Assembly: GCF_030678875.1 (NCBI RefSeq)
Contig: NZ_JAUUDS010000001.1
Location: 372,001-436,000 of the forward strand
DNA: 64,000 nt
Source: Sphingomonas aurea
Lineage (GTDB): Bacteria > Pseudomonadota > Alphaproteobacteria > Sphingomonadales > Sphingomonadaceae
Direction: 5' to 3'
Numbering within the stretch: position 1 is the stretch's first letter; the number at the start of each line of letters is the position of its first letter. Both the position numbers and the translations under genes were made by a program. Under the pieces are notes generated by a model that was not told the origin of the DNA, ran no database searches, and saw only the letters and a program-made list of their open reading frames with translations. Positions 1 through 64,000 of the stretch are shown here, one piece after another.

Positions 1-2
1 TC

Positions 3-530
3 GTCTTCGTGACCGGCGGGGTCGAGGACGGCATGGCCAGCCTCATCACCGCGCAGCTGCTCTTCCTCGAGTCCGAGAACCCGAAGAAGGACATCTTCAT
101 GTACATCAACTCGCCGGGCGGCGTCGTCACGGCGGGCATGGCGATCCACGACACCATGCAGTACATCCGCCCGCGCGTCGGCACGGTGTGCATCGGTCAG
201 GCGGCTTCGATGGGCAGCTTCCTGCTCGCGTCCGGCGAGCCCGGGATGCGCGTGGCGCTGACCAACGCGCGGATCATGATCCACCAGCCTTCGGGCGGCG
301 CGCAGGGCATGGCGTCGGACATCGAGATCCAGGCCAAGGAAATCCTGCGTATCCGCGCCCGGATGAACGAGCTGTACGCGAAGTACACCGGCCAGCCGAT
401 CGAGGAGATCGAGCGGCGCATGGACCGCGACACCTTCCTGTCGTCGGACGAAGCGAAGAATTTCGGCCTGATCGACGAGGTGTTCGACAAGCGTCCGGTT
501 CCGTCCGACGACGTGGCGGCCGCGGCCTGA
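3..530 (+). CDS. clpP: ATP-dependent Clp protease proteolytic subunit, 5'-truncated by window edge
   Basis: This is the serine peptidase chamber of the ClpXP protease. The reading frame is open from base 3 and lacks its N-terminus because the window begins inside the gene. The family motifs are intact: GQAASMGS holds the catalytic serine, MIHQPSGG holds the catalytic histidine, and the [10 protein letters not shown] segment is where the catalytic aspartate lies in the family. The tail after FDKRPVP is short and alanine-rich. clpX follows 223 bp downstream on the same strand, the usual clpP-clpX order. Identification is firm; only the start is missing. Confidence 0.96.
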
Positions 531-540
531 CTTGCGATAC

Positions 541-574
541 GGCGAGGGTCGGGGCCTAGGTCGCCGCCCTCGCC
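541..574 (+). terminator. Possible hairpin after clpP
   Basis: An 8-bp perfect inverted repeat (GGCGAGGG at 541-548, CCCTCGCC at 567-574) with an 18-nt loop lies just after the clpP stop. No run of T follows, so it is at best a weak or Rho-assisted terminator, or a 3'-end stabilising hairpin. The rest of the clpP-clpX gap holds no recognisable gene. Confidence 0.35.
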
Positions 575-753
575 ATTGTCGCTCCATTAAGACGGATCGG
601 TGTAGCGGGGCGGAGAACGGCGTTCCGTCCGGGTCGATGACGGCTTGTAGAGCGGCGGCGGGAAGGCCATATCTGGTGCCCGGCGCGATCCGTTCGCGGA
701 CGCGCACAGCGTAGACGCCGTCGTGCGACATGGCGGCCAAGAGGGTTATCTGA

Positions 754-2022
754 ATGACGAAGCTGAGCGGTGGCGACTCGAAGAGCACCCTCTACTGCTC
801 GTTCTGCGGCAAGTCGCAGCACGAGGTGCGCAAGCTGATCGCCGGACCGACGGTCTTCATCTGCGACGAGTGCGTGGAGCTGTGCAACGACATCATCCGC
901 GAGGAGACGAAGTCGGCGCTGGTGTCCAAGAAGGACGGCGGCGTGCCGACCCCGCAGGAGATCTGTAACGTCCTGGACGATTACGTCATCGGGCAGAAGC
1001 AGGCCAAGCGCGTATTGTCTGTGGCGGTCCACAACCACTACAAGCGGCTAAACCACGGTGCCAAGGGTGCCGATGTCGAGCTGGCCAAGTCGAACATCCT
1101 GCTCGTCGGCCCGACCGGCTGCGGCAAGACGCTGCTGGCGCAAACGCTGGCGCGCATCCTCGACGTGCCGTTCACGATGGCCGATGCGACGACGCTGACC
1201 GAAGCGGGTTACGTCGGCGAGGATGTCGAGAACATCATCCTCAAGCTGCTCCAGGCGTCGGACTATAATGTTGAGCGGGCGCAGCGCGGCATCGTCTATA
1301 TCGACGAGATCGACAAGATCAGCCGCAAGGCCGAGAACCCGTCGATCACGCGCGACGTGTCAGGCGAGGGCGTACAACAGGCGCTCCTGAAGCTGATGGA
1401 GGGCACCACCGCCTCCGTGCCGCCGCAGGGCGGGCGCAAGCATCCGCAGCAGGAGTTCCTGCAGGTCGACACGACCAACATCCTGTTCATCTGCGGCGGT
1501 GCGTTTTCTGGCCTCGAGAAGATCATCGGTGATCGCCTGCAGGGCAAGTCGATCGGTTTCGGCGCCTATGTCGCCGCGCCCGAGGAGAAGCGTACCGGCG
1601 AGGTGCTGCGCCAGACCGAGCCCGAGGATCTGCTGAAGTTCGGCCTGATCCCCGAGTTCGTCGGCCGCCTGCCGGTGATCGCGACGCTGGAGGACCTCGA
1701 CGTCGGTGCGCTGGTCAAGATCCTGAAGGAGCCGAAGAACGCGCTGGTCAAGCAATACCAGAAGCTGTTCGAGATGGAGCAGGTGGAGTTGGGCTTCACC
1801 GACGATGCGCTGGTCTCGGTCGCCAAGAAGGGCATCGAACGCAAGACCGGCGCGCGCGGGCTGCGCTCGATCCTGGAGGGCATCCTGCTCGACACCATGT
1901 TCGACCTGCCCGGCATGGACGGCGTCGACGAGGTGATGATCGACAAGGACGTGGTCGAAGGCCGCAAGGAACCGATCCGCGTCTATACCGAGAAGAAGCA
2001 GAAGGACGGCGCTGCGGCCTGA
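754..2022 (+). CDS. clpX: ATP-dependent Clp protease ATP-binding subunit ClpX
   Basis: AAA+ unfoldase that recognises substrates and feeds them to ClpP. The 422-residue length is normal. The N-terminal zinc-binding domain has Cys15, Cys18, Cys37 and Cys40 (CSFC...CDEC). Walker A is GPTGCGKT at about residues 119-126 and Walker B is VYIDEIDK at about 181-188. The IGF loop that docks on ClpP appears in the segment KSIGFGAYV. The start ATG is preceded by AAGAGGG at about 738-745. It has its own strong terminator downstream. Confidence 0.98.
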
Positions 2023-2048
2023 TCCGGTCCGATCATTCGAGCGATAGA

Positions 2049-2082
2049 GCCGTGGCGCGTCCGATGTGCGCCACGGCTTTTT
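2049..2082 (+). terminator. Rho-independent terminator of clpX
   Basis: A perfect 10-bp stem (GCCGTGGCGC at 2049-2058 pairing with GCGCCACGGC at 2068-2077) has a 9-nt loop and is followed directly by five T. It sits 27 bp after the clpX stop. The converging glycosyltransferase pair ends 48 bp further on, so it isolates the two units. Confidence 0.88.
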
Positions 2083-2129
2083 CATGTCGCTGTATTGATC
2101 GGTTCGGCGGGATCCTGTTCGGGCCCTGC

Positions 2130-3365
2130 TCAACCTCTCGATTTTGGATCGATGACATGCGCCCAGCTGATCGGCGCGGCGCGGCCGGGTATCGGAGGCA
2201 GGCCGATCGCTTCCTCTACCGTTGCGGCATAGTTGTCGGGCAGATGGAATCGGACCAGTCGCTCAGCCGCCGCTGAAGAGGAATAAGTTGCAGAGCGATC
2301 GAGCACTGCACGCAAAGCAGTCGCAAGCGACTCCGGATCGCGCACATCGCCGCAGGTGCCGAGCGCGAACTTGTCGATCAGCCAGCCGGTATAGCCGAAA
2401 CAGTCGGCGAAGATCGGGCGGCGGACGGCCACTGCCTTCAGTACGTTGGCCGAGAGTTCCGCACGGCGGTAGTGGAGCGGCGCCACGACATCGAGCGCGC
2501 AGAGTCCGGCTTCGAACTCTGCGGTGTCGAGGAAGCGATCGATCAGAACCAGCCGGCCCGAACCGACCAGGTCGCCATGCGCCCCTTCGATCAGCGCCCG
2601 GTGCTCGGTCGACAGGCGCCCGATCATCGCCAGGCGCTCGTCGGGGCCGGCGACCGTGCGAAAAGCCGCAATCAATTGCGGTATGGCCTTTCGACCGTCG
2701 GTCGCCCCAACATAGCCGACCAGCCGGCCGTCCTGCGGAAGGCCCAGATGCGCACGCGCCTCGGATCGCTCCCTCGGCGCGATCGGCGGCACGGGATCGG
2801 GCAGCACCCCGATCTGATCGGCAGGCAGGCCGGCGCGTGCGGCCCATTCATAGTTCAGCGGGTTGACCAGCAGCAGCTTTTGCCACGGCGCGCGGCGCAG
2901 GGCGATCTGGTACAGCAGGTCCTTGACTCGCGACGCCGGGGTATCGGCAAGCCCCGCATAGCCAGCATGGACCATCGCCACCACGCGGGTCTTGCCCGTG
3001 ATGCGGTGAACGCGGGAAAGGGGGCGCATTGCCGCCGCCAGCGTGTCGTGATCGCCGGTCGTCAGCACCAGCGCATCCGGTCGGCAGCGATCGACCGCCG
3101 CCTCCAACACGCGTGCCAGCCGCAGCCTTTCCCTGACCGGCACGCCCGCATCGACGGACCCGATCGAGGGATCGAAATCGACTTCGCCTTCGAACGGCGA
3201 CAGCTGCTCGGCGTAGTTTGGCGAGTCGAGGTGAGCCCGACTGATCGTGACGGTGATACGATCGATGTCACCCCGCTCGCGCCGCGCGATCAGGCTGGGG
3301 ATCAGTGCGGCGAGATAGTTGGTATGGTGACCGCCCCGGAATGGCTCGTAGATCTGGACGTGCAT
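2130..3365 (-). CDS. GT-B fold glycosyltransferase (GT4-like)
   Basis: A 411-residue protein with a two-domain GT-B layout. The N-terminal acceptor domain begins MHVQIYEPFRGGHHTNYL. The C-terminal donor domain contains VGYVGATDGRKAIPQLIAAF and the region ELSANVLKAVAVRRPIFADC, where GT4 enzymes bind the nucleotide-sugar. No signal peptide or membrane helix is visible, so it is probably cytosolic or peripheral. It lies one base downstream of the GT2 gene and is presumably co-transcribed with it for surface or capsular polysaccharide synthesis. Sugar and acceptor cannot be read from sequence. Confidence 0.8.
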   Translation of the reverse strand: MHVQIYEPFRGGHHTNYLAALIPSLIARRERGDIDRITVTISRAHLDSPNYAEQLSPFEGEVDFDPSIGSVDAGVPVRERLRLARVLEAAVDRCRPDALVLTTGDHDTLAAAMRPLSRVHRITGKTRVVAMVHAGYAGLADTPASRVKDLLYQIALRRAPWQKLLLVNPLNYEWAARAGLPADQIGVLPDPVPPIAPRERSEARAHLGLPQDGRLVGYVGATDGRKAIPQLIAAFRTVAGPDERLAMIGRLSTEHRALIEGAHGDLVGSGRLVLIDRFLDTAEFEAGLCALDVVAPLHYRRAELSANVLKAVAVRRPIFADCFGYTGWLIDKFALGTCGDVRDPESLATALRAVLDRSATYSSSAAAERLVRFHLPDNYAATVEEAIGLPPIPGRAAPISWAHVIDPKSRG

Positions 3366-3366
3366 C

Positions 3367-4296
3367 TCAGCGGACCTTTCCGGGCGTGACCGGCATGCGC
3401 AGGCCCGCCATCACCGCGCGAACACGAAGGCGTGCCTTGCTCATCGGATCGCCCTTGAAAAGGAAACGGCCACCGATCGCGGCGAAGATCATCGCGAAGG
3501 TATAGGCAGCCATCGCCCCACTGCCGAATCGCCGGGCGAACAGCATCCGGTTGCGATACAGGTGCTTCAGCGTGAAGTCGGACATCGCACCGGTAGTGGC
3601 GCTGACCTTGTGCAGGACCGTGATCGATGGGGTGACGAGCATCCGCGCGCCGGCAAGGTTCATCCGCTCACAATAGTCGACGTCTTCCCAGTAGACAAAA
3701 TAGTCTTCGGTCATCAGCCCGACGCGGCGGAAGACATCGATGTCGAACAGCATGAAACAGGCCGGGCAGAAGGTGGTGCTGAAATCATCCGGTCCGATCG
3801 ATGCTACTGGCTCGTTGAAGTGATCGTGTAGGTTTCGCGCGCCCCGCGACCAGTCAATGCGGCCACCCGCGTACCAGATTGATTGCCCATCGGGATGAAC
3901 CGCGATCACGGGTGACACGGCATCGGCCCGACTGGCGATCAGCCGGGCCGACAGCGCGACGAATACCCCATCGTCGAACACCGTGTCATTGTTGACGAGC
4001 AGGACCTGACGCGCGCCGCCTTCCATCGCGATGCGGATGCCCTGATTGCATCCGGCCGCGAAGCCGACATTGTCCGTGTTGAGGATCGTAGTGACGCGGG
4101 GATCGTGATAGTCCGCCAGGATCGACCGCGTGTTGTCGGTACTCGCATTGTCGACCACGATCAGCCGCCAGTCGCCAGCCTGCCGCACACAGCAATCGAG
4201 AAAGTCGCGCAGCACGTCGCCGGAGTTGTAGGTTACGGTGATCGCAACCAGCATCGCTCCGGCAAGGGCGCTGACCGTCGGCGGCGTGTCGCTCAA
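3367..4296 (-). CDS. GT2 family glycosyltransferase
   Basis: A 309-residue GT-A enzyme related to the WbbL-type rhamnosyltransferases. The N-terminus AITVTYNSGDVLRDFL and VVDNASTDNT is the classic GT2 nucleotide-binding start, LLVNNDTVFDDG holds the DxD-like metal site, and YWEDVDYCERM matches the ED motif of the family. A hydrophobic stretch near residues 260-285 may associate with the membrane. The start could instead be the ATG at 4254 (MLVAITVTYN), which fits the family N-terminus better. It is divergent from lon and forms a two-gene unit with the downstream GT4 gene. Confidence 0.85.
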   Translation of the reverse strand: MSDTPPTVSALAGAMLVAITVTYNSGDVLRDFLDCCVRQAGDWRLIVVDNASTDNTRSILADYHDPRVTTILNTDNVGFAAGCNQGIRIAMEGGARQVLLVNNDTVFDDGVFVALSARLIASRADAVSPVIAVHPDGQSIWYAGGRIDWSRGARNLHDHFNEPVASIGPDDFSTTFCPACFMLFDIDVFRRVGLMTEDYFVYWEDVDYCERMNLAGARMLVTPSITVLHKVSATTGAMSDFTLKHLYRNRMLFARRFGSGAMAAYTFAMIFAAIGGRFLFKGDPMSKARLRVRAVMAGLRMPVTPGKVR

Positions 4297-4386
4297 ATGC
4301 TATATCCGATCATGATGATGGCGCGCCTTGTGCGGACCCGATGGTCCATTTGCAAGCGTGCTGGATCCGCGATCGTGCCGTGGCGA

Positions 4387-4415
4387 TTGATGCTTCTCCA
4401 ACACCTCCCCATATA
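4387..4415 (+). promoter_or_regulatory. Candidate heat-shock (sigma-32 type) promoter of lon
   Basis: TTGATG at 4387-4392 lies 17 bp before CATATA at 4410-4415. The extended -10 reads CCCCATAT at 4407-4414, which matches the sigma-32 -10 consensus well, while the -35 (ATTGATG against CTTGAAA) is a partial match. The predicted transcript start falls about 35 nt before the lon ATG. Heat-shock control of lon is established in other proteobacteria, and rpoH is in this same window. The assignment is by pattern only. Confidence 0.5.
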
Positions 4416-4457
4416 TGGCGTGTTAAGGGACGCGGGTGCGCGTCCGACGGAGTGTAC

Positions 4458-6854
<2,397 letters not shown>

Positions 6855-6898
6855 TCGGGTGGGCGGGGCGGTCCGGTGACGGATCGTTCCGCACCCGG

Positions 6899-6928
6899 TT
6901 GACTTGGTGCAAGCTGCTGCCCTTAAGT
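6899..6928 (+). promoter_or_regulatory. Candidate sigma-70 promoter of hupB
   Basis: TTGACT at 6899-6904 is a near-consensus -35 box. A T/A-rich hexamer (CTTAAG or TTAAGT, 6922-6928) follows at a spacing of 17-18 bp. It sits in the 139-bp lon-hupB gap, about 65 bp before the hupB start. The -10 match is imperfect. Confidence 0.45.
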
Positions 6929-6993
6929 GGAACCCTTGCGCGTCCGCGAGTCCGCGGGTGCCATGCTGATTCTATGCTGCGGGGGAAAGATCG

Positions 6994-7266
6994 ATGAACA
7001 AGCAGGAGCTGATCGCGACGGTCGCCGACACGTCGGGGCTGGCGCGCAGCGATGCGGCACGGGCGGTGGAGGCGGTGTTCGACGCCATCTCGACGAGCCT
7101 GAAGAAGGGGGACGAGGTGCGCCTGGTCGGGTTCGGCACCTTCTCGGTTTCGAAGCGCAAGGCGTCGACCGGCCGCAACCCGCGTACCGGCGAGCCGATG
7201 ACGATCAAGGCGTCCACCCAGCCCAAGTTCAAGGCTGGCAAGATCCTGAAGGATTCGGTCAACTAG
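6994..7266 (+). CDS. hupB: DNA-binding protein HU (HU-beta type)
   Basis: A 90-residue nucleoid protein of the HU/IHF family that binds and bends DNA with little sequence specificity. It begins MNKQELIATVADTSGLARSDA. The beta-arm signature is VGFGTFSVSKRKASTGRNPR, followed by the conserved TGEPMTIKAS and PKFKAGKILKD tail. The length is exact for the family. It lies downstream of lon with its own apparent promoter and upstream of tRNA-Val. Confidence 0.96.
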   Translation: MNKQELIATVADTSGLARSDAARAVEAVFDAISTSLKKGDEVRLVGFGTFSVSKRKASTGRNPRTGEPMTIKASTQPKFKAGKILKDSVN

Positions 7267-7334
7267 AGTTTTGGCAATTGGGGGCTGGACAGGCAGGCCG
7301 GCGCTCGCCTAGGACGCCGCCTCCGCCACGGGAT

Positions 7335-7409
7335 GGGCGCGTAGCTCAGCGGTAGAGCACACCCTTCACACGGGTGGGGTCACAGGTTCAATCCCTGTCG
7401 CGCCCACCA
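7335..7409 (+). tRNA. tRNA-Val (anticodon CAC)
   Basis: A 75-nt cloverleaf with the acceptor stem GGGCGCG pairing with CGCGCCC, the D arm GCTC/GAGC, and the anticodon loop TTCACAC giving CAC, which reads GUG. The T arm is ACAGG-TTCAATC-CCTGT and the CCA end is encoded. A strong terminator follows 14 bp later. Confidence 0.95.
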
Positions 7410-7422
7410 TCCCGATGCTATG

Positions 7423-7459
7423 AAAAGCCCGCGGCTCGGCGACGAGCGGCGGGCTTTTT
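7423..7459 (+). terminator. Rho-independent terminator after tRNA-Val
   Basis: AGCCCGC (7426-7432) pairs with GCGGGCT (7449-7455), and an inner stem GCTCG/CGAGC closes a GCGA loop. The stem is preceded by AAA and followed by TTTT. This is a textbook intrinsic terminator for the tRNA-Val transcript. The 200 bp from here to 7675 has lower G+C than its surroundings and no gene I can recognise, apart from a 7-bp hairpin at 7542-7558. Confidence 0.88.
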
Positions 7460-7675
7460 CGCGGTGCAGGAGATCTGCCGTCCCGACCATCGTTCGTCGG
7501 CCACGGAGCAAGGTCGAACTTCTATGCCTGGAAGGGGGGCAAGCGAGCGTTGCTCGCTAAATCGCGCCAACTGCGCTCAGCCGCTTCTCGGTGCAAAGAG
7601 GCAGCGCGCGATCGCCCCCTTGCGGACATGGGTTAAAAGCGTAGCTTGTCTGTAAACTGCCGGGGAGGAGATCCT

Positions 7676-8320
7676 TTGGAGAAAACCTGCCTGGAAGCTG
7701 TCATGTCGAGAACTCTACTCCTCCTGGCGTTGAACTGGGCTATGTTGGGAGTGAGCGGGCCCGCGCTGGGACAATTCCCCTTGCCCAAGCCTGACGCGTT
7801 TGCACGTGCCGAAGACCAGCAGCGGGCACGCCTGCTCACGACGACATGCGCCGATACCGACGTGGGGCGCGGCTGTTATCGCGACAACAAGCGTTTGATA
7901 CGTGAAATCCCCTGTACCTATCAAATCGAGACCAATGTGATCGGGTCGCTGCCCACCGATCAATGCTACAAAATGGAGGCGCCACGCCGCTACCGCGGCG
8001 TATGGATTGACGAGTTCGAAGGGCAAAGGTTCATACCGGAAGGTACCAGGCCTCCCGAATGGCCGCGCACCGATCCAAAATCCCCTGGGTGGAGAGAGCG
8101 GTTCGAGCAAGCCAGACTTGCAACTATCTGGCTTGATGCCAGTCGCATTAACCTTGACCAGAAGCCTCGCCAGCGTGGGGCAAAATGGTTCATCGAGTTT
8201 GTCGGCCGGAAAACCATGTATCCGGGCGCCTATGGTCATCTCGGGATGTCGGGCCACGAAGTCATTGTCGATCGCATGATCTCGCTGAGGAAATGTCCGG
8301 AGGGGGGGATCTGTCGCTAA
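7676..8320 (+). CDS. Secreted hypothetical protein, lower-GC than neighbours
   Basis: I do not recognise a family. The probable start is the TTG at 7676, five bases after a strong Shine-Dalgarno (GGGGAGGAG, 7662-7670). An in-frame ATG at 7703 is the alternative. Either gives a signal peptide (MSRTLLLLALNWAMLGVSGPALG, then Q), so the product should be exported. The mature part of about 185 residues has several cysteines (CADTD, GCYRDN, PCTYQ, DQCYK, RKCPEGGIC), which suggests disulfides in the periplasm. Codon use is visibly less G+C-biased than in adjacent genes, and it sits next to a tRNA. This is compatible with horizontal acquisition, but no integrase or repeat supports it. Confidence 0.65.
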   Translation: MEKTCLEAVMSRTLLLLALNWAMLGVSGPALGQFPLPKPDAFARAEDQQRARLLTTTCADTDVGRGCYRDNKRLIREIPCTYQIETNVIGSLPTDQCYKMEAPRRYRGVWIDEFEGQRFIPEGTRPPEWPRTDPKSPGWRERFEQARLATIWLDASRINLDQKPRQRGAKWFIEFVGRKTMYPGAYGHLGMSGHEVIVDRMISLRKCPEGGICR

Positions 8321-8363
8321 AAGCGGTCAGGCAGCTCTCTACCAACGGCGACAATGGTTGCCC

Positions 8364-9305
8364 TCAATGCCCGCCCCGCCGCGGCAGCCTGTGCAGTGCC
8401 GCGGCGATCACGCCGCCAACGATCAGCCCGACCAAGCCCGATCCGATCGCGGTGACGATCCACGCCACCGCGCCGTGAGCCGCCGGCAGCGCCGCCGCTG
8501 CACCCTCCGCCGCGACGTGGATCGCGTGCTCGGGCGCGTCGACGCCGAAGCTTGCCAGCCCGTGGACGATGATGCCGCCGCCGACCCAGATCATCGCTGC
8601 CGTGCCGATCGCGGCCAGCGCGGTCATGACGATCGGCATCGCCTTCACCATGCCGCGTCCCAGTGCCTGCACCGCGGATGAGCGGCGCGCGGCGAGGTGC
8701 AGGCCGATATCGTCCAGCTTCACGATCAGACCTACCGCGCCATAGACGCCGGCGGTGATCGCCAGCGCGACCAGCGCGAGCGCCGCCGCCTGGGCGACGA
8801 TGCCGCTGCCCGCCACCTCGGCCAGGGCGATCGCCATGATCTCGGCGGACAGGATGAAGTCGGTGCGGATCGCGCCCGCGATCGTCTGCTTTTCGAGTTC
8901 CTCGGGCGTCTGCGCGGCCTGATCGGCAGCGGCGACGTGCGCGTGGCCGCCCGCGACCGCCTCCCACAGCTTCTCTGCGCCCTCGAAGCTCAGATAGGCG
9001 CCGCCGACCATCAGCAGCGGGGTCAGCGCCCAGGGTGCGAAGGCGCTGAGCAGCAGCGCGACCGGCAGCAGGATCAGCAGCTTGTTGCGGATCGACCCCA
9101 GCGCGATCCGGCCGATGATCGGCAGCTCGCGCGCCGGCGACAGGCCGGTGACGTAGCGCGGGGTGACCGCCGCGTCGTCGATCACCACGCCCGCCGCCTT
9201 CGCCCCCGCGCGCCCGGCCGCGGCGCCGACATCGTCCAGCGATGCCGCCGCCAGCCGGGTGATCGCGGCGACGTCGTCCAGCAGTGCGGCCAGTCCCGAT
9301 GGCAT
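8364..9305 (-). CDS. DUF808 family inner-membrane protein (YedI-like)
   Basis: A 313-residue protein. It begins MPSGLAALLDDVAAITRLAAAS, contains the DUF808 hallmark VVIDDAAVTPRYVTGL, and then has about seven hydrophobic segments (for example LLILLPVALLLSAFAPWALTPLL and AIALAEVAGSGIVAQAAALALVALAI). The frame extends upstream to 9416, but the family start is the ATG at 9305. The molecular role of DUF808 proteins is unknown. The gene is divergent from the LuxR-type regulator, with about 130 bp between them. Confidence 0.82.
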   Translation of the reverse strand: MPSGLAALLDDVAAITRLAAASLDDVGAAAGRAGAKAAGVVIDDAAVTPRYVTGLSPARELPIIGRIALGSIRNKLLILLPVALLLSAFAPWALTPLLMVGGAYLSFEGAEKLWEAVAGGHAHVAAADQAAQTPEELEKQTIAGAIRTDFILSAEIMAIALAEVAGSGIVAQAAALALVALAITAGVYGAVGLIVKLDDIGLHLAARRSSAVQALGRGMVKAMPIVMTALAAIGTAAMIWVGGGIIVHGLASFGVDAPEHAIHVAAEGAAAALPAAHGAVAWIVTAIGSGLVGLIVGGVIAAALHRLPRRGGH

Positions 9306-9435
9306 TCCCGTCTCCCCGAAAGCGTGTCCGCCCGTCTGTCCGCAATCACCCGCGGTGGCAATCCCGCGCGAAGTTCCTCCGATCCGGATGATTCTCTGCC
9401 TGCGGGAAGGGGGCACCCGCCGCTAGGCGCGCGGC

Positions 9436-9945
9436 ATGGCCGATCCGCTGTCCGTCTTGAGCCCCCGCCAGCTGCAATGCCTGCGGCTGGTGGGACAGGG
9501 GCTGGAGGCCAAGGAGATCGGCCGCGCGCTCGGCATCTCCGACATGACCGTCAAGAACCACCTGAGCGCCGCGCGCACCGCGCTGGGCGTCGCGCGCAGC
9601 ATCGACGCGGCGCGGCTGGTGGCGAAGGCCGAGATGGAGGCTGCGGCGGGGGCGACTGGTACTCGGGGTACTAGTACCCCGCCGGGGATAGCCGACCGGT
9701 CCTATCTGAACGACCCACCGCCGGGCCGGTCGGAGGACGAGCGGGAGGTCGACGGGGTCGGCGACAGTGGCGGTTTGACGTCACTGCCGCTTCACCCGTC
9801 GCTCCCGCTGCCGTTTCCGACGCGAAGGGGGCAACGGAACGAACTGGGTATCGGGGCCAGGCTGGCCATCGTCGTCGCGCTGACCGTGCTGCTGATCGCG
9901 GCGGTCGGCTTCTTCGTCGAGGCGAGCCGCGGGCTGCGGTTCTAG
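9436..9945 (+). CDS. LuxR-type HTH regulator with C-terminal membrane anchor
   Basis: A 169-residue protein. Residues about 8-60 (LSPRQLQCLRLVGQGLEAKE, then IGRALGISDMTVKNHLSAAR) form a complete GerE/LuxR winged helix-turn-helix. A low-complexity, proline-rich linker follows (about 70-135), then one transmembrane helix (LAIVVALTVLLIAAVGFFV, about 142-160) just before the C-terminus. There is no receiver or autoinducer domain. The layout implies a DNA-binding domain tethered to the inner membrane from the cytosolic side. Divergent DUF808 could be a target, but that is inference. Confidence 0.78.
   Translation: MADPLSVLSPRQLQCLRLVGQGLEAKEIGRALGISDMTVKNHLSAARTALGVARSIDAARLVAKAEMEAAAGATGTRGTSTPPGIADRSYLNDPPPGRSEDEREVDGVGDSGGLTSLPLHPSLPLPFPTRRGQRNELGIGARLAIVVALTVLLIAAVGFFVEASRGLRF
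9664..9681. repeat. 18-bp perfect palindrome inside the LuxR-type gene
   Basis: CGGGGTACTAGTACCCCG is perfectly self-complementary. It lies in the linker-coding part of the regulator gene, within a stretch rich in GGTACT repeats. It could be an operator, an mRNA hairpin, or simply an effect of the low-complexity linker. Confidence 0.5.
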
Positions 9946-10008
9946 CGCGCACCGTCAACCTCCGCCTCTGCGCCGCTCCTTCGCCGGCGTATCTGGAGTT
10001 CGACGCGC

Positions 10009-10377
10009 ATGACCACCATCGCCCCCGCCGCCGCCTACAAGATCGCCACTCGCCTGAAGACGCTGGAGCAGGAGATCGACCTCGCTGCCCGCTCCAGCGC
10101 CCGCCTGCCGGCCGACCTGCTCGATGAGCTGGCCCGCGCCGGCGCCGCTCCGATCGAGGGGCAGCGGATGCTCGACGCCGCTGCCGAGACCTTCGCCGCG
10201 CTGGTCGAGGCACGCGGCAAGGTCGCCCGCACCCATGGCCTGCTCCTCGCCTATGCCAAGGAGCAGGGGCTGACCGAGGCGTATGGCGACCAGTTCCCCT
10301 GTCAACAGTTCGTCAAGGGACTGGCCGAAGCCGCCGCACAGGCAGCCGGAGCCGACGTCGTCCGCATCGCCGCCTGA
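10009..10377 (+). CDS. Small helical hypothetical protein
   Basis: A 122-residue protein, almost wholly alpha-helical by composition, that starts with ATG after GGAG. It has heptad-like stretches (YKIATRLKTLEQEIDLAARS and AETFAALVEARGKVARTHGL) and a single cysteine. It has no signal peptide, membrane segment or family I recognise. It lies between the LuxR-type regulator and the small membrane protein, all on the plus strand. Function unknown. Confidence 0.7.
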   Translation: MTTIAPAAAYKIATRLKTLEQEIDLAARSSARLPADLLDELARAGAAPIEGQRMLDAAAETFAALVEARGKVARTHGLLLAYAKEQGLTEAYGDQFPCQQFVKGLAEAAAQAAGADVVRIAA

Positions 10378-10424
10378 ACGGCCGGCGCTTGACGGGGCCG
10401 CCAACCGGTGGTCCCGTCGGCGTC

Positions 10425-10928
10425 ATGGCGCATGTCCTGTTCTTCTATGCCCTGCTGCTCCTCGCGACCGGCACCGCCTTCCGCTTCGGCGGCGGGCCCG
10501 AGCGTGCGGTGGCGACGATCCTGCTGGCGGCGACGGCGGCGACCTGGGCCGTCGCGATCGCCGGGCGCGGCTATTACGACCGCCAGTTCCATGGCGGGCT
10601 GGAGCTTGGCATATTGGCGGTCGACGCGGCGCTGGTCGTGGCGCTCACCGGCGTGGCGCTGCTCGCGGACCGGTTCTGGCCGCTATGGATGACGGCCATC
10701 CACGCGTTCGGGCTGATCGGCCATGTCGCCAAGGCGCTGGCGCCCGACATACTGCCCAACGTGTACCAGGCCGCACATGGTTTCTCGGCCTATCCGGGGC
10801 TGATCCTGCTGATCGTGGCCACGCACTGGCACCGGCGGCGGATGCGGGAGGAGGGGGGCGACAGGTCCTGGTCGATCTCCTGGCCGTCACCAACTCGGCG
10901 CTGGCCGGCGAACGCGCGGATCGGCTGA
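10425..10928 (+). CDS. Hypothetical four-helix membrane protein
   Basis: About 167 residues. The start ATG at 10425 (MAHVLFFYALLLLATG) is preferred to the upstream 10389 because it leads straight into the first helix. Hydrophobic segments fall near residues 2-19, 25-45, 60-85 and 120-135, ending in THWHRRRMREE. The last 20 residues or so (WSISWPSPTRRWPANARIG) look like out-of-frame translation of the following radC gene, so homologues may end earlier. A run of six G at 10853-10858 lies exactly where the radC-like frame takes over; see the findings. Confidence 0.6.
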   Translation: MAHVLFFYALLLLATGTAFRFGGGPERAVATILLAATAATWAVAIAGRGYYDRQFHGGLELGILAVDAALVVALTGVALLADRFWPLWMTAIHAFGLIGHVAKALAPDILPNVYQAAHGFSAYPGLILLIVATHWHRRRMREEGGDRSWSISWPSPTRRWPANARIG

Positions 10929-11452
10929 TCGCCCGCTTCGGCGGGGTCGCGCCGGCACTGGCGGCCGCGCCGGACGAGCTGCGCCTGCTGCTGGGCGAGG
11001 CTGCCGCAATCCACGTCGCGGCGCATCGCCGCGCGCTGCTATGGACGCTGCGCGAAGCGGCGGTCGCCCGTCCGCTGCTGACCACCCGTTTCGAGCTGCT
11101 CGACTATCTGCGTCACGCGATGGCGTTCGACCCCGTCGAGCAGCTGCGCGCCTTCTTCGTCAACACCCGCCGCGAGTTGATCGCCGAGGAGCAGATCGCG
11201 CGCGGCGGACCCAGCGGCGTCTCGGTCGAGCCGCGCCAGGTTCTCGTCCGTGCGCTGGCGCTGGGAGCGACCGGCGTGATCCTGGTCCATAATCACCCCA
11301 GTGGCGACCCTATGCCCAGCCCTGCGGACCGGCGCTTCACCCGGCGGCTGGCCACGGCGGGCGAGTGCCTGGGCATCCAGCTGCACGATCACCTGATCGT
11401 CGCGCGCGGCGGCACCCACGCGATCGAGGTGACCGCGCTGCCTGCCGCGTGA
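10868..11452 (+). CDS. radC: RadC-family JAB/MPN domain protein, start codon unclear
   Basis: About 194 residues. A helix-hairpin-helix-like part (ADRLIARFGGVAPALAAAPD) is followed by a complete RadC JAB domain. Its metal site is VHNHPSGDPMPSPAD, which fits H-x-H-x7-S-x2-D. The N-terminus is shorter than in classical RadC. No ATG, GTG or TTG lies in frame between 10685 and the ATG near 11120, well inside the protein. The span given starts at CTG 10868, downstream of GGAGGAGG. The ATG at 10685 would add 61 low-quality residues overlapping the membrane gene. Despite the old name, a DNA-repair role for RadC is not established. Confidence 0.75.
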   Translation: MVDLLAVTNSALAGERADRLIARFGGVAPALAAAPDELRLLLGEAAAIHVAAHRRALLWTLREAAVARPLLTTRFELLDYLRHAMAFDPVEQLRAFFVNTRRELIAEEQIARGGPSGVSVEPRQVLVRALALGATGVILVHNHPSGDPMPSPADRRFTRRLATAGECLGIQLHDHLIVARGGTHAIEVTALPAA

Positions 11453-11464
11453 TCTCTCCTTCGG

Positions 11465-11526
11465 CTGTCACCGAACCGTAACGTCATCGTCACGAACATG
11501 ACGCCGATCTCGCATCGAACCGTCAT
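11465..11526 (+). promoter_or_regulatory. Pho-box-like array upstream of lipoprotein/TonB receptor genes
   Basis: Seven-base elements recur every 11 bp: CTGTCAC (11465), CCGTAAC (11476), TCGTCAC (11487), a non-matching ATGACGC (11498), CTCGCAT (11509) and CCGTCAT (11520). The PhoB box is a 7-bp repeat (CTGTCAT/C) at 11-bp spacing. The first copy is a full match and four others match at 5 or 6 of 7 positions. The array lies 96-157 bp before the lipoprotein start. PhoB control is inferred from this pattern only. Confidence 0.6.
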
Positions 11527-11621
11527 GCAACGTCCCTAACGCCCCTCTCGAGATCGGCAGGGGGACCCGAGTCGATCGCGGGCCAAGTGCCCGAACCACC
11601 ACGACCGACCGGGAGTTACCG

Positions 11622-13265
11622 ATGTCCAGCTTTTCGCGCACCACCCGCCTGCTCATGGCGGGCACCGCCTGCATGCTTCTTGCCTCTTGCGGGGGTGCGG
11701 ATGACATCGCGTCGCCGGGTGCCGGCACGATCGGCGTCGTCATCAACCAGCCGGCCCCCACGCCGACCCCGACCGCCGCACCCACTCCGGCCGCACTGAC
11801 GGCGGCGCAGTTCGCTACGGCGACGACCGTCAACAATATCAGCGTGACTGCCGACGAGCAGCTGGCGCTGGTGAATGCCGGCAGCAACAATGTCGTCAAC
11901 GGCTTCGGCACGACGCTGAACGGCGTCTATCCGATCAGCGGCGCTTCGCTGGCGACCGCCAGCAACCCGCAGACGGTGCTGGGCAACAGCAGCTTCATCC
12001 AGAACACCAGCTATGTCGGCGCGCTGAGCGGGCCGAACGACAACAGCTTCTCGGGCTGGACCTGCAGCTCGACGGCGGCGACCTTCCTGAACAGTGCGGC
12101 CTGCTCGGCAGTGCCGTCGGTCGGCTCGGGCGGGTCGGCGGCTTCGTGCCCGACCGGCACGACTGACGACGGCATCCTGACCGCAGGCTCGACCAACACC
12201 GGCTTCCGCATCTGCCGCCTGCCGCAGGTCATCACCACCAGCCTGACGCTGCCGAAGATCGCCGGCGTCGTCTATCGCTTCCGCGGCCAGACCGAGGTGG
12301 GCGTCGACGTCGGTTCGCAGGGCGCCGATTCGGGCGTCACGCTGACGATCGCGCCGGGCGTGGTGCTGGCCGCCGACGCGACCGATTCGGCGAACGACCT
12401 GCTGCTGGTCAACCGCGGCAGCCGCATCAGCGCGGTCGGCACCGCCGATGCGCCGATCATCTTCACCTCGCAGCAGAACCTGTTCAGCAACGGCGTGTCC
12501 GATGCGACCCAGGGCCAGTGGGGCGGCGTGATCCTGCTCGGCCGTGCGCCGACCGCCGTCTGCGCGACCGGCACCGGCCCGAACACCGCGGGCGGTACCA
12601 GCACCACCTGCCAGGCGCAGATCGAGGGCGTCGGCAACCGCTTCTACGGCGGTACCACCCAGGCCGATAATTCGGGCACGCTGCAATATGTCCAGATCCG
12701 CTACACCGGCATCGCGATCAGCGAGGGCAATGAGCTGCAGGGCCTGACCCTGGGCGGTACCGGCTCGGGCACGACGATCGACCACGTCCAGAGCCACAAC
12801 TCGTCGGACGATGGCGTCGAGATCTTCGGCGGCACCACCAACCTGAAGTATTTCGTCGTGACCGGCGCCGACGACGACGGCTTCGACGTCGACAATGGCT
12901 GGCGCGGGTACATGCAGTTCATCATCGCCGCGCAGAAGGCGTCCGGCTCTACCGCGGACTCGTTCGCGACCGAGATCGACTCGAACAATGCCGAGGATCT
13001 GCTGCCGCGCACCTTCGGCCGCTACGCCAACTTCACCTTCATCCAGACCAACTCGGCGCCGTCGGCGATCCGCCTGCGCGGCGGTGCGGACTTCGCCTTC
13101 GTCAACGGCATCGTGAAGACGGTGACCGGCGCGACCTGCCTGAACATCATCGCCGGCGAGACGGTGAACGGCCAGCGGACCACCGTGCGTGCGGCGGACC
13201 AGAGCCTGCAGGACGTCGGGCCGCCGACCTTCAACTCGGTCTATTTCCAGTGCCAGGGCCGCTGA
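11622..13265 (+). CDS. Surface lipoprotein, candidate phosphate-starvation (ElpS-like) protein
   Basis: A 547-residue protein starting at ATG after GGGAG. The signal peptide ends in the lipobox LASC with the lipidated cysteine at residue 23. A threonine/proline linker (PTPTPTAAPTP) follows, then a long Gly/Thr/Asn/Asp-rich domain with repeated short strands (for example TTIDHVQSHNSSDDGVEIFG, TNLKYFVVTGADDDGFDVDN) that suggests a right-handed parallel beta-helix. It is paired with the TonB receptor just downstream and stands one gene pair before a complete T2SS. In Caulobacter a phosphate-starvation lipoprotein, ElpS, is encoded beside the T2SS and released with its help. Homology to ElpS is my inference from context, not from alignment. 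Confidence 0.72.
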   Translation: MSSFSRTTRLLMAGTACMLLASCGGADDIASPGAGTIGVVINQPAPTPTPTAAPTPAALTAAQFATATTVNNISVTADEQLALVNAGSNNVVNGFGTTLNGVYPISGASLATASNPQTVLGNSSFIQNTSYVGALSGPNDNSFSGWTCSSTAATFLNSAACSAVPSVGSGGSAASCPTGTTDDGILTAGSTNTGFRICRLPQVITTSLTLPKIAGVVYRFRGQTEVGVDVGSQGADSGVTLTIAPGVVLAADATDSANDLLLVNRGSRISAVGTADAPIIFTSQQNLFSNGVSDATQGQWGGVILLGRAPTAVCATGTGPNTAGGTSTTCQAQIEGVGNRFYGGTTQADNSGTLQYVQIRYTGIAISEGNELQGLTLGGTGSGTTIDHVQSHNSSDDGVEIFGGTTNLKYFVVTGADDDGFDVDNGWRGYMQFIIAAQKASGSTADSFATEIDSNNAEDLLPRTFGRYANFTFIQTNSAPSAIRLRGGADFAFVNGIVKTVTGATCLNIIAGETVNGQRTTVRAADQSLQDVGPPTFNSVYFQCQGR

Positions 13266-13291
13266 GGCCCGGCCAGCACTGATGACGACCA

Positions 13292-13329
13292 CGGGCCGGG
13301 GGAGTGCGCGATCGCGCCGCCCCGGCCCG
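13292..13329 (+). repeat. GC-rich hairpin between lipoprotein and TonB receptor genes
   Basis: CGGGCCGGGG (13292-13301) pairs perfectly with CCCCGGCCCG (13320-13329), and the loop contains a further GCGCGATCGCGC palindrome. Only two T follow, so it is a weak terminator at most. It could stabilise the upstream mRNA or set the lipoprotein:receptor ratio. Confidence 0.6.
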
Positions 13330-13360
13330 TTCACATGATCCTCGCTTCGAAGGCTCCGCC

Positions 13361-16171
13361 ATGCGCCAGCGCACCGTCTATTCATCCCTCCTGCTGCTGA
13401 CGACCACGCTGGTCGCACCGGCCGCGCTGGCGCAGGTCGCGCCGGGTTCCGCCACCGCTACGCCGGCGCCGCCGCCGGTCAGCACGCCGTCGACCGGCCA
13501 GACGCCGGGTGCCGCCGATCCCGCGACCGATCCCGCCGCGACCGAAGAACAGGTCGAGGTGTCCGCCCCCGGTGTCGACGCCAGCGCGGGCGAGGACATC
13601 GTCGTCGTCGGCCGCAACATCCCCAATACCGTCCGCTCGACCGCGCAGATCATCAGCGTCCTGTCGAGCGCCGACATCGCACGCACCGGCGAGGGCGACA
13701 TCGCCGGCGCCCTGACCCGCGTCACCGGCCTGTCGGTGGTCGGCAACGGCTTCGTCTTCGTACGCGGGCTGGGCGATCGTTACTCCTCGGCGCTCCTCAA
13801 CGGATCGCCCCTGCCGAGCCCGGAGCCGCTGCGCCGCAGCGTGCCGCTCGACATCTTCCCGACCGCGATCATCGGCTCGGCACTGGTCCAGAAGACCTAT
13901 TCGGCCAACTACCCCGGCGAATTCGGCGGCGGCGTCATCAACCTGACGACCAAGGCGATCCCGGACGAGAATTTCTTCACCGTCGGCGCCTCCGGCTCGG
14001 TCGACACCCAGTCGACCGGCCATCTCGGCTACACCTATTACGGCTCGACCACCGACTGGCTGGGCTATGACGGCGGCGAGCGCAACGTGCCCGGCTTCAT
14101 CAAGGCGGCCCCGACCGGCACCGGCATCATTCCGACCGCGCAGGTCGCGCAGCTGTCGAACGCGCGCACCACGCTCCTCCAGCGCAACCGCGACATTCCC
14201 GGCAACTATGCCGGCGAGATGAGCCTGGGTATCACCGGCGATGCCGGCGCGGTCCGGCTGGGCATGATCGCGACCGGCAACGTATCGAACACCTTCCGCA
14301 CGCGCGACGTGACGCAGCAGGACACGGTCACCAACGCCGGTGCGCTGCGCAACGATTTCCGCACCCTCATCACGGACAACCGCGCGGTGGTGAACGGCCT
14401 GCTCGGCTTCGGTGCGGAGTTCGGCGAGAACCGCATCCGCTGGACCAACGTCTATATCCACGACACGCTGAAGCAGGCGCGCGGGGCCGCGGCGACCGTC
14501 TACAACAATTCGTCGGGCGACCCGCTCTTCCAGCAGAACACCAGCTGGTTCGAGCGGCAGCTGGTCGAGACGCAGCTGGTCGGCGAGTTCAAGCCGACCG
14601 ATAACCTGTCGGTCGACCTGCGTGGCGCCTATGCCAATTCGCGCCGCAACGCGCCCTATGAGCGTCAGTTCACCTATGTCTGCGCGCCGGAGGGATCGCT
14701 GAACATCACCGTCACCGATCCGGTGGCGGGCTCCGGCGTCAACTGCCGCACCGCCTATCAGGCGACCAACGCGTTCGGCCGCTTCGCCACCGTCGTCTTC
14801 AGCGAGTTGGACGAGAACCTCTACTCGGGCCAGGCGGACGTCGCCTACAAGATCCCGGGCGAGCGGCCCTTCACTCTGTCGGGCGGCTATTACTACTCGC
14901 AAAGCGAGCGCACCTCGATCCGCCTGCCGTTCGCCTATCAGACGCGGACCGGCGGGGCGATCCCGTTCCCCTGCAACCTGTTCCGCCCCGACTATCTGCT
15001 GTCGCCGGACGTGCTGAACGGCTGCGCGGTGTCGGGCGGCAATGTCGCGGACAATTCGGTCCAGCTGCGCTTCGACGCTGGGCAGAACGGCTCCTACGCC
15101 TATGATGCCAAGCTGCTGGTCCATGCCGGCTATGTCCAGGCCGAGGCGGAGGCGACCGATGGCCTGCGCGCGACGATCGGCGTCCGCTACGAGACGGCGA
15201 AGGAGACGGTCGATCCGATCAACGCGATCGGTACCCGGCTGAATAACGATTATTTCCTGCCGGCCGCCACGCTGACGTGGAATTTCGCGGAGAACATGCA
15301 GCTGCGCTTCGCCGCCGCCAAGACGATCGCTCGTCCGCAGTTCCGCGAGCTCGCGCCGCAGCTGTACCAGGATTTCGACAGCGATCGCCTTTTCCTGGGC
15401 AATTCGCGCCTGCGCGACAGCGAGCTTTACAATCTCGAGGCGCGCTACGAGTGGTTCTTCGCGCGTGACCAGCGCATCACCGCCGCCGGTTTCTACAAGC
15501 GGATCGATCGCCCGACCGAGCAGGTCGGCTTCTTCCCCACGCTCGATTCGCGTCTCCAGACCGGCTTCACCTATCTGCCGCGCGCCGTGCTGTGGGGCGG
15601 CGAGTTCGAGCTTCAGAAATATTTCGACCTGGACGGCCTGGGCGACGCGCTGATCGGCAAGCGCGCGCTGATCGTGGCCAACTACACCTATACCCAGTCC
15701 AAGATCACCGCGGACGGCCAGTGCGTGCCCGGCCCACTGGAGGGAACGACGCTGGGCGGCTGCGCGGCCAATTTCCAGCCGGCCAACACGCTGTTCCGCG
15801 ACGGCGCGCCGCTGACTGGCCAGTCGGATCACCTGGTCAATCTCCAGCTCGGGTTCGAGGACAAGGAGAACAAGGCGCAGGTGACAGCGCTGTTCAGCTA
15901 TGCCAGCGACCGCGTCACCAATCGCGGCCCCTCGCTGCCGAGTGGCGTGGGTTTCCAGCCCGACATCATCGAGCGGCCCGGCATCCGCCTCGACCTCGTC
16001 GCCCGGCAGGAGATCGAGCTGGTCGGCCAAAAGGTCGAGATCAAGGCCGAGGCGCGCAACCTGACCGGCACCAGCTATCGCGAGTTCCAGACGTTCGAGA
16101 ATTCGACCGTCTTCATCAACCGCTACAAGCTCGGTCGCGTGTACAGCCTGGGCGCGAGCGTACGCTTCTAA
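13361..16171 (+). CDS. TonB-dependent outer-membrane receptor
   Basis: A 936-residue protein. The signal peptide MRQRTVYSSLLLLTTTLVAP ends AALA|Q near residue 24, and a Pro/Thr-rich linker follows. The plug domain runs from EDIVVVGRNIP through RVTGLSVVGNGFVFVRGLGD and GEFGGGVINLTTKAIP. The barrel ends with RVYSLGASVRF, with the terminal aromatic residue typical of outer-membrane proteins. It has no carboxypeptidase-like N-terminal domain. The start at 13361 is chosen because it begins the signal peptide. It is probably co-expressed with the upstream lipoprotein from the Pho-box-like promoter, so phosphate or an organophosphate is a reasonable ligand guess, but the ligand is unknown. Confidence 0.9.
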   Translation: MRQRTVYSSLLLLTTTLVAPAALAQVAPGSATATPAPPPVSTPSTGQTPGAADPATDPAATEEQVEVSAPGVDASAGEDIVVVGRNIPNTVRSTAQIISVLSSADIARTGEGDIAGALTRVTGLSVVGNGFVFVRGLGDRYSSALLNGSPLPSPEPLRRSVPLDIFPTAIIGSALVQKTYSANYPGEFGGGVINLTTKAIPDENFFTVGASGSVDTQSTGHLGYTYYGSTTDWLGYDGGERNVPGFIKAAPTGTGIIPTAQVAQLSNARTTLLQRNRDIPGNYAGEMSLGITGDAGAVRLGMIATGNVSNTFRTRDVTQQDTVTNAGALRNDFRTLITDNRAVVNGLLGFGAEFGENRIRWTNVYIHDTLKQARGAAATVYNNSSGDPLFQQNTSWFERQLVETQLVGEFKPTDNLSVDLRGAYANSRRNAPYERQFTYVCAPEGSLNITVTDPVAGSGVNCRTAYQATNAFGRFATVVFSELDENLYSGQADVAYKIPGERPFTLSGGYYYSQSERTSIRLPFAYQTRTGGAIPFPCNLFRPDYLLSPDVLNGCAVSGGNVADNSVQLRFDAGQNGSYAYDAKLLVHAGYVQAEAEATDGLRATIGVRYETAKETVDPINAIGTRLNNDYFLPAATLTWNFAENMQLRFAAAKTIARPQFRELAPQLYQDFDSDRLFLGNSRLRDSELYNLEARYEWFFARDQRITAAGFYKRIDRPTEQVGFFPTLDSRLQTGFTYLPRAVLWGGEFELQKYFDLDGLGDALIGKRALIVANYTYTQSKITADGQCVPGPLEGTTLGGCAANFQPANTLFRDGAPLTGQSDHLVNLQLGFEDKENKAQVTALFSYASDRVTNRGPSLPSGVGFQPDIIERPGIRLDLVARQEIELVGQKVEIKAEARNLTGTSYREFQTFENSTVFINRYKLGRVYSLGASVRF

Positions 16172-16833
16172 CCCCAGGGCCGCTCGCGGTACCATTTGGT
16201 GATGACGTACTTCACCCCGCCGCGCACCTTCATTCCCTGATGGAGCGTGGCGGGGTTGAGCGTGCCGTCGGGTCGGCGATTGTTCCAGCAGACCAGCTTT
16301 CCCGTTTCGGGCTGGATGATCTTGTCGACCGCCTTGAACCGGGTCGCACCGCCGGCCTCGGGTTCGTTGAGGTAGACCATCACCGTCCAGGTGCGGTTGC
16401 CGGCGACGCTGCAATAGCGATCGTAATCGATGCCACGGGGCTCGAAATAGTCGGTATGTGCCTTGAACTCCTGCCCGATCGCGTAGCGTTGACCCTGGAG
16501 CGGCTCGCCATGCGCCGGGTCGAGGCCGGTGAAGGCGCGGAGCAGCGCCTCCGTTTCCATCACCGCCGGGTCATCGGCGGCGAGGTCGCCGGTCTCGCTG
16601 GTCCGATACGCGGCGTCGCCATTGGTGTCGGCGATGGTCGAGGGGCGGCGGACCGCGTCGATCCGCTCGACCAACCGGGCGCACAGGCCAGCGGGCAGGA
16701 AGCCGCGGCGCACGAACAGCGTCAGCTTGGGACTGGGGATGCGCTGGACGCCGGGGTGGCTGAGGATATGGGCGACGATCGCGTCGCCATCGATGCCCGA
16801 GCCCAGGTCGGGCGTGGAGGAAAGGCTGGCCAT
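16168..16833 (-). CDS. 2OG-Fe(II) oxygenase, prolyl-4-hydroxylase-like
   Basis: A 221-residue protein whose C-terminal half is a P4H-type double-stranded beta-helix. The iron ligands are His126 and Asp128 (KAHTDYFEP) and His198 (ATLHQG), and the 2-oxoglutarate-binding Lys208 lies in GGVKYVITKWYRERPW. There is no signal peptide, so it should be cytosolic. It converges on the TonB receptor with a 4-bp overlap of the stop codons and diverges from gspC. The substrate is unknown. Its position between a receptor pair and a secretion operon makes hydroxylation of a secreted or surface protein worth testing. Confidence 0.85.
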   Translation of the reverse strand: MASLSSTPDLGSGIDGDAIVAHILSHPGVQRIPSPKLTLFVRRGFLPAGLCARLVERIDAVRRPSTIADTNGDAAYRTSETGDLAADDPAVMETEALLRAFTGLDPAHGEPLQGQRYAIGQEFKAHTDYFEPRGIDYDRYCSVAGNRTWTVMVYLNEPEAGGATRFKAVDKIIQPETGKLVCWNNRRPDGTLNPATLHQGMKVRGGVKYVITKWYRERPWG

Positions 16834-16960
16834 GGCCCCATGGTGCCAGCATCGTGCCCGCGGCGGAAACCATCTTTTCGTTCGGCACGCCCCGACTTCG
16901 CTGATACATGGGGCGAAAGGGCTTGGTTAATGGCGGTAGAGCGGGCGGAATGGTGACTCG

Positions 16961-17812
16961 ATGCGATTGAAGCTCGACCCGCGCGCGCGCCGGCTGATCG
17001 CCCGGCTGCCGGTCGTGAACGTCTACTCGATCGCGGAACTGGCGCTGATGGCCGGGCTGGCGGTGCAGGTCGCGCGACTGATCTGGGTGATCGCCACGCC
17101 GGTGGGGCCGGTGGGGGACTGGCGCCCGGCGGGTGTCACCGTGCCCGGCTCGCCCGTCGAGCTGCTGACCGGCTTCGACCCCTTCTTCCGCCTGCAACAG
17201 GCGCAGACCGCGCCGACCAACGTCACCAACCTGCAACTCACCGTCTTCGGCATCCGCCTCGACGAGGCGACCGGGCGGGGATCGGCGATCGTCGCCGGGC
17301 CGGACGGTGTGCAGCAGAGCGTCGCCGTCGGCGAGGAGATCCAGCCCGGCGTACGCCTGAAATCGGTGGCGTTCGATCACATTACCCTCGATCGCGGCGG
17401 CGCCAGCGAGGATCTGTTCCTCGACCAGTCCGGACAGGCGGGCGCGCCGCCGGGCGGGGCGCCGACGGGTGCGCCCATCCCCGGTGGTCCGCCCCCGGGC
17501 GCCGCGCCGGCCGGAAGCGGCGGCATCCAGGTCGGTCAGCTGCGCCAGGAGATCGGCTTCATCCCGCGGCTTGACAATGGCCGGGTCAGCGGACTGGTCG
17601 TCCGGCCGCAGGGGTCGGGCGACGCGTTCAGAAGGGCGGGCCTGCGCGAGGGCGACGTCGTCACCTCGATCGGCGGCCGCCCGGTCACCGGACCCAGCGA
17701 CCTCGACCGCGTCGCCAGCGAGAATGCGGGCGGCGGCAATGTTTCCATCACGGTAGAGCGCGGACAGGACACGCTGCCCCTCACCATTACGATAGCGGCT
17801 CCCAATCGATGA
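16961..17812 (+). CDS. gspC: Type II secretion protein GspC with PDZ domain
   Basis: A 283-residue inner-membrane protein linking the T2SS platform to the secretin. One N-terminal membrane helix (about 22-45) is followed by the HR domain (NLQLTVFGIRLDEATGRGSA and VGEEIQPGVRLKSVAFDHIT). A Gly/Pro-rich linker (about 150-185) precedes a C-terminal PDZ domain (GLREGDVVTSIGGRPVTGPS, then SITVERG). It is the first gene of a 12-gene gspC-N operon, and the 127-bp gap upstream separates it from the divergent hydroxylase. Its stop overlaps the gspD start (ATGA). Confidence 0.93.
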   Translation: MRLKLDPRARRLIARLPVVNVYSIAELALMAGLAVQVARLIWVIATPVGPVGDWRPAGVTVPGSPVELLTGFDPFFRLQQAQTAPTNVTNLQLTVFGIRLDEATGRGSAIVAGPDGVQQSVAVGEEIQPGVRLKSVAFDHITLDRGGASEDLFLDQSGQAGAPPGGAPTGAPIPGGPPPGAAPAGSGGIQVGQLRQEIGFIPRLDNGRVSGLVVRPQGSGDAFRRAGLREGDVVTSIGGRPVTGPSDLDRVASENAGGGNVSITVERGQDTLPLTITIAAPNR

Positions 17813-20052
17813 TGCGTACTTCCTTCTCCCTGTCCGCCGCCGTCATGGCGGTCGCCGCAGTCGCGCCCGTCGCGGCGCAGACGACGCTCAACGTCCGCGA
17901 CGCGGACATCCGCGCCTTCATCGCCGACGCCGCGCGGGTGACCGGGAGGACCTTCATCGTCGACGCGCGGGTCGCCGGGAAGGTGACGGTCGTCACCGAC
18001 CGGCCGCTGTCGCGCTCCGAATATTTCGAGGTGTTCCTGTCGACGCTGCGTGCCAATGGCCTCGTCGCGGTGCCGACCGGGAACGGCGTGCTGCGCATCC
18101 AGCCGATCGACAACGCCGCCTCGCAGCCCAGCCGGATCGGGTCGGCCGGGGCGCAGCGCAACAGCTTCGTGACCGAGATCGTGCGCCTGCGCTCGATCGA
18201 CGCGGCCAGCGCGGTCGAGACGGTGCGTCCGCTGGTCAGCGCGCAAGGGGCGGTCACCGCCAATCGCGGCGGCAACAGCATCGTCGTCGTCGACTTCGCC
18301 GACAATATCCGCCGCATCCGCGAGGTGCTGCGCCGGGTCGATGCCGATGGCTCGTCGACCCGCATCGTGACGCTGCGCAACGCCTCTGCCCGCGAGGTCG
18401 CGACCGCGCTCCAGGCGCTGGCCGGTGGCGGAACGGCACCGGGCGGCACCGGTGGCGCGGCCACCGCCGGTGGCAGCGGCGTGTCGGTCGTCGCGATCGA
18501 GAGTTCCAATTCGGTCGGCCTGCGCGGCGATCAGGCGAGCGTCGCGCGCCTCGCCGCCGTCGCCGCCGACCTCGACCGCAAGGCCAAGAGCGGCACCGAG
18601 ATCCGCGTCGTCTTCCTCGAAAACGCCGATGCCGAGCAGCTGCTCCCCGTCCTCCAGCGCCTCGTTGGACAGACCCCGGACCCGGTGCAGGAGACGACGC
18701 TGTCGCGCGGCAGTTTCCAGACGACCAACTCGACGACGGGCAGCTCCAGCGGCCAGATCACGCCACAGATCATTCAGCCGGCGACGCAGGTGTCGAGCGG
18801 CGGTGGTGGTGGATCGACCACCGCGAACGGGCAGCAGGCGCCGATCTCCTCGGCGGGCAGCCGTACCCAGGCGGTCGTCACCCGCTTCACCGGCGCCAAC
18901 GCCATCGTCATCGCCGCCCCCGCCGATATCCAGCGCCAGCTGGCCGAAGTGACGCGCCAGCTCGACACACGGCGCGAGCAGGTGCTGATCGAGGCGATCA
19001 TCGCCGAGGTTTCGGACTCCACCGTCAAACGGCTGGGCGCGCAGTTCCTGCTCGGCAATCTGTCGGGCGGGGCGTTCGCGGCGTCGACCTACACCAATAC
19101 CGCGCCCAACATTCTCCAGATCGCCGGCGCCGTCGGCGCGCGTGAGATCGGCGGGACGACCACCACTGTCGTCGCGGCGGACGGGACGCGCACCACGACG
19201 AACACCAACAATGCCGCAGCCGATACGCTGACCCAGTCGGCGATCAGCTCGATCATCGGCACCGCCGGCGGCTTCGCGGGCTGGGGCGGCAAGGTCGGCG
19301 ACACGATCTTCGGCGCGATCATCAACGCGGTGAAGAGCGACAATACCTCGAACCTGCTCCAGGTGCCGCACATCATCACGCTCGACAACCAGCAGGCGCA
19401 CAGCCTGGTCGGGCAGGAAATCCCGGTCACCACCGGGCAGGCGCTGTCGAACAATTTCGACAATGCCTTCCGCACCGTGCAGCGCCAGAATGTCGGCATC
19501 CAGCTCGACGTGAAGCCGCAGGTGAATGCGGGTGGCTCCTTGAAACTCTATGTGCGGCTGGAGGTCAGCTCGATCGCCGGGCCGGTCTCGACCAGCAACC
19601 AGGAGCTGATCCTGAACAAGCGCGCGTTCGAGAACGTGTTCACCCCCGACGACGGGCAGATTACCGTCATCGGCGGGCTGCTCGACGATGCGGAGCGGCG
19701 GACGATCGAGAAGATCCCGGTGCTCGGCGACATCCCCGTGCTCGGCAACCTGTTCCGGTCCAAGGCGCGCAGCCGGACCAAGACCAACCTGATGGTCTTC
19801 ATCCGCCCCACCATTCTGCGCACGCCCGCCGACAGCCGCCGTGTGACCGAGCAGCGTTATGGCTATCTGCGCGCGACGCAGGGCTATGCGCAGCCGGGTG
19901 TCGAGCCCTCGATCGACCAGCTGGTCCGCGATTACATGAACGCCGCGCCGCCGATCCCGTCCTCTCCTATGCCCGGCAATATCGAGGACCCGAACATCGC
20001 CGTGCCGACCCAGGGTCAGCCGAGCATGTCGATCCGGCCGGAGCGGAAATGA
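17809..20052 (+). CDS. gspD: Type II secretion secretin GspD
   Basis: A 747-residue outer-membrane secretin. The signal peptide is followed by the N0 domain (LNVRDADIRAFIADAARVTG), N1-N3 repeats with Ser/Thr/Gly-rich loops, and the secretin core (ILQIAGAVGAREIG, VPHIITLDNQQAHSLVGQEI, PDDGQITVIGGLLDD, VLGDIPVLGNLFRS). The C-terminal tail after the barrel is long enough for an S domain, but I cannot identify a pilotin gene here. The start is ATG 17809, overlapping gspC; ATG 17812 is an equivalent choice. Confidence 0.95.
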   Translation: MMRTSFSLSAAVMAVAAVAPVAAQTTLNVRDADIRAFIADAARVTGRTFIVDARVAGKVTVVTDRPLSRSEYFEVFLSTLRANGLVAVPTGNGVLRIQPIDNAASQPSRIGSAGAQRNSFVTEIVRLRSIDAASAVETVRPLVSAQGAVTANRGGNSIVVVDFADNIRRIREVLRRVDADGSSTRIVTLRNASAREVATALQALAGGGTAPGGTGGAATAGGSGVSVVAIESSNSVGLRGDQASVARLAAVAADLDRKAKSGTEIRVVFLENADAEQLLPVLQRLVGQTPDPVQETTLSRGSFQTTNSTTGSSSGQITPQIIQPATQVSSGGGGGSTTANGQQAPISSAGSRTQAVVTRFTGANAIVIAAPADIQRQLAEVTRQLDTRREQVLIEAIIAEVSDSTVKRLGAQFLLGNLSGGAFAASTYTNTAPNILQIAGAVGAREIGGTTTTVVAADGTRTTTNTNNAAADTLTQSAISSIIGTAGGFAGWGGKVGDTIFGAIINAVKSDNTSNLLQVPHIITLDNQQAHSLVGQEIPVTTGQALSNNFDNAFRTVQRQNVGIQLDVKPQVNAGGSLKLYVRLEVSSIAGPVSTSNQELILNKRAFENVFTPDDGQITVIGGLLDDAERRTIEKIPVLGDIPVLGNLFRSKARSRTKTNLMVFIRPTILRTPADSRRVTEQRYGYLRATQGYAQPGVEPSIDQLVRDYMNAAPPIPSSPMPGNIEDPNIAVPTQGQPSMSIRPERK

Positions 20053-21680
20053 AGATCGCGACCGGCGACCAGACGATCCCGCCGCCGCCCCCGGCAGAGG
20101 GCGATCGGGCGATCGTGCCGCAACTGACGCTCCCCTATGGTTTCGCGCGCAAATACGGCGTCGCGGTGCGGCCGGGCGAGCCCGATGCGCCGCTGACCGT
20201 CGCGCTGCGCGAGGGTGCAGATCCGCGCGCGCTGATCGAGGCGCGCCGCGTCCTCGCCCGCCCGTTCGACATCGCGGTGATCGACGCATCCGCGTTCGAG
20301 CGCCTGCTGTCTGACGCCTATGCGATGGATGGCCAGGCCAATGCGCTCGCCGCGGTCGGCATGGGCAACGAGCTGGACATGCTGGCGGACGGCATTCCGA
20401 CCGCCGAGGACCTGCTCGACACCGCCGACGATGCGCCGGCCATCCGCCTCATCAACGGCATCATCGCCGACGCCGCGCGCAACGGCGTGTCGGACATTCA
20501 TATCGAGCCCTATGAAACCGGCCTTGTCGTGCGGATGCGCATCGACGGCGTGCTGCGCGAGACGCTCAGGATGCCGCCACACGTCGCGCCGGTGGTGGTC
20601 AGCCGCGTCAAGGTGATGGCGCGGCTCGACATCGCCGAGCGGCGCGTGCCGCAGGATGGGCGCATGGGGCTGACGCTGGGCGGCAAGCTGCTCGACGTGC
20701 GCGTCTCGACGCTGCCGAGCCGCGCGGGCGAGCGGGTGGTGCTGCGTATCCTCGACAAGGAGAATGCCGGCATCGACCTGGAGGCGCTGGGGCTGACGCC
20801 GTCGATGTACGCGCTGCTGAAGGGTGCGCTCGCCGAACCCAACGGCATCATCCTGGTCACCGGCCCGACCGGTTCGGGCAAGACGACCAGCCTCTATGCG
20901 GCGCTGCGCCTGCTAAACGACGGCAGTCGCAACATCCTGACGGTCGAAGACCCGGTCGAATACGCGGTCGAGGGTGTCGGCCAGACGCAGGTCAATGCCA
21001 AGGTCGGGCTGACCTTTGCCGCGGGCTTGCGAGCGATCCTGCGCCAGGACCCGGACGTGGTGATGATCGGCGAAATCCGCGACCGCGAGACGGCCGAGAT
21101 CGCGGTGCAGGCGTCGCTGACCGGGCATCTGGTGCTCTCCACCGTCCATACCAACGACGCGGTCGGCGCGATCACCCGGATGCGTGACATGAAAGTCGAG
21201 CCGTTCCTGCTCGCCTCGACGTTGCGCGCGGTGATCGCGCAGCGGCTGGTGCGACGGCTCTGCCCCAATTGCCGCCGTCCGGTGCCCGCCCGTTCGACCG
21301 TCGCGGGGCTTAAGGTGCGTGCCGGCGACACGCTGGCGACGCTGCTCGGCATTCCCGACGACGCGACGATCTACGAGGCGGCGGGCTGCGACCAGTGCAG
21401 CCATACCGGCTTCAAGGGGCGGATCGGGGTGTTCGAGGCGGTGCGGGTGGACGACACGATCCGCCGCCTCATCAACGAGGGCGGCGACGAGGCGGCAATT
21501 TCCGCGCATGCCTTTGCCCGCACCCCCAACCTCGCCGCGGCAGCGCGCGATCTGGTGATCGCTGGCCAGACGACGCCCGAAGAGGCGATCCGCGTGTCGC
21601 GTCGCGACGCGACCGAAACCGAGGAAGCCGAGCCGGTGCCGGTCGACGTGGAGCGGCGCGCGTTGCCGATCGATGGCTGA
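20049..21680 (+). CDS. gspE: Type II secretion ATPase GspE
   Basis: A 543-residue cytoplasmic assembly ATPase. An N1E-type domain is followed by the N2E/RecA-like core with Walker A GPTGSGKT at residues 272-279, Asp boxes (TVEDPVEYAVEGVGQTQVN), Walker B (DPDVVMIGEIRDRETAE) and the His box (GHLVLSTVHTNDA). A tetracysteine zinc module is present (LCPNC...GCDQC). All catalytic motifs are intact. It overlaps both gspD (ATGA) and gspF. Confidence 0.96.
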   Translation: MKIATGDQTIPPPPPAEGDRAIVPQLTLPYGFARKYGVAVRPGEPDAPLTVALREGADPRALIEARRVLARPFDIAVIDASAFERLLSDAYAMDGQANALAAVGMGNELDMLADGIPTAEDLLDTADDAPAIRLINGIIADAARNGVSDIHIEPYETGLVVRMRIDGVLRETLRMPPHVAPVVVSRVKVMARLDIAERRVPQDGRMGLTLGGKLLDVRVSTLPSRAGERVVLRILDKENAGIDLEALGLTPSMYALLKGALAEPNGIILVTGPTGSGKTTSLYAALRLLNDGSRNILTVEDPVEYAVEGVGQTQVNAKVGLTFAAGLRAILRQDPDVVMIGEIRDRETAEIAVQASLTGHLVLSTVHTNDAVGAITRMRDMKVEPFLLASTLRAVIAQRLVRRLCPNCRRPVPARSTVAGLKVRAGDTLATLLGIPDDATIYEAAGCDQCSHTGFKGRIGVFEAVRVDDTIRRLINEGGDEAAISAHAFARTPNLAAAARDLVIAGQTTPEEAIRVSRRDATETEEAEPVPVDVERRALPIDG

Positions 21681-22896
21681 TTTCGACTATCTGGCGATCG
21701 ACACCCGCGGCAACGAACGCCGCGGCCATGTCGCCGCCGCCGACATCGACGCCGCGCGCACGACGCTCGACCGCCAGCGGCTCTACGTCGTCCGGATCGA
21801 GCCGGGCGCGCCGCCGGTCGCGCGTGGGCGGCCGCTGTTCGGGCTGCAGCTCGGCCGGCCGCGCATGTCGGGCAAGCAGCTGACCCTGTTCACCCGCCAG
21901 CTGGCGACGCTCAACCGCGTCTCGCCGCTGGAGGAATCGCTGCGCACGATCACCCGCCAGACCGAGCAGGAGCGGGTGCAGGCGATCGTCCGCACCGTCC
22001 ATGCCGGGGTTGTCGAGGGACGGCGGCTGGCCGATGCGATGGCGCGCGAGCCGAAGAGCTTCCCGCCGCTCTACCGCGCGATGGTCGCGGCGGGCGAGAG
22101 TTCGGGGACGCTGCCGACCATCCTCGACCGGCTGGCGGCCCTGCTGGAACGGCAGGCGGAGATCCGCGGCAAGCTCATCACCGCGCTCGCCTATCCCGCG
22201 ATCCTCGCGGTGGTGGCGCTGGGCGTGGTGACCGCGCTGATGATGTTCGTGGTGCCGCAGGTGGTCGAGCAGTTCGACACGGTCGGGCAGCAGCTGCCGC
22301 TCCTCACCCGCATGGTCATTGCGCTGTCCGATTTCCTGGTCGGCTGGTGGTGGGTGATGCTGATCGCGGCCGTGCTGCTCGGCCTCGCGACGTGGCGGCT
22401 GCTGAAGGATCCGGGCATCCGGCTGTCGTTCGACACCGGCCTGCTCCGCATGCCGCTGATCGGGCGGCTGCTGCGCGACCTGCACGCGGCGCGGATGGCG
22501 CGGACGCTCGGCACGATGGTCGCCAGTCGGCTGCCGCTGCTGGAGGGGCTGACTCTGACCGCCGGTACGATCCACAACCGTCGCCTGCGCGTCGCGTCCG
22601 ACGAGATCGTCGATGCGATCCGCGGCGGTGGCAGCCTGTCGGCGGCGATGCGGCGGGCGGGCGTCTTCCCGCCGCTCCTGACCTATCTGGCCGCCAGCGG
22701 CGAGGCGGCGGGGCGGCTCGACGAGATGCTGGAGCGCGCCGCCGACTATCTGGAGCGCGAGTTCGACCGCTTCACCGCGACCGCCCTGTCGCTGCTGGAG
22801 CCGGCGATCATCGTCGTGATGGGAGGCATCGTCGCCACCATCGTGCTATCGATCCTGCTGCCCATCCTCCAGCTCAACACGCTGGCGGGCGGGTGA
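21673..22896 (+). CDS. gspF: Type II secretion inner-membrane platform protein GspF
   Basis: A 407-residue polytopic protein with two homologous cytoplasmic helical domains (FTRQLATLNRVSPLEESLRT and RTLGTMVASRLPLLEGLTLT) and three membrane segments (about 170-190, 220-240 and 375-400). It organises the assembly platform with GspE, L and M. The ATG overlaps gspE by 8 bp, implying translational coupling. Confidence 0.95.
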   Translation: MADFDYLAIDTRGNERRGHVAAADIDAARTTLDRQRLYVVRIEPGAPPVARGRPLFGLQLGRPRMSGKQLTLFTRQLATLNRVSPLEESLRTITRQTEQERVQAIVRTVHAGVVEGRRLADAMAREPKSFPPLYRAMVAAGESSGTLPTILDRLAALLERQAEIRGKLITALAYPAILAVVALGVVTALMMFVVPQVVEQFDTVGQQLPLLTRMVIALSDFLVGWWWVMLIAAVLLGLATWRLLKDPGIRLSFDTGLLRMPLIGRLLRDLHAARMARTLGTMVASRLPLLEGLTLTAGTIHNRRLRVASDEIVDAIRGGGSLSAAMRRAGVFPPLLTYLAASGEAAGRLDEMLERAADYLEREFDRFTATALSLLEPAIIVVMGGIVATIVLSILLPILQLNTLAGG

Positions 22897-22903
22897 CACG
22901 CGA

Positions 22904-23359
22904 ATGAGAGGTTTCATGCGTACCGATTTGGAAAAGCGTCGTAAACGGGAGGCCGGCTTTACGCTGGTGGAGCTGATGGTCGTGATCGTCATCATCGGCC
23001 TGCTGGCGACGATCGTCGCGCTGAACGTCCTGCCCTCCGGCGATACCGCGCGCATCCAGAAGGCGAAGGCCGATATCGCGCAGATCGAGGGCGGGTTGGA
23101 ACTCTTCAAGCTCCAGAACATCAACTACCCAACCACCGCCCAAGGCCTTCAAGCACTGGTAACCCGCCCCGATGGCCTTGCCGATCCCAGCCGTTACCAG
23201 ACCGGCGGCTATCTGAAGCGTCTGCCCAAGGACCCTTGGGGCAACGCCTATCTCTACGCCTCGCCCGGCCAGCACGGCGAGGCCGATGTCTGGACCTACG
23301 GGGCCGATGGCAAGGAAGGCGGCGAGGGGATCAACGCCGATATCGGCAGCTGGCAGTAA
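22904..23359 (+). CDS. gspG: Major pseudopilin GspG
   Basis: A 151-residue type II secretion major pseudopilin. The prepilin leader KRRKREAG is cleaved before FTLVELMVVIVIIGLL, with Glu at +5. The C-terminal part ends DVWTYGADGKEGGEGINADI, the calcium-binding region of GspG. The start could be ATG 22904 or the ATG at 22916 (MRTDLEKRRKR). It is followed by an intra-operon REP-like element before gspH. Unlike GspH and GspJ, it has an ordinary single leader. Confidence 0.94.
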   Translation: MRGFMRTDLEKRRKREAGFTLVELMVVIVIIGLLATIVALNVLPSGDTARIQKAKADIAQIEGGLELFKLQNINYPTTAQGLQALVTRPDGLADPSRYQTGGYLKRLPKDPWGNAYLYASPGQHGEADVWTYGADGKEGGEGINADIGSWQ

Positions 23360-23384
23360 GGTGACCGCGCCACTCTCCCTCCAT

Positions 23385-23479
23385 CGTCATCCCTGCGCAA
23401 GCGGGGATCCATACACGCCGTCGTCCGCGATCGTCCGGAACGTCAGCGCGTCTGGATCCCCGCCTGCGTGGGGATGACG
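23385..23479. repeat. REP-like palindromic element inside the gsp operon
   Basis: CGTCATCCCTGCGCAAGCGG-type sequence at 23385-23411 is repeated in inverse orientation at 23453-23479 (TGGATCCCCGCC...GGGGATGACG). Each arm can itself fold. The core CGTCATCCC...GGGATGACG recurs at 29723-29750. It occupies most of the 131-bp gspG-gspH gap, the only sizeable gap in the operon, and may modulate expression of the minor pseudopilins. Confidence 0.7.
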
Positions 23480-23490
23480 GGAGGGGGACG

Positions 23491-24006
23491 ATGCCCGCCG
23501 AACGCGGCTCCATGCCCGAGAGCCGTTCCGCCGAACGCGGCTTCACCCCCGTGAGGCGTTCCGCCGAACACGGCTTCACTTTGGTCGAGCTGATGGTCGT
23601 CATTACCGTGATCGGCCTTGCCGCCGCGATCGCGGCGTTCAACATGCCCGACTCGCGCGGGCGGGTGTTCGACGAGGGGCTGCGCTTCGCCGCCCGCGTC
23701 CGCGCCGCGCGTGACATCGCAGTCGTAGAAGCGCGACCGGTGAGCCTGTGGGTGACGACCGGCGGCTATGGCTTCGAGCGCCGCATCGCCGGGCGCTGGA
23801 GCCCGGTCGCCGACAAGCCGCTGCGGGTCGAGCGCTGGAACGAGGGCACGCGCGCCACCATCCCCGATCCCAGCGGCCGGGTGCGCCTGACCTTCGATCC
23901 CACCGGGATCGCCGATCGGGGCCTCGACCTGCAATTGTCGCGCAGCGGCGTCGACGCGCTGGTCCGCGTGGGCGCCGACGGAGAGGTCCGCACCGATGCG
24001 CAATAG
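23491..24006 (+). CDS. gspH: Minor pseudopilin GspH with triplicated leader block
   Basis: A 171-residue minor pseudopilin. The true processing site is HG|FTLVELMVVITVIG. Upstream the leader is built of 33-bp/11-residue units: 23491-23523 (degenerate), 23524-23556 (RSAERGFTPVR) and 23557-23589 (RSAEHGFTLVE). Only the last copy has Glu at +5 and a following hydrophobic helix. The remainder (RFAARVRAARDIAVVEARPV and PDPSGRVRLTFDPTGIADRG) is typical of GspH. The start ATG follows GGAGGGGGAC. gspI overlaps its end by 11 bp. Confidence 0.9.
   Translation: MPAERGSMPESRSAERGFTPVRRSAEHGFTLVELMVVITVIGLAAAIAAFNMPDSRGRVFDEGLRFAARVRAARDIAVVEARPVSLWVTTGGYGFERRIAGRWSPVADKPLRVERWNEGTRATIPDPSGRVRLTFDPTGIADRGLDLQLSRSGVDALVRVGADGEVRTDAQ
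23524..23589 (+). repeat. Two clear 33-bp tandem repeats in gspH leader (third, degenerate, at 23491)
   Basis: Copies at 23524-23556 and 23557-23589 share the core CGTTCCGCCGAAC followed by GCGGCTTCAC or ACGGCTTCAC. The preceding 33 bp (23491-23523) has the diverged core GCCGAACGCGGCT in the same register. The unit is a multiple of three, so the frame is kept. The same unit occurs in gspJ. Confidence 0.85.
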
Positions 24007-24442
24007 GGCCGATGCGGGCTTCACCCTGATCGAGATCATGGTCGCGCTCGCCGTATTCAGTCTCGCCGTGCTCGCCCTGGTCCGGCTGGAAAGCGCGACC
24101 GCGCGTGGCGCCGGGCTGATCGACGAGACGACGGTGGCGCAACTCGTCGCCCGCAACGTCGCGGTCGAGGCGCTGACCGAGGCCCAGCCGCCCGCGCCCG
24201 GGCTGACGACGGGATCGGAGGCGAATGGCGGGCGCAGCTGGAACTGGACGCGGCAGGTGTCGTCGGCCGGCGACGCGCGGGTGATGCGGGTGGATGTGGC
24301 GGTGTCCAACCTCGCCGGGCAGCAGGTCGGCCGCATCACCATGATCCGCCCACCGTCCGCGGCGGCGGGTCAGACGACGCCGGTACCGGGGGCGACGCCG
24401 ACGCCGACGCCTACCGCGACCCCTCCCGCGGGCGGCCGCTGA
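23996..24442 (+). CDS. gspI: Minor pseudopilin GspI
   Basis: A 148-residue protein with a short normal leader (MRNRADAG) cleaved before FTLIEIMVALAVFSLAVLAL, followed by a soluble domain with QLVARNVAVEAL and a Pro/Thr-rich C-terminal tail (TPTPTPTATPP). It is part of the GspI-J-K pseudopilus tip. It overlaps gspH by 11 bp, and its TGA overlaps the gspJ ATG by one base. Confidence 0.92.
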   Translation: MRNRADAGFTLIEIMVALAVFSLAVLALVRLESATARGAGLIDETTVAQLVARNVAVEALTEAQPPAPGLTTGSEANGGRSWNWTRQVSSAGDARVMRVDVAVSNLAGQQVGRITMIRPPSAAAGQTTPVPGATPTPTPTATPPAGGR

Positions 24443-25143
24443 TGGCTTGCGTCCGCCCGGTAGACCGATCCGCCGAACACGGCTTCACGCCCGTGAGGCG
24501 TTCCGCCGAACACGGCTTCACGCCCTTGAGGCGATCCGCCGAACACGGCTTCACGCTGGTCGAAGTGATGGTCGCGCTGATGATTTTCGGCATGATCGCC
24601 GCCGCCGGCGTCGCGATCCTGTCGTTCAGCATCCGCGCGCAGGCCGCCTCGGGCGCGCGGCTGGACGAGGGCGCGGCGCTCGCGCGGACGCTGTCGGTCC
24701 TGTCCGCCGACCTGGCGCAGGCGGTGGCTCGGCCGACCCGCGACGAGGGCGGCATCCTTCGCCCCGCTTTCATCGGCGAGCCGACCAGCCTGCTGCTGGT
24801 TCGCGGCGGCTGGACCAACATCGATGCCGCGCCGCGCGCCGGCGAGCAGAAGGTGGCATGGACCGTCGACGGCGAAAATCTGGTGCGGACCGGCTTTCCC
24901 CGGCTCGACGGCGCGGCGCCGCTGCCGCCGACGCCGATGCTGCCGGGGGTGCGGGCGCTGGTGATGCGCTATCGCTATGGCGGCGCGTGGAGCGACCGCT
25001 GGGACGGCGCCTCGGGCGTCGCACTGCCCCAGGCGATCGAGGTGCGGCTGGTCCGCAGCAATGGCGCGCAGTACCGCGCGATGTTCCTGGTCGGCACCGG
25101 CTATGCCGCGAACGCCCCTGCGCAGACCGGCAATGCGACCTGA
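24442..25143 (+). CDS. gspJ: Minor pseudopilin GspJ with triplicated leader block
   Basis: A 233-residue minor pseudopilin. Its leader contains three near-identical 11-residue units (RSAEHGFTPVR, RSAEHGFTPLR, RSAEHGFTLVE) encoded by 33-bp repeats, and the last runs into the membrane helix VMVALMIFGMIAAAGVAILS. The periplasmic domain contains RTLSVLSADLAQAVARPTRD and AWTVDGENLVRTGFPRLDG, typical of GspJ. It is translationally linked to gspI (TGATG) and gspK. Confidence 0.91.
   Translation: MACVRPVDRSAEHGFTPVRRSAEHGFTPLRRSAEHGFTLVEVMVALMIFGMIAAAGVAILSFSIRAQAASGARLDEGAALARTLSVLSADLAQAVARPTRDEGGILRPAFIGEPTSLLLVRGGWTNIDAAPRAGEQKVAWTVDGENLVRTGFPRLDGAAPLPPTPMLPGVRALVMRYRYGGAWSDRWDGASGVALPQAIEVRLVRSNGAQYRAMFLVGTGYAANAPAQTGNAT
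24466..24564 (+). repeat. Three 33-bp tandem repeats in gspJ leader
   Basis: Units lie at 24466-24498, 24499-24531 and 24532-24564. The first 22 bases or so of each are identical except for one position (CGATCC or CGTTCC). The first two end CCCGTGAGG/CCCTTGAGG and the third ends CTGGTCGAA, which encodes the real +3 to +5 residues. They match the gspH repeats almost exactly. Confidence 0.92.
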
Positions 25144-26122
25144 TCCCCGCCCGCCGGAACGTGCCGGGGAGCGGGGTGCGGCGCTGCTGACCGTGCTGAT
25201 GCTGGTCGCGGTCATCGCAGTGATGGCGGGCGCCGGGCTGGAGAAGCTGCGCCTGTCGACACGACTGGCCGGCAACGCCGCCGCGGTCGAGCAGGCTCGT
25301 GCCTATGCCGTGGCGGCAGAGGCGCTGGCGATGGTCCGGGTCGGCGACCTGCTGTCGCAGAGCAACCAACGGGTCACCCTGCTCGGCGACTGGAGCGGGC
25401 GACCGTTCGGCCTGCCGCTGCCCGGCGGCGGCGTCGCGACGGCACGGGTCAGCGATGGCGGCAACTGCTTCAACCTCAACAGCCTGGCGCTACAGGTGAC
25501 GCCAGGCGTCTATGCGACCAATTTCGGCGCGCGGGTGCAGTTCACCCGGCTGCTGCGGCTGATCGGCATCCCCGCGCAGGTTGCCGAGCAGGTCGCGGGC
25601 AGCACCGCCGACTGGATCGACACCGACGACGAGCAGCAGGTCAGCGGTGCCGAGGACGCACGCTATACCGGCCAGCAGCTGCCATACCGCACCGGCGGCA
25701 CGCTGATGGCCGATCGCAGCGAGCTGCGCGCGGTGGCGGGGATGACGCCCGAACTCTACACGCAGATCCGCCCCTGGGTCTGCACACTGCCGACCGTCTC
25801 GCCGGCGCGGATCAACGTCAACACGCTGCTGCCCGAGCGGGCGCCGCTCCTCGCCATGCTGGCGCCCGACACCGTGTCGGTCGAGGCGGCGCGCCAGCAG
25901 CTGCTGCGTCGGCCGCTCCAAGGCTGGAGCGATCCAGCCGCGGTGTGGACCGGCATGACCGCGCCGATCGAGGCGGGGCAGCAGACGGCGGTCACCACCG
26001 GCTGGTTCGATCTGGCCATCGACGTGTCGCTGCCGGGCGCTCAGGTGGAAGAACATGCGCTGATCGACGCGACAAGGCTTCCCGTCGGGCTCGTGTCGCG
26101 GCAATGGGGGGAGGAGACATGA
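25133..26122 (+). CDS. gspK: Minor pseudopilin GspK
   Basis: A 329-residue tip pseudopilin, the largest of the minor set. The leader MRPDPRPPERAGERG precedes AALLTVLMLVAVIAVMAGAG. GspK typically lacks Glu at +5, as here. Hallmarks include GNAAAVEQARAYAVAAEALA, the DWIDTDDE motif and ARINVNTLLPERAPLLAML. The start at 25133 overlaps the end of gspJ by 11 bp. It forms the pseudopilus tip with GspI and GspJ. Confidence 0.92.
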   Translation: MRPDPRPPERAGERGAALLTVLMLVAVIAVMAGAGLEKLRLSTRLAGNAAAVEQARAYAVAAEALAMVRVGDLLSQSNQRVTLLGDWSGRPFGLPLPGGGVATARVSDGGNCFNLNSLALQVTPGVYATNFGARVQFTRLLRLIGIPAQVAEQVAGSTADWIDTDDEQQVSGAEDARYTGQQLPYRTGGTLMADRSELRAVAGMTPELYTQIRPWVCTLPTVSPARINVNTLLPERAPLLAMLAPDTVSVEAARQQLLRRPLQGWSDPAAVWTGMTAPIEAGQQTAVTTGWFDLAIDVSLPGAQVEEHALIDATRLPVGLVSRQWGEET

Positions 26123-27216
26123 CGACCCTGCTGTTCCTTCCGCCCGGCCTGCCGGACCCCGACGCACCCGTGGGGCTGCGCTGGATGCGCTTCGGCGACA
26201 CCGGCATGCTGGCGCGCGGCGAGGGGACACCGCCCGAGGGTGACCGCGTCGTCGCGGTCGCGCCCGCTGATGCGGTGACGCTGCACTGGGCGGATTTGCC
26301 CGGCCGCTCGGTCGCACAGGCAACTGCCGCCGCGCGCATCCTCGCCGCCGAGGCGAGCGCAGCGACGACAGGCGAACTCCATGTGGCGGTCGGCGAGGGC
26401 GGGGCCGGATCGCCCGATCGTCCGATCGCGGTGGTAGGGGCCGCGGCCATGCGCGAGTGGCTGGCGATGCTCGCTGCCGCGGGGGTCGATCCGATCGCGC
26501 TGGTGCCCGCGCCGATGCTGCTGCCGCAGCCCGACGAGGGGTATTACCGCGCCACTGTCGGCGGCGTCGGCGTCATCCGCGGCCGTACCAGCGGCTTTGC
26601 CGACGAGGCGCAACTGACCGAGCTGGTCACCGCCGGCGCACCCGTCAAGCCGCTGGTCCGCGACCCGCTGGAGCGCGCGCTCGCCGCCGCTGCCGCCGCG
26701 CCGGTGCTCGACCTGCGCCAGGGCGCGTTCGCGCGGCGCCGCAAGCTGGCGATCGACTGGCGACTGATCCGCCGGCTGGCCATGTATGGCGGCGCGATCC
26801 TGCTCGTCTCCTTCGCGATCTCGCTGGTGCGGCTGGCGAAGTACGACGTCGCCGCCGACACGGTGAACGCCCGCGCCGACGCGCTCGCCGCCACGGGCCT
26901 GCCGCGTGGCGAGACGCTGACCGATCCCGACCGCCAGCTCGACGAGCGCGGACGGCGGGTGATCGGGCCGGGGCTGGGCTTCACCACCACCACCGCGGCC
27001 GCCTTTGCGGCGATCCGCAGCGTGCCGGGGACGGAAGTGACCGCGATCGACTTCACCGACACCGGCGAGCTGCGCCTGACCGTCGCAACGGAACGCGAGG
27101 CGCTGGCCACCGACCTCAAGAACGCGCTGGAGGCCGCCGGCTTCCGCGTCCGCGCCAGCGTGTTCCAGTCGAACGGTGGCCGGGTGACCGGCGAGCTGAC
27201 GGTCAGCCGGCGATGA
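26119..27216 (+). CDS. gspL: Type II secretion protein GspL
   Basis: A 365-residue inner-membrane protein. Its N-terminal cytoplasmic actin-like domain (MTTLLFLPPGLPDPDAPVGL) recruits GspE. One membrane helix (MYGGAILLVSFAISLVRLA, about 225-245) is followed by a periplasmic ferredoxin-like domain. A strong GGGGAGGAG precedes the ATG, which overlaps the gspK stop. Sequence conservation is moderate, but position and layout make the call firm. Confidence 0.88.
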   Translation: MTTLLFLPPGLPDPDAPVGLRWMRFGDTGMLARGEGTPPEGDRVVAVAPADAVTLHWADLPGRSVAQATAAARILAAEASAATTGELHVAVGEGGAGSPDRPIAVVGAAAMREWLAMLAAAGVDPIALVPAPMLLPQPDEGYYRATVGGVGVIRGRTSGFADEAQLTELVTAGAPVKPLVRDPLERALAAAAAAPVLDLRQGAFARRRKLAIDWRLIRRLAMYGGAILLVSFAISLVRLAKYDVAADTVNARADALAATGLPRGETLTDPDRQLDERGRRVIGPGLGFTTTTAAAFAAIRSVPGTEVTAIDFTDTGELRLTVATEREALATDLKNALEAAGFRVRASVFQSNGGRVTGELTVSRR

Positions 27217-27226
27217 GGGGGCGGCG

Positions 27227-27703
27227 ATGAGGGGCCTGCGTACCTGGTTCGACGGGCGCTCGCTGCGCGAGAAGCGGCTGCTGCTGGTCATGGCCGCGCT
27301 GCTGGCCGTGACGATCGTCTGGGGTTTGATCCTCCGCCCGCTCGACGACGCGCTGTCGAGTGCGCGCGAGGCGCACACCACCGCCGTCATCCGCTATGGC
27401 GAGACGGCGGCGCGGGTCGAGGCACTGCGCGATGCGAAGGCGGCGCGGGTGCGGCCGCTCGCCGGCACGCTCGCCGACACGGTTCGTCTCCGGGCCGAGG
27501 AGGCGGGCTTTCCGATCGGCAGCCTCGATCCCGGCAACGACGGCAGCGTCAACCTGTCGATCCAGTCGGCACGCGGCGCGGCGCTGACCGCCTGGCTGGC
27601 CCGGCTGGAGCGGGGTGGCATCGTCGTCCAGTCGGCGACCCTGACCGACAATGGCGACCGCACCGTTGCCGCCCGCCTGGTGTTGAGGAGCCGCGCGACA
27701 TGA
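27227..27703 (+). CDS. gspM: Type II secretion protein GspM
   Basis: A 158-residue protein with a short cytoplasmic start (WFDGRSLREKRLLLVM), one membrane helix (AALLAVTIVWGLILRPL) and a periplasmic ferredoxin-like domain (LADTVRLRAEEAGFPIGSLD and LTAWLARLERGGIVVQSATL). The latter is diagnostic of GspM. It partners GspL in the platform and overlaps gspN by ATGA. Confidence 0.88.
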   Translation: MRGLRTWFDGRSLREKRLLLVMAALLAVTIVWGLILRPLDDALSSAREAHTTAVIRYGETAARVEALRDAKAARVRPLAGTLADTVRLRAEEAGFPIGSLDPGNDGSVNLSIQSARGAALTAWLARLERGGIVVQSATLTDNGDRTVAARLVLRSRAT

Positions 27704-28425
27704 GGCGCATCCGCCTGTCCACCGGCCCGGCCGCGCTGTTCGGCGCGATGCTGCTGATCGCCCTCATCGTCTTCCTGCCGATGCGGCTGGTGCTCGGCTG
27801 GGCGGACGCCGGCGAGATGGGCCTGCGCGCCCGGTCGGTCACCGGCAGCATCTGGGGCGCGACACTGAGCGAGGCGCGCTTCGGTGACCTGGCGGTCGGC
27901 GACCTCAGCGCCCGCCTGTCGCCGCTGGCGCTGTTCGGCGGGCGTGCGGCGCTCGCGCTGGAGGGGCCGGGCGGCATTGGCGTGCCGCCGCTGTCGGGCG
28001 ATGCCTATGTCAGCCGCCACGGCTACGGCGTCGGCGCGATGACCGGACGGATCACCACCGGTCGCGCGTTCCAGCCGCTGCCGGTCACCAGCATCGACCT
28101 GGACGACCTGACCGTGCAGTTCGAGGACGATCGCTGCAAGATCGCCGAGGGGCGGGTGCGCGCGCTGCTGTCGGGTGACGTCGCCGGGATCGGCGTGCCG
28201 CCATCGGTCGCCGGGGCCGCGCGCTGCGACGCGGGGGCGCTGCTGCTGCCACTGAGTGGCCCGGCGGGAACCGAGGTCGTCAATCTTCGCATCGCCGGCA
28301 ACGGCCGCTATACCGCCGAGCTGGCGGTGCGCCCTGCCGATCCGGTCGCGGCGCAGCGACTGGAGGCGGCGGGCTTCGTCCGGGGACCGGCCGGCTACGC
28401 ACTTTCGGTCGAAGGCAGCTTCTGA
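27700..28425 (+). CDS. gspN: Type II secretion protein GspN
   Basis: A 241-residue protein with one N-terminal membrane anchor (LFGAMLLIALIVFLPMRLVL) and a periplasmic part of beta-strand character (ARSVTGSIWGATLSEARFGD, then LALFGGRAALALEGPG). It closes the operon. GspN is an accessory component present in only some T2SS, and its exact role is unsettled. No gspO prepilin peptidase follows, so processing must be supplied from elsewhere. Confidence 0.85.
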   Translation: MRRIRLSTGPAALFGAMLLIALIVFLPMRLVLGWADAGEMGLRARSVTGSIWGATLSEARFGDLAVGDLSARLSPLALFGGRAALALEGPGGIGVPPLSGDAYVSRHGYGVGAMTGRITTGRAFQPLPVTSIDLDDLTVQFEDDRCKIAEGRVRALLSGDVAGIGVPPSVAGAARCDAGALLLPLSGPAGTEVVNLRIAGNGRYTAELAVRPADPVAAQRLEAAGFVRGPAGYALSVEGSF

Positions 28426-28474
28426 TAGCTTGACGATCGTCCGTCTCCACCGCTAGGGGCGCAGACCTTCTGCG

Positions 28475-28551
28475 GCGACCGTAGTTCAATTGGTTAGAGC
28501 GCCGGCTTGTGATGCCGGAAGTTGCGGGTTCAAGTCCCGTCGGTCGCCCCA
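28475..28551 (+). tRNA. tRNA-His (anticodon GTG)
   Basis: The cloverleaf has acceptor GCGACCG/CGGTCGC with the extra G(-1) encoded at 28474 opposite C73. The anticodon stem CCGGC/GCCGG encloses TTGTGAT, giving GTG. The T arm is GCGGG-TTCAAGT-CCCGT and CCA is encoded (28549-28551). It lies 49 bp after gspN. The 98 bp from here to the next gene has no recognisable terminator. Confidence 0.95.
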
Positions 28552-28649
28552 TTCCTCCACCATCCTGACAATCGCGCATTGGGGCTGGCCAAAGCCGCTC
28601 AATAACAATATTTCACGCCGCCGTTACGGAATTACGAGGCGAGTAAGCG

Positions 28650-29702
28650 ATGCCGACCGCATGGGGCCTTCCCGACTTCGACGAGCATGAGGGCGTTCAC
28701 CTGTTCAGCGACCCGGATTCGGGGCTGCGGGCGATCGTCGCTATCCACTCGACCAAGCTGGGGCCTGCCGCCGGCGGCGTCCGCTTCTGGCACTATGCCT
28801 CTGACGAGCGCGCGCTGACCGACGCGCTGCGCCTGTCGCGCGGCATGAGCTTCAAGAACGCGATGGCAGGACTGGAGCTGGGCGGCGGCAAGGGCGTCGT
28901 TCTCGCCGACCGGCCGGGCGCGACGATCTCCACCGCGCAGCTGGAGGCGTTCGGCCGCGCGGTCGAGTCGCTGGGCGGCCGCTATGTCACAGCCGAGGAT
29001 GTCGGCATGTCCGAGGCGCGGATGAAGGTCATCGCCGGGCAGACCCGCTACGTCTCCGGCCTGCCCGTCGCCAGCGGCGCGGCGGGCGGCGACCCCGGCC
29101 CCTATACCGCGCACGGCGTCTATCTGGGCGTGAAGGCCGCCGCCGCGCGCGGGCTGGGTGCGACCGACATGAAGGGCGTGCGCGTCGCCATCCAGGGTCT
29201 GGGCTCGGTCGGCGGGGGGCTCGCCCGGCTGCTGGCGCGTGACGGCGCGGTGCTGACGCTGGCCGATGTCGACGAGGGCCGCGCCAACGCGATGGCCGGT
29301 GAGTTGGGCGCCACCGTCGTCGCGCCCGAGGCTATCCTGGTACAGGACGTCGATCTGGTCAGCCCCAATGCGCTTGGCGCAATCCTGACCGAGGCGAGCA
29401 TTGCCGACCTGAAGGCACGCGTGATCGCCGGCGGCGCCAACAACCAGCTGGCCACCCCGGCCGACGGGCAGCGCGTCCATGATCGCGGCATCCTCTACGC
29501 GCCCGATTACGTCATCAACGCCGGCGGCATCATCAATGTCGGACTGGAATATCTCGGTCACGGCGACGAGGCCGAGGTAATGGCGCGCATCGCCCGCATC
29601 CCCGACCGGCTGGTCGAGGTATGGGACGAGAGCGAGCGCTCCGGCGAGCCTGCTGCCCATGTCGCCGACCGGATCGCGCGCGGTCTGATCGGGCGGGGGT
29701 AG
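28650..29702 (+). CDS. Leucine/phenylalanine/valine-type amino acid dehydrogenase
   Basis: A 350-residue NAD-dependent oxidative deaminase of the Glu/Leu/Phe/Val dehydrogenase family. The catalytic lysine region is MSFKNAMAGLELGGGKGVVL. The Rossmann domain begins VRVAIQGLGSVGGGLARLLA, and the conserved GGANNQLATPADGQ and APDYVINAGGIINVGLEY are present. The length is nearest to leucine dehydrogenase. It interconverts branched-chain (or aromatic) amino acids and 2-oxo acids in the cytosol; the exact substrate cannot be fixed. A hairpin at 29723-29750 separates it from ccmC. Confidence 0.88.
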   Translation: MPTAWGLPDFDEHEGVHLFSDPDSGLRAIVAIHSTKLGPAAGGVRFWHYASDERALTDALRLSRGMSFKNAMAGLELGGGKGVVLADRPGATISTAQLEAFGRAVESLGGRYVTAEDVGMSEARMKVIAGQTRYVSGLPVASGAAGGDPGPYTAHGVYLGVKAAAARGLGATDMKGVRVAIQGLGSVGGGLARLLARDGAVLTLADVDEGRANAMAGELGATVVAPEAILVQDVDLVSPNALGAILTEASIADLKARVIAGGANNQLATPADGQRVHDRGILYAPDYVINAGGIINVGLEYLGHGDEAEVMARIARIPDRLVEVWDESERSGEPAAHVADRIARGLIGRG

Positions 29703-29722
29703 GATCGTCCTACACTCCCGTT

Positions 29723-29750
29723 CGTCATCCCGGCGCACGCCGGGATGACG
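29723..29750. repeat. Palindromic REP-like hairpin
   Basis: CGTCATCCCGGCG (29723-29735), two bases, then CGCCGGGATGACG (29738-29750) form a perfect 13-bp inverted repeat. It is the same element family as 23385-23479. It lies between the amino acid dehydrogenase and ccmC and could act as a transcription or mRNA-end barrier. Confidence 0.75.
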
Positions 29751-29833
29751 AGGGGTGGAGTGTCAGCGACAATCGGCCGCGGGCCATACGGACTGGTGAC
29801 GCAGCCCCCAACTTGCCATATCAGGCGCCTACC

Positions 29834-30559
29834 GTGCCCAGCCTCCACGCCTTCGCCAATCCTGCCCGCTTCCTGAAGATCGCCCGGCCGCTGACGCCGG
29901 TGCTGTTCTGGCTGGGCGCGGTGTTGGTTGCGATCGGCTGCTGGGCAGGGCTGACGCAGACGCCGCCCGACTATCTTCAGGGTGAGACGGTCCGCATCCT
30001 CTACATCCACGTTCCCGCCGCCTGGCTGGGGATGGGCGGGTGGAGCGGTATTGCGCTGTCGTCGATCGCGCTCCTCGTCTGGCGCCACCCGCTCGCCGCA
30101 ATCGCCGCGCGCGCGGTCGCGCTGCCGGGGGCGGTGTTCGCCGCCATCTGCCTCGTCACCGGATCGATCTGGGGGCGGCCGACCTGGGGAACGTGGTGGC
30201 AGTGGGACGGGCGGCTGACCTCGATGCTGCTCCTGTTCTTCGTCTACTGCGCCTTCATCGCGCTCGCCCGCGCCGACGCCGATCGCGGCGGCGACGGGCG
30301 GGTGCCGGCGGTGTTCGGGATCGCGGGCACGGTGCTGCTGCCGATCATCCGCTACTCCGTGGTGTGGTGGAACACGCTGCACCAGGGGCCGAGCATCGGG
30401 CTGACCCGCTCGTCGATCGCGCCGGCGATCCTGTGGCCGCTGCCGATCATGCTACTCGGCTTCTCGCTCCTGTTCGGGGCGATCGTGCTGATGCGGATGC
30501 GCGCGATGCTGGCGATGGCCAAGTCGGAAGCGCGGCTGCGCCGGATGGCGACTGTATGA
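29834..30559 (+). CDS. ccmC: Heme exporter/chaperone protein CcmC
   Basis: A 241-residue six-helix membrane protein that loads heme onto CcmE. The tryptophan-rich heme-handling motif is present (TWGTWWQWDGRLTSMLLLFF), with the flanking histidines in IHVPAAW and NTLHQG. The GTG at 29834 is chosen as start because it begins the homologous N-terminus; the upstream open frame runs through the REP hairpin. First gene of ccmCDEFGHI. The usual ccmA and ccmB are not adjacent. Confidence 0.92.
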   Translation: MPSLHAFANPARFLKIARPLTPVLFWLGAVLVAIGCWAGLTQTPPDYLQGETVRILYIHVPAAWLGMGGWSGIALSSIALLVWRHPLAAIAARAVALPGAVFAAICLVTGSIWGRPTWGTWWQWDGRLTSMLLLFFVYCAFIALARADADRGGDGRVPAVFGIAGTVLLPIIRYSVVWWNTLHQGPSIGLTRSSIAPAILWPLPIMLLGFSLLFGAIVLMRMRAMLAMAKSEARLRRMATV

Positions 30560-30663
30560 ACCCCTGGCCCTTCGTAACGGCCGCCTATGCGGTCACCCTG
30601 ATCGGCGCGGCGGTGCTGGCATTCGTCAGCTGGCGCGCGATGCGCGCCGCAGAGCGGCCATGA
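30556..30663 (+). CDS. ccmD: Heme exporter protein CcmD
   Basis: A 35-residue single-pass membrane protein (MNPWPFVTAAYAVTLIGAAV, then LAFVSWRAM). CcmD stabilises CcmC with CcmE and helps release holo-CcmE. Its ATG overlaps the ccmC stop and its stop overlaps the ccmE start (both ATGA). Identification rests on size, topology and position. Confidence 0.88.
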   Translation: MNPWPFVTAAYAVTLIGAAVLAFVSWRAMRAAERP

Positions 30664-31094
30664 CCGCGAAGAACCAGCGGCTGACGCTCGTCCTGCTCGC
30701 CCTCGCCGCGGTTGCTGCGGCGGCGCTGCTCGCGCTGTCGGCGCTCGGCGACCAGGCGGCGTTCTTCTACGCACCGTCCGATGTCGCCAGGAACGGCCTG
30801 CCGCTGGGCAAGGCAGTGCGGCTGGGTGGGATGGTCGAGGCAGGATCGGTTCGCCGCGCCGCCGACGGCGTCACCGTCCACTTCGTCGTGACCGACGGCC
30901 GGGCGACCACGCCGGTCACCTTCGCCGGTATCGTTCCCGACCTGTTCCGGGAAAAATCGGGCGTGGTGGCCGAGGGGCAGTTCCGGCCGGACGGCGCGTT
31001 CGTCGCCACCAACCTGCTTGCCAAGCACGACGAGAAATACATGCCCCCCGAACTCGCCGGCAAGATGCACGAGACGAAGACGCTGGAGCAGTGA
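30660..31094 (+). CDS. ccmE: Cytochrome c maturation heme chaperone CcmE
   Basis: A 144-residue periplasmic chaperone anchored by an N-terminal helix (LTLVLLALAAVAAAALLALS). The OB-fold contains VRLGGMVEAGSVRR and VTFAGIVPDLFREKSGVVAEG. The covalent heme-binding histidine is His123, with Tyr127, in AKHDEKYMPPE. It passes heme from CcmC to CcmF. Confidence 0.95.
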   Translation: MTAKNQRLTLVLLALAAVAAAALLALSALGDQAAFFYAPSDVARNGLPLGKAVRLGGMVEAGSVRRAADGVTVHFVVTDGRATTPVTFAGIVPDLFREKSGVVAEGQFRPDGAFVATNLLAKHDEKYMPPELAGKMHETKTLEQ

Positions 31095-33001
31095 TCGCCG
31101 AGGCGGGTCTTGCCGCGCTGTGGATCGCCGCCGCGCTCGCCGCGCTCCAGCTCGCGCTGGCGGCGTTGGGGCTCGTGCGCCCGGCCGCGCCCGAACTGTC
31201 GGCGGCGGTGCGGCCGGTGGCGATCGTGCAAGGCGTACTCGCGGCGGCGGCGATGCTGCTGCTGATCGCGGTGTTCCAGCAGTCGGACATGTCGGTGAAG
31301 CTGGTCGCTGAGAACAGCCACTCGGCAAAGCCGTGGATCTACAAGATCGCCGGTGCCTGGGGGAATCACGAGGGCTCGATGCTGCTCTGGGTCACCATCC
31401 TGGGGCTGGCCGGCGGAGCGGTTGCGCTGTTCGAGCGCCAGCTGGACGAGCGCACGGCAATTGCGACATTGGGCGCGCAGGCGGCGATCGCGCTGGGCTT
31501 CTACGCTTTCCTGCTACTCGCCTCCAACCCCTTCGCGCGGCTCTATCCGGCGCCGACGGAGGGCGCGGGGCTCAACCCGCTGCTCCAGGATCCCGGCCTC
31601 GCCTTTCACCCGCCGACGCTCTACGCGGGCTATGTCGGGCTGTCGGTCGCCTTCTCCTTCGCGGTCGGCGCGCTCGTCACCCGCGATGTCGAGCGCGAGT
31701 TCGCGCGGGCGATGCGGCCATGGGTGCTGGGCGCCTGGATATTCCTGACGATCGGTATCACCGCCGGCAGCTACTGGGCCTATTACGAGCTGGGTTGGGG
31801 CGGCTGGTGGTTCTGGGACCCGGTCGAGAATGCGTCGCTGATGCCGTGGCTGGCGGCGACGGCGCTGCTCCATTCGGTGACGGTGCTGGCGACCCGCGAC
31901 GGGTTGCGCGCGTGGACGGTGATGCTGGCGGTGGTCGCCTTTTCCATGTCGATGATCGGCACCTTCCTGGTCCGATCGGGTATCCTGACCAGCGTCCACG
32001 CCTTTGCCGTCGATCCGCGGCGTGGCGCGTTCATCCTGGCGCTGCTGGCGATCTATATCGGCGGGGCGCTGACGCTGTTCGCGCTCAGGGTCGGGACCGT
32101 GCGGCAGGGTCGCACGTTCGAGCTGGTCAGCCGCGAGGGCGGGCTGGTCGCCAACAACCTGCTGCTGTCGGTGATCTTGGGTATTGTGCTGATCGGCACG
32201 CTCTATCCGATCGTCGCGGCGGGGTTCGGCGTGCAGCTTTCGGTGGGGCCGCCCTTCTTCAACAAGGCGGCGGGGCCGATCGCGCTGCTGCTGGTCGCGA
32301 TCATGGGTGTAGGGCCGCTGCTGCGCTGGCGCCGCGACGACCTGAGCGCGCTGGCGGAGCGGATTACCTGGCCGCTGGTCGCGACCGGCGTCGCGTTCGT
32401 CGTCGCGCTGCTCGCGGCCATGCCGATCGGGGTGCTGCCGCTCCTCGGGCTGAGCCTTGCGGCGGGGCTGGCGGTGGCGAGCGTCGCGCCTCTTTGGGGG
32501 CGAAACCTGCGGCGCACGCCGCTGTTCACCTGGGGCATGGTGATCGCCCATCTCGGCATCGCGGTGTCGCTCGCCGGCATGGCCTGTGATGCGGCGTTCA
32601 CGGCGGAACGGCTGGTGGCGCTGGCGCCGGGGCAGGCGACGCGGGTCGGCCCGTGGCGGGTGACGCTCGACGGGATCTCGCCGGTCGTGGCGGACAACTG
32701 GTCGGCATTGCAGGCGCGGCTGACCGTCGAGCGGGACGAGGGGGTGCGCCGGCTCTACCCGCAGTCGCGAACCTTCTCCGACCCGCCGACCACCACCAGC
32801 GAATCAGCGATCGCGACCGTCGCGGACGGTCAGCTCTATACCGTGCTCGGCCAGCCGGACGGACAGGGACGCTGGCAGCTGCGGCTGTGGTGGAAGCCGT
32901 TCGTGACGCTGATCTGGGCAGGCGGCGCGCTGATCGCGCTGGGCGGCGCGCTGTCGCTTGCCGGGCGCCTGATGCGGCGGCGGCAGGAGGCAGTGGCGTG
33001 A
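31091..33001 (+). CDS. ccmF: Cytochrome c heme lyase CcmF
   Basis: A 636-residue polytopic membrane protein that attaches heme to apocytochrome c with CcmH. The WWD-type signature GWGGWWFWDPVENASLMPWL is intact, and the histidine segments NHEGSMLLW and AFHPPTLYAGYVG are present. The start is a GTG overlapping the ccmE stop (GTGA). Confidence 0.95.
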   Translation: MIAEAGLAALWIAAALAALQLALAALGLVRPAAPELSAAVRPVAIVQGVLAAAAMLLLIAVFQQSDMSVKLVAENSHSAKPWIYKIAGAWGNHEGSMLLWVTILGLAGGAVALFERQLDERTAIATLGAQAAIALGFYAFLLLASNPFARLYPAPTEGAGLNPLLQDPGLAFHPPTLYAGYVGLSVAFSFAVGALVTRDVEREFARAMRPWVLGAWIFLTIGITAGSYWAYYELGWGGWWFWDPVENASLMPWLAATALLHSVTVLATRDGLRAWTVMLAVVAFSMSMIGTFLVRSGILTSVHAFAVDPRRGAFILALLAIYIGGALTLFALRVGTVRQGRTFELVSREGGLVANNLLLSVILGIVLIGTLYPIVAAGFGVQLSVGPPFFNKAAGPIALLLVAIMGVGPLLRWRRDDLSALAERITWPLVATGVAFVVALLAAMPIGVLPLLGLSLAAGLAVASVAPLWGRNLRRTPLFTWGMVIAHLGIAVSLAGMACDAAFTAERLVALAPGQATRVGPWRVTLDGISPVVADNWSALQARLTVERDEGVRRLYPQSRTFSDPPTTTSESAIATVADGQLYTVLGQPDGQGRWQLRLWWKPFVTLIWAGGALIALGGALSLAGRLMRRRQEAVA

Positions 33002-33525
33002 AGCGTCCGCTGCCCTGGCTGCCGCTGATCGGCTTCCTCGTCCTGCTCGCGGTCGTCGCGGCCGGGCTATTCCGGCCGGCGGACCGCGTCGTCCACTCGC
33101 AGCTGGTCGGCAAGCCGCTGCCCGACTTCACGCTCCAGCCGCTGATCCCCGGTCGTCCCGGTCTGTCGCGTGCCACATTGACGGGGCAGGGGCCGCGCCT
33201 GCTGAACGTCTTCGCCAGCTGGTGCATCCCGTGCATCGCCGAAGCGCCACAACTGCTCCGCCTGAAGGCGGCCGGCGTGCCGATCGACGCCATCGCGATA
33301 CGCGACACCGCCGTCGACGTGCGCCGGTTCCTGGAGCGGAACGGCGACCCCTATCAGCGGATCGGCGACGATCGCGACAGCGCGGTCCAGCTGTCGCTCG
33401 GCTCGTCAGGCGTGCCCGAGACGTTCCTGATCGACGGCCAGGGCCGCGTCGTACGCCAATATGTCGGTGACATTCGCCCCGACGACGTCGACGGCCTGAT
33501 CGCCGATTGGAAGGCGCTGAAATGA
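32998..33525 (+). CDS. ccmG: Thiol:disulfide interchange protein CcmG/DsbE
   Basis: A 175-residue periplasmic thioredoxin-fold protein anchored by an N-terminal helix (LPLIGFLVLLAVVAAGLF). The active site is WCIPC, with Cys76 and Cys79. GVPETFLIDGQGRVV holds the cis-proline loop. It keeps the CcmH and apocytochrome CXXCH cysteines reduced. The GTG start overlaps the ccmF stop. Confidence 0.93.
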   Translation: MKRPLPWLPLIGFLVLLAVVAAGLFRPADRVVHSQLVGKPLPDFTLQPLIPGRPGLSRATLTGQGPRLLNVFASWCIPCIAEAPQLLRLKAAGVPIDAIAIRDTAVDVRRFLERNGDPYQRIGDDRDSAVQLSLGSSGVPETFLIDGQGRVVRQYVGDIRPDDVDGLIADWKALK

Positions 33526-33914
33526 GGCGCCTCGCTGCCGCCCTGCTGGCCCTCTCGCTCACTGCCCAGACCCAGGTGCCGGCGGCGCTCGCCGACACGC
33601 AGCTGGCCGATCCGACGCGCGAGGCGGAGGCGAGGGCGCTGATGGAGACGCTGCGCTGTGTCGTCTGCCAGGGTCAGTCGATCGCCGACAGCGACGCGAC
33701 CATGGCCGGTGACATGCGCGCGCTGGTCCGCGACCGCATCCGCCGTGGCGAGCGGCCGGCGGCGATCCGCGCATGGCTGATCGGCCGCTACGGCGATTAT
33801 ATCAGCTATGATCCGCCGCTCAGCCCCGTCACCTGGCCGCTTTGGCTGGCACCGATCGCGCTGCTGGCGATCGGCGCGTGGCTCGCGCGCGGCAGCTTCC
33901 GGCGGCGGCGCTGA
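33522..33914 (+). CDS. ccmH: Cytochrome c maturation protein CcmH (CcmL-type)
   Basis: A 130-residue periplasmic thiol protein. The signal sequence is followed by LRCVVCQGQSIADSDA with the redox pair Cys46/Cys49, and a C-terminal helix (PLWLAPIALLAIGAWLARG) anchors it. The ATG at 33522 overlaps the ccmG stop and matches family starts. This is the short form; the TPR part is the separate ccmI. Confidence 0.93.
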   Translation: MRRLAAALLALSLTAQTQVPAALADTQLADPTREAEARALMETLRCVVCQGQSIADSDATMAGDMRALVRDRIRRGERPAAIRAWLIGRYGDYISYDPPLSPVTWPLWLAPIALLAIGAWLARGSFRRRR

Positions 33915-34537
33915 TGGGCTGGCTGGCGCTCCTGTTGCTCGCGAGCGGCGCCTTTGCGGCGCTGCTGCTGCTCCGCGTCGCCCGGCCGCTCTGGTCGCTG
34001 GTCGGCGCGGCGCTGATGCTGGCGGCGACCGGTTATGCCCTGCAAGGCTCGCCCGACCTGTCGGCGAGCCCCGCCGCGACCGACGAACGGCTGATGGCGA
34101 GCGACGAGTCGATCGTCGAGCTGCGGGGCCGCATGTTCGGGCGGTTCGGCGTTGCCGGTGCGTATCTGACCGCCGCCGACGCGCTCGCCCGGACAGGGTC
34201 TCCGCGCTACGAGGTCGAGGCGCTGCTCGGCGGCCTTCGCCACGACGGCACCAGCGTGCAGCTCTGGACCGCGCTCGGTGACGCGATCGCCCGGCATGAC
34301 CGGCAGCTGTCGCCCGCGGCCAAGCTGGCCTTCGACCGCGCAGCGCAGCTCGACCCGCGCAGTCCCGGTCCGCCCTTCTTCCGGGGACTGGCACAGCTGC
34401 GCGCGGATGATTTCGCCGCGGCGGAGGCCTCGTGGCGCCGTGCCGTAGCACTGGCTCCGCCGACGGCCGAGTACCGGCCGGCGATCGTTCTGCGCCTCGA
34501 CATGCTGCGCCGCCTGCGCGCGGCGACGGGTCGTTAA
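33914..34537 (+). CDS. ccmI: Cytochrome c maturation TPR protein CcmI (NrfG-like)
   Basis: A 207-residue protein with an N-terminal helix pair (LALLLLASGAFAALLLLRVA and SLVGAALMLAATGYAL) and then TPR-like helices (RFGVAGAYLTAADALARTG, AKLAFDRAAQLDPRSPGPPF, FAAAEASWRRAVALAPP). It would hold apocytochrome C-termini for the CcmFH lyase. Its ATG overlaps the ccmH TGA by one base. It ends convergently on the DUF3072 gene with a 4-bp overlap. Confidence 0.85.
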   Translation: MGWLALLLLASGAFAALLLLRVARPLWSLVGAALMLAATGYALQGSPDLSASPAATDERLMASDESIVELRGRMFGRFGVAGAYLTAADALARTGSPRYEVEALLGGLRHDGTSVQLWTALGDAIARHDRQLSPAAKLAFDRAAQLDPRSPGPPFFRGLAQLRADDFAAAEASWRRAVALAPPTAEYRPAIVLRLDMLRRLRAATGR

Positions 34538-34755
34538 GAGGCGCCGCGCCCGGTCTTCGCCTGAAGCGCGTCGATCCGCTTGGATGCGTCCGCCTTGCTC
34601 AACGTCTCGTCGAAATCCTCATGCGCCTCTTCGCTCAGCGTTTTCAGATAGCTGGCCTGTGCGCCGGTCATCGGCTCGTCGCCGGTGGTCCAGTCGTCCG
34701 GATCCTTCTCCGCATTCGAGAAGGGCTCGCTCTTCGGATTGGCGGTGTCGGTCAC
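34534..34755 (-). CDS. DUF3072 family small protein
   Basis: A 73-residue acidic, soluble protein. The segment DEPMTGAQASYLKTLSEEAH is the recognisable DUF3072 core. The N-terminus is rich in Asn, Asp and Glu, and no membrane or export signal is visible. Function is unknown. It converges on ccmI and diverges from kup. Confidence 0.8.
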   Translation of the reverse strand: MTDTANPKSEPFSNAEKDPDDWTTGDEPMTGAQASYLKTLSEEAHEDFDETLSKADASKRIDALQAKTGRGAS

Positions 34756-34953
34756 GCATGATCTCCTTCGTCGCGATAAACCCTTGTGTTCCCATTGTGT
34801 TCCGGCAGCGAGATGTCATGGGTTACCCGGCCCGCGTCGGTTCGGCGTCCCTGCATCAACGGCCGTTGCGTGTGCCCGCCAGCGGGTGTACGGGCGCGAA
34901 ATGACGGACAGGGGCGTGAGTGGGCGGCTGCGCCCCTATCGTGCTGGGATCAC

Positions 34954-36891
34954 ATGGTCGTGAGCACGGAACGGGCAGCACCGCTGCCCGACGCGCCGCC
35001 GCAGGATGCGACGACGTATCACCATCATCCCAAGCAGGGGCTCGCCCGGCTGGCGCTGGGCGCGATCGGTGTCGTCTATGGCGACATCGGCACCAGCCCG
35101 CTCTACGCGATGAAGGAGGTGTTCGTCGGCCACCACCCGCTGGCGGTCGACCAGCTGCATATCTTCGGCGTCGTCAGCCTGATCTTCTGGTCGCTGCTGC
35201 TGATCGTCACGATGAAATACGTGCTGCTGGTCCTGCGCGCCGACAATAATGGCGAGGGGGGCAGCCTGGCGCTGCTCGCCCTGATCCAGCGGCGGACTGG
35301 CGGCGCCAAGGGGAAGTGGAGCGCCAGCCTGGTCATCCTGGGCGTACTGGCCACCGCGCTGTTCTTCGGCGACTGCATGATTACACCGGCTGTTTCGGTG
35401 CTGTCCGCCGCGGAGGGGCTGACCACGGTCGAGCAGGGTTTCGGCGCGTTCGTGATACCGATCGCGGTGGCGATCCTGGTCTCGCTCTTCTACATCCAGG
35501 CGCGCGGCACCGGCGGGATCGGCAAGCTGTTCGGCCCGATCATGCTCGTCTATTTCGTGACGCTGACCGTGCTGGGGGCGATCAACATCGCCGGACGGCC
35601 GGATATCATCGCCGCGATCGATCCGCGCTGGGCGTTTCGCTTCGTCGCCGACGACGGCATGCTCGCTTTCCTGGCGCTCGGCTCGGTCGTGCTGGCGGTG
35701 ACGGGGGCGGAGGCGCTCTACGCCGATATGGGTCATTTCGGCCGCCGCCCGATCGAGGTGGCGTGGCTGTACCTGGTCTTCCCGGCGCTGATGGTGAACT
35801 ATCTGGGACAGGGGGCGCTGCTCCTCGACCAGCCCGGCGCCGCGGAAAACCCCTTCTTCCTGATGGCGTCGGAGGGCTGGCGCCTGCCGCTGGTCATCCT
35901 GTCGATGATGGCGACGGTGATCGCCAGCCAGGCGGTCATCACCGGCGCGTTCAGCGTCGTGCAGCAGGCGGTGCAGCTGGGCCTGATGCCGCGGCTGCGC
36001 ATCGAGCATACCAGCGCGTCGGAGGCGGGGCAGATCTATATCCCGGTCGTCAACTGGGCGCTGATGGTCATGGTGCTGCTGCTGATCTTCGGGTTCAAGG
36101 AATCGTCGAACCTCGCCGCGGCGTACGGCATCGCGGTAACGGGCACGATGTTCATCAGCACGCTGATGGTCGGGGTGCTGATCCGCCGGGTGTGGCAGTG
36201 GCCGTTCTGGGCGCTGGGCATCTTCGAGGGCGTCTTCCTGTCGATCGACGGGGCCTATTTCTCGTCCAACCTGACCAAGGTGCCCGATGGCGGCTGGTTC
36301 CCGCTGCTGGCGGGTGCGGTCGTCTTCACCGTGCTGACCACCTGGTCGAAGGGGCGGCAGCTGATGATCGAGCGGCTGCGCGAGGCGGCGATGCCGATCA
36401 AGGTGTTCATCGCCAGCGCCGCCACCTCGGCCAGCCGCGTGCCCGGCACCGCGGTCTTCATGACCTCGACCGCCGAAGGCGTGCCCCACGCGCTGCTCCA
36501 CAACCTGAAGCACAACAAGGTGCTGCACGACCGCATCGTCCTGTTGACGGTCGCCATCGCCGACCAGCCCTATTGGCACGAGGACCAGCGCGTGAAGCGC
36601 GAGGATCTGGGCCACGGCTTCTACCGGGTCGTCCTCCGCTTCGGCTTCATGGAAGAGGCGAACGTGCCCGCCGCGCTGAAACATGCGGCGGGGGCGGGGC
36701 CTGAATACAAGATGATGGACACCAGCTTCTTCCTGTCGCGCCAGACCCTGATCGCATCCGACCGGCCGGGCATGGCGCTGTGGCGCGAGAAGCTGTTCGC
36801 CTGGATGCTGCGCAACGCGGAAAGTGCGATGGAATTCTTCCGCCTGCCGTCCAACCGCGTCGTCGAGCTGGGCAGCCAGGTGGAGATTTGA
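34954..36891 (+). CDS. kup: Low-affinity potassium uptake protein Kup
   Basis: A 645-residue K+/H+ symporter of the KUP/HAK family. The signature [20 protein letters not shown] starts the first helix, followed by about 12 membrane segments (for example [20 protein letters not shown] and [20 protein letters not shown]) and a C-terminal cytoplasmic domain. The ATG at 34954 is chosen because the about 56 codons upstream in frame are unlike the family. The stop overlaps the TTG of the 2H phosphoesterase gene. Confidence 0.95.
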
Positions 36892-37409
36892 GCGAGGGGG
36901 CGTCGATCCCGGCACCGATCATCGTCACCGCGCTGTTCGGGCGACGGGATCAGGGCTGGTTCGACGCGCAGCGTGCCCAGCATTTCCCGCCCGAGCGCAA
37001 CGTGCTGGCCGCGCACTGCACGCTGTTTCACCACCTGCCACCATCGTGCGAGGCGGAGCTGAAGCATCGCCTGAACCAGGAAACCCGCGGTCTTCGCGCG
37101 CCCGATGCGCGGGTCGCCGGGCTGATGTCGCTGGGGCGGGGCGTCGCCTATCGCATCGAATCACCGGGACTGGCGGCGATCCGCCACATGCTCGCCGACG
37201 CGTTCGCACCGCTGCTGACCCCGCAGGATGCGGGCGGATGGCGTCCGCACGTCACGATCCAGAACAAGGTTCAGCCATCCGTCGCCAAGCTGCTGATGGA
37301 GGGATTGGCCCGCGATTTTCATCCGCGACCGATCGAACTCGCCGGCGTGGCGACCTGGTGGTATCGCGGCGGCCCTTGGGAAGCGCTGTCGCGCCATATG
37401 TTCGCTTGA
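36888..37409 (+). CDS. 2H phosphoesterase / 2'-5' RNA ligase family protein
   Basis: A 173-residue cytosolic protein with the two histidine motifs of the 2H superfamily: His43-Cys-Thr45 (AAHCTLFHH) and His121-Val-Thr123 (RPHVTIQNK). Such enzymes act on 2',3'-cyclic or 2'-5' phosphodiester bonds in RNA or nucleotides; the natural substrate here is unknown. The probable start is a TTG overlapping the kup stop (TTGA). No ATG lies near the conserved N-terminus. Confidence 0.8.
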
Positions 37410-37453
37410 CCGTCTTCGCGCCGCTTCCTATAGGCGCCGCTCCTTCGGGCTGA

Positions 37454-37530
37454 GGCGAAGTAGCTCAGCTGGTTAGAGCACGGGAATCATAATCCTGGGG
37501 TCGGGGGTTCAAGTCCCTCCTTCGCTACCA
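37454..37530 (+). tRNA. tRNA-Met (elongator type, anticodon CAT)
   Basis: A 77-nt cloverleaf: acceptor GGCGAAG/CTTCGCT (first pair G-U), anticodon stem CGGGA/TCCTG enclosing ATCATAA, T arm GGGGG-TTCAAGT-CCCTC, CCA encoded. The anticodon stem lacks the three G-C pairs of initiator tRNA. A CAT tRNA-Ile read through lysidine cannot be excluded but fits less well. The 3' half is overlapped on the other strand by the end of fdhD. Confidence 0.92.
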
Positions 37531-38314
37531 GCCCGAAGGTTTCATACGGATCGTTGAGCACCAGCATCGCGTCGGCCCTGGCCAGCGCGACCAGCGCCAG
37601 TCCGTGCGCGCGGGCATGGTCGATCGCCATGCTGGTCGGCGCCGATACCCCGACCAGCAGCGGCGTGCCGAGCACCAGCGCCTTGTCCACCATCTCGAAA
37701 CTGATGCGCGAGGTGACCAGCACGAAGCTCGCGTCGATTTCTTCCAGCATCAGCCGGCCGATCAGTTTGTCGAGCGCATTGTGGCGCCCGACATCCTCGC
37801 ACACGGCAACGATGCCGCCACGGGCATCGCACGCTGCTGCGGCATGGACCGCACCGGTAGCGCGGTTGAGTGATTGATGATCGCGCAATGAACCGATCGC
37901 CGCGAACAGGGCGGCTGCATCAGTCGTCGGGCGGGCAGGGTGGTTCGCGACTGGCCGGTGCAGTTGCTCGAGGCTGGCGATCCCGCACAGCCCGCAGCCG
38001 GTGTCGCTGCTGCGATGGCGAACCCGGTCCTGGATGCGGCCGCGGCAATGCTCGGCGAGTGCGACGCGGACGATCCAGCCGGCCTCCGCCTCAAAGGCAT
38101 CGATCTCGACGATGTCGGCTGCCGTGTCGGCGAGCCGCTCGGTCAGCATGAAGCCGGTCGCGAACGCTGGCAGGTCGGCCGGCGTCATCATCATCACAGC
38201 ATAGCCGATGCCATCGACCTCGATCGCGACCGGCGCCTCGACAGCGACGGTCCGCGTGTCGGGAACGTGGCGATCGGGCCGCAGCACCACGACCGCCTCG
38301 TCGCGCATCGTCAT
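37487..38314 (-). CDS. fdhD: Formate dehydrogenase accessory sulfurtransferase FdhD
   Basis: A 275-residue protein that passes sulfur to the molybdenum cofactor of formate-dehydrogenase-like enzymes. The catalytic cysteine pair is Cys107/Cys110 in DTGCGLCG, and VCEDVGRHNALDKLIG and SRISFEMVDKALVLGTPLLV are family hallmarks. The start ATG overlaps the mobA TGA. The last 15 codons or so (GLVAKEGLEPPTPGL) are the antisense of tRNA-Met, and the stop lies inside that tRNA gene, a 44-bp overlap. Third gene of the ydeP-like/mobA/fdhD operon. Confidence 0.92.
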   Translation of the reverse strand: MTMRDEAVVVLRPDRHVPDTRTVAVEAPVAIEVDGIGYAVMMMTPADLPAFATGFMLTERLADTAADIVEIDAFEAEAGWIVRVALAEHCRGRIQDRVRHRSSDTGCGLCGIASLEQLHRPVANHPARPTTDAAALFAAIGSLRDHQSLNRATGAVHAAAACDARGGIVAVCEDVGRHNALDKLIGRLMLEEIDASFVLVTSRISFEMVDKALVLGTPLLVGVSAPTSMAIDHARAHGLALVALARADAMLVLNDPYETFGLVAKEGLEPPTPGL

Positions 38315-38844
38315 GACGTGACGAGCATCGCTTCGGCCAGCGCCGTCAGATCGGTGGGCGTATTGACGTTGGGGATCGGTACCGGCGACAGGATCGGCAG
38401 CGCGCCGACGCTGCGTGCCCAGCCCCTGACCGACCGCTCCGGCGCAACCTCCAGATAGGAGAGGAGGTGCGCCCCCAGCGCTGCCGGCCACAGGCCCAGG
38501 ATCGGCGCCTCCGCGCAGAAGCTCGGCTCGCGCTGCATCAGGGCCTTGACCAACGGCTCCGGCAGCACCGGCATGTCGCAACCGATCGTCAGGACGCAAC
38601 GGAAGCCATGGGTCGCAGCATGGTCGAGCGCCGCGGCGATGCCGCCCAACGGGCCCAGGCCGGGGCGGGGCAGGTCGGGAAGACCATCGATGCCGCCGAC
38701 CACCACCACCTCGTCGACGTGCGGCGCCAGCGCCCGGCGGGCGTGGGCGAGCAGCGTGTCGCCATCGAGCAGCGCAGCCGCCTTGTCCGATCCGAACCGG
38801 CGCGACTGGCCGCCGGCCAGCACGGCGCCCAGCAGCCCGCTCAC
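38311..38844 (-). CDS. mobA: Molybdenum cofactor guanylyltransferase MobA
   Basis: A 177-residue protein with the nucleotidyltransferase start GLLGAVLAGGQSRRFGSDKA and the core VVVGGIDGLPDLPRPGLGPLGG and LTIGCDMPVLPEPLV. It converts Mo-molybdopterin to Mo-MGD using GTP. The GTG start overlaps the TGA of the upstream molybdoenzyme gene (GTGA). It is slightly short but has the key motifs. It supplies the cofactor form used by its operon partner. Confidence 0.9.
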   Translation of the reverse strand: MSGLLGAVLAGGQSRRFGSDKAAALLDGDTLLAHARRALAPHVDEVVVVGGIDGLPDLPRPGLGPLGGIAAALDHAATHGFRCVLTIGCDMPVLPEPLVKALMQREPSFCAEAPILGLWPAALGAHLLSYLEVAPERSVRGWARSVGALPILSPVPIPNVNTPTDLTALAEAMLVTS

Positions 38845-41135
38845 GGCCTTATCCTGACCGGCACCGACTTGCCCGCGGGAACATGGCTTTCCAGCGCGTG
38901 ATGCTCCAGCGGGATCAGGTAGTTGAGTTCGGGATAATAGCCGCCGATACATCCTTCGGGGATGTTGTATTCGACCACGCGCAACCCTTCGACCACCCGT
39001 TCGACGCCGTCCTCGGCATCGCTCTCCAGCGCGATCCTGTCACCGTCCGACAGGCCGAGGCGGGCGATGTCAGCGCGGTTCATCATCGCCACCATCCGCG
39101 TGCCCCGGATGCCGCGAAAGCGGTCATCATAGCCGTAGATTGTGGTGTTGAACTGATCGTTCGACCGCAGGGTGACGAGCCGGAAGCGCCCCTCCTTCTC
39201 TGCGAACCCGCTGGAGTTGAGCGCGCGCGGCACGTTGAACTCCGCCTTTCCGCTCTCGGTCTGCCACTCGCGATGAGATGCGGGATTGCCTTTCCAGAAG
39301 CCGCCGGGCTCGAACAGGCGTTCGTTGAAATTGGCGAACTTGTCCGGATAGCAATTCTCGATCGCGGTGCGGACCAGACCATAGTCGCCCACCCAGTCGT
39401 CCCACGGCACGTTGGGGTTGGGAGCCAGCACCGCCTTGGCCAGTCCGGCGACGATCGCCGGCTCGGACAGCAGGGTGTCCGCCGCCGGGGTCACCTTGCC
39501 GACCGACCCGTAGATATGGCTGAACGAGTCCTCCATCGACACCGCCTGCGGCCCGGTCGCCTGCTCGTCCCGTTCCGACCGGCCGAGGCAGGGAAGGATC
39601 CAGCTCTCCTTGCCGGGGTGCAGGTGGCTGCGGTTCAGCTTGGTGGCGATGTGAACCGCGATCGGGAGTTTGGACCAGGCCTCGCGCATCGCCGCATGTT
39701 CAGGTGTCGCACGCAGGAAATTACCGCCGAGCTGGACGAAGCCCTGACACTCGCCGCTGATGATCGCGCGGCAACTCTCGACCGTGTCCCAGCCCTTCTC
39801 GGTCGGGGGTTCGAACTCGAACAGGGTCTTCAGCCGCTCGACCGGCGCCAGCTCGGTCTTCTCGGTGATGCCGACGGTGCGCTGTCCCTGCACGTTGCTG
39901 TGCCCGCGGACCGGACCCGGCCCCGCGCCCTCGCGCCCGATATTGCCGCGCAGCAGCAGGAAGTTGACCAGCATGTACAGGCTGTCCATGCCGAACCGAT
40001 GCTGGGTAATACCCATGCCATAGACGGCGATGACCGCCTTGGCGCGCATATAGACGCTTGCCGCGCCCTCGATCGCGGCGCGGGTCAGGCCGCTCTCATG
40101 GACGATCCGGTCCCACTCGGCGTCGCGGCAGAAGGTCGCGAACTCGTCGAAGCGGGTGCAGTGCTGCGCGATAAAATGATGGTCGATCACCCGCTCGCCA
40201 CCCTCGGCCAACGCACGGTCGTCGGCCTCGATCACCGTCTTGCACATCCCGAGCAGCGCGGCGATGTCGCCGCCGGCGCGAACCTGGTGATACTGTGTCG
40301 AGATGGTGGTCGGCTTCTGCAGCTTGGCCATCTGCAGCGGGTTCTGCGGGTCGGCAAAGCTCTCCCACCCGCGTTCGCGCAGCGGGTTGAAGGTGACGAT
40401 CTCCACTCCGCGATCGCGGCACTCCTTCAGCGTGTGGAGCATCCGCGGACTGTTGGTGCCGACATTCTGCCCAAACGAGAAGATCGCGTCGCACTTCTCG
40501 TAATCGTCGAGCTGGATCGTCGCGACCGGCGACCCGATCGCGTTCTTCAGCCCGACCGACGTCGTCTCGTGGCACATGTTCGATGAGTCGGGCAGGTTCT
40601 GCTGCCCCCACATCCGCGCGAACAGCGAGTACATGAACGACGTCTCGAGGCTCGCCCGCCCCGAGGAATAGAGCACGACCTTCTTGGGGTCGCAGGTCTT
40701 CAGCGTCGCGCCGATCGCGGCGAACGCCTCGTCCCAGCTGGCCGCCACATAGCGGTCGGTCGCCGCGTCGTAGCGCATCGGATGGGTGAGCCGCCCGGCC
40801 TGTTCCAGGTCGTGGTCGAGCCACTCCGCCAGTTCGCTGACCGTGTAGCGCTGAAAAAAGGCGGGAGTGACGCGGTTGCTCGACAACTCCCAAGCGGTCG
40901 CCTTGGCCCCATTCTCGCAGAATTCCGCGGTGTGCGGCTTGGCCGGTTTGCCCCAGGCGCACGACACGCACATGAAGCCGCCGGGCTTGTTCTGGCGGCG
41001 CAGCGTGTCGAGCACGGCCGGGCCGGGATGCTCGCCGGGCAGCACACGCGCCATCCCCTTCATCGATCCCCAGCCGCCGGACGGGCCGGTATAGTTGCTG
41101 ATGACGATCTCTTCGCCCGTGTCTTCGTCGCGCAT
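38841..41135 (-). CDS. FdhF/YdeP family molybdopterin oxidoreductase
   Basis: A 764-residue DMSO-reductase-superfamily enzyme of YdeP type. The N-terminal cysteines (Cys56, Cys59 in CVSCAWG; Cys73 in EFCENG) suggest an iron-sulfur site. Cys188 in NMCHETTSVGL occupies the position held by selenocysteine in E. coli FdhH, and no in-frame TGA is present. The Mo-bis-MGD core segments GHSNVQGQRTVG and QLGGNFLRATPEHA and the C-terminal MopB-CT are recognisable. There are no electron-transfer subunit genes beside it. The start follows GGAGGACAGG. Physiological substrate unknown. Confidence 0.9.
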   Translation of the reverse strand: MRDEDTGEEIVISNYTGPSGGWGSMKGMARVLPGEHPGPAVLDTLRRQNKPGGFMCVSCAWGKPAKPHTAEFCENGAKATAWELSSNRVTPAFFQRYTVSELAEWLDHDLEQAGRLTHPMRYDAATDRYVAASWDEAFAAIGATLKTCDPKKVVLYSSGRASLETSFMYSLFARMWGQQNLPDSSNMCHETTSVGLKNAIGSPVATIQLDDYEKCDAIFSFGQNVGTNSPRMLHTLKECRDRGVEIVTFNPLRERGWESFADPQNPLQMAKLQKPTTISTQYHQVRAGGDIAALLGMCKTVIEADDRALAEGGERVIDHHFIAQHCTRFDEFATFCRDAEWDRIVHESGLTRAAIEGAASVYMRAKAVIAVYGMGITQHRFGMDSLYMLVNFLLLRGNIGREGAGPGPVRGHSNVQGQRTVGITEKTELAPVERLKTLFEFEPPTEKGWDTVESCRAIISGECQGFVQLGGNFLRATPEHAAMREAWSKLPIAVHIATKLNRSHLHPGKESWILPCLGRSERDEQATGPQAVSMEDSFSHIYGSVGKVTPAADTLLSEPAIVAGLAKAVLAPNPNVPWDDWVGDYGLVRTAIENCYPDKFANFNERLFEPGGFWKGNPASHREWQTESGKAEFNVPRALNSSGFAEKEGRFRLVTLRSNDQFNTTIYGYDDRFRGIRGTRMVAMMNRADIARLGLSDGDRIALESDAEDGVERVVEGLRVVEYNIPEGCIGGYYPELNYLIPLEHHALESHVPAGKSVPVRIRP

Positions 41136-41249
41136 CCTGTCCTCCGCTCTGGCCCGTCAACGAAGCGAAGCGCAGCCGGTGCCGCCGAACCGGTTCAATT
41201 CTGCGTCATCCGCGCCTAGATGGGGCAAAGATTCGCACAGGATACTTTC

Positions 41250-42218
41250 ATGACCACCCATTCCACCCGCATGCTCATCCTTGGCTCCGGTCCGGCCGGG
41301 CTGTCCGCCGCCATCTATGGCGCGCGTGCCGGGATGAAGCCGATCGTGGTGCAGGGCATCCAGCCGGGTGGTCAGCTGACGACAACCACCGATGTCGAGA
41401 ATTATCCGGGCTTCGCCGACGTCATCCAGGGCCCCTGGCTGATGGAGCAGATGCAGAAACAGGCCGAGCATGTCGGCACCACCCTGATGTGGGACACGAT
41501 CGTCGAGGTCGACCTGACCCGGCGTCCGTTCCGGCTGATCGGCGACGGCGGCGACGTGTACGAGGGCGAGGTGCTGGTGATCGCCACCGGTGCACAGGCC
41601 AAGTGGCTGGGCTTGGAGAGCGAGGAGGCGATGAAGGGCAAGGGCGTATCCGCCTGCGCGACCTGCGACGGCTTCTTCTATCGCGGCAAGAAGGTCGCGG
41701 TGATCGGCGGCGGCAACACCGCGGTCGAGGAGGCGCTGTACCTGACCAACCACTCGCCCGACGTGACGCTGATCCACCGCCGCGACAGCCTGCGCGCCGA
41801 GCGTATCCTGCAGGAGCGGCTGCACGCGCATCCGGGCATCAAGGTGCTGTGGAACAAGGAGGTCCGCACCTTCGTCGACGGGGGCGGCACCGCTGGCCTC
41901 GTCGCGCTCGAGCTGGAGGATACGGTCACCGGCGAGCATAGTCGGCTCGACGTGGAGGGGGGCTTCGTCGCGATCGGCCACCATCCTGCGACCGAGCTGT
42001 TCCGCGGGCACCTCGCGCTCGACGACGATGGCTATATCGCGGTCGAGACCGGCTCGACCCGCACCTCGGTACCCGGCGTGTTCGCCTGTGGCGACGTGGC
42101 CGACAAGGTGTATCGCCAGGCGGTGACGGCGGCGGGCACCGGCTGCATGGCGGCGCTGGATGCGGAGCGCTTCCTGGCCGCAGCGGAGTTCGAGGAGCTG
42201 AAAGAGGCCGCGGAATAG
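41250..42218 (+). CDS. trxB: Thioredoxin reductase
   Basis: A 322-residue FAD/NADPH enzyme that reduces thioredoxin. The FAD site GSGPAGLSAA is near residues 12-21 and the redox pair is CATC (Cys136/Cys139). The NADPH site VIGGGNTAVEEALYL and the C-terminal FAD motif GVFACGDVADKVYRQAVTAAG are intact. ATG 41250 is preferred to 41220 because it follows AGGATA and matches the family start. It is divergent from the molybdoenzyme operon. Confidence 0.96.
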   Translation: MTTHSTRMLILGSGPAGLSAAIYGARAGMKPIVVQGIQPGGQLTTTTDVENYPGFADVIQGPWLMEQMQKQAEHVGTTLMWDTIVEVDLTRRPFRLIGDGGDVYEGEVLVIATGAQAKWLGLESEEAMKGKGVSACATCDGFFYRGKKVAVIGGGNTAVEEALYLTNHSPDVTLIHRRDSLRAERILQERLHAHPGIKVLWNKEVRTFVDGGGTAGLVALELEDTVTGEHSRLDVEGGFVAIGHHPATELFRGHLALDDDGYIAVETGSTRTSVPGVFACGDVADKVYRQAVTAAGTGCMAALDAERFLAAAEFEELKEAAE

Positions 42219-42223
42219 CGGCG

Positions 42224-42496
42224 TCAGCCGCGCCGCTTGCCCACGACGAAGTCGGTCAGCGCGCCGAACGTCTCCAGCATGTCGCCGTCGACCTCGTCAT
42301 CGTCGATGACGATGCCTAACGCATCCTCCAGTTCGGTCAGCACGCCGGCAACCGCCATCGAGTCGAGTTCCGGCAGTGCCCCGAACAGCGGCGTCGCGGC
42401 GTCGAAGGCGGCGACGCGTTCCGGCGTCAGGCCCAGAACGTCCGCCAGCACGGCGCGTACGCGATCCTCGATCTCGTCACGGTTCTGCGAATCCAC
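42224..42496 (-). CDS. Acyl carrier protein, exosortase-A-associated type
   Basis: A 90-residue acidic protein with the phosphopantetheine site PELDSMAVAGVLTELEDALG; the attached serine is Ser46. A helix I of ACP type (EIEDRVRAVLADVLGLTPER) precedes it. It is transcribed divergently from the acyl-CoA ligase, with about 90 bp between. ACP, ligase and PLP decarboxylase together recur in exosortase A/EPS loci of sphingomonads and other proteobacteria. Confidence 0.88.
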   Translation of the reverse strand: MDSQNRDEIEDRVRAVLADVLGLTPERVAAFDAATPLFGALPELDSMAVAGVLTELEDALGIVIDDDEVDGDMLETFGALTDFVVGKRRG

Positions 42497-42587
42497 CCAA
42501 TACCCCGCTTCGTACCTGCCACGCGGCCGGACGTGTCGCGTTACCGCCTGGGGGTGAAAACGGCAACGTCCCTGCTATGGCGGGGCG

Positions 42588-44087
42588 ATGATCCCGCTCG
42601 ATCCCATCCCGCGCCCGATCGACCATCTTGCCGTTCGTGGCCAGCCGGACGCGCCGGCGCTGATCGATCGCACCGGTGCCATGAGCTTCGCGGAGCTGGA
42701 CGCCGCAACCGGTGCAGTCGCCCGCGCGCTGCTCGACCGCGGGCTGGTGGCGGGGGACCGCGTCGCGACCTGGCTGCCGAAGACGCGGCTCGCCTGCATC
42801 ATGCCGCTCGCTGCGGCGCGCGCGGGGCTGGTGCATGTTCCCGTCAATCCGGCCCTGCGCCACGGACAGGTCGCGCATATTCTCCACGACAGCGGTGCGA
42901 CGCTGCTCGTCACCCAGCCGATGCGAGCCGCGACGCTCGAGCGGGACGATGTTCCCCACGATTGTCCGGTCATCCAAGAGGATGCGCTGCCGCGAAACGG
43001 TGCCGCATTGCCGCTCTCTTCTGGCGATCCGGAGAAACTGGCAGCGATCCTCTACACCTCCGGTTCGACCGGCCGTCCCAAGGGGGTGATGCTGAGCCAC
43101 GCCAATCTCTGGCTGGGCGCGATCGCCGTCGCGCATTACCTGCGGCTTGCGCCCGAGGACCGGGTTCTCGCCGTCCTGCCGCTGTCGTTCGACTATGGCC
43201 AGAACCAGCTATTCTCGACCTGGGCGGCGGGGGGAGCGGTGATGCCGCTCGACTATCTGGCCCCGCGCGACGTGGTGAAGGCGGTTGCCCGGCTCGGCGC
43301 GACGACGCTCGCCGGGGTGCCGCCGCTATGGACCCAGCTGCTCGAAATCGAGTGGGAAGATGCCGGCAACAACCTGCGAAGATTGACTAATTCTGGCGGT
43401 GCGCTCACGCCGCGAATGGTCCGAAATCTGCGCAGCCACTTTCCGCAGGCGGACCTCTACGCGATGTATGGACTGACCGAGGCGTTCCGCTCGACCTGGC
43501 TGGACCCGGCGCTGATCGACGCCAATCCCGATGCGATCGGTCGCGCCATTCCGTTCGCCGACGTGATGGTCGTGCGCCCCGATGGCCAGCGCGCCATAGC
43601 AGGTGAGCCGGGCGAACTGGTCCATGCCGGCCCTCTCGTCGCCCACGGCTATTGGCGGGATGCCGAGCGGACCGCCGCGCGCTTTCGTCCTGCGCCGGAC
43701 TTCGCCGCTGCTGGCGGAACCGCCGTCTGGTCGGGTGATACCGTGGTCGAGGGCGAGGATGGTCTGCTCCGCTTCGTCGGACGCGACGACGAGATGATAA
43801 AGACCGCTGGTAACAGACTGAGTCCACAAGAGATCGAAGAGGCGATCCTGTCTGGCGAGGAGGCGCGGGAGGCAGTGGTCGTCGGCGTCCCTGACGATCG
43901 GCTTGGCCAGGCGATCGTCGCGGTGGTGGCAGGCGATCCGATGCAGGAGCAGGCACTGCTCCGCCGCCTGCGCACGGACCTGCCCAGCTTCATGCAGCCG
44001 GCTCGCTATGTCTGGCATGCCACCCTGCCGCGCAACGCCAACGGCAAGCTCGATCGCGCCGCGATCCGCGCCGAGGTGCTGCGATGA
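42588..44087 (+). CDS. Acyl-CoA ligase (AMP-forming), exosortase-A-associated type
   Basis: A 499-residue ANL-superfamily adenylate-forming enzyme. The P-loop-like motif is YTSGSTGRPKGVMLSH, A5 is YAMYGLTEAFRS, A7 is WSGDTVVEGEDG, and the hinge and A10 lysine are in GRDDEMIKTAGNRLSPQEIE and NANGKLDRAAI. It activates a carboxylate as AMP ester and transfers it to CoA or to a carrier protein, plausibly the adjacent ACP. The stop overlaps the decarboxylase start by ATGA. The resemblance to the exosortase-A ligase family is from memory of that family, not from alignment. Confidence 0.85.
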   Translation: MIPLDPIPRPIDHLAVRGQPDAPALIDRTGAMSFAELDAATGAVARALLDRGLVAGDRVATWLPKTRLACIMPLAAARAGLVHVPVNPALRHGQVAHILHDSGATLLVTQPMRAATLERDDVPHDCPVIQEDALPRNGAALPLSSGDPEKLAAILYTSGSTGRPKGVMLSHANLWLGAIAVAHYLRLAPEDRVLAVLPLSFDYGQNQLFSTWAAGGAVMPLDYLAPRDVVKAVARLGATTLAGVPPLWTQLLEIEWEDAGNNLRRLTNSGGALTPRMVRNLRSHFPQADLYAMYGLTEAFRSTWLDPALIDANPDAIGRAIPFADVMVVRPDGQRAIAGEPGELVHAGPLVAHGYWRDAERTAARFRPAPDFAAAGGTAVWSGDTVVEGEDGLLRFVGRDDEMIKTAGNRLSPQEIEEAILSGEEAREAVVVGVPDDRLGQAIVAVVAGDPMQEQALLRRLRTDLPSFMQPARYVWHATLPRNANGKLDRAAIRAEVLR

Positions 44088-45295
44088 AGCCGGCCGGACC
44101 GATCCCGCCGATGTTCGCGGACCAACGCGGCATGCTGACGATCGCCGGGCGCGGGGCCGACGCCTGGGCGCAGCAGACGCCGGTCTTCGTCTACGATCCG
44201 GCCATCGTCACCGGACAGGTAACGCGGTTCCGGGCGGCGCTGCCCGGTATCGACCTTCACTATGCGATCAAGGCCAATCCGCATGCCGGCCTGCTCGCTG
44301 CGATCGCGCCGATGCTCGACGGCCTCGACGTCGCATCCGGGGGCGAGCTGGCAAAGGCGCTGGCGGTAAAACCGGCCGCCGCGATCAGCTTTGCCGGTCC
44401 CGGCAAGCGCGACGAGGAACTGGCGGCCGCGATCATGGCCGGCGCGACGATCAACGTCGAGTCGGAAGGGGAGGGGGCGCGTGCCCTCGCCCTTGCCGAC
44501 CGGCTTGGACGCCGTCCGCGGCTGGCGGTGCGGGTCAATCCGGATGTGGAGCTCAAGGGATCGGGGATGAAGATGGGCGGCCGGCCGTCGCCCTTCGGCG
44601 TCGATGCCGTGCGGGTGCCGGCACTGGTGCGGCAGCTGATCGGGGGCGGGGCGGACTGGCGCGGTTTCCACATCTATGCCGGCAGTCAGGCGCTCGACGC
44701 CGGCGCCATCGCCGATACCCAGGCGGCGACGGTGGCACTCGCCGCCCGGCTGGCCGAAGAGGTCGGGCAGGCGCCGCCGCTCGTCAATCTCGGCGGCGGG
44801 TTCGGTGTTCCCTATTTCTCGGGAGACGCGCCCGTCGACGTGACGGCGGTCGGCGCCCGGCTCGCTGCGACGCTGGCGGAACGGCCCATGATCCTGGCGG
44901 ACAGCCGCTTCGCGATAGAACTCGGTCGCTGGCTGGTCGCGGAGGCGGGTGTCTATCTGGCCCGCATAGTCGATCGCAAGGAGAGCGGCGGCGAGACCTT
45001 CCTGATCCTTGACGGGGGCCTCAACCACCAGCTTGCCGCATCGGGCAATTTCGGCACGGTTGTTCGCCGCAACTATCCGATCGCGATCGCGCACCGGATG
45101 AGTGGGCCGGTGGAAGAAACCGTCAGCGTCGTCGGCCCGCTCTGCACCCCGCTAGACCGGCTGGGCGACCGGGTGGCGCTGCCACGGGCAGAGGTGGGCG
45201 ACCTGATCGCGATCTTCCTGGCGGGTGCCTATGGCGCTAGCGCGAGCCCGGCGGCATTTCTGGGGCATCCGCCCGCCGCGGAACTCGTCGCCTAG
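44084..45295 (+). CDS. PLP-dependent decarboxylase, exosortase-A-associated type
   Basis: A 403-residue fold-III (alanine-racemase-like barrel) decarboxylase related to DAP and ornithine decarboxylases. The Schiff-base lysine is Lys63 in LHYAIKANPHAGLL. The glycine-rich phosphate site NLGGGFGVPYF and the catalytic cysteine region VVGPLCTPLDRLG are present. Substrate unknown; in related loci it is thought to work with the ligase and ACP on an EPS or surface-product substituent. Translationally coupled to the ligase. Confidence 0.86.
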   Translation: MKPAGPIPPMFADQRGMLTIAGRGADAWAQQTPVFVYDPAIVTGQVTRFRAALPGIDLHYAIKANPHAGLLAAIAPMLDGLDVASGGELAKALAVKPAAAISFAGPGKRDEELAAAIMAGATINVESEGEGARALALADRLGRRPRLAVRVNPDVELKGSGMKMGGRPSPFGVDAVRVPALVRQLIGGGADWRGFHIYAGSQALDAGAIADTQAATVALAARLAEEVGQAPPLVNLGGGFGVPYFSGDAPVDVTAVGARLAATLAERPMILADSRFAIELGRWLVAEAGVYLARIVDRKESGGETFLILDGGLNHQLAASGNFGTVVRRNYPIAIAHRMSGPVEETVSVVGPLCTPLDRLGDRVALPRAEVGDLIAIFLAGAYGASASPAAFLGHPPAAELVA

Positions 45296-45298
45296 AGT

Positions 45299-45522
45299 GT
45301 GATCCACTCGGATTGAACCAGCCACTTTGCCTCCCCGGCGCAGGCCGGAGAGGTGCTTTAGTATCGGTGGATCACGCTCTGAAATCCTCCCCGCGAACGG
45401 GGAGGTAGTACCGACTGGCGGTGACGGAGGGGGTTGGCCGCGTACGATGCGCTCGCGACGATCCCCCTCCACCCCTCGGCCGACACTGAGCGGTCCCCCT
45501 CCTCGCAAGCGGGGAGGAGTTT
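45299..45522. repeat. Cluster of inverted repeats (REP/ERIC-like element)
   Basis: This 230-bp gap contains GTGATCCAC/GTGGATCAC (45299-45307 with 45367-45375), a hairpin CCTCCCCG-CGAA-CGGGGAGG (45386-45405), and a near-copy CCTCCTCG...CGGGGAGG (45498-45517). The stretch between the last two is GGGGG/CCCCC-rich, as in dispersed sphingomonad repeats. It separates the convergent decarboxylase and DHS-like genes and holds no gene. Confidence 0.6.
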
Positions 45523-45526
45523 ACGC

Positions 45527-46627
45527 TTACTTGTCGAACAGCGTACCCCAGCGATGGACCGGACGGTCCTTCCACAGGCCGCGGTGATAGGCGTCGGACG
45601 CCAGCAGCGGCATGACCGAGCCGGCCTCCGCGAACACCATCTGCTCGATCCCGGTGTTCACCTTGCCCCAGCTCGCCGCCTCCTGCAGCGTCGAGGACGA
45701 GCATGCGCCGTCGCGCACGTCGGCGACGGTGATCTGCACCGCGTATTTGTGGACCTGCACGTCGTCGTGACCCAGGATCTCGGCGCAGACGACCGTGTCC
45801 TGGATGAAGTTCTTCGGCACGCCGCCGCCGATCATGAGAAGGCCGGTGGTGCCCGCCGCGATCTTGATCTCGGTCAGCTCGCGGAAATCCGCGACCGCGT
45901 CGATCATCAGGTACGGACGACCCGCTTTGGCGGCATCGACCTGATGCTTCACGAGGCCGAAACCGGCCGAGGAATCGACGAACGCCGGGCAGAAGATCGG
46001 CACGTCATGCTCGTACGCCAGCTTGACGAGGCTGTTGTCCTTTTTGCCGTGCTCGACCAGATACTTGCCCATCTCGCGAATGAAGGCTCGGCTGGAATAG
46101 GCGCGCGGCTCCAGCGACTCGGCGATCTCGAAGATCGTGTGGTCGACGTTCTGGAGCGCTTCCTCGTCGATATAGGTGTCGTAGATGCGGTCGATGTAGA
46201 GCGAGCGCAGCGTGTCGTCGTCGGGGATCTCGAGCGCCTGGTAATGCTTGTGACCGAGGCCCTCGAAGAAATCCATGTCGACGATGGTCGCGCCGGTTGC
46301 GACGATGCCGTCGACCATGTTGTTGCGCACCAGCTCGGCATACAGGTCCATGCACCCGCCAGCCGAGGTCGACCCGGCGATGACGAGGAAGATCGAGCAG
46401 TCCTTGTCGGCCAGCATCTGGTTGTAGATGTTGGTCGCGCGGCCCAGGTCGCGGCTGGTGAAGCTCATGTCCGCCATCGCATCGACGATCGGACGCGCGT
46501 CGAAGCTCTTGATGTCGATGTGCTTGACCTGCTTCGACAGCAGCTCGGCCTTGCGCGTGTCGTTGATCGGCGCGTTCGCCCCCGCAGTCTTGGTCAAAGT
46601 ATCGGTCTTGGTGAGGGTGTCGGTCAT
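45527..46627 (-). CDS. Deoxyhypusine-synthase-like protein, candidate homospermidine synthase
   Basis: A 366-residue NAD-dependent aminobutyl transferase of the deoxyhypusine synthase fold. The family core IAGSTSAGGCMDLYAELVRN and GGGVPKNFIQDTVV is present, and the catalytic lysine is kept at Lys322 in EAASWGKVN. Bacteria lack eIF5A hypusination, and bacterial members are thought to make homospermidine or related polyamines. Its position just downstream of ornithine decarboxylase, which makes putrescine, supports this. ATG 46627 is preferred to 46648 (MDSQGRTMTD). Confidence 0.85.
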   Translation of the reverse strand: MTDTLTKTDTLTKTAGANAPINDTRKAELLSKQVKHIDIKSFDARPIVDAMADMSFTSRDLGRATNIYNQMLADKDCSIFLVIAGSTSAGGCMDLYAELVRNNMVDGIVATGATIVDMDFFEGLGHKHYQALEIPDDDTLRSLYIDRIYDTYIDEEALQNVDHTIFEIAESLEPRAYSSRAFIREMGKYLVEHGKKDNSLVKLAYEHDVPIFCPAFVDSSAGFGLVKHQVDAAKAGRPYLMIDAVADFRELTEIKIAAGTTGLLMIGGGVPKNFIQDTVVCAEILGHDDVQVHKYAVQITVADVRDGACSSSTLQEAASWGKVNTGIEQMVFAEAGSVMPLLASDAYHRGLWKDRPVHRWGTLFDK

Positions 46628-46695
46628 GGTTCGCCCTTGGCTATCCAATACCCGTCGTCATTCGATTCAGTTGGGGACGCGGAAACCCAAAACGA

Positions 46696-46719
46696 CCCCT
46701 CCCGCCGCAGCGGGAGGGG
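46696..46719 (-). terminator. Strong hairpin between ornithine decarboxylase and DHS-like genes
   Basis: CCCCTCCCGC (46696-46705) pairs perfectly with GCGGGAGGGG (46710-46719) around a CGCA loop. Read on the minus strand it is followed by TCGTTTT. It lies 26 bp after the decarboxylase stop and about 70 bp before the DHS-like start, so it may terminate or attenuate read-through. Confidence 0.6.
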
Positions 46720-46745
46720 ATTATTCTGCTTCTAGGAAACAGGCG

Positions 46746-47978
46746 TTACAGCTTGACGACGTTGCCCGTCCGCCCCTGTGCGACCTGCCGGTCATCCAGA
46801 TAGACGGACAGCATCGCCTCGTCGGTCGCGACGACGGTGTCGCCAGTGCCGAAGCCGTTGAACTGCGTCCGCATCGCGATGCCGTATGCGCCGAGCATGC
46901 CGATCTCGAAATAATCCCCCGCCTGCACGTCGGCGGGCAGCGGGAAGGGCCCCTTCATATAGTCGAGATCGTCGCAGGTCGGGCCCCAGAAGGCGAAGTC
47001 CATGTCGCGCGCGCTGGAGTCCGGCGTGCGCAGCAGCTGCACCGGATATTTCCAGCCGATATGCGCGGCATCGAACAGCGTGCCATAGGCGCCGTCGTTG
47101 ATGAACAGCTCCGCCCCGCGGCGCCGCTCGACGCGCACCACGACCGACGAATATTCGGCACACAGCGCCCGGCCCGGCTCCGCCCACAGCTCGGCCGAGT
47201 AGGACACCGGCAGGCTCTCGAACGCGCGGTGGATCGTCTCGAAGAAACGCTCCAGCGGGGGCGGGGTCATCCCCGGATAGGCCGAAGGGAAGCCACCGCC
47301 GACGTCGATCACATCGACCGTCACCGCTGCGTCGACGATCGCGGCGCGAACACGCTCCATCGCATTGCTGTACGCATCGGGCGACATGGTCTGGCTGCCG
47401 ACATGGAAGCAGATGCCGAGTGCGTCCGCCACCTGGCGGGTCGCGATCAGCAGCTCCTTCGATTCGTCCAGCCCGACACCGAACTTCGACCCCAGGCTCA
47501 GCTTGGCATATTCCGACGACACCCGCATCCGGACGCACAACGTCAGGTCGGTCGCGCCGTCCGTGGCCGCCACGATCTTCGCCAGCTCTTCCAGGCTGTC
47601 GAGCGAGAAGGTGCGCACGCCGTGGTCGAAATACGCCTCGGCGATCGCCTCCGGCGACTTGACCGGGTGCATGAAGCAGCAGGTCGCGTCCGGCAGCGTC
47701 GCCTTGACTAGGCGCACCTCGGCGATCGACGCCGTGTCGTAGTGGCTGATGCCGTTGTCCCACAGGATACGCAGCAGGTCGGGCGACGGGTTCGCCTTCA
47801 CGGCATACATCGAGCGGCCCGGAAACTTCTCGACGAAAAATCGGGCGGCGCGCGCAGCGGCGTGCGGGCGGACGAGCGTCACCGGATCGACCGGCTTGCG
47901 CTTGGCGATGTCGAGGCCCGCGACACTACGGGCTGTCGATTGGGGGGCTAGCCCCAGCGCGCGATGGTGCTTGTGCAA
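46746..47978 (-). CDS. Ornithine decarboxylase (fold III, eukaryotic-like)
   Basis: A 410-residue PLP enzyme converting ornithine to putrescine. The PLP lysine is Lys61 (YAVKANPSPDLL), the glycine loop is DVGGGFPSAYPGM, and the catalytic cysteine lies in WGPTCDDLDYM. The start is the TTG at 47978, nine bases after GGAGG (plus-strand CCTCC 47988-47992). No ATG fits. The leader folds over this Shine-Dalgarno; see the regulatory entry. An Orn/Lys dual specificity is possible in this group. Confidence 0.9.
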   Translation of the reverse strand: MHKHHRALGLAPQSTARSVAGLDIAKRKPVDPVTLVRPHAAARAARFFVEKFPGRSMYAVKANPSPDLLRILWDNGISHYDTASIAEVRLVKATLPDATCCFMHPVKSPEAIAEAYFDHGVRTFSLDSLEELAKIVAATDGATDLTLCVRMRVSSEYAKLSLGSKFGVGLDESKELLIATRQVADALGICFHVGSQTMSPDAYSNAMERVRAAIVDAAVTVDVIDVGGGFPSAYPGMTPPPLERFFETIHRAFESLPVSYSAELWAEPGRALCAEYSSVVVRVERRRGAELFINDGAYGTLFDAAHIGWKYPVQLLRTPDSSARDMDFAFWGPTCDDLDYMKGPFPLPADVQAGDYFEIGMLGAYGIAMRTQFNGFGTGDTVVATDEAMLSVYLDDRQVAQGRTGNVVKL

Positions 47979-47979
47979 T

Positions 47980-48045
47980 TCAAGGGACCTCCAAGTGGCT
48001 TGCGCCGAACGGTTCGAAAAGCTGCCTTGCGGTTGGAAGTCCCAT
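47980..48045 (-). promoter_or_regulatory. Structured leader (speF-like) with upstream ORF controlling ornithine decarboxylase
   Basis: On the minus strand GGGACTTCCAA (48043-48033) can pair with TTGGAGGTCCC (47994-47984), 11 bp with one G-U, which buries the GGAGG of the decarboxylase. A smaller hairpin (CGAACCGTTCG) lies inside. The same segment is an ORF, ATG at 48045 to TGA at 47982-47980 (21 residues, MGLPTARQLF...HLEVP), ending one base before the TTG start. Its own Shine-Dalgarno is poor. The leader resembles the speF RNA motif known upstream of alphaproteobacterial ornithine decarboxylases; I am matching from memory. Confidence 0.65.
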
Positions 48046-48117
48046 GGGGCAGCGGAGGCGCGATCTATGGTCGCCGAACCCGGATGTAAAGTGCCTCTGT
48101 GCGATGAAGGACGGAAT

Positions 48118-49089
48118 GTGACGATTCTGCGACAGCCCACCGCCGCGGGGGTGCGTGATGCCGCCGCCAAGATCGCCCGGGTGCTGCCGCCCAGCCCGCT
48201 ATTTACCGCGGATTTCCGCGGGGTCGCGGTCGCGTTCAAGGTCGAATCACTCCAGCCGATCGGCTCGTTCAAGCTACGCGGGGCCTGGCACCGGCTGACC
48301 GCGCTGAACGCGGCGCAGGCGAAGCGCGGCGTCGTCGCCTTCTCCAGTGGCAATCATGCGCAGGGCGTCGCGTGGGCGGCGAAGCGACTCGGCATTCCGG
48401 CGACGATCGTGATGCCTGCCGACGCACCGCCGGTGAAGCGCGAGGCGACACTGGCGCTGGGTGCAGAGGTCGTCGACTATGACCGCGCGACCGAGAGCCG
48501 CGAGCAGATCGCGGGGCGGCTCGCGGAGGCACGCGGCAGCACCCTGGTGCCGAGCTTCGACGATCCCTGGATCATCGAGGGACAGGGTACCGCGGGGATC
48601 GAGGCGGCCGCGCAGATGGCGGCGCTGGGCCTGTCGGCACCGACCCATGTCGTGTCACCCTGCGGCGGCGGCGGCCTGGCGGCGGGGCTGGCACTGGCAC
48701 TCCGCGACGCAAGGGTGACCGTGGTCGAACCGGAAGGCTGGGACGACATGCGCCGCAGCCTGGAGGCGGGCTGGATCGAACCGGTGGACGACTCGCCGCC
48801 GCCGACCGCCTGCGACGCGTTGCAGGCGACGCGCGTATCGCCGCTGACCTTCGACGTGCTGTCGCGCCGCGGTGCAGAGGGTGTGGTGGTCAGCGAGGCG
48901 GAGATTGCCGCGGCGCAGCGTTGGGCCGCCGAGAGGTTCCGCATCGTCGTAGAGCCCGGTGGCGCGGTCGCGCTGGCGGCGCTGCTCGCTGGACGGGTCG
49001 AGGCAGTGCCGGGATTGCTGGTCCTGCTGTCGGGCGGCAATGTCGACCTAGCCGCCTATGCGCGTGCACTGGCCGGGGTTGCGCGCTGA
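48118..49089 (+). CDS. Threonine/serine dehydratase (PLP fold II)
   Basis: A 323-residue catabolic-type dehydratase that deaminates threonine or serine to the 2-oxo acid. The PLP lysine is Lys52 in IGSFKLRGAW. FSSGNHAQGVAWAAKRLGIP is the substrate loop and PCGGGGLAAGLALAL the phosphate loop. There is no C-terminal ACT regulatory domain, so it is not the full-length biosynthetic IlvA. The GTG at 48118 follows AAGGACGG; an in-frame ATG at 48067 is the alternative. Divergent from ornithine decarboxylase. A serine racemase-like activity cannot be excluded. Confidence 0.85.
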   Translation: MTILRQPTAAGVRDAAAKIARVLPPSPLFTADFRGVAVAFKVESLQPIGSFKLRGAWHRLTALNAAQAKRGVVAFSSGNHAQGVAWAAKRLGIPATIVMPADAPPVKREATLALGAEVVDYDRATESREQIAGRLAEARGSTLVPSFDDPWIIEGQGTAGIEAAAQMAALGLSAPTHVVSPCGGGGLAAGLALALRDARVTVVEPEGWDDMRRSLEAGWIEPVDDSPPPTACDALQATRVSPLTFDVLSRRGAEGVVVSEAEIAAAQRWAAERFRIVVEPGGAVALAALLAGRVEAVPGLLVLLSGGNVDLAAYARALAGVAR

Positions 49090-49256
49090 TGGCGAGCATC
49101 GGCCAGGCCGCGCCCGCGATCGCGATGCTCGCCGCCTTCGCCTGCGTCGGCGGGGGCATCGCGCTGATCCGGAAAGGCGATCAGCGGTTCAAGGGCATAC
49201 TGATGCTGGTGATGGCCGCGGTGCTGGTCGGCAACGTGCTGGTCTGGACGATGTAG
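49089..49256 (+). CDS. Small two-helix membrane protein
   Basis: A 55-residue protein with two hydrophobic helices (AAPAIAMLAAFACVGGGIAL and GILMLVMAAVLVGNVLVW) joined by a short basic loop (IRKGDQRFK). Its ATG overlaps the dehydratase TGA by one base, so it is probably translated with it. No family recognised. A GC-rich hairpin (CGCCGCGG/CCGCGGCG) follows it. Confidence 0.68.
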   Translation: MASIGQAAPAIAMLAAFACVGGGIALIRKGDQRFKGILMLVMAAVLVGNVLVWTM

Positions 49257-49347
49257 GACGGCAGCGCCGCGGCAAATCCGCGGCGTCGGACGGCGCCGGA
49301 GCGCCGCCGGCCCGCGATCCGATCGGCGCCTGCGCTGTGCACAACGC

Positions 49348-50004
49348 CTATCGAATCGGCGAATTCGGATCCAGCCGCATGTCCAGATACTTGTCCACCG
49401 ATCCCATCAGCTCGGGCATCTCGTGCTCGAAGAAATGGTTCGCCTTCGGGATCGTGTCGTGATGGATGGTGATGTGCTTCTGCGTGCGGAGCTTGTCGAC
49501 CAGCTTCTGCACCGAGCCCGGCGTCACCACCTCGTCATTCTCGCCCTGAATGATGATGCCCGACGAGGGGCAGGGGGCGAGGAAGGTGAAGTCGAACATA
49601 TTCGCCGGCGGCGCGATCGATATGAACCCGCGGATCTCCGGGCGCCGCATTAGCAGCTGCATGCCGATCCACGCCCCGAAACCCGATCCCGCGACCCAGG
49701 TCGACGATGCTTCGGGATGGAAGCTCTGCACCCAGTCGAGCGCCGAGGCGGCGTCGGACAATTCGCCGATGCCGTTGTCGAACACGCCCTGGCTCTTGCC
49801 GACGCCACGGAAGTTGAACCGCAGGGTCGCGAAACCGCGCCGCTGGAAGGTCTTGTACAGTTCCTGCACGATGCGGTTGTTCATCGTCCCGCCCGCCGAG
49901 GGGTGGGGGTGGAGGATCATCGCGACGGGTGCGCGCGGACGGGGTGCGGGGGCGAACCGCCCCTCCAGACGACCTTCGGGGCCGGGAAAGATCACTTCGG
50001 GCAT
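49348..50004 (-). CDS. Alpha/beta hydrolase (COG2945-like)
   Basis: A 218-residue cytosolic hydrolase. It begins MPEVIFPGPEGRLEGRF, with the strand-loop AMILHPHPSAGGTMNNRIVQ and RFNFRGVGKSQG. The nucleophile elbow is GSGFG (WVAGSGFGAWIG), the acid is likely in GENDEVV, and the His is in KANHFF. It belongs to a widespread sphingomonad/rhizobial group of unknown substrate. ATG 50004 matches this family start. It is divergent from the desulfurase operon across about 100 bp. Confidence 0.82.
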   Translation of the reverse strand: MPEVIFPGPEGRLEGRFAPAPRPRAPVAMILHPHPSAGGTMNNRIVQELYKTFQRRGFATLRFNFRGVGKSQGVFDNGIGELSDAASALDWVQSFHPEASSTWVAGSGFGAWIGMQLLMRRPEIRGFISIAPPANMFDFTFLAPCPSSGIIIQGENDEVVTPGSVQKLVDKLRTQKHITIHHDTIPKANHFFEHEMPELMGSVDKYLDMRLDPNSPIR

Positions 50005-50102
50005 GGAACTCGCCAATCGGTCGGCGCCCCGGGTGGAGCGCGGGAAAGCGCGCGCTATATAGGGGCGGACCCTGTTTTCGCAATCGGAACGACCTGTAGC
50101 CC

Positions 50103-51191
50103 GTGTCCCAGCCCGACCGCATCTATCTCGACCATGCCGCCACCACGCCGACGCTGCCTGTCGCGCGGCAGGCGATGGCGGCGGCCTGGCTAGGCTGGGC
50201 CAACCCATCCTCGCCCCATGCGGAGGGCCGCGCTGCGAAGGCGGCGCTGGAGGACGCGCGCGGGCGGATCGGGGCGGCTTATGGCTGGTCGGGCGAGACG
50301 CTGCTGACCGGCGGGGCCAGCGAGTCGCTCGCCATCGTCCTGGGGCGGGCGCAGGTCGCGCGCGTGGCGATCAGCGCGGTGGAGCATGACGCCGTCCTGC
50401 GTGCGGCGCCCGCCAGCGCGACCGTGCTGCCGGTCGTGAGCGACGGCACACTCGACCTCGACGCCCTGGGTGCGTGGCTGGCCGCGGGCGAGGGGCGGCC
50501 GCTGCTCGGCATTCAATGGTGCAACAGCGAGACAGGCGTGCGCCAGCCGATCGCCGCCATCGCCGCGCGGGTGAAGGCGGCCGGTGGGCTGCTGCTGGTC
50601 GATGCCGCGCAGCTGCCCGCGGGCCACGACCCCGATGTCAGTCTCCACGCCGACTTCGTGGCGTTGTCCGCTCACAAGCGCGGTGGTCCGCCGGGTATCG
50701 GCGCGCTGCTGGTTCGCGATCTCGCCATGCTGATGCCGACCGGTGGGCAGGAGCGCGGCTATCGCCCCGGCACCGAGAACGTGCCCGCGGCGCTGGGCTA
50801 CGCCGCCGCGCTTACCGAGCCCGAGGATGTCGCGCGGCTGGTCGGCCTGCGCGCACGGCTCGACGATGCGATCCTGCGATCGGGTGGGCAGGTGGTTGCG
50901 GACGGGTCGGCGCGCCATCCGGCGATCGGCGCCTATCGCCTGCCCGGCACGGCGGCGACGGTGCAACTGATTCGCCTCGACATGGCGGGCTTCGCCGTCT
51001 CGGCGGGGAGCGCGTGTGCGAGTGGCAGCATGAAGCCCAGCCATGTGCTGGCCGCGATGGGATGGGACGAGGCGGCGGGGCGCGAAGTGATCCGCGTCAG
51101 CTTCGGCCGCTCGACGACCGAGGCGGATGTCGAGGCGTTCATCGCCGCCTGGCGCGACCTAGCCCGCGCCACCCGCCGGTTCGCGGCATGA
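50103..51191 (+). CDS. Cysteine desulfurase-like aminotransferase V (first of two)
   Basis: A 362-residue NifS/IscS-like PLP enzyme. The PLP lysine is Lys192 (LSAHKRGGPPG) and the catalytic cysteine is Cys305 (GSACASGSMKPSHVLAAMG). IYLDHAATTPT opens the fold. It would take sulfur from cysteine for Fe-S clusters or thiolation. The GTG start is GTGTCCCAG. It overlaps the second desulfurase by ATGA. It is more divergent from IscS than its neighbour, so a specialised partner is possible. Confidence 0.85.
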   Translation: MSQPDRIYLDHAATTPTLPVARQAMAAAWLGWANPSSPHAEGRAAKAALEDARGRIGAAYGWSGETLLTGGASESLAIVLGRAQVARVAISAVEHDAVLRAAPASATVLPVVSDGTLDLDALGAWLAAGEGRPLLGIQWCNSETGVRQPIAAIAARVKAAGGLLLVDAAQLPAGHDPDVSLHADFVALSAHKRGGPPGIGALLVRDLAMLMPTGGQERGYRPGTENVPAALGYAAALTEPEDVARLVGLRARLDDAILRSGGQVVADGSARHPAIGAYRLPGTAATVQLIRLDMAGFAVSAGSACASGSMKPSHVLAAMGWDEAAGREVIRVSFGRSTTEADVEAFIAAWRDLARATRRFAA

Positions 51192-52267
51192 CCTATCTCG
51201 ACTATCAGGCGACCACCCCGCTCGCACCCGAGGCGCTGGAGGCGATGCTGCCCTGGTTGCGCGACCAGCACGGCAATCCGCATTCGCCGCACCGCGCCGG
51301 GCGAATGGCAAAGGCGGCCGTGGAGCTGGCGCGCGAGCAGGTCGCCGCACTGCTGCCGCCGGGTGGCCGGGTGGTCTTCACCAGCGGCGCGACCGAGGCG
51401 CTGAACTGGGCGATCAAGGGTAGCCATGCCCGGACCGTCGTCGCGATGGCGACCGAACATGCGGCGGTGCTGGACACGGTGAACTCGCGTCCCGACGGTG
51501 CTCGCGCGATCCTTGGCGTCGATCATGCTGGACTGGCTGACCCAGCGCTTGTCGACATTATGCTCACGCCTCGAGCCGAGCGACAGCTTGTCGCCGCCAT
51601 GCTCGTCAACAACGAAATCGGTACGATCCAGCCGATCGCCGACGTCGCCGCCGCGGCGCACGACGCGGGTGCCGTGATGCTGTGCGACGCGGTGCAGGGT
51701 TATGGCCGGGTGACGATCCCCGAAAACGTCGATCTGGTCGCCGTCTCAGCCCACAAGATCCATGGTCCCAAGGGGATCGGCGCGCTGTGGATCCGCAATG
51801 GCGTGACGCTGGAGCCGCTGCTCCATGGCGGCGACCAAGAGGGAGGGCGTTCGGGCACGCTGTCGCCGGCGCTCTGCGCGGGGTTCGGCCGCGCCGCGGC
51901 CCTGATGCGTGAACGTGCCGACGAAGACGCCGCGCATGTGGAGCGTCTCTGGCAGATCGCCGTCGCCCGGCTGAGGGACTGGTCGATCAACGGCTCGGTC
52001 GAGCAGCGCTACCACGGCAACCTCAACGTCCGCCGCGACGGTCTAGATGTCGCGCGACTGATGAGCGACTGCCGCGACATCGCCTTCTCCGCCGGTTCGG
52101 CCTGCGCAAGCGCGTCCGGCCGGTCCAGCCATGTGCTGCGCGCGATCGGGCTGAGCGAGGCGCAAGCGCGCTCCTCGATCCGGCTCGGCTGGGGGCGCTA
52201 CACGACCGAGGCGGAGCTGGCCGAGGCGCTCGATCGCATCGTCGCGGCGGCGGACGCGCAGGGATGA
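51188..52267 (+). CDS. Cysteine desulfurase (second of two)
   Basis: A 359-residue class-V aminotransferase closer to IscS/NifS. MTYLDYQATTPLAPEALEAM opens the fold; Lys190 (SAHKIHGPKGIGALW) binds PLP and Cys306 (GSACASASGRSSHVLRAIGL) is the persulfide cysteine. The ATG overlaps the upstream paralogue, and the stop overlaps the ferredoxin start. No iscU, iscA or suf genes are adjacent in this window, so its scaffold must lie elsewhere. Confidence 0.88.
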   Translation: MTYLDYQATTPLAPEALEAMLPWLRDQHGNPHSPHRAGRMAKAAVELAREQVAALLPPGGRVVFTSGATEALNWAIKGSHARTVVAMATEHAAVLDTVNSRPDGARAILGVDHAGLADPALVDIMLTPRAERQLVAAMLVNNEIGTIQPIADVAAAAHDAGAVMLCDAVQGYGRVTIPENVDLVAVSAHKIHGPKGIGALWIRNGVTLEPLLHGGDQEGGRSGTLSPALCAGFGRAAALMRERADEDAAHVERLWQIAVARLRDWSINGSVEQRYHGNLNVRRDGLDVARLMSDCRDIAFSAGSACASASGRSSHVLRAIGLSEAQARSSIRLGWGRYTTEAELAEALDRIVAAADAQG

Positions 52268-52569
52268 TCCGCGTGCGCTTCATCGGCGTCGATGGTGTCG
52301 CAACCGACGCCAATGGCACGGAAGGTCAGCGGCTGCTCGACCTCGCCCGCAACACCGGTCAGCCGCTGGAGGGCACCTGCAACGGCGACCTTGCCTGTGC
52401 CACATGCCATGTCATCGTCGCGGCGCAGGATGCCGGGCGCCTGCCGCCGCCGTCCGCAGAAGAGGAGGATATGCTCGACTTCGCGCCGGGCGCCACGCGG
52501 ACCAGCCGACTGTCGTGCCAGATCATCCTGACCGCTGCGCTGGACGGACTGGAAGTGCGGGTGCCGTAA
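52264..52569 (+). CDS. [2Fe-2S] ferredoxin
   Basis: A 101-residue adrenodoxin-type ferredoxin. Cluster ligands are arranged C-x5-C-x2-C (GTCNGDLACATCHV) with the fourth cysteine in RLSCQIIL. It probably supplies electrons for Fe-S assembly, given its ATGA overlap with the cysteine desulfurase. It corresponds to Fdx of the isc system or a related type. Confidence 0.92.
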   Translation: MIRVRFIGVDGVATDANGTEGQRLLDLARNTGQPLEGTCNGDLACATCHVIVAAQDAGRLPPPSAEEEDMLDFAPGATRTSRLSCQIILTAALDGLEVRVP

Positions 52570-52682
52570 GCGTCCGCAAAGCTGACGTTTTCACAACCGG
52601 CGGTTCAGCCGCGATGCACGCCGGTGCGTTTACCTCCCGGTCATGCCCGCCGGTTCGTGCGGGTGCGTACAGGAGTAGGATC

Positions 52683-52973
52683 ATGAAGATCATTGCTGCC
52701 ATCGGTGCCGGACTGCTCGCCACCGCTACCTTCGCCGCCGCCCCTGCCGAGGCGCAGGGCCGCTGGGGCTATAACGACTATCATCGCGGCGACGGCTGGC
52801 GGGGCGATGGCTGGCGCGGCGACCGGCGCGACTGGCGCGGTGACCGCCGCGGCTGGCGTGGCGATCGCGGGCGGCGCTGGCACGGCGGCTACCGCGCGCG
52901 CTATCGCACCGTCTGCCGGATCGAGCGCGGCTATTATGGCCCGGTCCGCCGCTGCTTCCAGGTTCGCCGCTAA
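52683..52973 (+). CDS. Small secreted arginine/tryptophan-rich repeat protein
   Basis: A 96-residue protein. The signal peptide MKIIAAIGAGLLATATFAAA is followed by PAEAQG, then a low-complexity block of WRGD repeats (GWRGDGWRGDRRDWRGDRRG) of very high positive charge, and a C-terminal VCRIERGYYGPVRRCFQVRR with two cysteines that may pair. It should be periplasmic. The cationic block suggests contact with an anionic partner such as LPS or nucleic acid. Function unknown. Confidence 0.75.
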   Translation: MKIIAAIGAGLLATATFAAAPAEAQGRWGYNDYHRGDGWRGDGWRGDRRDWRGDRRGWRGDRGRRWHGGYRARYRTVCRIERGYYGPVRRCFQVRR

Positions 52974-53005
52974 ACCCTTGATCGCGCCGCCCGGCTCCGC
53001 CATAG

Positions 53006-53102
53006 GCGCTGCCGGGAGTCGGGCGGACGTGGTCGTCGCCAACCCGGTCAGGTCCGGAAGGAAGCAGCCGCAACGATTCCGCCACGGGTCGTCCCGGCTC
53101 CC
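53006..53102 (+). ncRNA. ffs: Signal recognition particle RNA, small (4.5S) type
   Basis: The conserved SRP domain IV segment GGTCAGGTCCGGAAGGAAGC is followed by AGCC, and the outer stem is formed by GCCGGGA (53011-53017) with TCCCGGC (53092-53098). The length of about 97 nt is normal for alphaproteobacteria. It lies upstream of dnaX, a common neighbour. Ends are approximate. The flanking gaps of the 52974-53295 interval hold nothing else I can identify. Confidence 0.92.
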
Positions 53103-53295
53103 ACCGCAAACCGCTGCCGCGCCGCGGTGAGCGCGGCCGGCGGTGCGAACGCGCCGTCCGGCGTCAGGTCTCGGCCTTGCCGCGGCCCGGCTCATCCTCC
53201 GCGATGCAAGCGGCAGGCAAACCCCCTGTCATAACCCGCCCCGATCCGCCATAACGCCGCCATGCCCGCCCAGCCGCTTTCCCTTTCGGTCACCC

Positions 53296-54933
53296 ATGGC
53301 TGACGCCCTCGATCTCGGTACCCCGCCCGCCCCGGCCGCGGAGGCCTACCGCGTCCTCGCCCGCAAGTACCGGCCCCAGACCTTCAAGGCGCTGATCGGC
53401 CAGGAGCCGATGGTCCGCACCTTGGGCAACGCGATCGCCCGCGACCGGCTGGCCCATGCCTTCCTGATGACCGGCGTCCGTGGTGTCGGAAAGACCTCGA
53501 CCGCGCGCCTGATCGCCAAGGCGCTAAACTGCATCGGCCCGGACGGCAACGGCGGCCCGACCATCGAGCCCTGCGGTGTCTGCGAGCCCTGTCGCGCGAT
53601 CGCCGAGGGCCGGCACATCGACGTGATCGAGATGGACGCGGCCAGCCACACCGGCGTCGACGACGTGCGCGAGATCATCGATGCGTCGCGCTACGCCGCT
53701 GTCTCCGCCCGCTTCAAGATCTACATCGTGGACGAGGTCCACATGCTCTCCAAGAACGCCTTCAACGCGCTGTTGAAGACGCTGGAGGAGCCGCCCGCCC
53801 ACGTCAAATTCCTGTTCGCCACGACCGAGGTGAACAAGGTGCCGATCACCGTCCTGTCGCGGTGCCAGCGGTTCGACCTGCGCCGCATTCCCGCCGATCG
53901 GCTGGCGGCGCATTTCGCCGAGGTATGTGAGAAGGAGGGGGTGACCGCCGAGTCCGAGGCGCTGGCCCTGATCGCACGCGCCGCGGAAGGGTCTGCGCGC
54001 GACGGTCTGTCGATCCTCGACCAGGCGATCGCCCATGCCGGGCTGGATGGCGGCGGGGTGACGGCGGCGGCCGTGCGCCAGATGCTCGGCCTGTCCGATC
54101 GCGGCGCGGTGCGCGACCTGTTCGGCATGCTGCTGGCCGGCGACGCGATGGCGGCGCTCGATTCGCTGCGACGGCAGTACGACTATGGCGTCGATCCGGT
54201 CGCGGTGCTTCGCGCGTTGCTGGAGACGGTGCACGGCATCACCCTGACCAAGGTCGGGGCGGCCGAGGACCTGGCCCAGCCGGCCGAGGAGCGGGCAGCG
54301 CGCAGCGACTGGGCGGCGCGGCTGTCCTACCCCGTCCTCCACCGGCTGTGGCAGCTGGTGCTGAAGGGGCATGACGAGGTCGCGCAGGCGGCGCTGCCGA
54401 TCGAGGCGGCGGAGATGGCGCTGCTCCGCATCCTTCACGCCTCGCAACTGCCCGATCCGGGCGAGCTGGCGCGGCGGCTGGCCGAGGGGACGCCGGTCGC
54501 CGCTGCGCCTGCGGCAGTCGCTACGAGTGCGCCCGCACCCGCACCGGCGCCCGTCGCCGACCTGATGCCCGCCAGTTTCGAGGCGCTCGTCGCGATGCTG
54601 GAGAGCAATCAGAAACAGGCATTGGCCGCGCGGCTGCATCACAGCGCCCGCGTCGTCCGCTACGCCGCGCCCGAACTGGTGCTGAGCGGCAGCCGACCGC
54701 TGACTACCGATCTGGTCGCCGAACTGACACAGGCGCTGAAGGCGCTGACAAAGGCGCAGTGGCGCATTACGTTCGAGGATGTCGCCGGCACGCCCTCGCT
54801 CAAGGAGCAGGACGATGCGTCGGCAGAGGCGCGGCGGCAGGAGGCGTGGAACTCGCCCCTGGTCCGCGCCGCCCGTGATGCCTTTCCCGAGGCCGAACTG
54901 GTCGAATGGCCAGGCAAGAGGAGCAACGCATGA
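53296..54933 (+). CDS. dnaX: DNA polymerase III subunit tau
   Basis: A 545-residue clamp-loader ATPase. EAYRVLARKYRPQTFKALIG opens the AAA+ domain; Walker A is GVRGVGKT (residues 60-67), and four zinc cysteines lie at 79, 93, 96 and 99. DEVHMLSKNAFNALLKTLEE is Walker B and sensor region, LSRCQRFDLRRI the arginine-finger region. An Ala/Pro linker (about 400-420) leads to the tau C-terminus that binds the polymerase. I see no A-rich slippery site for a gamma form. ATG 53296 is chosen because the homologous N-terminus begins there. Confidence 0.95.
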   Translation: MADALDLGTPPAPAAEAYRVLARKYRPQTFKALIGQEPMVRTLGNAIARDRLAHAFLMTGVRGVGKTSTARLIAKALNCIGPDGNGGPTIEPCGVCEPCRAIAEGRHIDVIEMDAASHTGVDDVREIIDASRYAAVSARFKIYIVDEVHMLSKNAFNALLKTLEEPPAHVKFLFATTEVNKVPITVLSRCQRFDLRRIPADRLAAHFAEVCEKEGVTAESEALALIARAAEGSARDGLSILDQAIAHAGLDGGGVTAAAVRQMLGLSDRGAVRDLFGMLLAGDAMAALDSLRRQYDYGVDPVAVLRALLETVHGITLTKVGAAEDLAQPAEERAARSDWAARLSYPVLHRLWQLVLKGHDEVAQAALPIEAAEMALLRILHASQLPDPGELARRLAEGTPVAAAPAAVATSAPAPAPAPVADLMPASFEALVAMLESNQKQALAARLHHSARVVRYAAPELVLSGSRPLTTDLVAELTQALKALTKAQWRITFEDVAGTPSLKEQDDASAEARRQEAWNSPLVRAARDAFPEAELVEWPGKRSNA

Positions 54934-55253
54934 ACAATATCGACGAGATCCTGGCGATGGCCCAGAACGTCCAGAACGAGCTGCAGAAGGCGCAGGCCAA
55001 TCTCGACACGATCGAGGTCGAGGGCGTGTCCGGCGGTGGCCTCGTCAAGGTCAAGGCATCGGCGAAGGGTCGGATCATCGGCATCGCCATCGACGATTCG
55101 CTGCTGCAGGTGTCCGAGAAGCAGATGCTGGAGGATCTGCTCGCCGCCGCCTTCAACGACGCACGGACACGCGCCGACGCGGTGTCGGGCACCGAGATGT
55201 CGAAGATGACGAGCGGCCTGCCGCTGCCGCCCGGCTTCAAGCTGCCGTTCTGA
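54930..55253 (+). CDS. Nucleoid-associated protein YbaB/EbfC
   Basis: A 107-residue DNA-binding protein. MNNIDEILAMAQNVQNELQK is the dimerising helix, the core GGGLVKVKASAKGRIIGIAI is diagnostic, and SGLPLPPGFKLPF is the typical tail. Its ATG overlaps the dnaX stop (ATGA), the standard dnaX-ybaB arrangement. The start at 54906 is too far upstream for the family. Confidence 0.95.
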   Translation: MNNIDEILAMAQNVQNELQKAQANLDTIEVEGVSGGGLVKVKASAKGRIIGIAIDDSLLQVSEKQMLEDLLAAAFNDARTRADAVSGTEMSKMTSGLPLPPGFKLPF

Positions 55254-55329
55254 CCCCTACCGTTTCGGGCCAGGAACAAATTTCCCGGCATCGGCGTTGC
55301 GCCGTTTATACAGGAGAGGGAGTATCGCC

Positions 55330-55575
55330 ATGGTCGAAGAACGTGTGACCACCACGGACGGCCATCCGCAGACCACAATCATCGAGCGCCGCGGCGGTAG
55401 CGGCGGTGTGCTGATCGCGATCGTGTTGCTGATCGCGGTCGTCATCGGCGGCCTCTATCTGTTCGGCCGTCAGGGCGCGCAGAACCAGAAGGACGCCGCG
55501 ATCACCTCCGCTGCCAAGAGCGTCGGCGGGGCCGCCGACAAGGTCGGCGACGCGGTCGGCGGGAACGGCAAGTAG
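55330..55575 (+). CDS. Small single-pass membrane protein
   Basis: An 81-residue protein. A polar N-terminus (MVEERVTTTDGHPQTTIIER) is followed by RRGGSGG, one helix (VLIAIVLLIAVVIGGLYLF), then an Ala/Lys/Gly-rich tail (AAKSVGGAADKVGDAVGG) with amphipathic character. GAGAGGGAG precedes the ATG. Similar small proteins occur in other sphingomonads, but no function is known. Confidence 0.75.
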   Translation: MVEERVTTTDGHPQTTIIERRGGSGGVLIAIVLLIAVVIGGLYLFGRQGAQNQKDAAITSAAKSVGGAADKVGDAVGGNGK

Positions 55576-55632
55576 GCGTGATGTAGCGTAGGCGTTTGGC
55601 CGGCCCGTGTCGCAATGCGACCGGGCCGGTCG

Positions 55633-56271
55633 CTATCGCTCGGCGGGGACGACGGGCCGGCCGCCCGGCGTCGCCGACAGATCGATGACGCACATGGTGG
55701 TGCGCCCGGCGTGCGGCCCGCACCAGATCCCGGCATAGCGGTAGAAGCCGGTCATCAGCAGCTTGCGATGCCCGCGCCCGACGACGCCGTCGTCGACCAT
55801 CCACTGCCGCACCACCGCCTCCGGGCTGCGCATGCCGTAGCTGATCGCCTCGACGACGTAGATGTCCCCGCCGCGGCTGCGCACCCGCGCGCCGGGCGAC
55901 GAGCCGGCGCTGCTGACATGACCGATGCTGCCCGCCCGCCCCTGTGCCTCGGCATGGTCGCGGGCGGCCGCGGTCAGGATCGGATCGCTCTCCAGCGCCG
56001 GCAGTGGTCGGGCCGCGGCGAGCACCCGCGCCGCTTCCTCGACCGCGCGTGTGCCTTCGTAGGTGGCATGCTCGGTGCCGTCGCGCTCGACATAGGCGTT
56101 GTTCTGATACCCATCCGCCGCGCGGCGCAGGAAATCGGCATAGCCGCCGGGGTTCTGCCGCACCGCATTGAGCACGGAGAGCACCGCAGCCTCGTCGAGC
56201 GCGCGCCCACCGCCCGCCAGCGCGGGTGCGGCGAGCAGGGTCAGCGCCAGCCCCGGCCTCAGCGCAGGCAC
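55633..56271 (-). CDS. CAP (SCP/PR-1-like) domain secreted protein
   Basis: A 212-residue protein with a signal peptide (MPALRPGLALTLLAAPALAG). The CAP domain runs from LDEAAVLSVLNAVRQNPGGY through TAAARDHAEAQGRAGSIGHV and VRQWMVDDGVVGRGHRKLLM to TGFYRYAGIWCGPH. The histidines and glutamate of the CAP cavity are partly kept (RDHAEAQG, GRGHRK). Substrate or ligand unknown. It overlaps the end of mtgA by 13 bp and is the last gene of a minus-strand cluster. Confidence 0.85.
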   Translation of the reverse strand: MPALRPGLALTLLAAPALAGGGRALDEAAVLSVLNAVRQNPGGYADFLRRAADGYQNNAYVERDGTEHATYEGTRAVEEAARVLAAARPLPALESDPILTAAARDHAEAQGRAGSIGHVSSAGSSPGARVRSRGGDIYVVEAISYGMRSPEAVVRQWMVDDGVVGRGHRKLLMTGFYRYAGIWCGPHAGRTTMCVIDLSATPGGRPVVPAER

Positions 56272-56930
56272 GAGTCCAGCCCCGCCCGCCGGACCACGCC
56301 GACATAGCGGCTGAGCACATTGCCGTGCCGCCGCACGAAGCCGCGTGGATCGATCGCGGCGCGCTTCTTGGGCAGCGGCAGCACCGCCGCGATCCGTGCC
56401 GCCTCGGTCGGCGAGAGCCTGGACGCGTCATGCCCGAAATAGCGCATCGCCCCGGCATTGGCGCCGTAGGTGCCGATCCCCGTTTCGGCGATATTCAGAT
56501 AGACCTCCATGATCCGCCGCTTGCCCCACAGCGCCTCGATCAGGACGGTGAAATACGCTTCGAACGCCTTGCGCAGATAGCCGCCGCCCTGGAACAGGAA
56601 GGCGTTCTTCGCGGTCTGCTGGCTGATCGTCGATCCGCCGCGGATGCGGCCGCCCTGCGCGTTGCGCCACGCCGCACTGGCGATCGCGCCCATGTCGAAG
56701 CCCGAATGGCTGCAGAAATGCGAGTCCTCGCCGGCGATCGCGGCGCGGGCCATGTCGGGGTCCATCGCCGACAGGGGCATCCAGTCCTTGGTCACGCTGC
56801 GCCCGCCGATCACATCGCCCAGCATGGTGAAGGTGAAGGGCGGCGGCACGAACCGGTAGATGCCGACCCACAGCACCGAGATGCCGACGAACACCAGGAG
56901 GGCCTTGAACAGCCAGCGAAGCATGAACAT
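56259..56930 (-). CDS. mtgA: Monofunctional peptidoglycan glycosyltransferase MtgA
   Basis: A 223-residue GT51 enzyme that polymerises lipid II into glycan strands. One N-terminal anchor (WLFKALLVFVGISVLWVGIY) is followed by the active-site Glu68 in IAGEDSHFCSHSGFD. The conserved RGGSTISQQTAKNAFLF and KRRIMEVYLNIAETG motifs follow. There is no transpeptidase domain. The start is ATG 56930 or 56924. It lies 11 bp after the amine oxidase stop. Confidence 0.95.
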   Translation of the reverse strand: MFMLRWLFKALLVFVGISVLWVGIYRFVPPPFTFTMLGDVIGGRSVTKDWMPLSAMDPDMARAAIAGEDSHFCSHSGFDMGAIASAAWRNAQGGRIRGGSTISQQTAKNAFLFQGGGYLRKAFEAYFTVLIEALWGKRRIMEVYLNIAETGIGTYGANAGAMRYFGHDASRLSPTEAARIAAVLPLPKKRAAIDPRGFVRRHGNVLSRYVGVVRRAGLDSCLR

Positions 56931-56941
56931 CGCCGCCGTTC

Positions 56942-58168
56942 CTACAGGCTGGACCGGCGGAGCGCCAGAACCGCGCGCGCGGCGGCGAGACCGGTCTCGT
57001 AGGCGCCGTGGGCGGTGGAGAAGTCGTGGTGGTGGCACGCCTCGCCCGCGAAGAAGACGCGGTCGTCGACGGGCTCGGCCAGCACCCGGCGCTGCCCGGC
57101 CTGACCGACAGCCGCGTGGCTGTAGCTGCCGCCGATCCACGCCTGCTGCCGCCAGCGCGTGACGGCGAGCGGATTCAGGCGTCGACGCCAGTCGCTGCCG
57201 AGCAGCGCGACCAGCTCGTCGATCGCGAAGGCAGCGGCGTCGGCGCCCTCCAGCGCCTCGGCACAGCTGCCGCCGAAGAAGCTCTCGATCACCGGTCGGC
57301 CGAACGGTGACAGCCGGTGGCTGGCGGTGCAGGCGCTGCGTGGGTTGCCGGTCAGATGCGCGTTTCCCGGCCAGATCGGGCGGTCGACCGACAGGAAGAC
57401 CTTGTCTGCCAGCCCGAGCGGCAGCGCGGTGGCGGCGGCGTGTTTGGTAGCCAGGGCGGGCGTGAAGCGGAGCGCCTCCGAAGCGAGCACGGTCGTCGGC
57501 ACGCAGATTATCACCCGCTCCGCCGCGATCGTGCCCGCCGGGGTATCCAGTATCAGCGTGCGGCCGCGATGGTCGATCCGGGTGACGGGCGTCGACAGGC
57601 GCACGGTCAGTCCGGCCGCATGCTCGACGATCAGCGACCCGTAACCGGACGGCAGCGCCCAATTGTCGTCGGTGGCCGCATCCTCGTAAGCCGCCCAGTC
57701 GTGCAGCGACACCGCCGACAGCGGCGCACCGTTGGCGAAGCCGGAAATGGCGTCGATCTGCGGCCGCGCGGGATCGTCCTCGGCGATGAAGTCCGACAAT
57801 GGGCGATCCGGACCAGCGAGCGCGGCGTGCGCCGCCTGCTCCCACCGGGTCCACGCCTTGCCGAAGGCACGCTGATCCGCCGGCGGATAGCCCAGGTCGC
57901 GCCATTGGACGCCCCAGTTCGGCGACGATCGATCGATCGTCAGACCTCGCGATTCCGCGATTTGCGTCCACGGATTGCGGCGCGCGGAGTGGAGCCAGCC
58001 GCAGCCCAGATCGACCGTTCCCGCGGCAACCCCGAGCGTTATGGAGTGTGCCCGCCCGCCGAGCCGGTCGCTCGCCTCGACGAGGAGCACGTCCTCGCCC
58101 GCATCGTGCAGGTGCCGGGCCGCGGCGATGCCGGCCGCGCCGCCGCCGATCACGACGGTGGCGGGCAT
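56942..58168 (-). CDS. Flavin-containing amine oxidoreductase
   Basis: A 408-residue FAD enzyme. The dinucleotide site is VVIGGGAAGIAAARHLHDAG, followed by DVLLVEASDRLGGRAHS, and the C-terminal FAD motif is VFFAGEACHHHDFSTAHGAY, typical of the MAO/polyamine oxidase family. No signal peptide is visible. Substrate unknown; the polyamine genes in this window make a polyamine possible, but that is speculation. It sits between rpoH and mtgA on the same strand. Confidence 0.86.
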   Translation of the reverse strand: MPATVVIGGGAAGIAAARHLHDAGEDVLLVEASDRLGGRAHSITLGVAAGTVDLGCGWLHSARRNPWTQIAESRGLTIDRSSPNWGVQWRDLGYPPADQRAFGKAWTRWEQAAHAALAGPDRPLSDFIAEDDPARPQIDAISGFANGAPLSAVSLHDWAAYEDAATDDNWALPSGYGSLIVEHAAGLTVRLSTPVTRIDHRGRTLILDTPAGTIAAERVIICVPTTVLASEALRFTPALATKHAAATALPLGLADKVFLSVDRPIWPGNAHLTGNPRSACTASHRLSPFGRPVIESFFGGSCAEALEGADAAAFAIDELVALLGSDWRRRLNPLAVTRWRQQAWIGGSYSHAAVGQAGQRRVLAEPVDDRVFFAGEACHHHDFSTAHGAYETGLAAARAVLALRRSSL

Positions 58169-58172
58169 GCGC

Positions 58173-59078
58173 TCAGGCCGCGGTCAGCAGCCGCTTGTCA
58201 CCGGCCAGGCGCATCATCGCCTTTTGCAGCTTCTCGAACGCGCGCACCTCGATCTGGCGGACACGCTCGCGGCTGACACCATAGACCTGGCTCAGTTCCT
58301 CGAGCGTCTTGGGATCGTCGGTCAGGCGCCGCTCGGTCAGGATGTGCTTCTCGCGATCGTTCAGGTCGTCCATCGCTGATACCAGCATATCGTGGCGGAC
58401 GTCCGCCTCCTGCTGGTCGGCGACGATCGTATCCTGCAACGGCGCATCGTCGGCCAGCCAGTCCTGCCACTGACCCTCGCCATCCTCGCGCATCGGCACG
58501 TTCAGGCTGGTGTCGCCACCCATCGCCATGCGGCGGTTCATCGAGACGACGTCGTTCTCGGTTACGCCCAGATCGGTCGCGATCTTGGTCACGTCCTCGG
58601 GGCGAAGGTCGCCGTCCTCGAACGCGTCGAGCTTGGACTTCATCCGGCGCAGGTTGAAGAACAGCTTCTTCTGCGCCGCGGTCGTGCCCATCTTCACCAG
58701 GCTCCACGACCGCAGGATATATTCCTGGATCGAGGCGCGGATCCACCACATCGCATAGGTGGCGAGGCGGAAGCCGCGATCGGGCTCGAACTTCTTCACG
58801 CCCTGCATCAGCCCGATATTGCCCTCGGAAATCAGCTCCGACGTGGGCAGGCCGTAGCCGCGATATCCCATCGCGATCTTGGCGACGAGGCGCAGGTGGC
58901 TGGTGACCAGCTGCGCCGCCGCCTCGGTATCGCCATGCTCCTGGAAACGCTTGGCGAGCATATATTCCTGCTCGGGCTGAAGCAGCGGAAACTTGCGGAT
59001 TTCCGACAGATAGCGGTTGAGGCTCTGCTCCCCGCCCAGGGCAGGGATCGTCGCCGGGACGTTGCTGCCTTTTGCCAT
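58173..59078 (-). CDS. rpoH: RNA polymerase heat-shock sigma factor RpoH (sigma-32)
   Basis: A 301-residue sigma factor. Region 2 contains LVTSHLRLVAKIAMGYRGYG, SEGNIGLMQGVKKFEPDRGF and RLATYAMWWIRASIQEYILR. The RpoH box follows (AAQKKLFFNLRRMK), and region 4 ends EELSQVYGVSRERVRQIEVR. The ATG at 59078 follows AAAGGGATC. It lies 64 bp downstream of rluD on the same strand. It is the likely user of the heat-shock-like promoter seen at lon. Confidence 0.97.
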   Translation of the reverse strand: MAKGSNVPATIPALGGEQSLNRYLSEIRKFPLLQPEQEYMLAKRFQEHGDTEAAAQLVTSHLRLVAKIAMGYRGYGLPTSELISEGNIGLMQGVKKFEPDRGFRLATYAMWWIRASIQEYILRSWSLVKMGTTAAQKKLFFNLRRMKSKLDAFEDGDLRPEDVTKIATDLGVTENDVVSMNRRMAMGGDTSLNVPMREDGEGQWQDWLADDAPLQDTIVADQQEADVRHDMLVSAMDDLNDREKHILTERRLTDDPKTLEELSQVYGVSRERVRQIEVRAFEKLQKAMMRLAGDKRLLTAA

Positions 59079-59142
59079 GATCGATCCCTTTCCAGTCGGT
59101 AGCGTGCCATTCCGCAGTGCAGCGGCGGACGCGTCCGTGTTT

Positions 59143-60090
59143 CTATACGTGAAGCGTGGTGAACAGTTCCTGCATATCTGCAGGCATGATGCTTTCGAAC
59201 GCCAGAGCATCATGGGTTATCGGATGGATGAACCCCAGTCGCGCGGCGTGCAAGGCCTGTCGGCGGAACCCCAGCGTTTCCAGCGTGCCGCGCACCCGGC
59301 CCGCCGACTTGCCATAGACCGGATCGCCGAGCAGCGCGTGGCCGATCGAGGCCATGTGTACCCGGACCTGATGCGTGCGCCCCGTCTCCAGCCGGCATTC
59401 GACCAGCGCTGCGCCGTCGAGCCGCTGTAGCATGTGCCAGTAGGTGACGGCGCGCTTGCCGCCCGGCACGATTGCCATCTTCTTGCGGTTGTGCGGGCTG
59501 CGCGCGAGCGGTGCGTCGACGCTGCCGCTGGCTGTGCGCGGCACGCCGCCGACGATGGCGCGGTAGCGGCGATCGATGCTGTGATCGGCGAATTGCTTCG
59601 CCAGGCCGACATGGGTCCGATCGGTCTTGGCGGCGAGCATCAGGCCCGATGTGTCCTTGTCGATGCGATGGACGATACCCGGCCGCGCGACGCCGCCGAT
59701 CCCCGACAGCGAGCCGCCGCAATGGTGGAGCAGCGCATTGACCAGCGTGCCGTCGAGATTGCCGGCCGCCGGATGGACGACCAGCCCCGCCGGCTTGTCG
59801 ACGACGATCAGATGCTCGTCCTCGTAAGCGACGACCAGCGGGATGTCCTGGGCCGCATTATGGGCCGGCTCCGGATCGGGAACGGCGACGGCAAAAGTCT
59901 CGCCAACGGTGACCTTTCGCGCCGGATCGCGGGTCAGGATGCCGTCCTGCTCGACGCGACCGCCCGCGATCAGCACCTTCAGCCGCTCTCGCGACAGCGT
60001 CGGCACCGCGTCCGCCAGCGCCCGGTCGAGCCGCCAGCCATCCGCTGTCGGCGCAATCCTTGCCTGGATAATGGAGACCCCCCGGTCCAT
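59143..60090 (-). CDS. rluD: Ribosomal large subunit pseudouridine synthase D
   Basis: A 315-residue enzyme. The S4 RNA-binding domain (RLDRALADAVPTLSRERLKV) is followed by the RluA-family catalytic motif GIVHRIDKDTSGLML with Asp144. The substrate region LETGRTHQVRVHMASIGHAL and ALHAARLGFIHP are conserved. It makes pseudouridines in helix 69 of 23S rRNA. It is immediately upstream of rpoH, as in many alphaproteobacteria, and diverges from the JAMM gene. Confidence 0.94.
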   Translation of the reverse strand: MDRGVSIIQARIAPTADGWRLDRALADAVPTLSRERLKVLIAGGRVEQDGILTRDPARKVTVGETFAVAVPDPEPAHNAAQDIPLVVAYEDEHLIVVDKPAGLVVHPAAGNLDGTLVNALLHHCGGSLSGIGGVARPGIVHRIDKDTSGLMLAAKTDRTHVGLAKQFADHSIDRRYRAIVGGVPRTASGSVDAPLARSPHNRKKMAIVPGGKRAVTYWHMLQRLDGAALVECRLETGRTHQVRVHMASIGHALLGDPVYGKSAGRVRGTLETLGFRRQALHAARLGFIHPITHDALAFESIMPADMQELFTTLHV

Positions 60091-60099
60091 GGTGAAGAG

Positions 60100-60552
60100 A
60101 TGGTGGCGACGGTGACGATGTCAAGCGGACTGGTCGCACGGATCCTGGCTGCGGCGGCGGCCGATCCGATGCGGGAGGTCTGCGGATTGCTGACCGGCGC
60201 GCCGGATAGGGTTTCCGGCATACAGCCTTGTGCGAACGTAGCAGCCGACCCGGCGACGCGGTTCGAGATCGACCCGGCCGCTCTGCTCACCGCGCATCGG
60301 CGGGCAAGGCTGGGCGGCCCGGCGATCATCGGCTGCTATCACTCTCACCCGACCGGCCGGGCGGAGCCGTCGCCGCGCGACGCGGCTGACGCGGCGCCTG
60401 ATGGATCGCTGTGGCTGATCGTCGCGGACGGGCGGATCGGCGCATGGCGGGCGGTGTCGGGCGGCGCACGACATGGCCGGTTCGACCCGGTAACGTTGCG
60501 CTGCGACGCGGGAGAGGCCAGTACGGGGTTGAAGAACGAGGAAAACCGATGA
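60100..60552 (+). CDS. M67 family JAMM metallopeptidase
   Basis: A 150-residue JAB1/MPN domain protein. Glu26 (MREVCGLLTG) and the zinc motif His81-Ser-His83-Pro...Ser91...Asp94 (YHSHPTGRAEPSPRD) are all intact. Bacterial relatives remove C-terminal residues from ubiquitin-like sulfur carriers or act as isopeptidases; no such partner gene is adjacent. The start may be ATG 60100 or ATG 60118. It overlaps chpT by 4 bp, so the two are probably co-expressed. Confidence 0.85.
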   Translation: MVATVTMSSGLVARILAAAAADPMREVCGLLTGAPDRVSGIQPCANVAADPATRFEIDPAALLTAHRRARLGGPAIIGCYHSHPTGRAEPSPRDAADAAPDGSLWLIVADGRIGAWRAVSGGARHGRFDPVTLRCDAGEASTGLKNEENR

Positions 60553-61229
60553 CCATCAGCCCGGTCGATTTCGCCAGCCTGCTCTGCTCGCGCCTCTGCC
60601 ACGACCTGCTCTCGCCGGTCGGAGCGCTCAACAACGGCCTGGAGTTGCTGGCCGACGAGACGGACCCGGACATGCGCCAGCGCTGCATGGACCTGCTGGC
60701 CGAGAGTGCGCGGACCTCTGCCAACAAGCTGAAGTTCTTTCGGCTCGCGTTCGGGGCGGCCGGCAGCTTCGGCGAGATGGTCGATCCGTCGGAGGCGCGG
60801 GCGGCGATCGAGGGGCTGCTGTCCGACGCCCGCCGCACGACGCTCGGCTGGCTGGTGGAGGCGCCGGCGCTGCCCAAGACGGCGGTCAAGGCGCTGCTGA
60901 ACCTGTCGCTGATCGCCAACGAGGCGCTGGTGCGCGGCGGTACGCTGGATGTCGGCGCAGAGCTGGGCGGCGAGCAGCTGGAGATCGTGGTGCGGATCGC
61001 GGGACCGCGCATCACGCTCGACCCGTCTCTTCGCAAGATGCTGGTCGAGGGGCCGGGCACGGAGCCGGTCGGCTCGCGCTCGGCGGCGGCGTTCCTGGTT
61101 CACGCCCTGGTCGCCGAGGCGAATGGCGAGGTGATGGTGTCCGATGCGGCGGACGGCGTGATGATCTTCGGCGCGGTGCTGCGTCCGACCGGAGGTTTTG
61201 CGCAGGCGATTCCGGCGGTTGCGGGGTAA
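60549..61229 (+). CDS. chpT: Histidine phosphotransferase ChpT
   Basis: A 226-residue two-domain phosphotransferase. The DHp-like helical hairpin carries the phospho-histidine His18 in SRLCHDLLSPVGALNNGLEL, and a degenerate ATPase-like domain follows (LLNLSLIANEALVRGG and EGPGTEPVGSRSAAAFLVHA) without ATP-binding motifs. In Caulobacter ChpT relays phosphate from CckA to CtrA and CpdR. The ATG overlaps the JAMM gene stop, and cheA follows 65 bp later. Confidence 0.92.
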   Translation: MTISPVDFASLLCSRLCHDLLSPVGALNNGLELLADETDPDMRQRCMDLLAESARTSANKLKFFRLAFGAAGSFGEMVDPSEARAAIEGLLSDARRTTLGWLVEAPALPKTAVKALLNLSLIANEALVRGGTLDVGAELGGEQLEIVVRIAGPRITLDPSLRKMLVEGPGTEPVGSRSAAAFLVHALVAEANGEVMVSDAADGVMIFGAVLRPTGGFAQAIPAVAG

Positions 61230-61294
61230 AGTCGACCTTAACCCTTGGCGCGGCAAGAACGGCTTCATGGGCGAAGGGAACGCCCCGGAGGCCC

Positions 61295-63598
61295 ATGGAC
61301 GACCTGCTGCAGGAATTCATCGCGGAAACCCGGGAGACGCTGGACGCGTTGTCGGGAGAGATCGTGCTGTGGGAGGCTACTCCCGGCGATCGCGCGCGAC
61401 TGGACGCCATCTTCCGCTTCGTCCACACCGTTAAGGGCAGCTGCGGCTTTCTGGAACTGCCGCGACTTGGGCGCCTGGCCCACGCGGCGGAGGATGTGCT
61501 GTCGGCGGTGCGCGACGGGCGGCGTCCCGCCGATACCGCGCTGGTCAGCGCCGTGCTCGCCATCGTCGATCGCATCGGCGAACTGACCGAGGCGATCGCC
61601 GGCGGGCATGCACTGGACGACGTTACCGAAGACCTGCTGATCGCGGCACTTGCCGAGGATGCGGCACCGCCGACCGTGCTCGCTGCCTCGACCGCGCCCA
61701 CCGCGCGGGTGGCGAGCAGCAGCGTGCGGCTGGCGGTGGACCTGCTCGACCGGATGATGATCGGCATGTCCGAGATGGTACTGGCCCGCAACGAGCTGGC
61801 CCGCCGCCTGCGCGAGCACGCGCTCGATGCGCGGGTCGAAGGCGCACTGGAGCGGCTGTCCCTGACCGTCGGCGAGATGCGCGACACGGTCACGCGTACC
61901 CGCATGCAGCGGATCAGCGCATTGTTCTCCGCGCTGCCGCGCATGGTCCGCGACACCGCCAATTCGCTCGGCAAGGCCGTCATCCTTGATGTCGAGGGAG
62001 CGGATGTCGAGCTGGACCGCGAGCTGGTCGAGCTGCTGCGAGACCCCCTGGTCCATATCATCCGCAACGCCGTCGACCACGGCATCGAAACGCCGGCGGA
62101 GCGTCGTGCGGCGGGCAAGCGCGTGGCCGGGCAGCTGATCGTGTCGGCGCGCCAGACCGGCAACCAGATCGTCCTGGGGATCAGCGACGACGGCCGCGGC
62201 ATCGACGAGTCGCGGCTGGTCGCCAAGGCGGCGGCATCGGGGCTGCGTACCGACCGGCAGCTGGCGATGATGACCGACGCCGAGCGGCTGGAGCTGATCT
62301 TCGAGCCGGGGCTGTCGAGCCGCGACGTCGTCACCAGCATATCCGGCCGCGGGGTCGGCATGGACGTGGTCCGCGCCAATATTGAGCGGATCGGCGGGCG
62401 GGTGGCGCTGCGCAATCGGCCCGGATGCGGGCTGACGATCGAGCTGCAGGTGCCCCTGACGCTGTCGATCATCCCGACCATCATCGTCGCGATCGGCGGT
62501 GAGAAATTCGCCTTGCCGCGCCAGTCGATCGAGGAGATCGTCGCGCTTCGCGGGGCGGCGGTGCGGCTCGACATGCTGGGCGGCACGACCGTCGCAACCG
62601 TGCGCGGACGGCGACTGCCGATGGTGGAGCTCGGCTCACTCCTCAACATTCCCGACGCAAAGGTCACCGCACTCGCGATCGTCGCCACCCGCGACGGGCA
62701 ATATGCGCTCGGGATCGACGAAGTTCTGGATACCGAGGAGCTGGTCGTCAAACCAGTCTCACCCGCGATCATGGCGACGGGCCTCTATGCAGGGCAGACG
62801 CTGCCCGACAGCGGCGATCCCCTGCTACTGCTGGATGGTACCGGCATCGCCGCGGCGGCGGGCCTGCATTTCACGCCCGCCAGCGAGGACCGGACCGAAG
62901 CACCCGTCGAGGAGGCGCGCGGGATTGCCGCGCTGCTGTTCGACGATCTGGACGGCATGCGCCGTGCCCTGCCTCTGATCGCGGTCGACCGGGTCGAGAC
63001 GGTGCCGCGCGCCGCCATCCGCCGCACCGGCGGGCGGCTGCATCTCTCGCTGGATACGGGAGTGATCCCGGTCTTCGCCAACGGCGACCTGCCGGACACG
63101 AACCAGGTCGCGGTGGTCCGCCTGACCGATGGCGCCAGCGAATATGGCTATCTGATCGGCGACGCGCAGGAGATCGTCAGCCTGCCGGCCCAAGCCGCAC
63201 CGGCGGCCGGACGGGCAGGGGTCGCCGCGGTGTTGATGATCGCGGGCGAGCAGGTCGAACTCGTCGACGTCCACGCCCTGTTCGCTGGTGAACTGGCACC
63301 GCCGGCCGATCGGCCGCTCTGCCTGTTGCGCTGCGACGGTTCGGGCTGGATGGATACCTTCCTTCGCCCAGTGCTTGAAGCATCGGGCTATCGCTGCACT
63401 AGCCAGATGAGAGACGACGACATCGCCGATGTCACGCTGGCAATGGCCGATGCCGCTCCGCAGCGCGACGTCGCGGCCGGCTCTCCGGTCGTCTATCTCA
63501 GCCGTCAGCCTGTGGCCGGCGCCGACGCCATCTATCGCTACGACCGTGCCGCGCTGATCGCCGCGGTCGCCGCCAGTGCCGGGAGCAGGCGCGCATGA
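61295..63598 (+). CDS. cheA: Chemotaxis histidine kinase CheA with extended C-terminus
   Basis: A 767-residue protein. The P1/Hpt domain has His44 (FVHTVKGSCGFLEL), then a short linker without a clear P2, and P3 dimerisation helices. The P4 kinase has the N box HIIRNAVDHGIETPAERRAA, the DDGRGID box and GLSSRDVVTSISGRGVGMDV. The P5 CheW-like domain is at about 390-520. A second CheW-like module follows (about 530-670: GIAALLFDDLDGMRRALPLI and VAVVRLTDGASEYGYLI) and a short receiver-like remnant (LCLLRCDGSGWMDTFLRPVL). The start follows GGGAACGCCCCGGAGG. Overlaps cheW by ATGA. Confidence 0.92.
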   Translation: MDDLLQEFIAETRETLDALSGEIVLWEATPGDRARLDAIFRFVHTVKGSCGFLELPRLGRLAHAAEDVLSAVRDGRRPADTALVSAVLAIVDRIGELTEAIAGGHALDDVTEDLLIAALAEDAAPPTVLAASTAPTARVASSSVRLAVDLLDRMMIGMSEMVLARNELARRLREHALDARVEGALERLSLTVGEMRDTVTRTRMQRISALFSALPRMVRDTANSLGKAVILDVEGADVELDRELVELLRDPLVHIIRNAVDHGIETPAERRAAGKRVAGQLIVSARQTGNQIVLGISDDGRGIDESRLVAKAAASGLRTDRQLAMMTDAERLELIFEPGLSSRDVVTSISGRGVGMDVVRANIERIGGRVALRNRPGCGLTIELQVPLTLSIIPTIIVAIGGEKFALPRQSIEEIVALRGAAVRLDMLGGTTVATVRGRRLPMVELGSLLNIPDAKVTALAIVATRDGQYALGIDEVLDTEELVVKPVSPAIMATGLYAGQTLPDSGDPLLLLDGTGIAAAAGLHFTPASEDRTEAPVEEARGIAALLFDDLDGMRRALPLIAVDRVETVPRAAIRRTGGRLHLSLDTGVIPVFANGDLPDTNQVAVVRLTDGASEYGYLIGDAQEIVSLPAQAAPAAGRAGVAAVLMIAGEQVELVDVHALFAGELAPPADRPLCLLRCDGSGWMDTFLRPVLEASGYRCTSQMRDDDIADVTLAMADAAPQRDVAAGSPVVYLSRQPVAGADAIYRYDRAALIAAVAASAGSRRA

Positions 63599-64000
63599 CC
63601 GAATTGTTCCTGATCGTCCAGATCGCCGCACGCTGGGTCGCGGTACCCGCGACCGAGGTCGAGTCCGCCGTCGATATCGGCGCCATCGTCGCCGTGCCGC
63701 ATGCACCGTCGACGATCCGTGGCCTCGCCGCGCTGCGCAGCCGGGTGGTGACCGTCATCGACACCTGCACCGCATTGGGGCTGCCGCCGTGCACCGAGGC
63801 GAAGCGAGCCGTGATCGCGCAGGTGCAGGGTCACCATTACGCGCTGCTCGTCGACGCGCTGGACGATGTCTTCGCGCTCGAACGACTGCCGCTGTCGTCG
63901 GGGTTGCCGCTCGATGGGCAATGGGCAGCCTGCGCGTCGGGCATGGTCGATCGCGACGGCGAGCCGCTCCTGATCTTGGACCTGTCGCGCCTGGTGCCGG
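63595..64000 (+). CDS. cheW: CheW-like chemotaxis coupling protein, 3'-truncated by window edge
   Basis: The frame is open to the end of the window (135 residues). It shows a CheW fold: TELFLIVQIAARWVAVPATE, VPHAPSTIRGLAALRSRVVT and VIDTCTALGLPP, with the pattern VQGHHYALLVDALDDVFALE. Translational overlap with cheA supports a role coupling receptors to the kinase. Other chemotaxis genes probably follow beyond the window. Confidence 0.88.
   Translation, partial: MTELFLIVQIAARWVAVPATEVESAVDIGAIVAVPHAPSTIRGLAALRSRVVTVIDTCTALGLPPCTEAKRAVIAQVQGHHYALLVDALDDVFALERLPLSSGLPLDGQWAACASGMVDRDGEPLLILDLSRLVP

Follow-up and report, generated by a model that had tools for sequence, protein, structure and literature searches.

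A locus that joins a lipoprotein, a receptor and a type II secretion system (T2SS) was published in 2010 as the elpS locus of Caulobacter, with further examples from Sphingomonas, Xanthomonas and Hyphomonas (Le Blastier, PMC2996285), among them a Sphingomonas alaskensis homolog in similar organization (PMC2996285). In C. crescentus, elpS (CC0170) is followed by the TonB receptor gene CC0171 and a complete T2SS (gspC–N). ElpS, lipidated at Cys 20, is cut at position 38, and its release is blocked by protease inhibitors, yet the protein is still surface-exposed in a gspC–N deletion, which counts against T2SS-dependent translocation (PMC2996285). The C. crescentus PhoB regulon includes the T2SS, according to the accessible part of a later study (PMC11208175). 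Passage of lipoproteins across the outer membrane via the T2SS is an open question, to which a first answer, GspN, came in 2025 from Acinetobacter and Klebsiella: in A. baumannii, surface lipoproteins require both GspN and a sorting motif that follows the lipobox, and Gly/Ser-rich and Asn/Asp-rich motifs alike serve the T2SS (PMC12802150).

Here, we analyzed a window of 64,000 nucleotides from Sphingomonas aurea (i.e., the whole stretch of DNA under study). With Pfam and NCBIfam annotation, the lipoprotein gene is followed by that of a TonB-dependent receptor, by the convergent gene of a prolyl-4-hydroxylase-like 2OG oxygenase and by gspC–gspN, the T2SS comprising the core set GspC to GspM plus GspN (Table 1). 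This bears out the gene order and identities given in a preliminary description of the region, the lipobox being read from the sequence, and the match to the locus order of 2010 likewise upholds its comparison with ElpS (PMC2996285). The lipoprotein–receptor–T2SS arrangement is an already described kind of locus: both loci share the gene order, a phosphate-type control of the lipoprotein (here predicted from the promoter motif) and, for two lipoproteins that are alike by position, a lipobox followed by a linker at the place of ElpS cleavage, whereas the 2OG oxygenase gene between receptor and gspC occurs only here. Like InvL of A. baumannii and PulA of Klebsiella, the lipoprotein is encoded beside a T2SS with gspN and has Gly/Asp-rich residues after its Cys, but a conserved ASPG further on lies outside the InvL/PulA-type sorting motif as given in the published text available. 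A link to dssAB was rejected, dssA being an ABC permease gene and dssB a monocistronic receptor gene, with no T2SS lipoprotein pair in the accessible part of that source (PMC11928319). New here is a tie, within the genus, between Gly at position +2 of the lipoprotein and the presence of the T2SS.

Table 1 Features of the locus (positions in the window).
Feature	Position	Strand	Remark
Pho-box-like array, six 7-mers, 11-bp spacing	11465..11526	+	putative lipoprotein promoter; end approximate (~11526)
Lipoprotein, 547 aa, lipobox LASC (Cys23)	11622..13265	+	ElpS-like by position
Cys23 codon with those for +2 to +6 (GGADD)	11688..11705	+	covaries with T2SS presence in genus
TonB-dependent receptor, 936 aa	13361..16171	+	Plug and barrel Pfam matches
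Prolyl 4-hydroxylase-like 2OG-Fe(II) oxygenase, 221 aa	16168..16833	-	2OG-FeII_Oxy_3, PF13640, E 1.2e-15
gspC, D, E, F, G, H, I, J, K, L, M	16961..27703	+	Pfam/NCBIfam
gspN (T2SSN, PF01203)	27700..28425	+	E 1.2e-15
Glu/Leu/Phe/Val-type dehydrogenase	28650..29702	+	not counted in module

Our best explanation of the whole, to which we assign a probability of about 0.45, is an ElpS-type unit with a PhoB-induced lipoprotein and receptor, export by T2SS and GspN, and an unrelated hydroxylase. Under phosphate shortage, PhoB would turn on a two-gene unit encoding a surface lipoprotein and its partner TonB receptor. The adjoining T2SS, including GspN, would most likely carry the lipoprotein to the cell surface by recognizing the residues that directly follow the lipidated Cys, i.e., those that differ in T2SS-less members of the genus. 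Once at the surface, the lipoprotein may help gather a phosphate source, perhaps after linker cleavage, and the receptor would import what is gathered. The hydroxylase would be a neighbor in common with the dehydrogenase further downstream, its gene having become enclosed in the locus and its job being unrelated.

The 7-mers of the promoter array (CTGTCAC, CCGTAAC, TCGTCAC, ATGACGC, CTCGCAT and CCGTCAT, the last three fitting the consensus less well) follow each other at 11-bp steps. None of 2000 dinucleotide shuffles of this region reached its tandem-of-4 or tandem-of-3 score (p = 0.0045 for tandem-of-2), and in 76 of 77 upstream regions, the window's included, the tandem-of-4 score was higher than in any of 30 shuffles, which places the array noted in the preliminary description above chance. 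When repeated with 60 shuffles, the tandem-of-4 score was above all of them upstream of the lipoprotein at 72 of 76 named loci, vs 13/52 regions upstream of gspC, 4/80 of the receptor, 0/23 of the dehydrogenase and 0/61 of gspE. A three-box pattern matched once in the window (0.06 expected), with no second match there and hence none before gspC; across the 3.4-Mb genome, it had 3 exact matches and 8 at ≤1 mismatch (two of these 8 being a single array in two registers), while a reversed control pattern had 0. The other exact matches precede a pstS-like gene (downstream of a histidine-kinase gene) and a TonB receptor gene, and a one-mismatch match precedes a phytase-like gene. The proposal of a phosphate-type promoter for the lipoprotein is thereby supported, with conservation in the genus, and the array would be bound by PhoB. 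OmpR/PhoB-family regulators share such repeat spacing, which favors binding by another response regulator of that family; the occurrence of the pattern before the pstS-like and phytase-like genes of the same genome argues against it, and we regard it as quite improbable.

The lipoprotein and receptor genes lie on the same strand with a gap of <600 bp at all 80 named loci. Following Cys23, the lipoprotein reads GGADDIASPGAG and continues into a presumably flexible Pro/Thr linker at about residues 44–57; the Gly/Asp-rich residues after the lipobox (CGGADD in the window) match the published motif of GspN-dependent T2SS clients, which is Gly/Ser-, Asn/Asp- or Gly/Asp-rich. It had no Pfam or NCBIfam family match, and its alignment had no sequence match in the PDB. 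A fold search with the predicted structure (pLDDT 64, pTM 0.70) put beta-helix proteins on top, none at E ≤ 0.001; the modeled body is probably a beta-helix, and a more definite structural identity was dropped given the low-confidence model, the non-significant matches and the lack of a solved relative by sequence. A second weak lipoprotein match in the genome (L002) was set aside, its similarity being confined to signal peptide and linker. In the receptor, for which the signal peptide favors a start at 13361 over the longest-ORF start at 13304, the motif VEVSAPGVD precedes a TonB-box-like DIVVVG, and the form E/D-[VI]-S-x-PG recurs at 80/80 named loci. The same genome also has distant receptor paralogs; the four with inspected N-termini (L216, L217, L219 and L224) are without the SxPG motif.

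Among genus genomes, Gly occupied position +2, after the lipidated Cys, in 50 of the 62 that have a T2SS ortholog vs 1 of the 42 that do not, counting 107 genus lipoproteins minus three that yielded no motif (G006, G030 and G117); G094 was left out of these sorting-residue analyses. The lone T2SS-less genome with Gly (G035) is 81% complete, and its locus (L055) sits on a contig ending just past the receptor. A slightly different genome set gave 50/61 vs 1/43 and a phi of 0.78, a value that no other residue split of the lipoprotein attained among 561 tested. This comparison omits G006, G117 and G098 (which has the T2SS and Asp at +2, and was dropped by the motif filter), and in it +2 was read gap-free, the 561 control splits being columns of the alignment. 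Among the next ten splits by strength, seven concern the signal peptide or position +5. Gly was still found at +2 in 4 of 5 genomes whose assembly does not show the T2SS next to the lipoprotein. Asp, Asn or Ser occupies +2 in 11 or 12 of the genomes that have the T2SS, and 25 CGADD-type sequences among the 51 with Gly align with a gap at +2, their Gly being the invariant one that follows. T2SS presence was scored from strong gspD matches, a cut-off set by us that includes G047 and G085 in pieces; genus genomes lacking a gspD ortholog number 47, of which 41 show by eye a divergent secretin match at E about 1e-38 or better, not scored as this T2SS.

Of 10 independent pairs taken from a tree built on the body of the protein, 5.5 changed in the same direction and 0 in the opposite one, with no difference in 4.5 (sign test, median p = 0.031, range 0.031–0.125), and the net score of +2 Gly in this pair test was reached by none of the 561 splits. 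With an initial tree for the genus sample, 4.5 pairs of 8 went in the same direction (p = 0.0625), and the test on the 80 named loci, with L061 and L079 set by hand as T2SS-positive and L055 as unknown, was non-significant (1.7 the same way and 0 opposite, of 5; p = 0.5). The hypothesis arose from these named loci, which the genus sample overlaps, so the genus test is not independent. In other genera, 27 best-scoring rather than randomly drawn lipoprotein loci, read by eye, had Gly at +2 in 16/17 cases with an orthologous T2SS and 10/10 without, i.e., no covariation; two of these ten genomes (G128 and G208) are without a clear T2SS.

Taken with published GspN-dependent lipoprotein export, the covariation at +2 suggests that the T2SS handles the lipoprotein itself, in a more direct role within this genus. 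Tentatively, +2 could, jointly with +5 and the signal peptide, act as a routing code for T2SS and GspN to read in Sphingomonas, T2SS-less lineages carrying Asp, Asn or Ser in place of Gly and using another route. Such a code would call for a revision of the view, drawn from Caulobacter, that the T2SS serves release only, and offer a natural comparative model of T2SS-dependent vs T2SS-independent surface lipoprotein export, given that a single genus holds the same lipoprotein with and without the T2SS, and with matching sorting-residue differences, which makes the signal testable by swaps. The Caulobacter model itself, in which the lipoprotein surfaces without the help of the T2SS, whose sole part is to secrete a protease for cutting the linker and thereby releasing the protein, has direct experiments on ElpS behind it (surface exposure without the T2SS and inhibitor-sensitive release; PMC2996285), and the window's Pro/Thr linker lies at about the ElpS cut-site distance from the Cys. 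We nevertheless find it somewhat unlikely here, as it leaves unexplained why sorting residues and signal peptide, and not the body, covary with the T2SS in the genus. Alternatively, the T2SS and the lipoprotein–receptor pair may be functionally untied neighbors, and the covariation an accident of a few clades: 39 genus genomes pair lipoprotein and hydroxylase without this T2SS, the array is retained in 23 of 26 loci without this T2SS, and the 27 loci of other genera do not covary. The rank of +2 among all splits, the single direction in independent pairs and the report of this neighborhood from four genera (PMC2996285) make such an accident improbable.

For the hydroxylase, we counted neighborhoods from the family matches listed, where "not listed" differs from "absent", using coordinates transcribed by hand from match tables and an ortholog cut-off, set by us, of about 57–58% identity. 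In 54 of 121 genus genomes, lipoprotein, hydroxylase and gspD (the three genes searched for there) lay close to each other, but this was so in only 9 of 145 other-genera genomes with a hydroxylase ortholog, among the matches listed. In the genus count, G094 was scored lipoprotein-positive from a weak match without location (E 2.6e-6). Outside the genus, 126 of the 145 orthologs lay away from the lipoprotein and 19 within 6 kb of it, among the matches listed, so that adjacency to the receptor is mostly a feature of the genus rather than a widely conserved one. Of 50 other-genera genomes with lipoprotein and gspD ≤12 kb apart, the hydroxylase was near in 15, elsewhere in 20 and without a listed ortholog in 15, among the matches listed. 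Its frequent neighbor there is the dehydrogenase, found within 1.5 kb at 15 of 28 best-scoring loci (again not a random draw), vs ccmC only at 2, gspC/gspD at 9 and neither at 2.

The preliminary description had suggested that the hydroxylase may modify a secreted client; on this reading, it would be a functional part of the module, acting on prolines of the lipoprotein, the receptor or another secreted client. Within the genus, the hydroxylase and lipoprotein genes are indeed ≤9 kb apart in 96 of 103 genomes with both, including the 39 without orthologous gspD, their co-presence is significant (Fisher p = 0.0012, kinship ignored), and both lipoprotein and receptor have conserved Pro-Gly motifs and Pro-rich linkers. 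A receptor–oxygenase partnership is also known from CciT–CciO, according to the available part of its description (PMC12004947); there and in Fiu/PiuA with PiuC/YbiX, a TonB receptor gene likewise adjoins a 2OG-Fe(II) oxygenase gene without visible signal peptide, and by eye none is present in the hydroxylase here. However, CciT–CciO forms a Fur-controlled operon with adjacency conserved in Proteobacteria, as far as that text goes, whereas the present genes are convergent and their adjacency is mostly genus-limited. Hydroxylation of the lipoprotein linker or Pro-Gly motifs was rejected: in 11 named genomes the hydroxylase is not beside the receptor, 8 of these had no ortholog found (some are incomplete MAGs), and both motifs were intact at 8/8 of these loci, while linker prolines showed no clear change (6.6 vs 7.4, p = 0.065). 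One genome at 99% completeness (G231) keeps motif and linker with no hydroxylase match. Linkage is weak outside the genus, some lineages without the hydroxylase keep the rest, and the motifs do not vary with it. The gene beside the receptor therefore probably stands outside the phosphate module; its membership, which we consider highly doubtful, was likely a misreading that is corrected here. The same description had rightly placed it outside the described ElpS system, the 2010 paper making no mention of a hydroxylase (PMC2996285). As a putative enzyme, it matches B. anthracis-type P4H (PDB 3itq/5hv0, E about 1e-17, homology over residues 49–217) and has one paralog in the same genome (43%); the HxD...H metal site and 2OG-binding Lys of the P4H family are kept, with H126, D128, H198 and K208 invariant in 24 sequences.

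Profile searches bore out the gene order reported in the preliminary description: a lipoprotein gene, a TonB-dependent receptor gene, a convergent PF13640 2OG-Fe(II) oxygenase gene on the opposite strand, and gspC to gspN, with a Glu/Leu/Phe/Val-type dehydrogenase gene and then ccmC downstream of gspN, all within a 3.4 Mb genome. The lipoprotein itself had no family match in these searches. The neighbourhood is of an already known kind: the window shares the order lipoprotein, TonB receptor, gspC–N with the elpS locus of C. crescentus described by Le Blastier et al. 2010 (PMC2996285), who also report comparable arrangements in Xanthomonas campestris, Sphingomonas alaskensis, and Hyphomonas neptunium. 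The window's hydroxylase gene, however, has no mention in the main text of that paper, where the words oxygenase, hydroxylase, and prolyl are all absent, and among the papers listed by a full-text search none links a hydroxylase with this locus in its title or abstract opening.

Regulatory and motif features of the lipoprotein and receptor genes (window positions)
Feature	Position	Location
Array of six Pho-box-like 7-mers, repeated every 11 bp	from 11465	upstream of lipoprotein gene
[VI]ASPG motif after lipid anchor	11706-11720	lipoprotein gene
E[VI]SxPG motif before TonB box	13553-13612	receptor gene

The Pho-box-like array withstood comparison with shuffled sequence: for 76 of 77 upstream regions, the tandem-of-4 score lay above every one of 30 dinucleotide shuffles, and the score of the window region was reached by none of 2000. 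When repeated with 60 shuffles, the array passed in 49/50 loci adjacent to a type II secretion system (T2SS) and 23/26 loci without one; among control upstream regions, those of the receptor (4/80), dehydrogenase (0/23), and gspE (0/61) passed less often than those of gspC in the named loci (about 80 loci of relatives; 13/52), and the T2SS itself may be under phosphate control in some genomes. Across the whole genome, a three-box pattern had three exact matches: the window lipoprotein promoter, a site upstream of a TonB receptor gene whose product carries a carboxypeptidase-regulatory domain (G000:C7:879329-879355, locus L224 of the window's own genome, G000), and one before a pstS-like gene, itself downstream of a histidine-kinase gene. 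A match with one mismatch precedes a phytase-like gene (G000:C12:157256-157282, locus L230), which with the L224 receptor gene is a candidate member of the same regulon. Given the array statistics and the exact match before the pstS-like gene, PhoB control of the lipoprotein gene appears likely. In C. crescentus, ElpS is produced under phosphate starvation and the receptor gene is described as independently regulated (PMC2996285). The T2SS of that species belongs to the PhoB regulon (PMC11208175).

Both surface proteins carry conserved motifs. [VI]ASPG follows the lipidated cysteine in 109/117 lipoprotein loci, with ISSPG in one and no motif found in seven, some of these cut or divergent. All 80 receptors of the named loci have E/D-[VI]-S-x-PG ahead of a TonB-box-like segment; four further receptors encoded in the window's own genome lack it. 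The two Pro-Gly motifs resemble each other, and both are kept where the hydroxylase is absent.

The window hydroxylase is a prolyl-4-hydroxylase homologue (3itq and 5hv0, both ~1e-17); H126, D128, H198, and K208 are invariant in 24 sequences, and inspection of its N-terminus reveals no signal peptide. An orthologue was present in 111 of the 121 genomes sampled from the genus, ≤9 kb from the lipoprotein in 96/103 genomes with both (91 of these 96 having the two genes on opposite strands) and ≤9 kb from gspD in 63/67, and therefore within the genus the hydroxylase looks like a module part. It lay beside the lipoprotein in 39 genus genomes with orthologous gspD absent, and by gspD in six where the lipoprotein was not found. 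Among named loci without a T2SS, 23 of the 24 carrying the hydroxylase showed the order lipoprotein, receptor, hydroxylase, dehydrogenase, and 12 of these 23 contained a gspE-like stretch (~40% identity). In loci L020, L033, L034, L049-L051, L053, L054, L062, L065, L072, L075, and L154, which lack the T2SS, a gspE-like gene or fragment, also at ~40% identity, lies between hydroxylase and dehydrogenase; it may be a remnant or else encode a separate ATPase.

Lipoprotein, hydroxylase, and gspD were all together in 54/121 genus genomes. Hydroxylase linkage was weak in other genera of the family: among the matches listed, it was near the lipoprotein in 19 and near gspD in 16 of 145 genomes with a listed orthologue. 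Outside the genus, the hydroxylase does not look like a module part. Its neighbours in the 28 best-scoring loci of other genera were the dehydrogenase in 15, gspC/gspD in nine, ccmC only in two, and none of these in two. Lipoprotein and gspD were ≤12 kb apart in 50 of 76 other-genera genomes with both, among the matches listed; the hydroxylase was near in 15 of these 50, elsewhere in 20, and absent among the matches listed in 15. Eight of 11 named genomes without the hydroxylase beside the receptor (some being incomplete MAGs) hold only a 41–43% paralogue or weaker, and lipoprotein motif and linker are both retained where the hydroxylase is missing. Its proposed membership, with lipoprotein, receptor, and T2SS, in one phosphate-scavenging surface module was therefore not upheld. 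The hydroxylase is probably incidental to the locus, and the simplest history would be a hydroxylase–dehydrogenase pair with the two blocks arriving in its flanks.

The one new, testable point is the covariation of a lipoprotein sorting residue with the T2SS. Residue +2, directly after the lipidated cysteine, was Gly in 44/51 named loci with a T2SS in the locus and 3/27 without; of these three exceptions, L061 has a T2SS elsewhere, L055 is cut at a contig end, and L067 is unexplained. On the receptor tree of the named loci, a pair test was not significant (1.7 of 5 pairs in the same direction, 0 opposite). From the genus sample, which overlaps the named loci, another 106 loci were then read: Gly stands in 50/62 genomes with an orthologous T2SS and 1/42 without (50/61 and 1/43 in a slightly different set, where phi is 0.78). 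Of 561 residue splits across the whole protein, none was tied to the T2SS as strongly, and seven of the ten next-strongest map to the signal peptide or to position +5. A first tree of this sample gave 4.5 of 8 pairs in the same direction (p 0.0625); on a protein-body tree with 10 independent pairs, 5.5 agreed and 0 were opposite (median p 0.031, range 0.031–0.125), a score reached by none of the 561 splits. Hydroxylase presence had no comparable tie to the T2SS in the same analysis. Since the alignment shows a gap at +2, followed by an invariant Gly, in about half of the Gly cases, the pattern may be more aptly described as Asp/Asn/Ser at that position without a T2SS (42/43 genomes). In 27 other-genera loci read by eye, Gly +2 occurred in 16/17 with an orthologous T2SS and 10/10 without, which speaks against a general rule. 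A divergent secretin match (E about 1e-38 or better) is present in 41 of 47 genus genomes without a gspD orthologue, apparently a second T2SS elsewhere.

T2SS-dependent surface lipoproteins of A. baumannii require GspN together with a lipobox-following segment rich in Gly/Ser or Asn/Asp, and a Gly/Asp hybrid motif was found in two other species (Roberts et al. 2025, PMC12802150). As the window T2SS also has gspN and the mature lipoprotein begins CGGADD, we favour, by analogy, a model in which the T2SS with GspN would transport the lipoprotein in Sphingomonas. The main rival is release only, as in C. crescentus, where ElpS is surface-exposed even without the T2SS and its release, with cleavage at position 38, requires the T2SS and is blocked by protease inhibitors (PMC2996285). 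The lipoprotein body is probably a beta-helix, with weak support for the predicted fold. Finally, the Sphingomonas locus also stands in a record titled Arthrobacter sp. TPD3018 (L058), where probably either the name is an error or the assembly combines more than one source.
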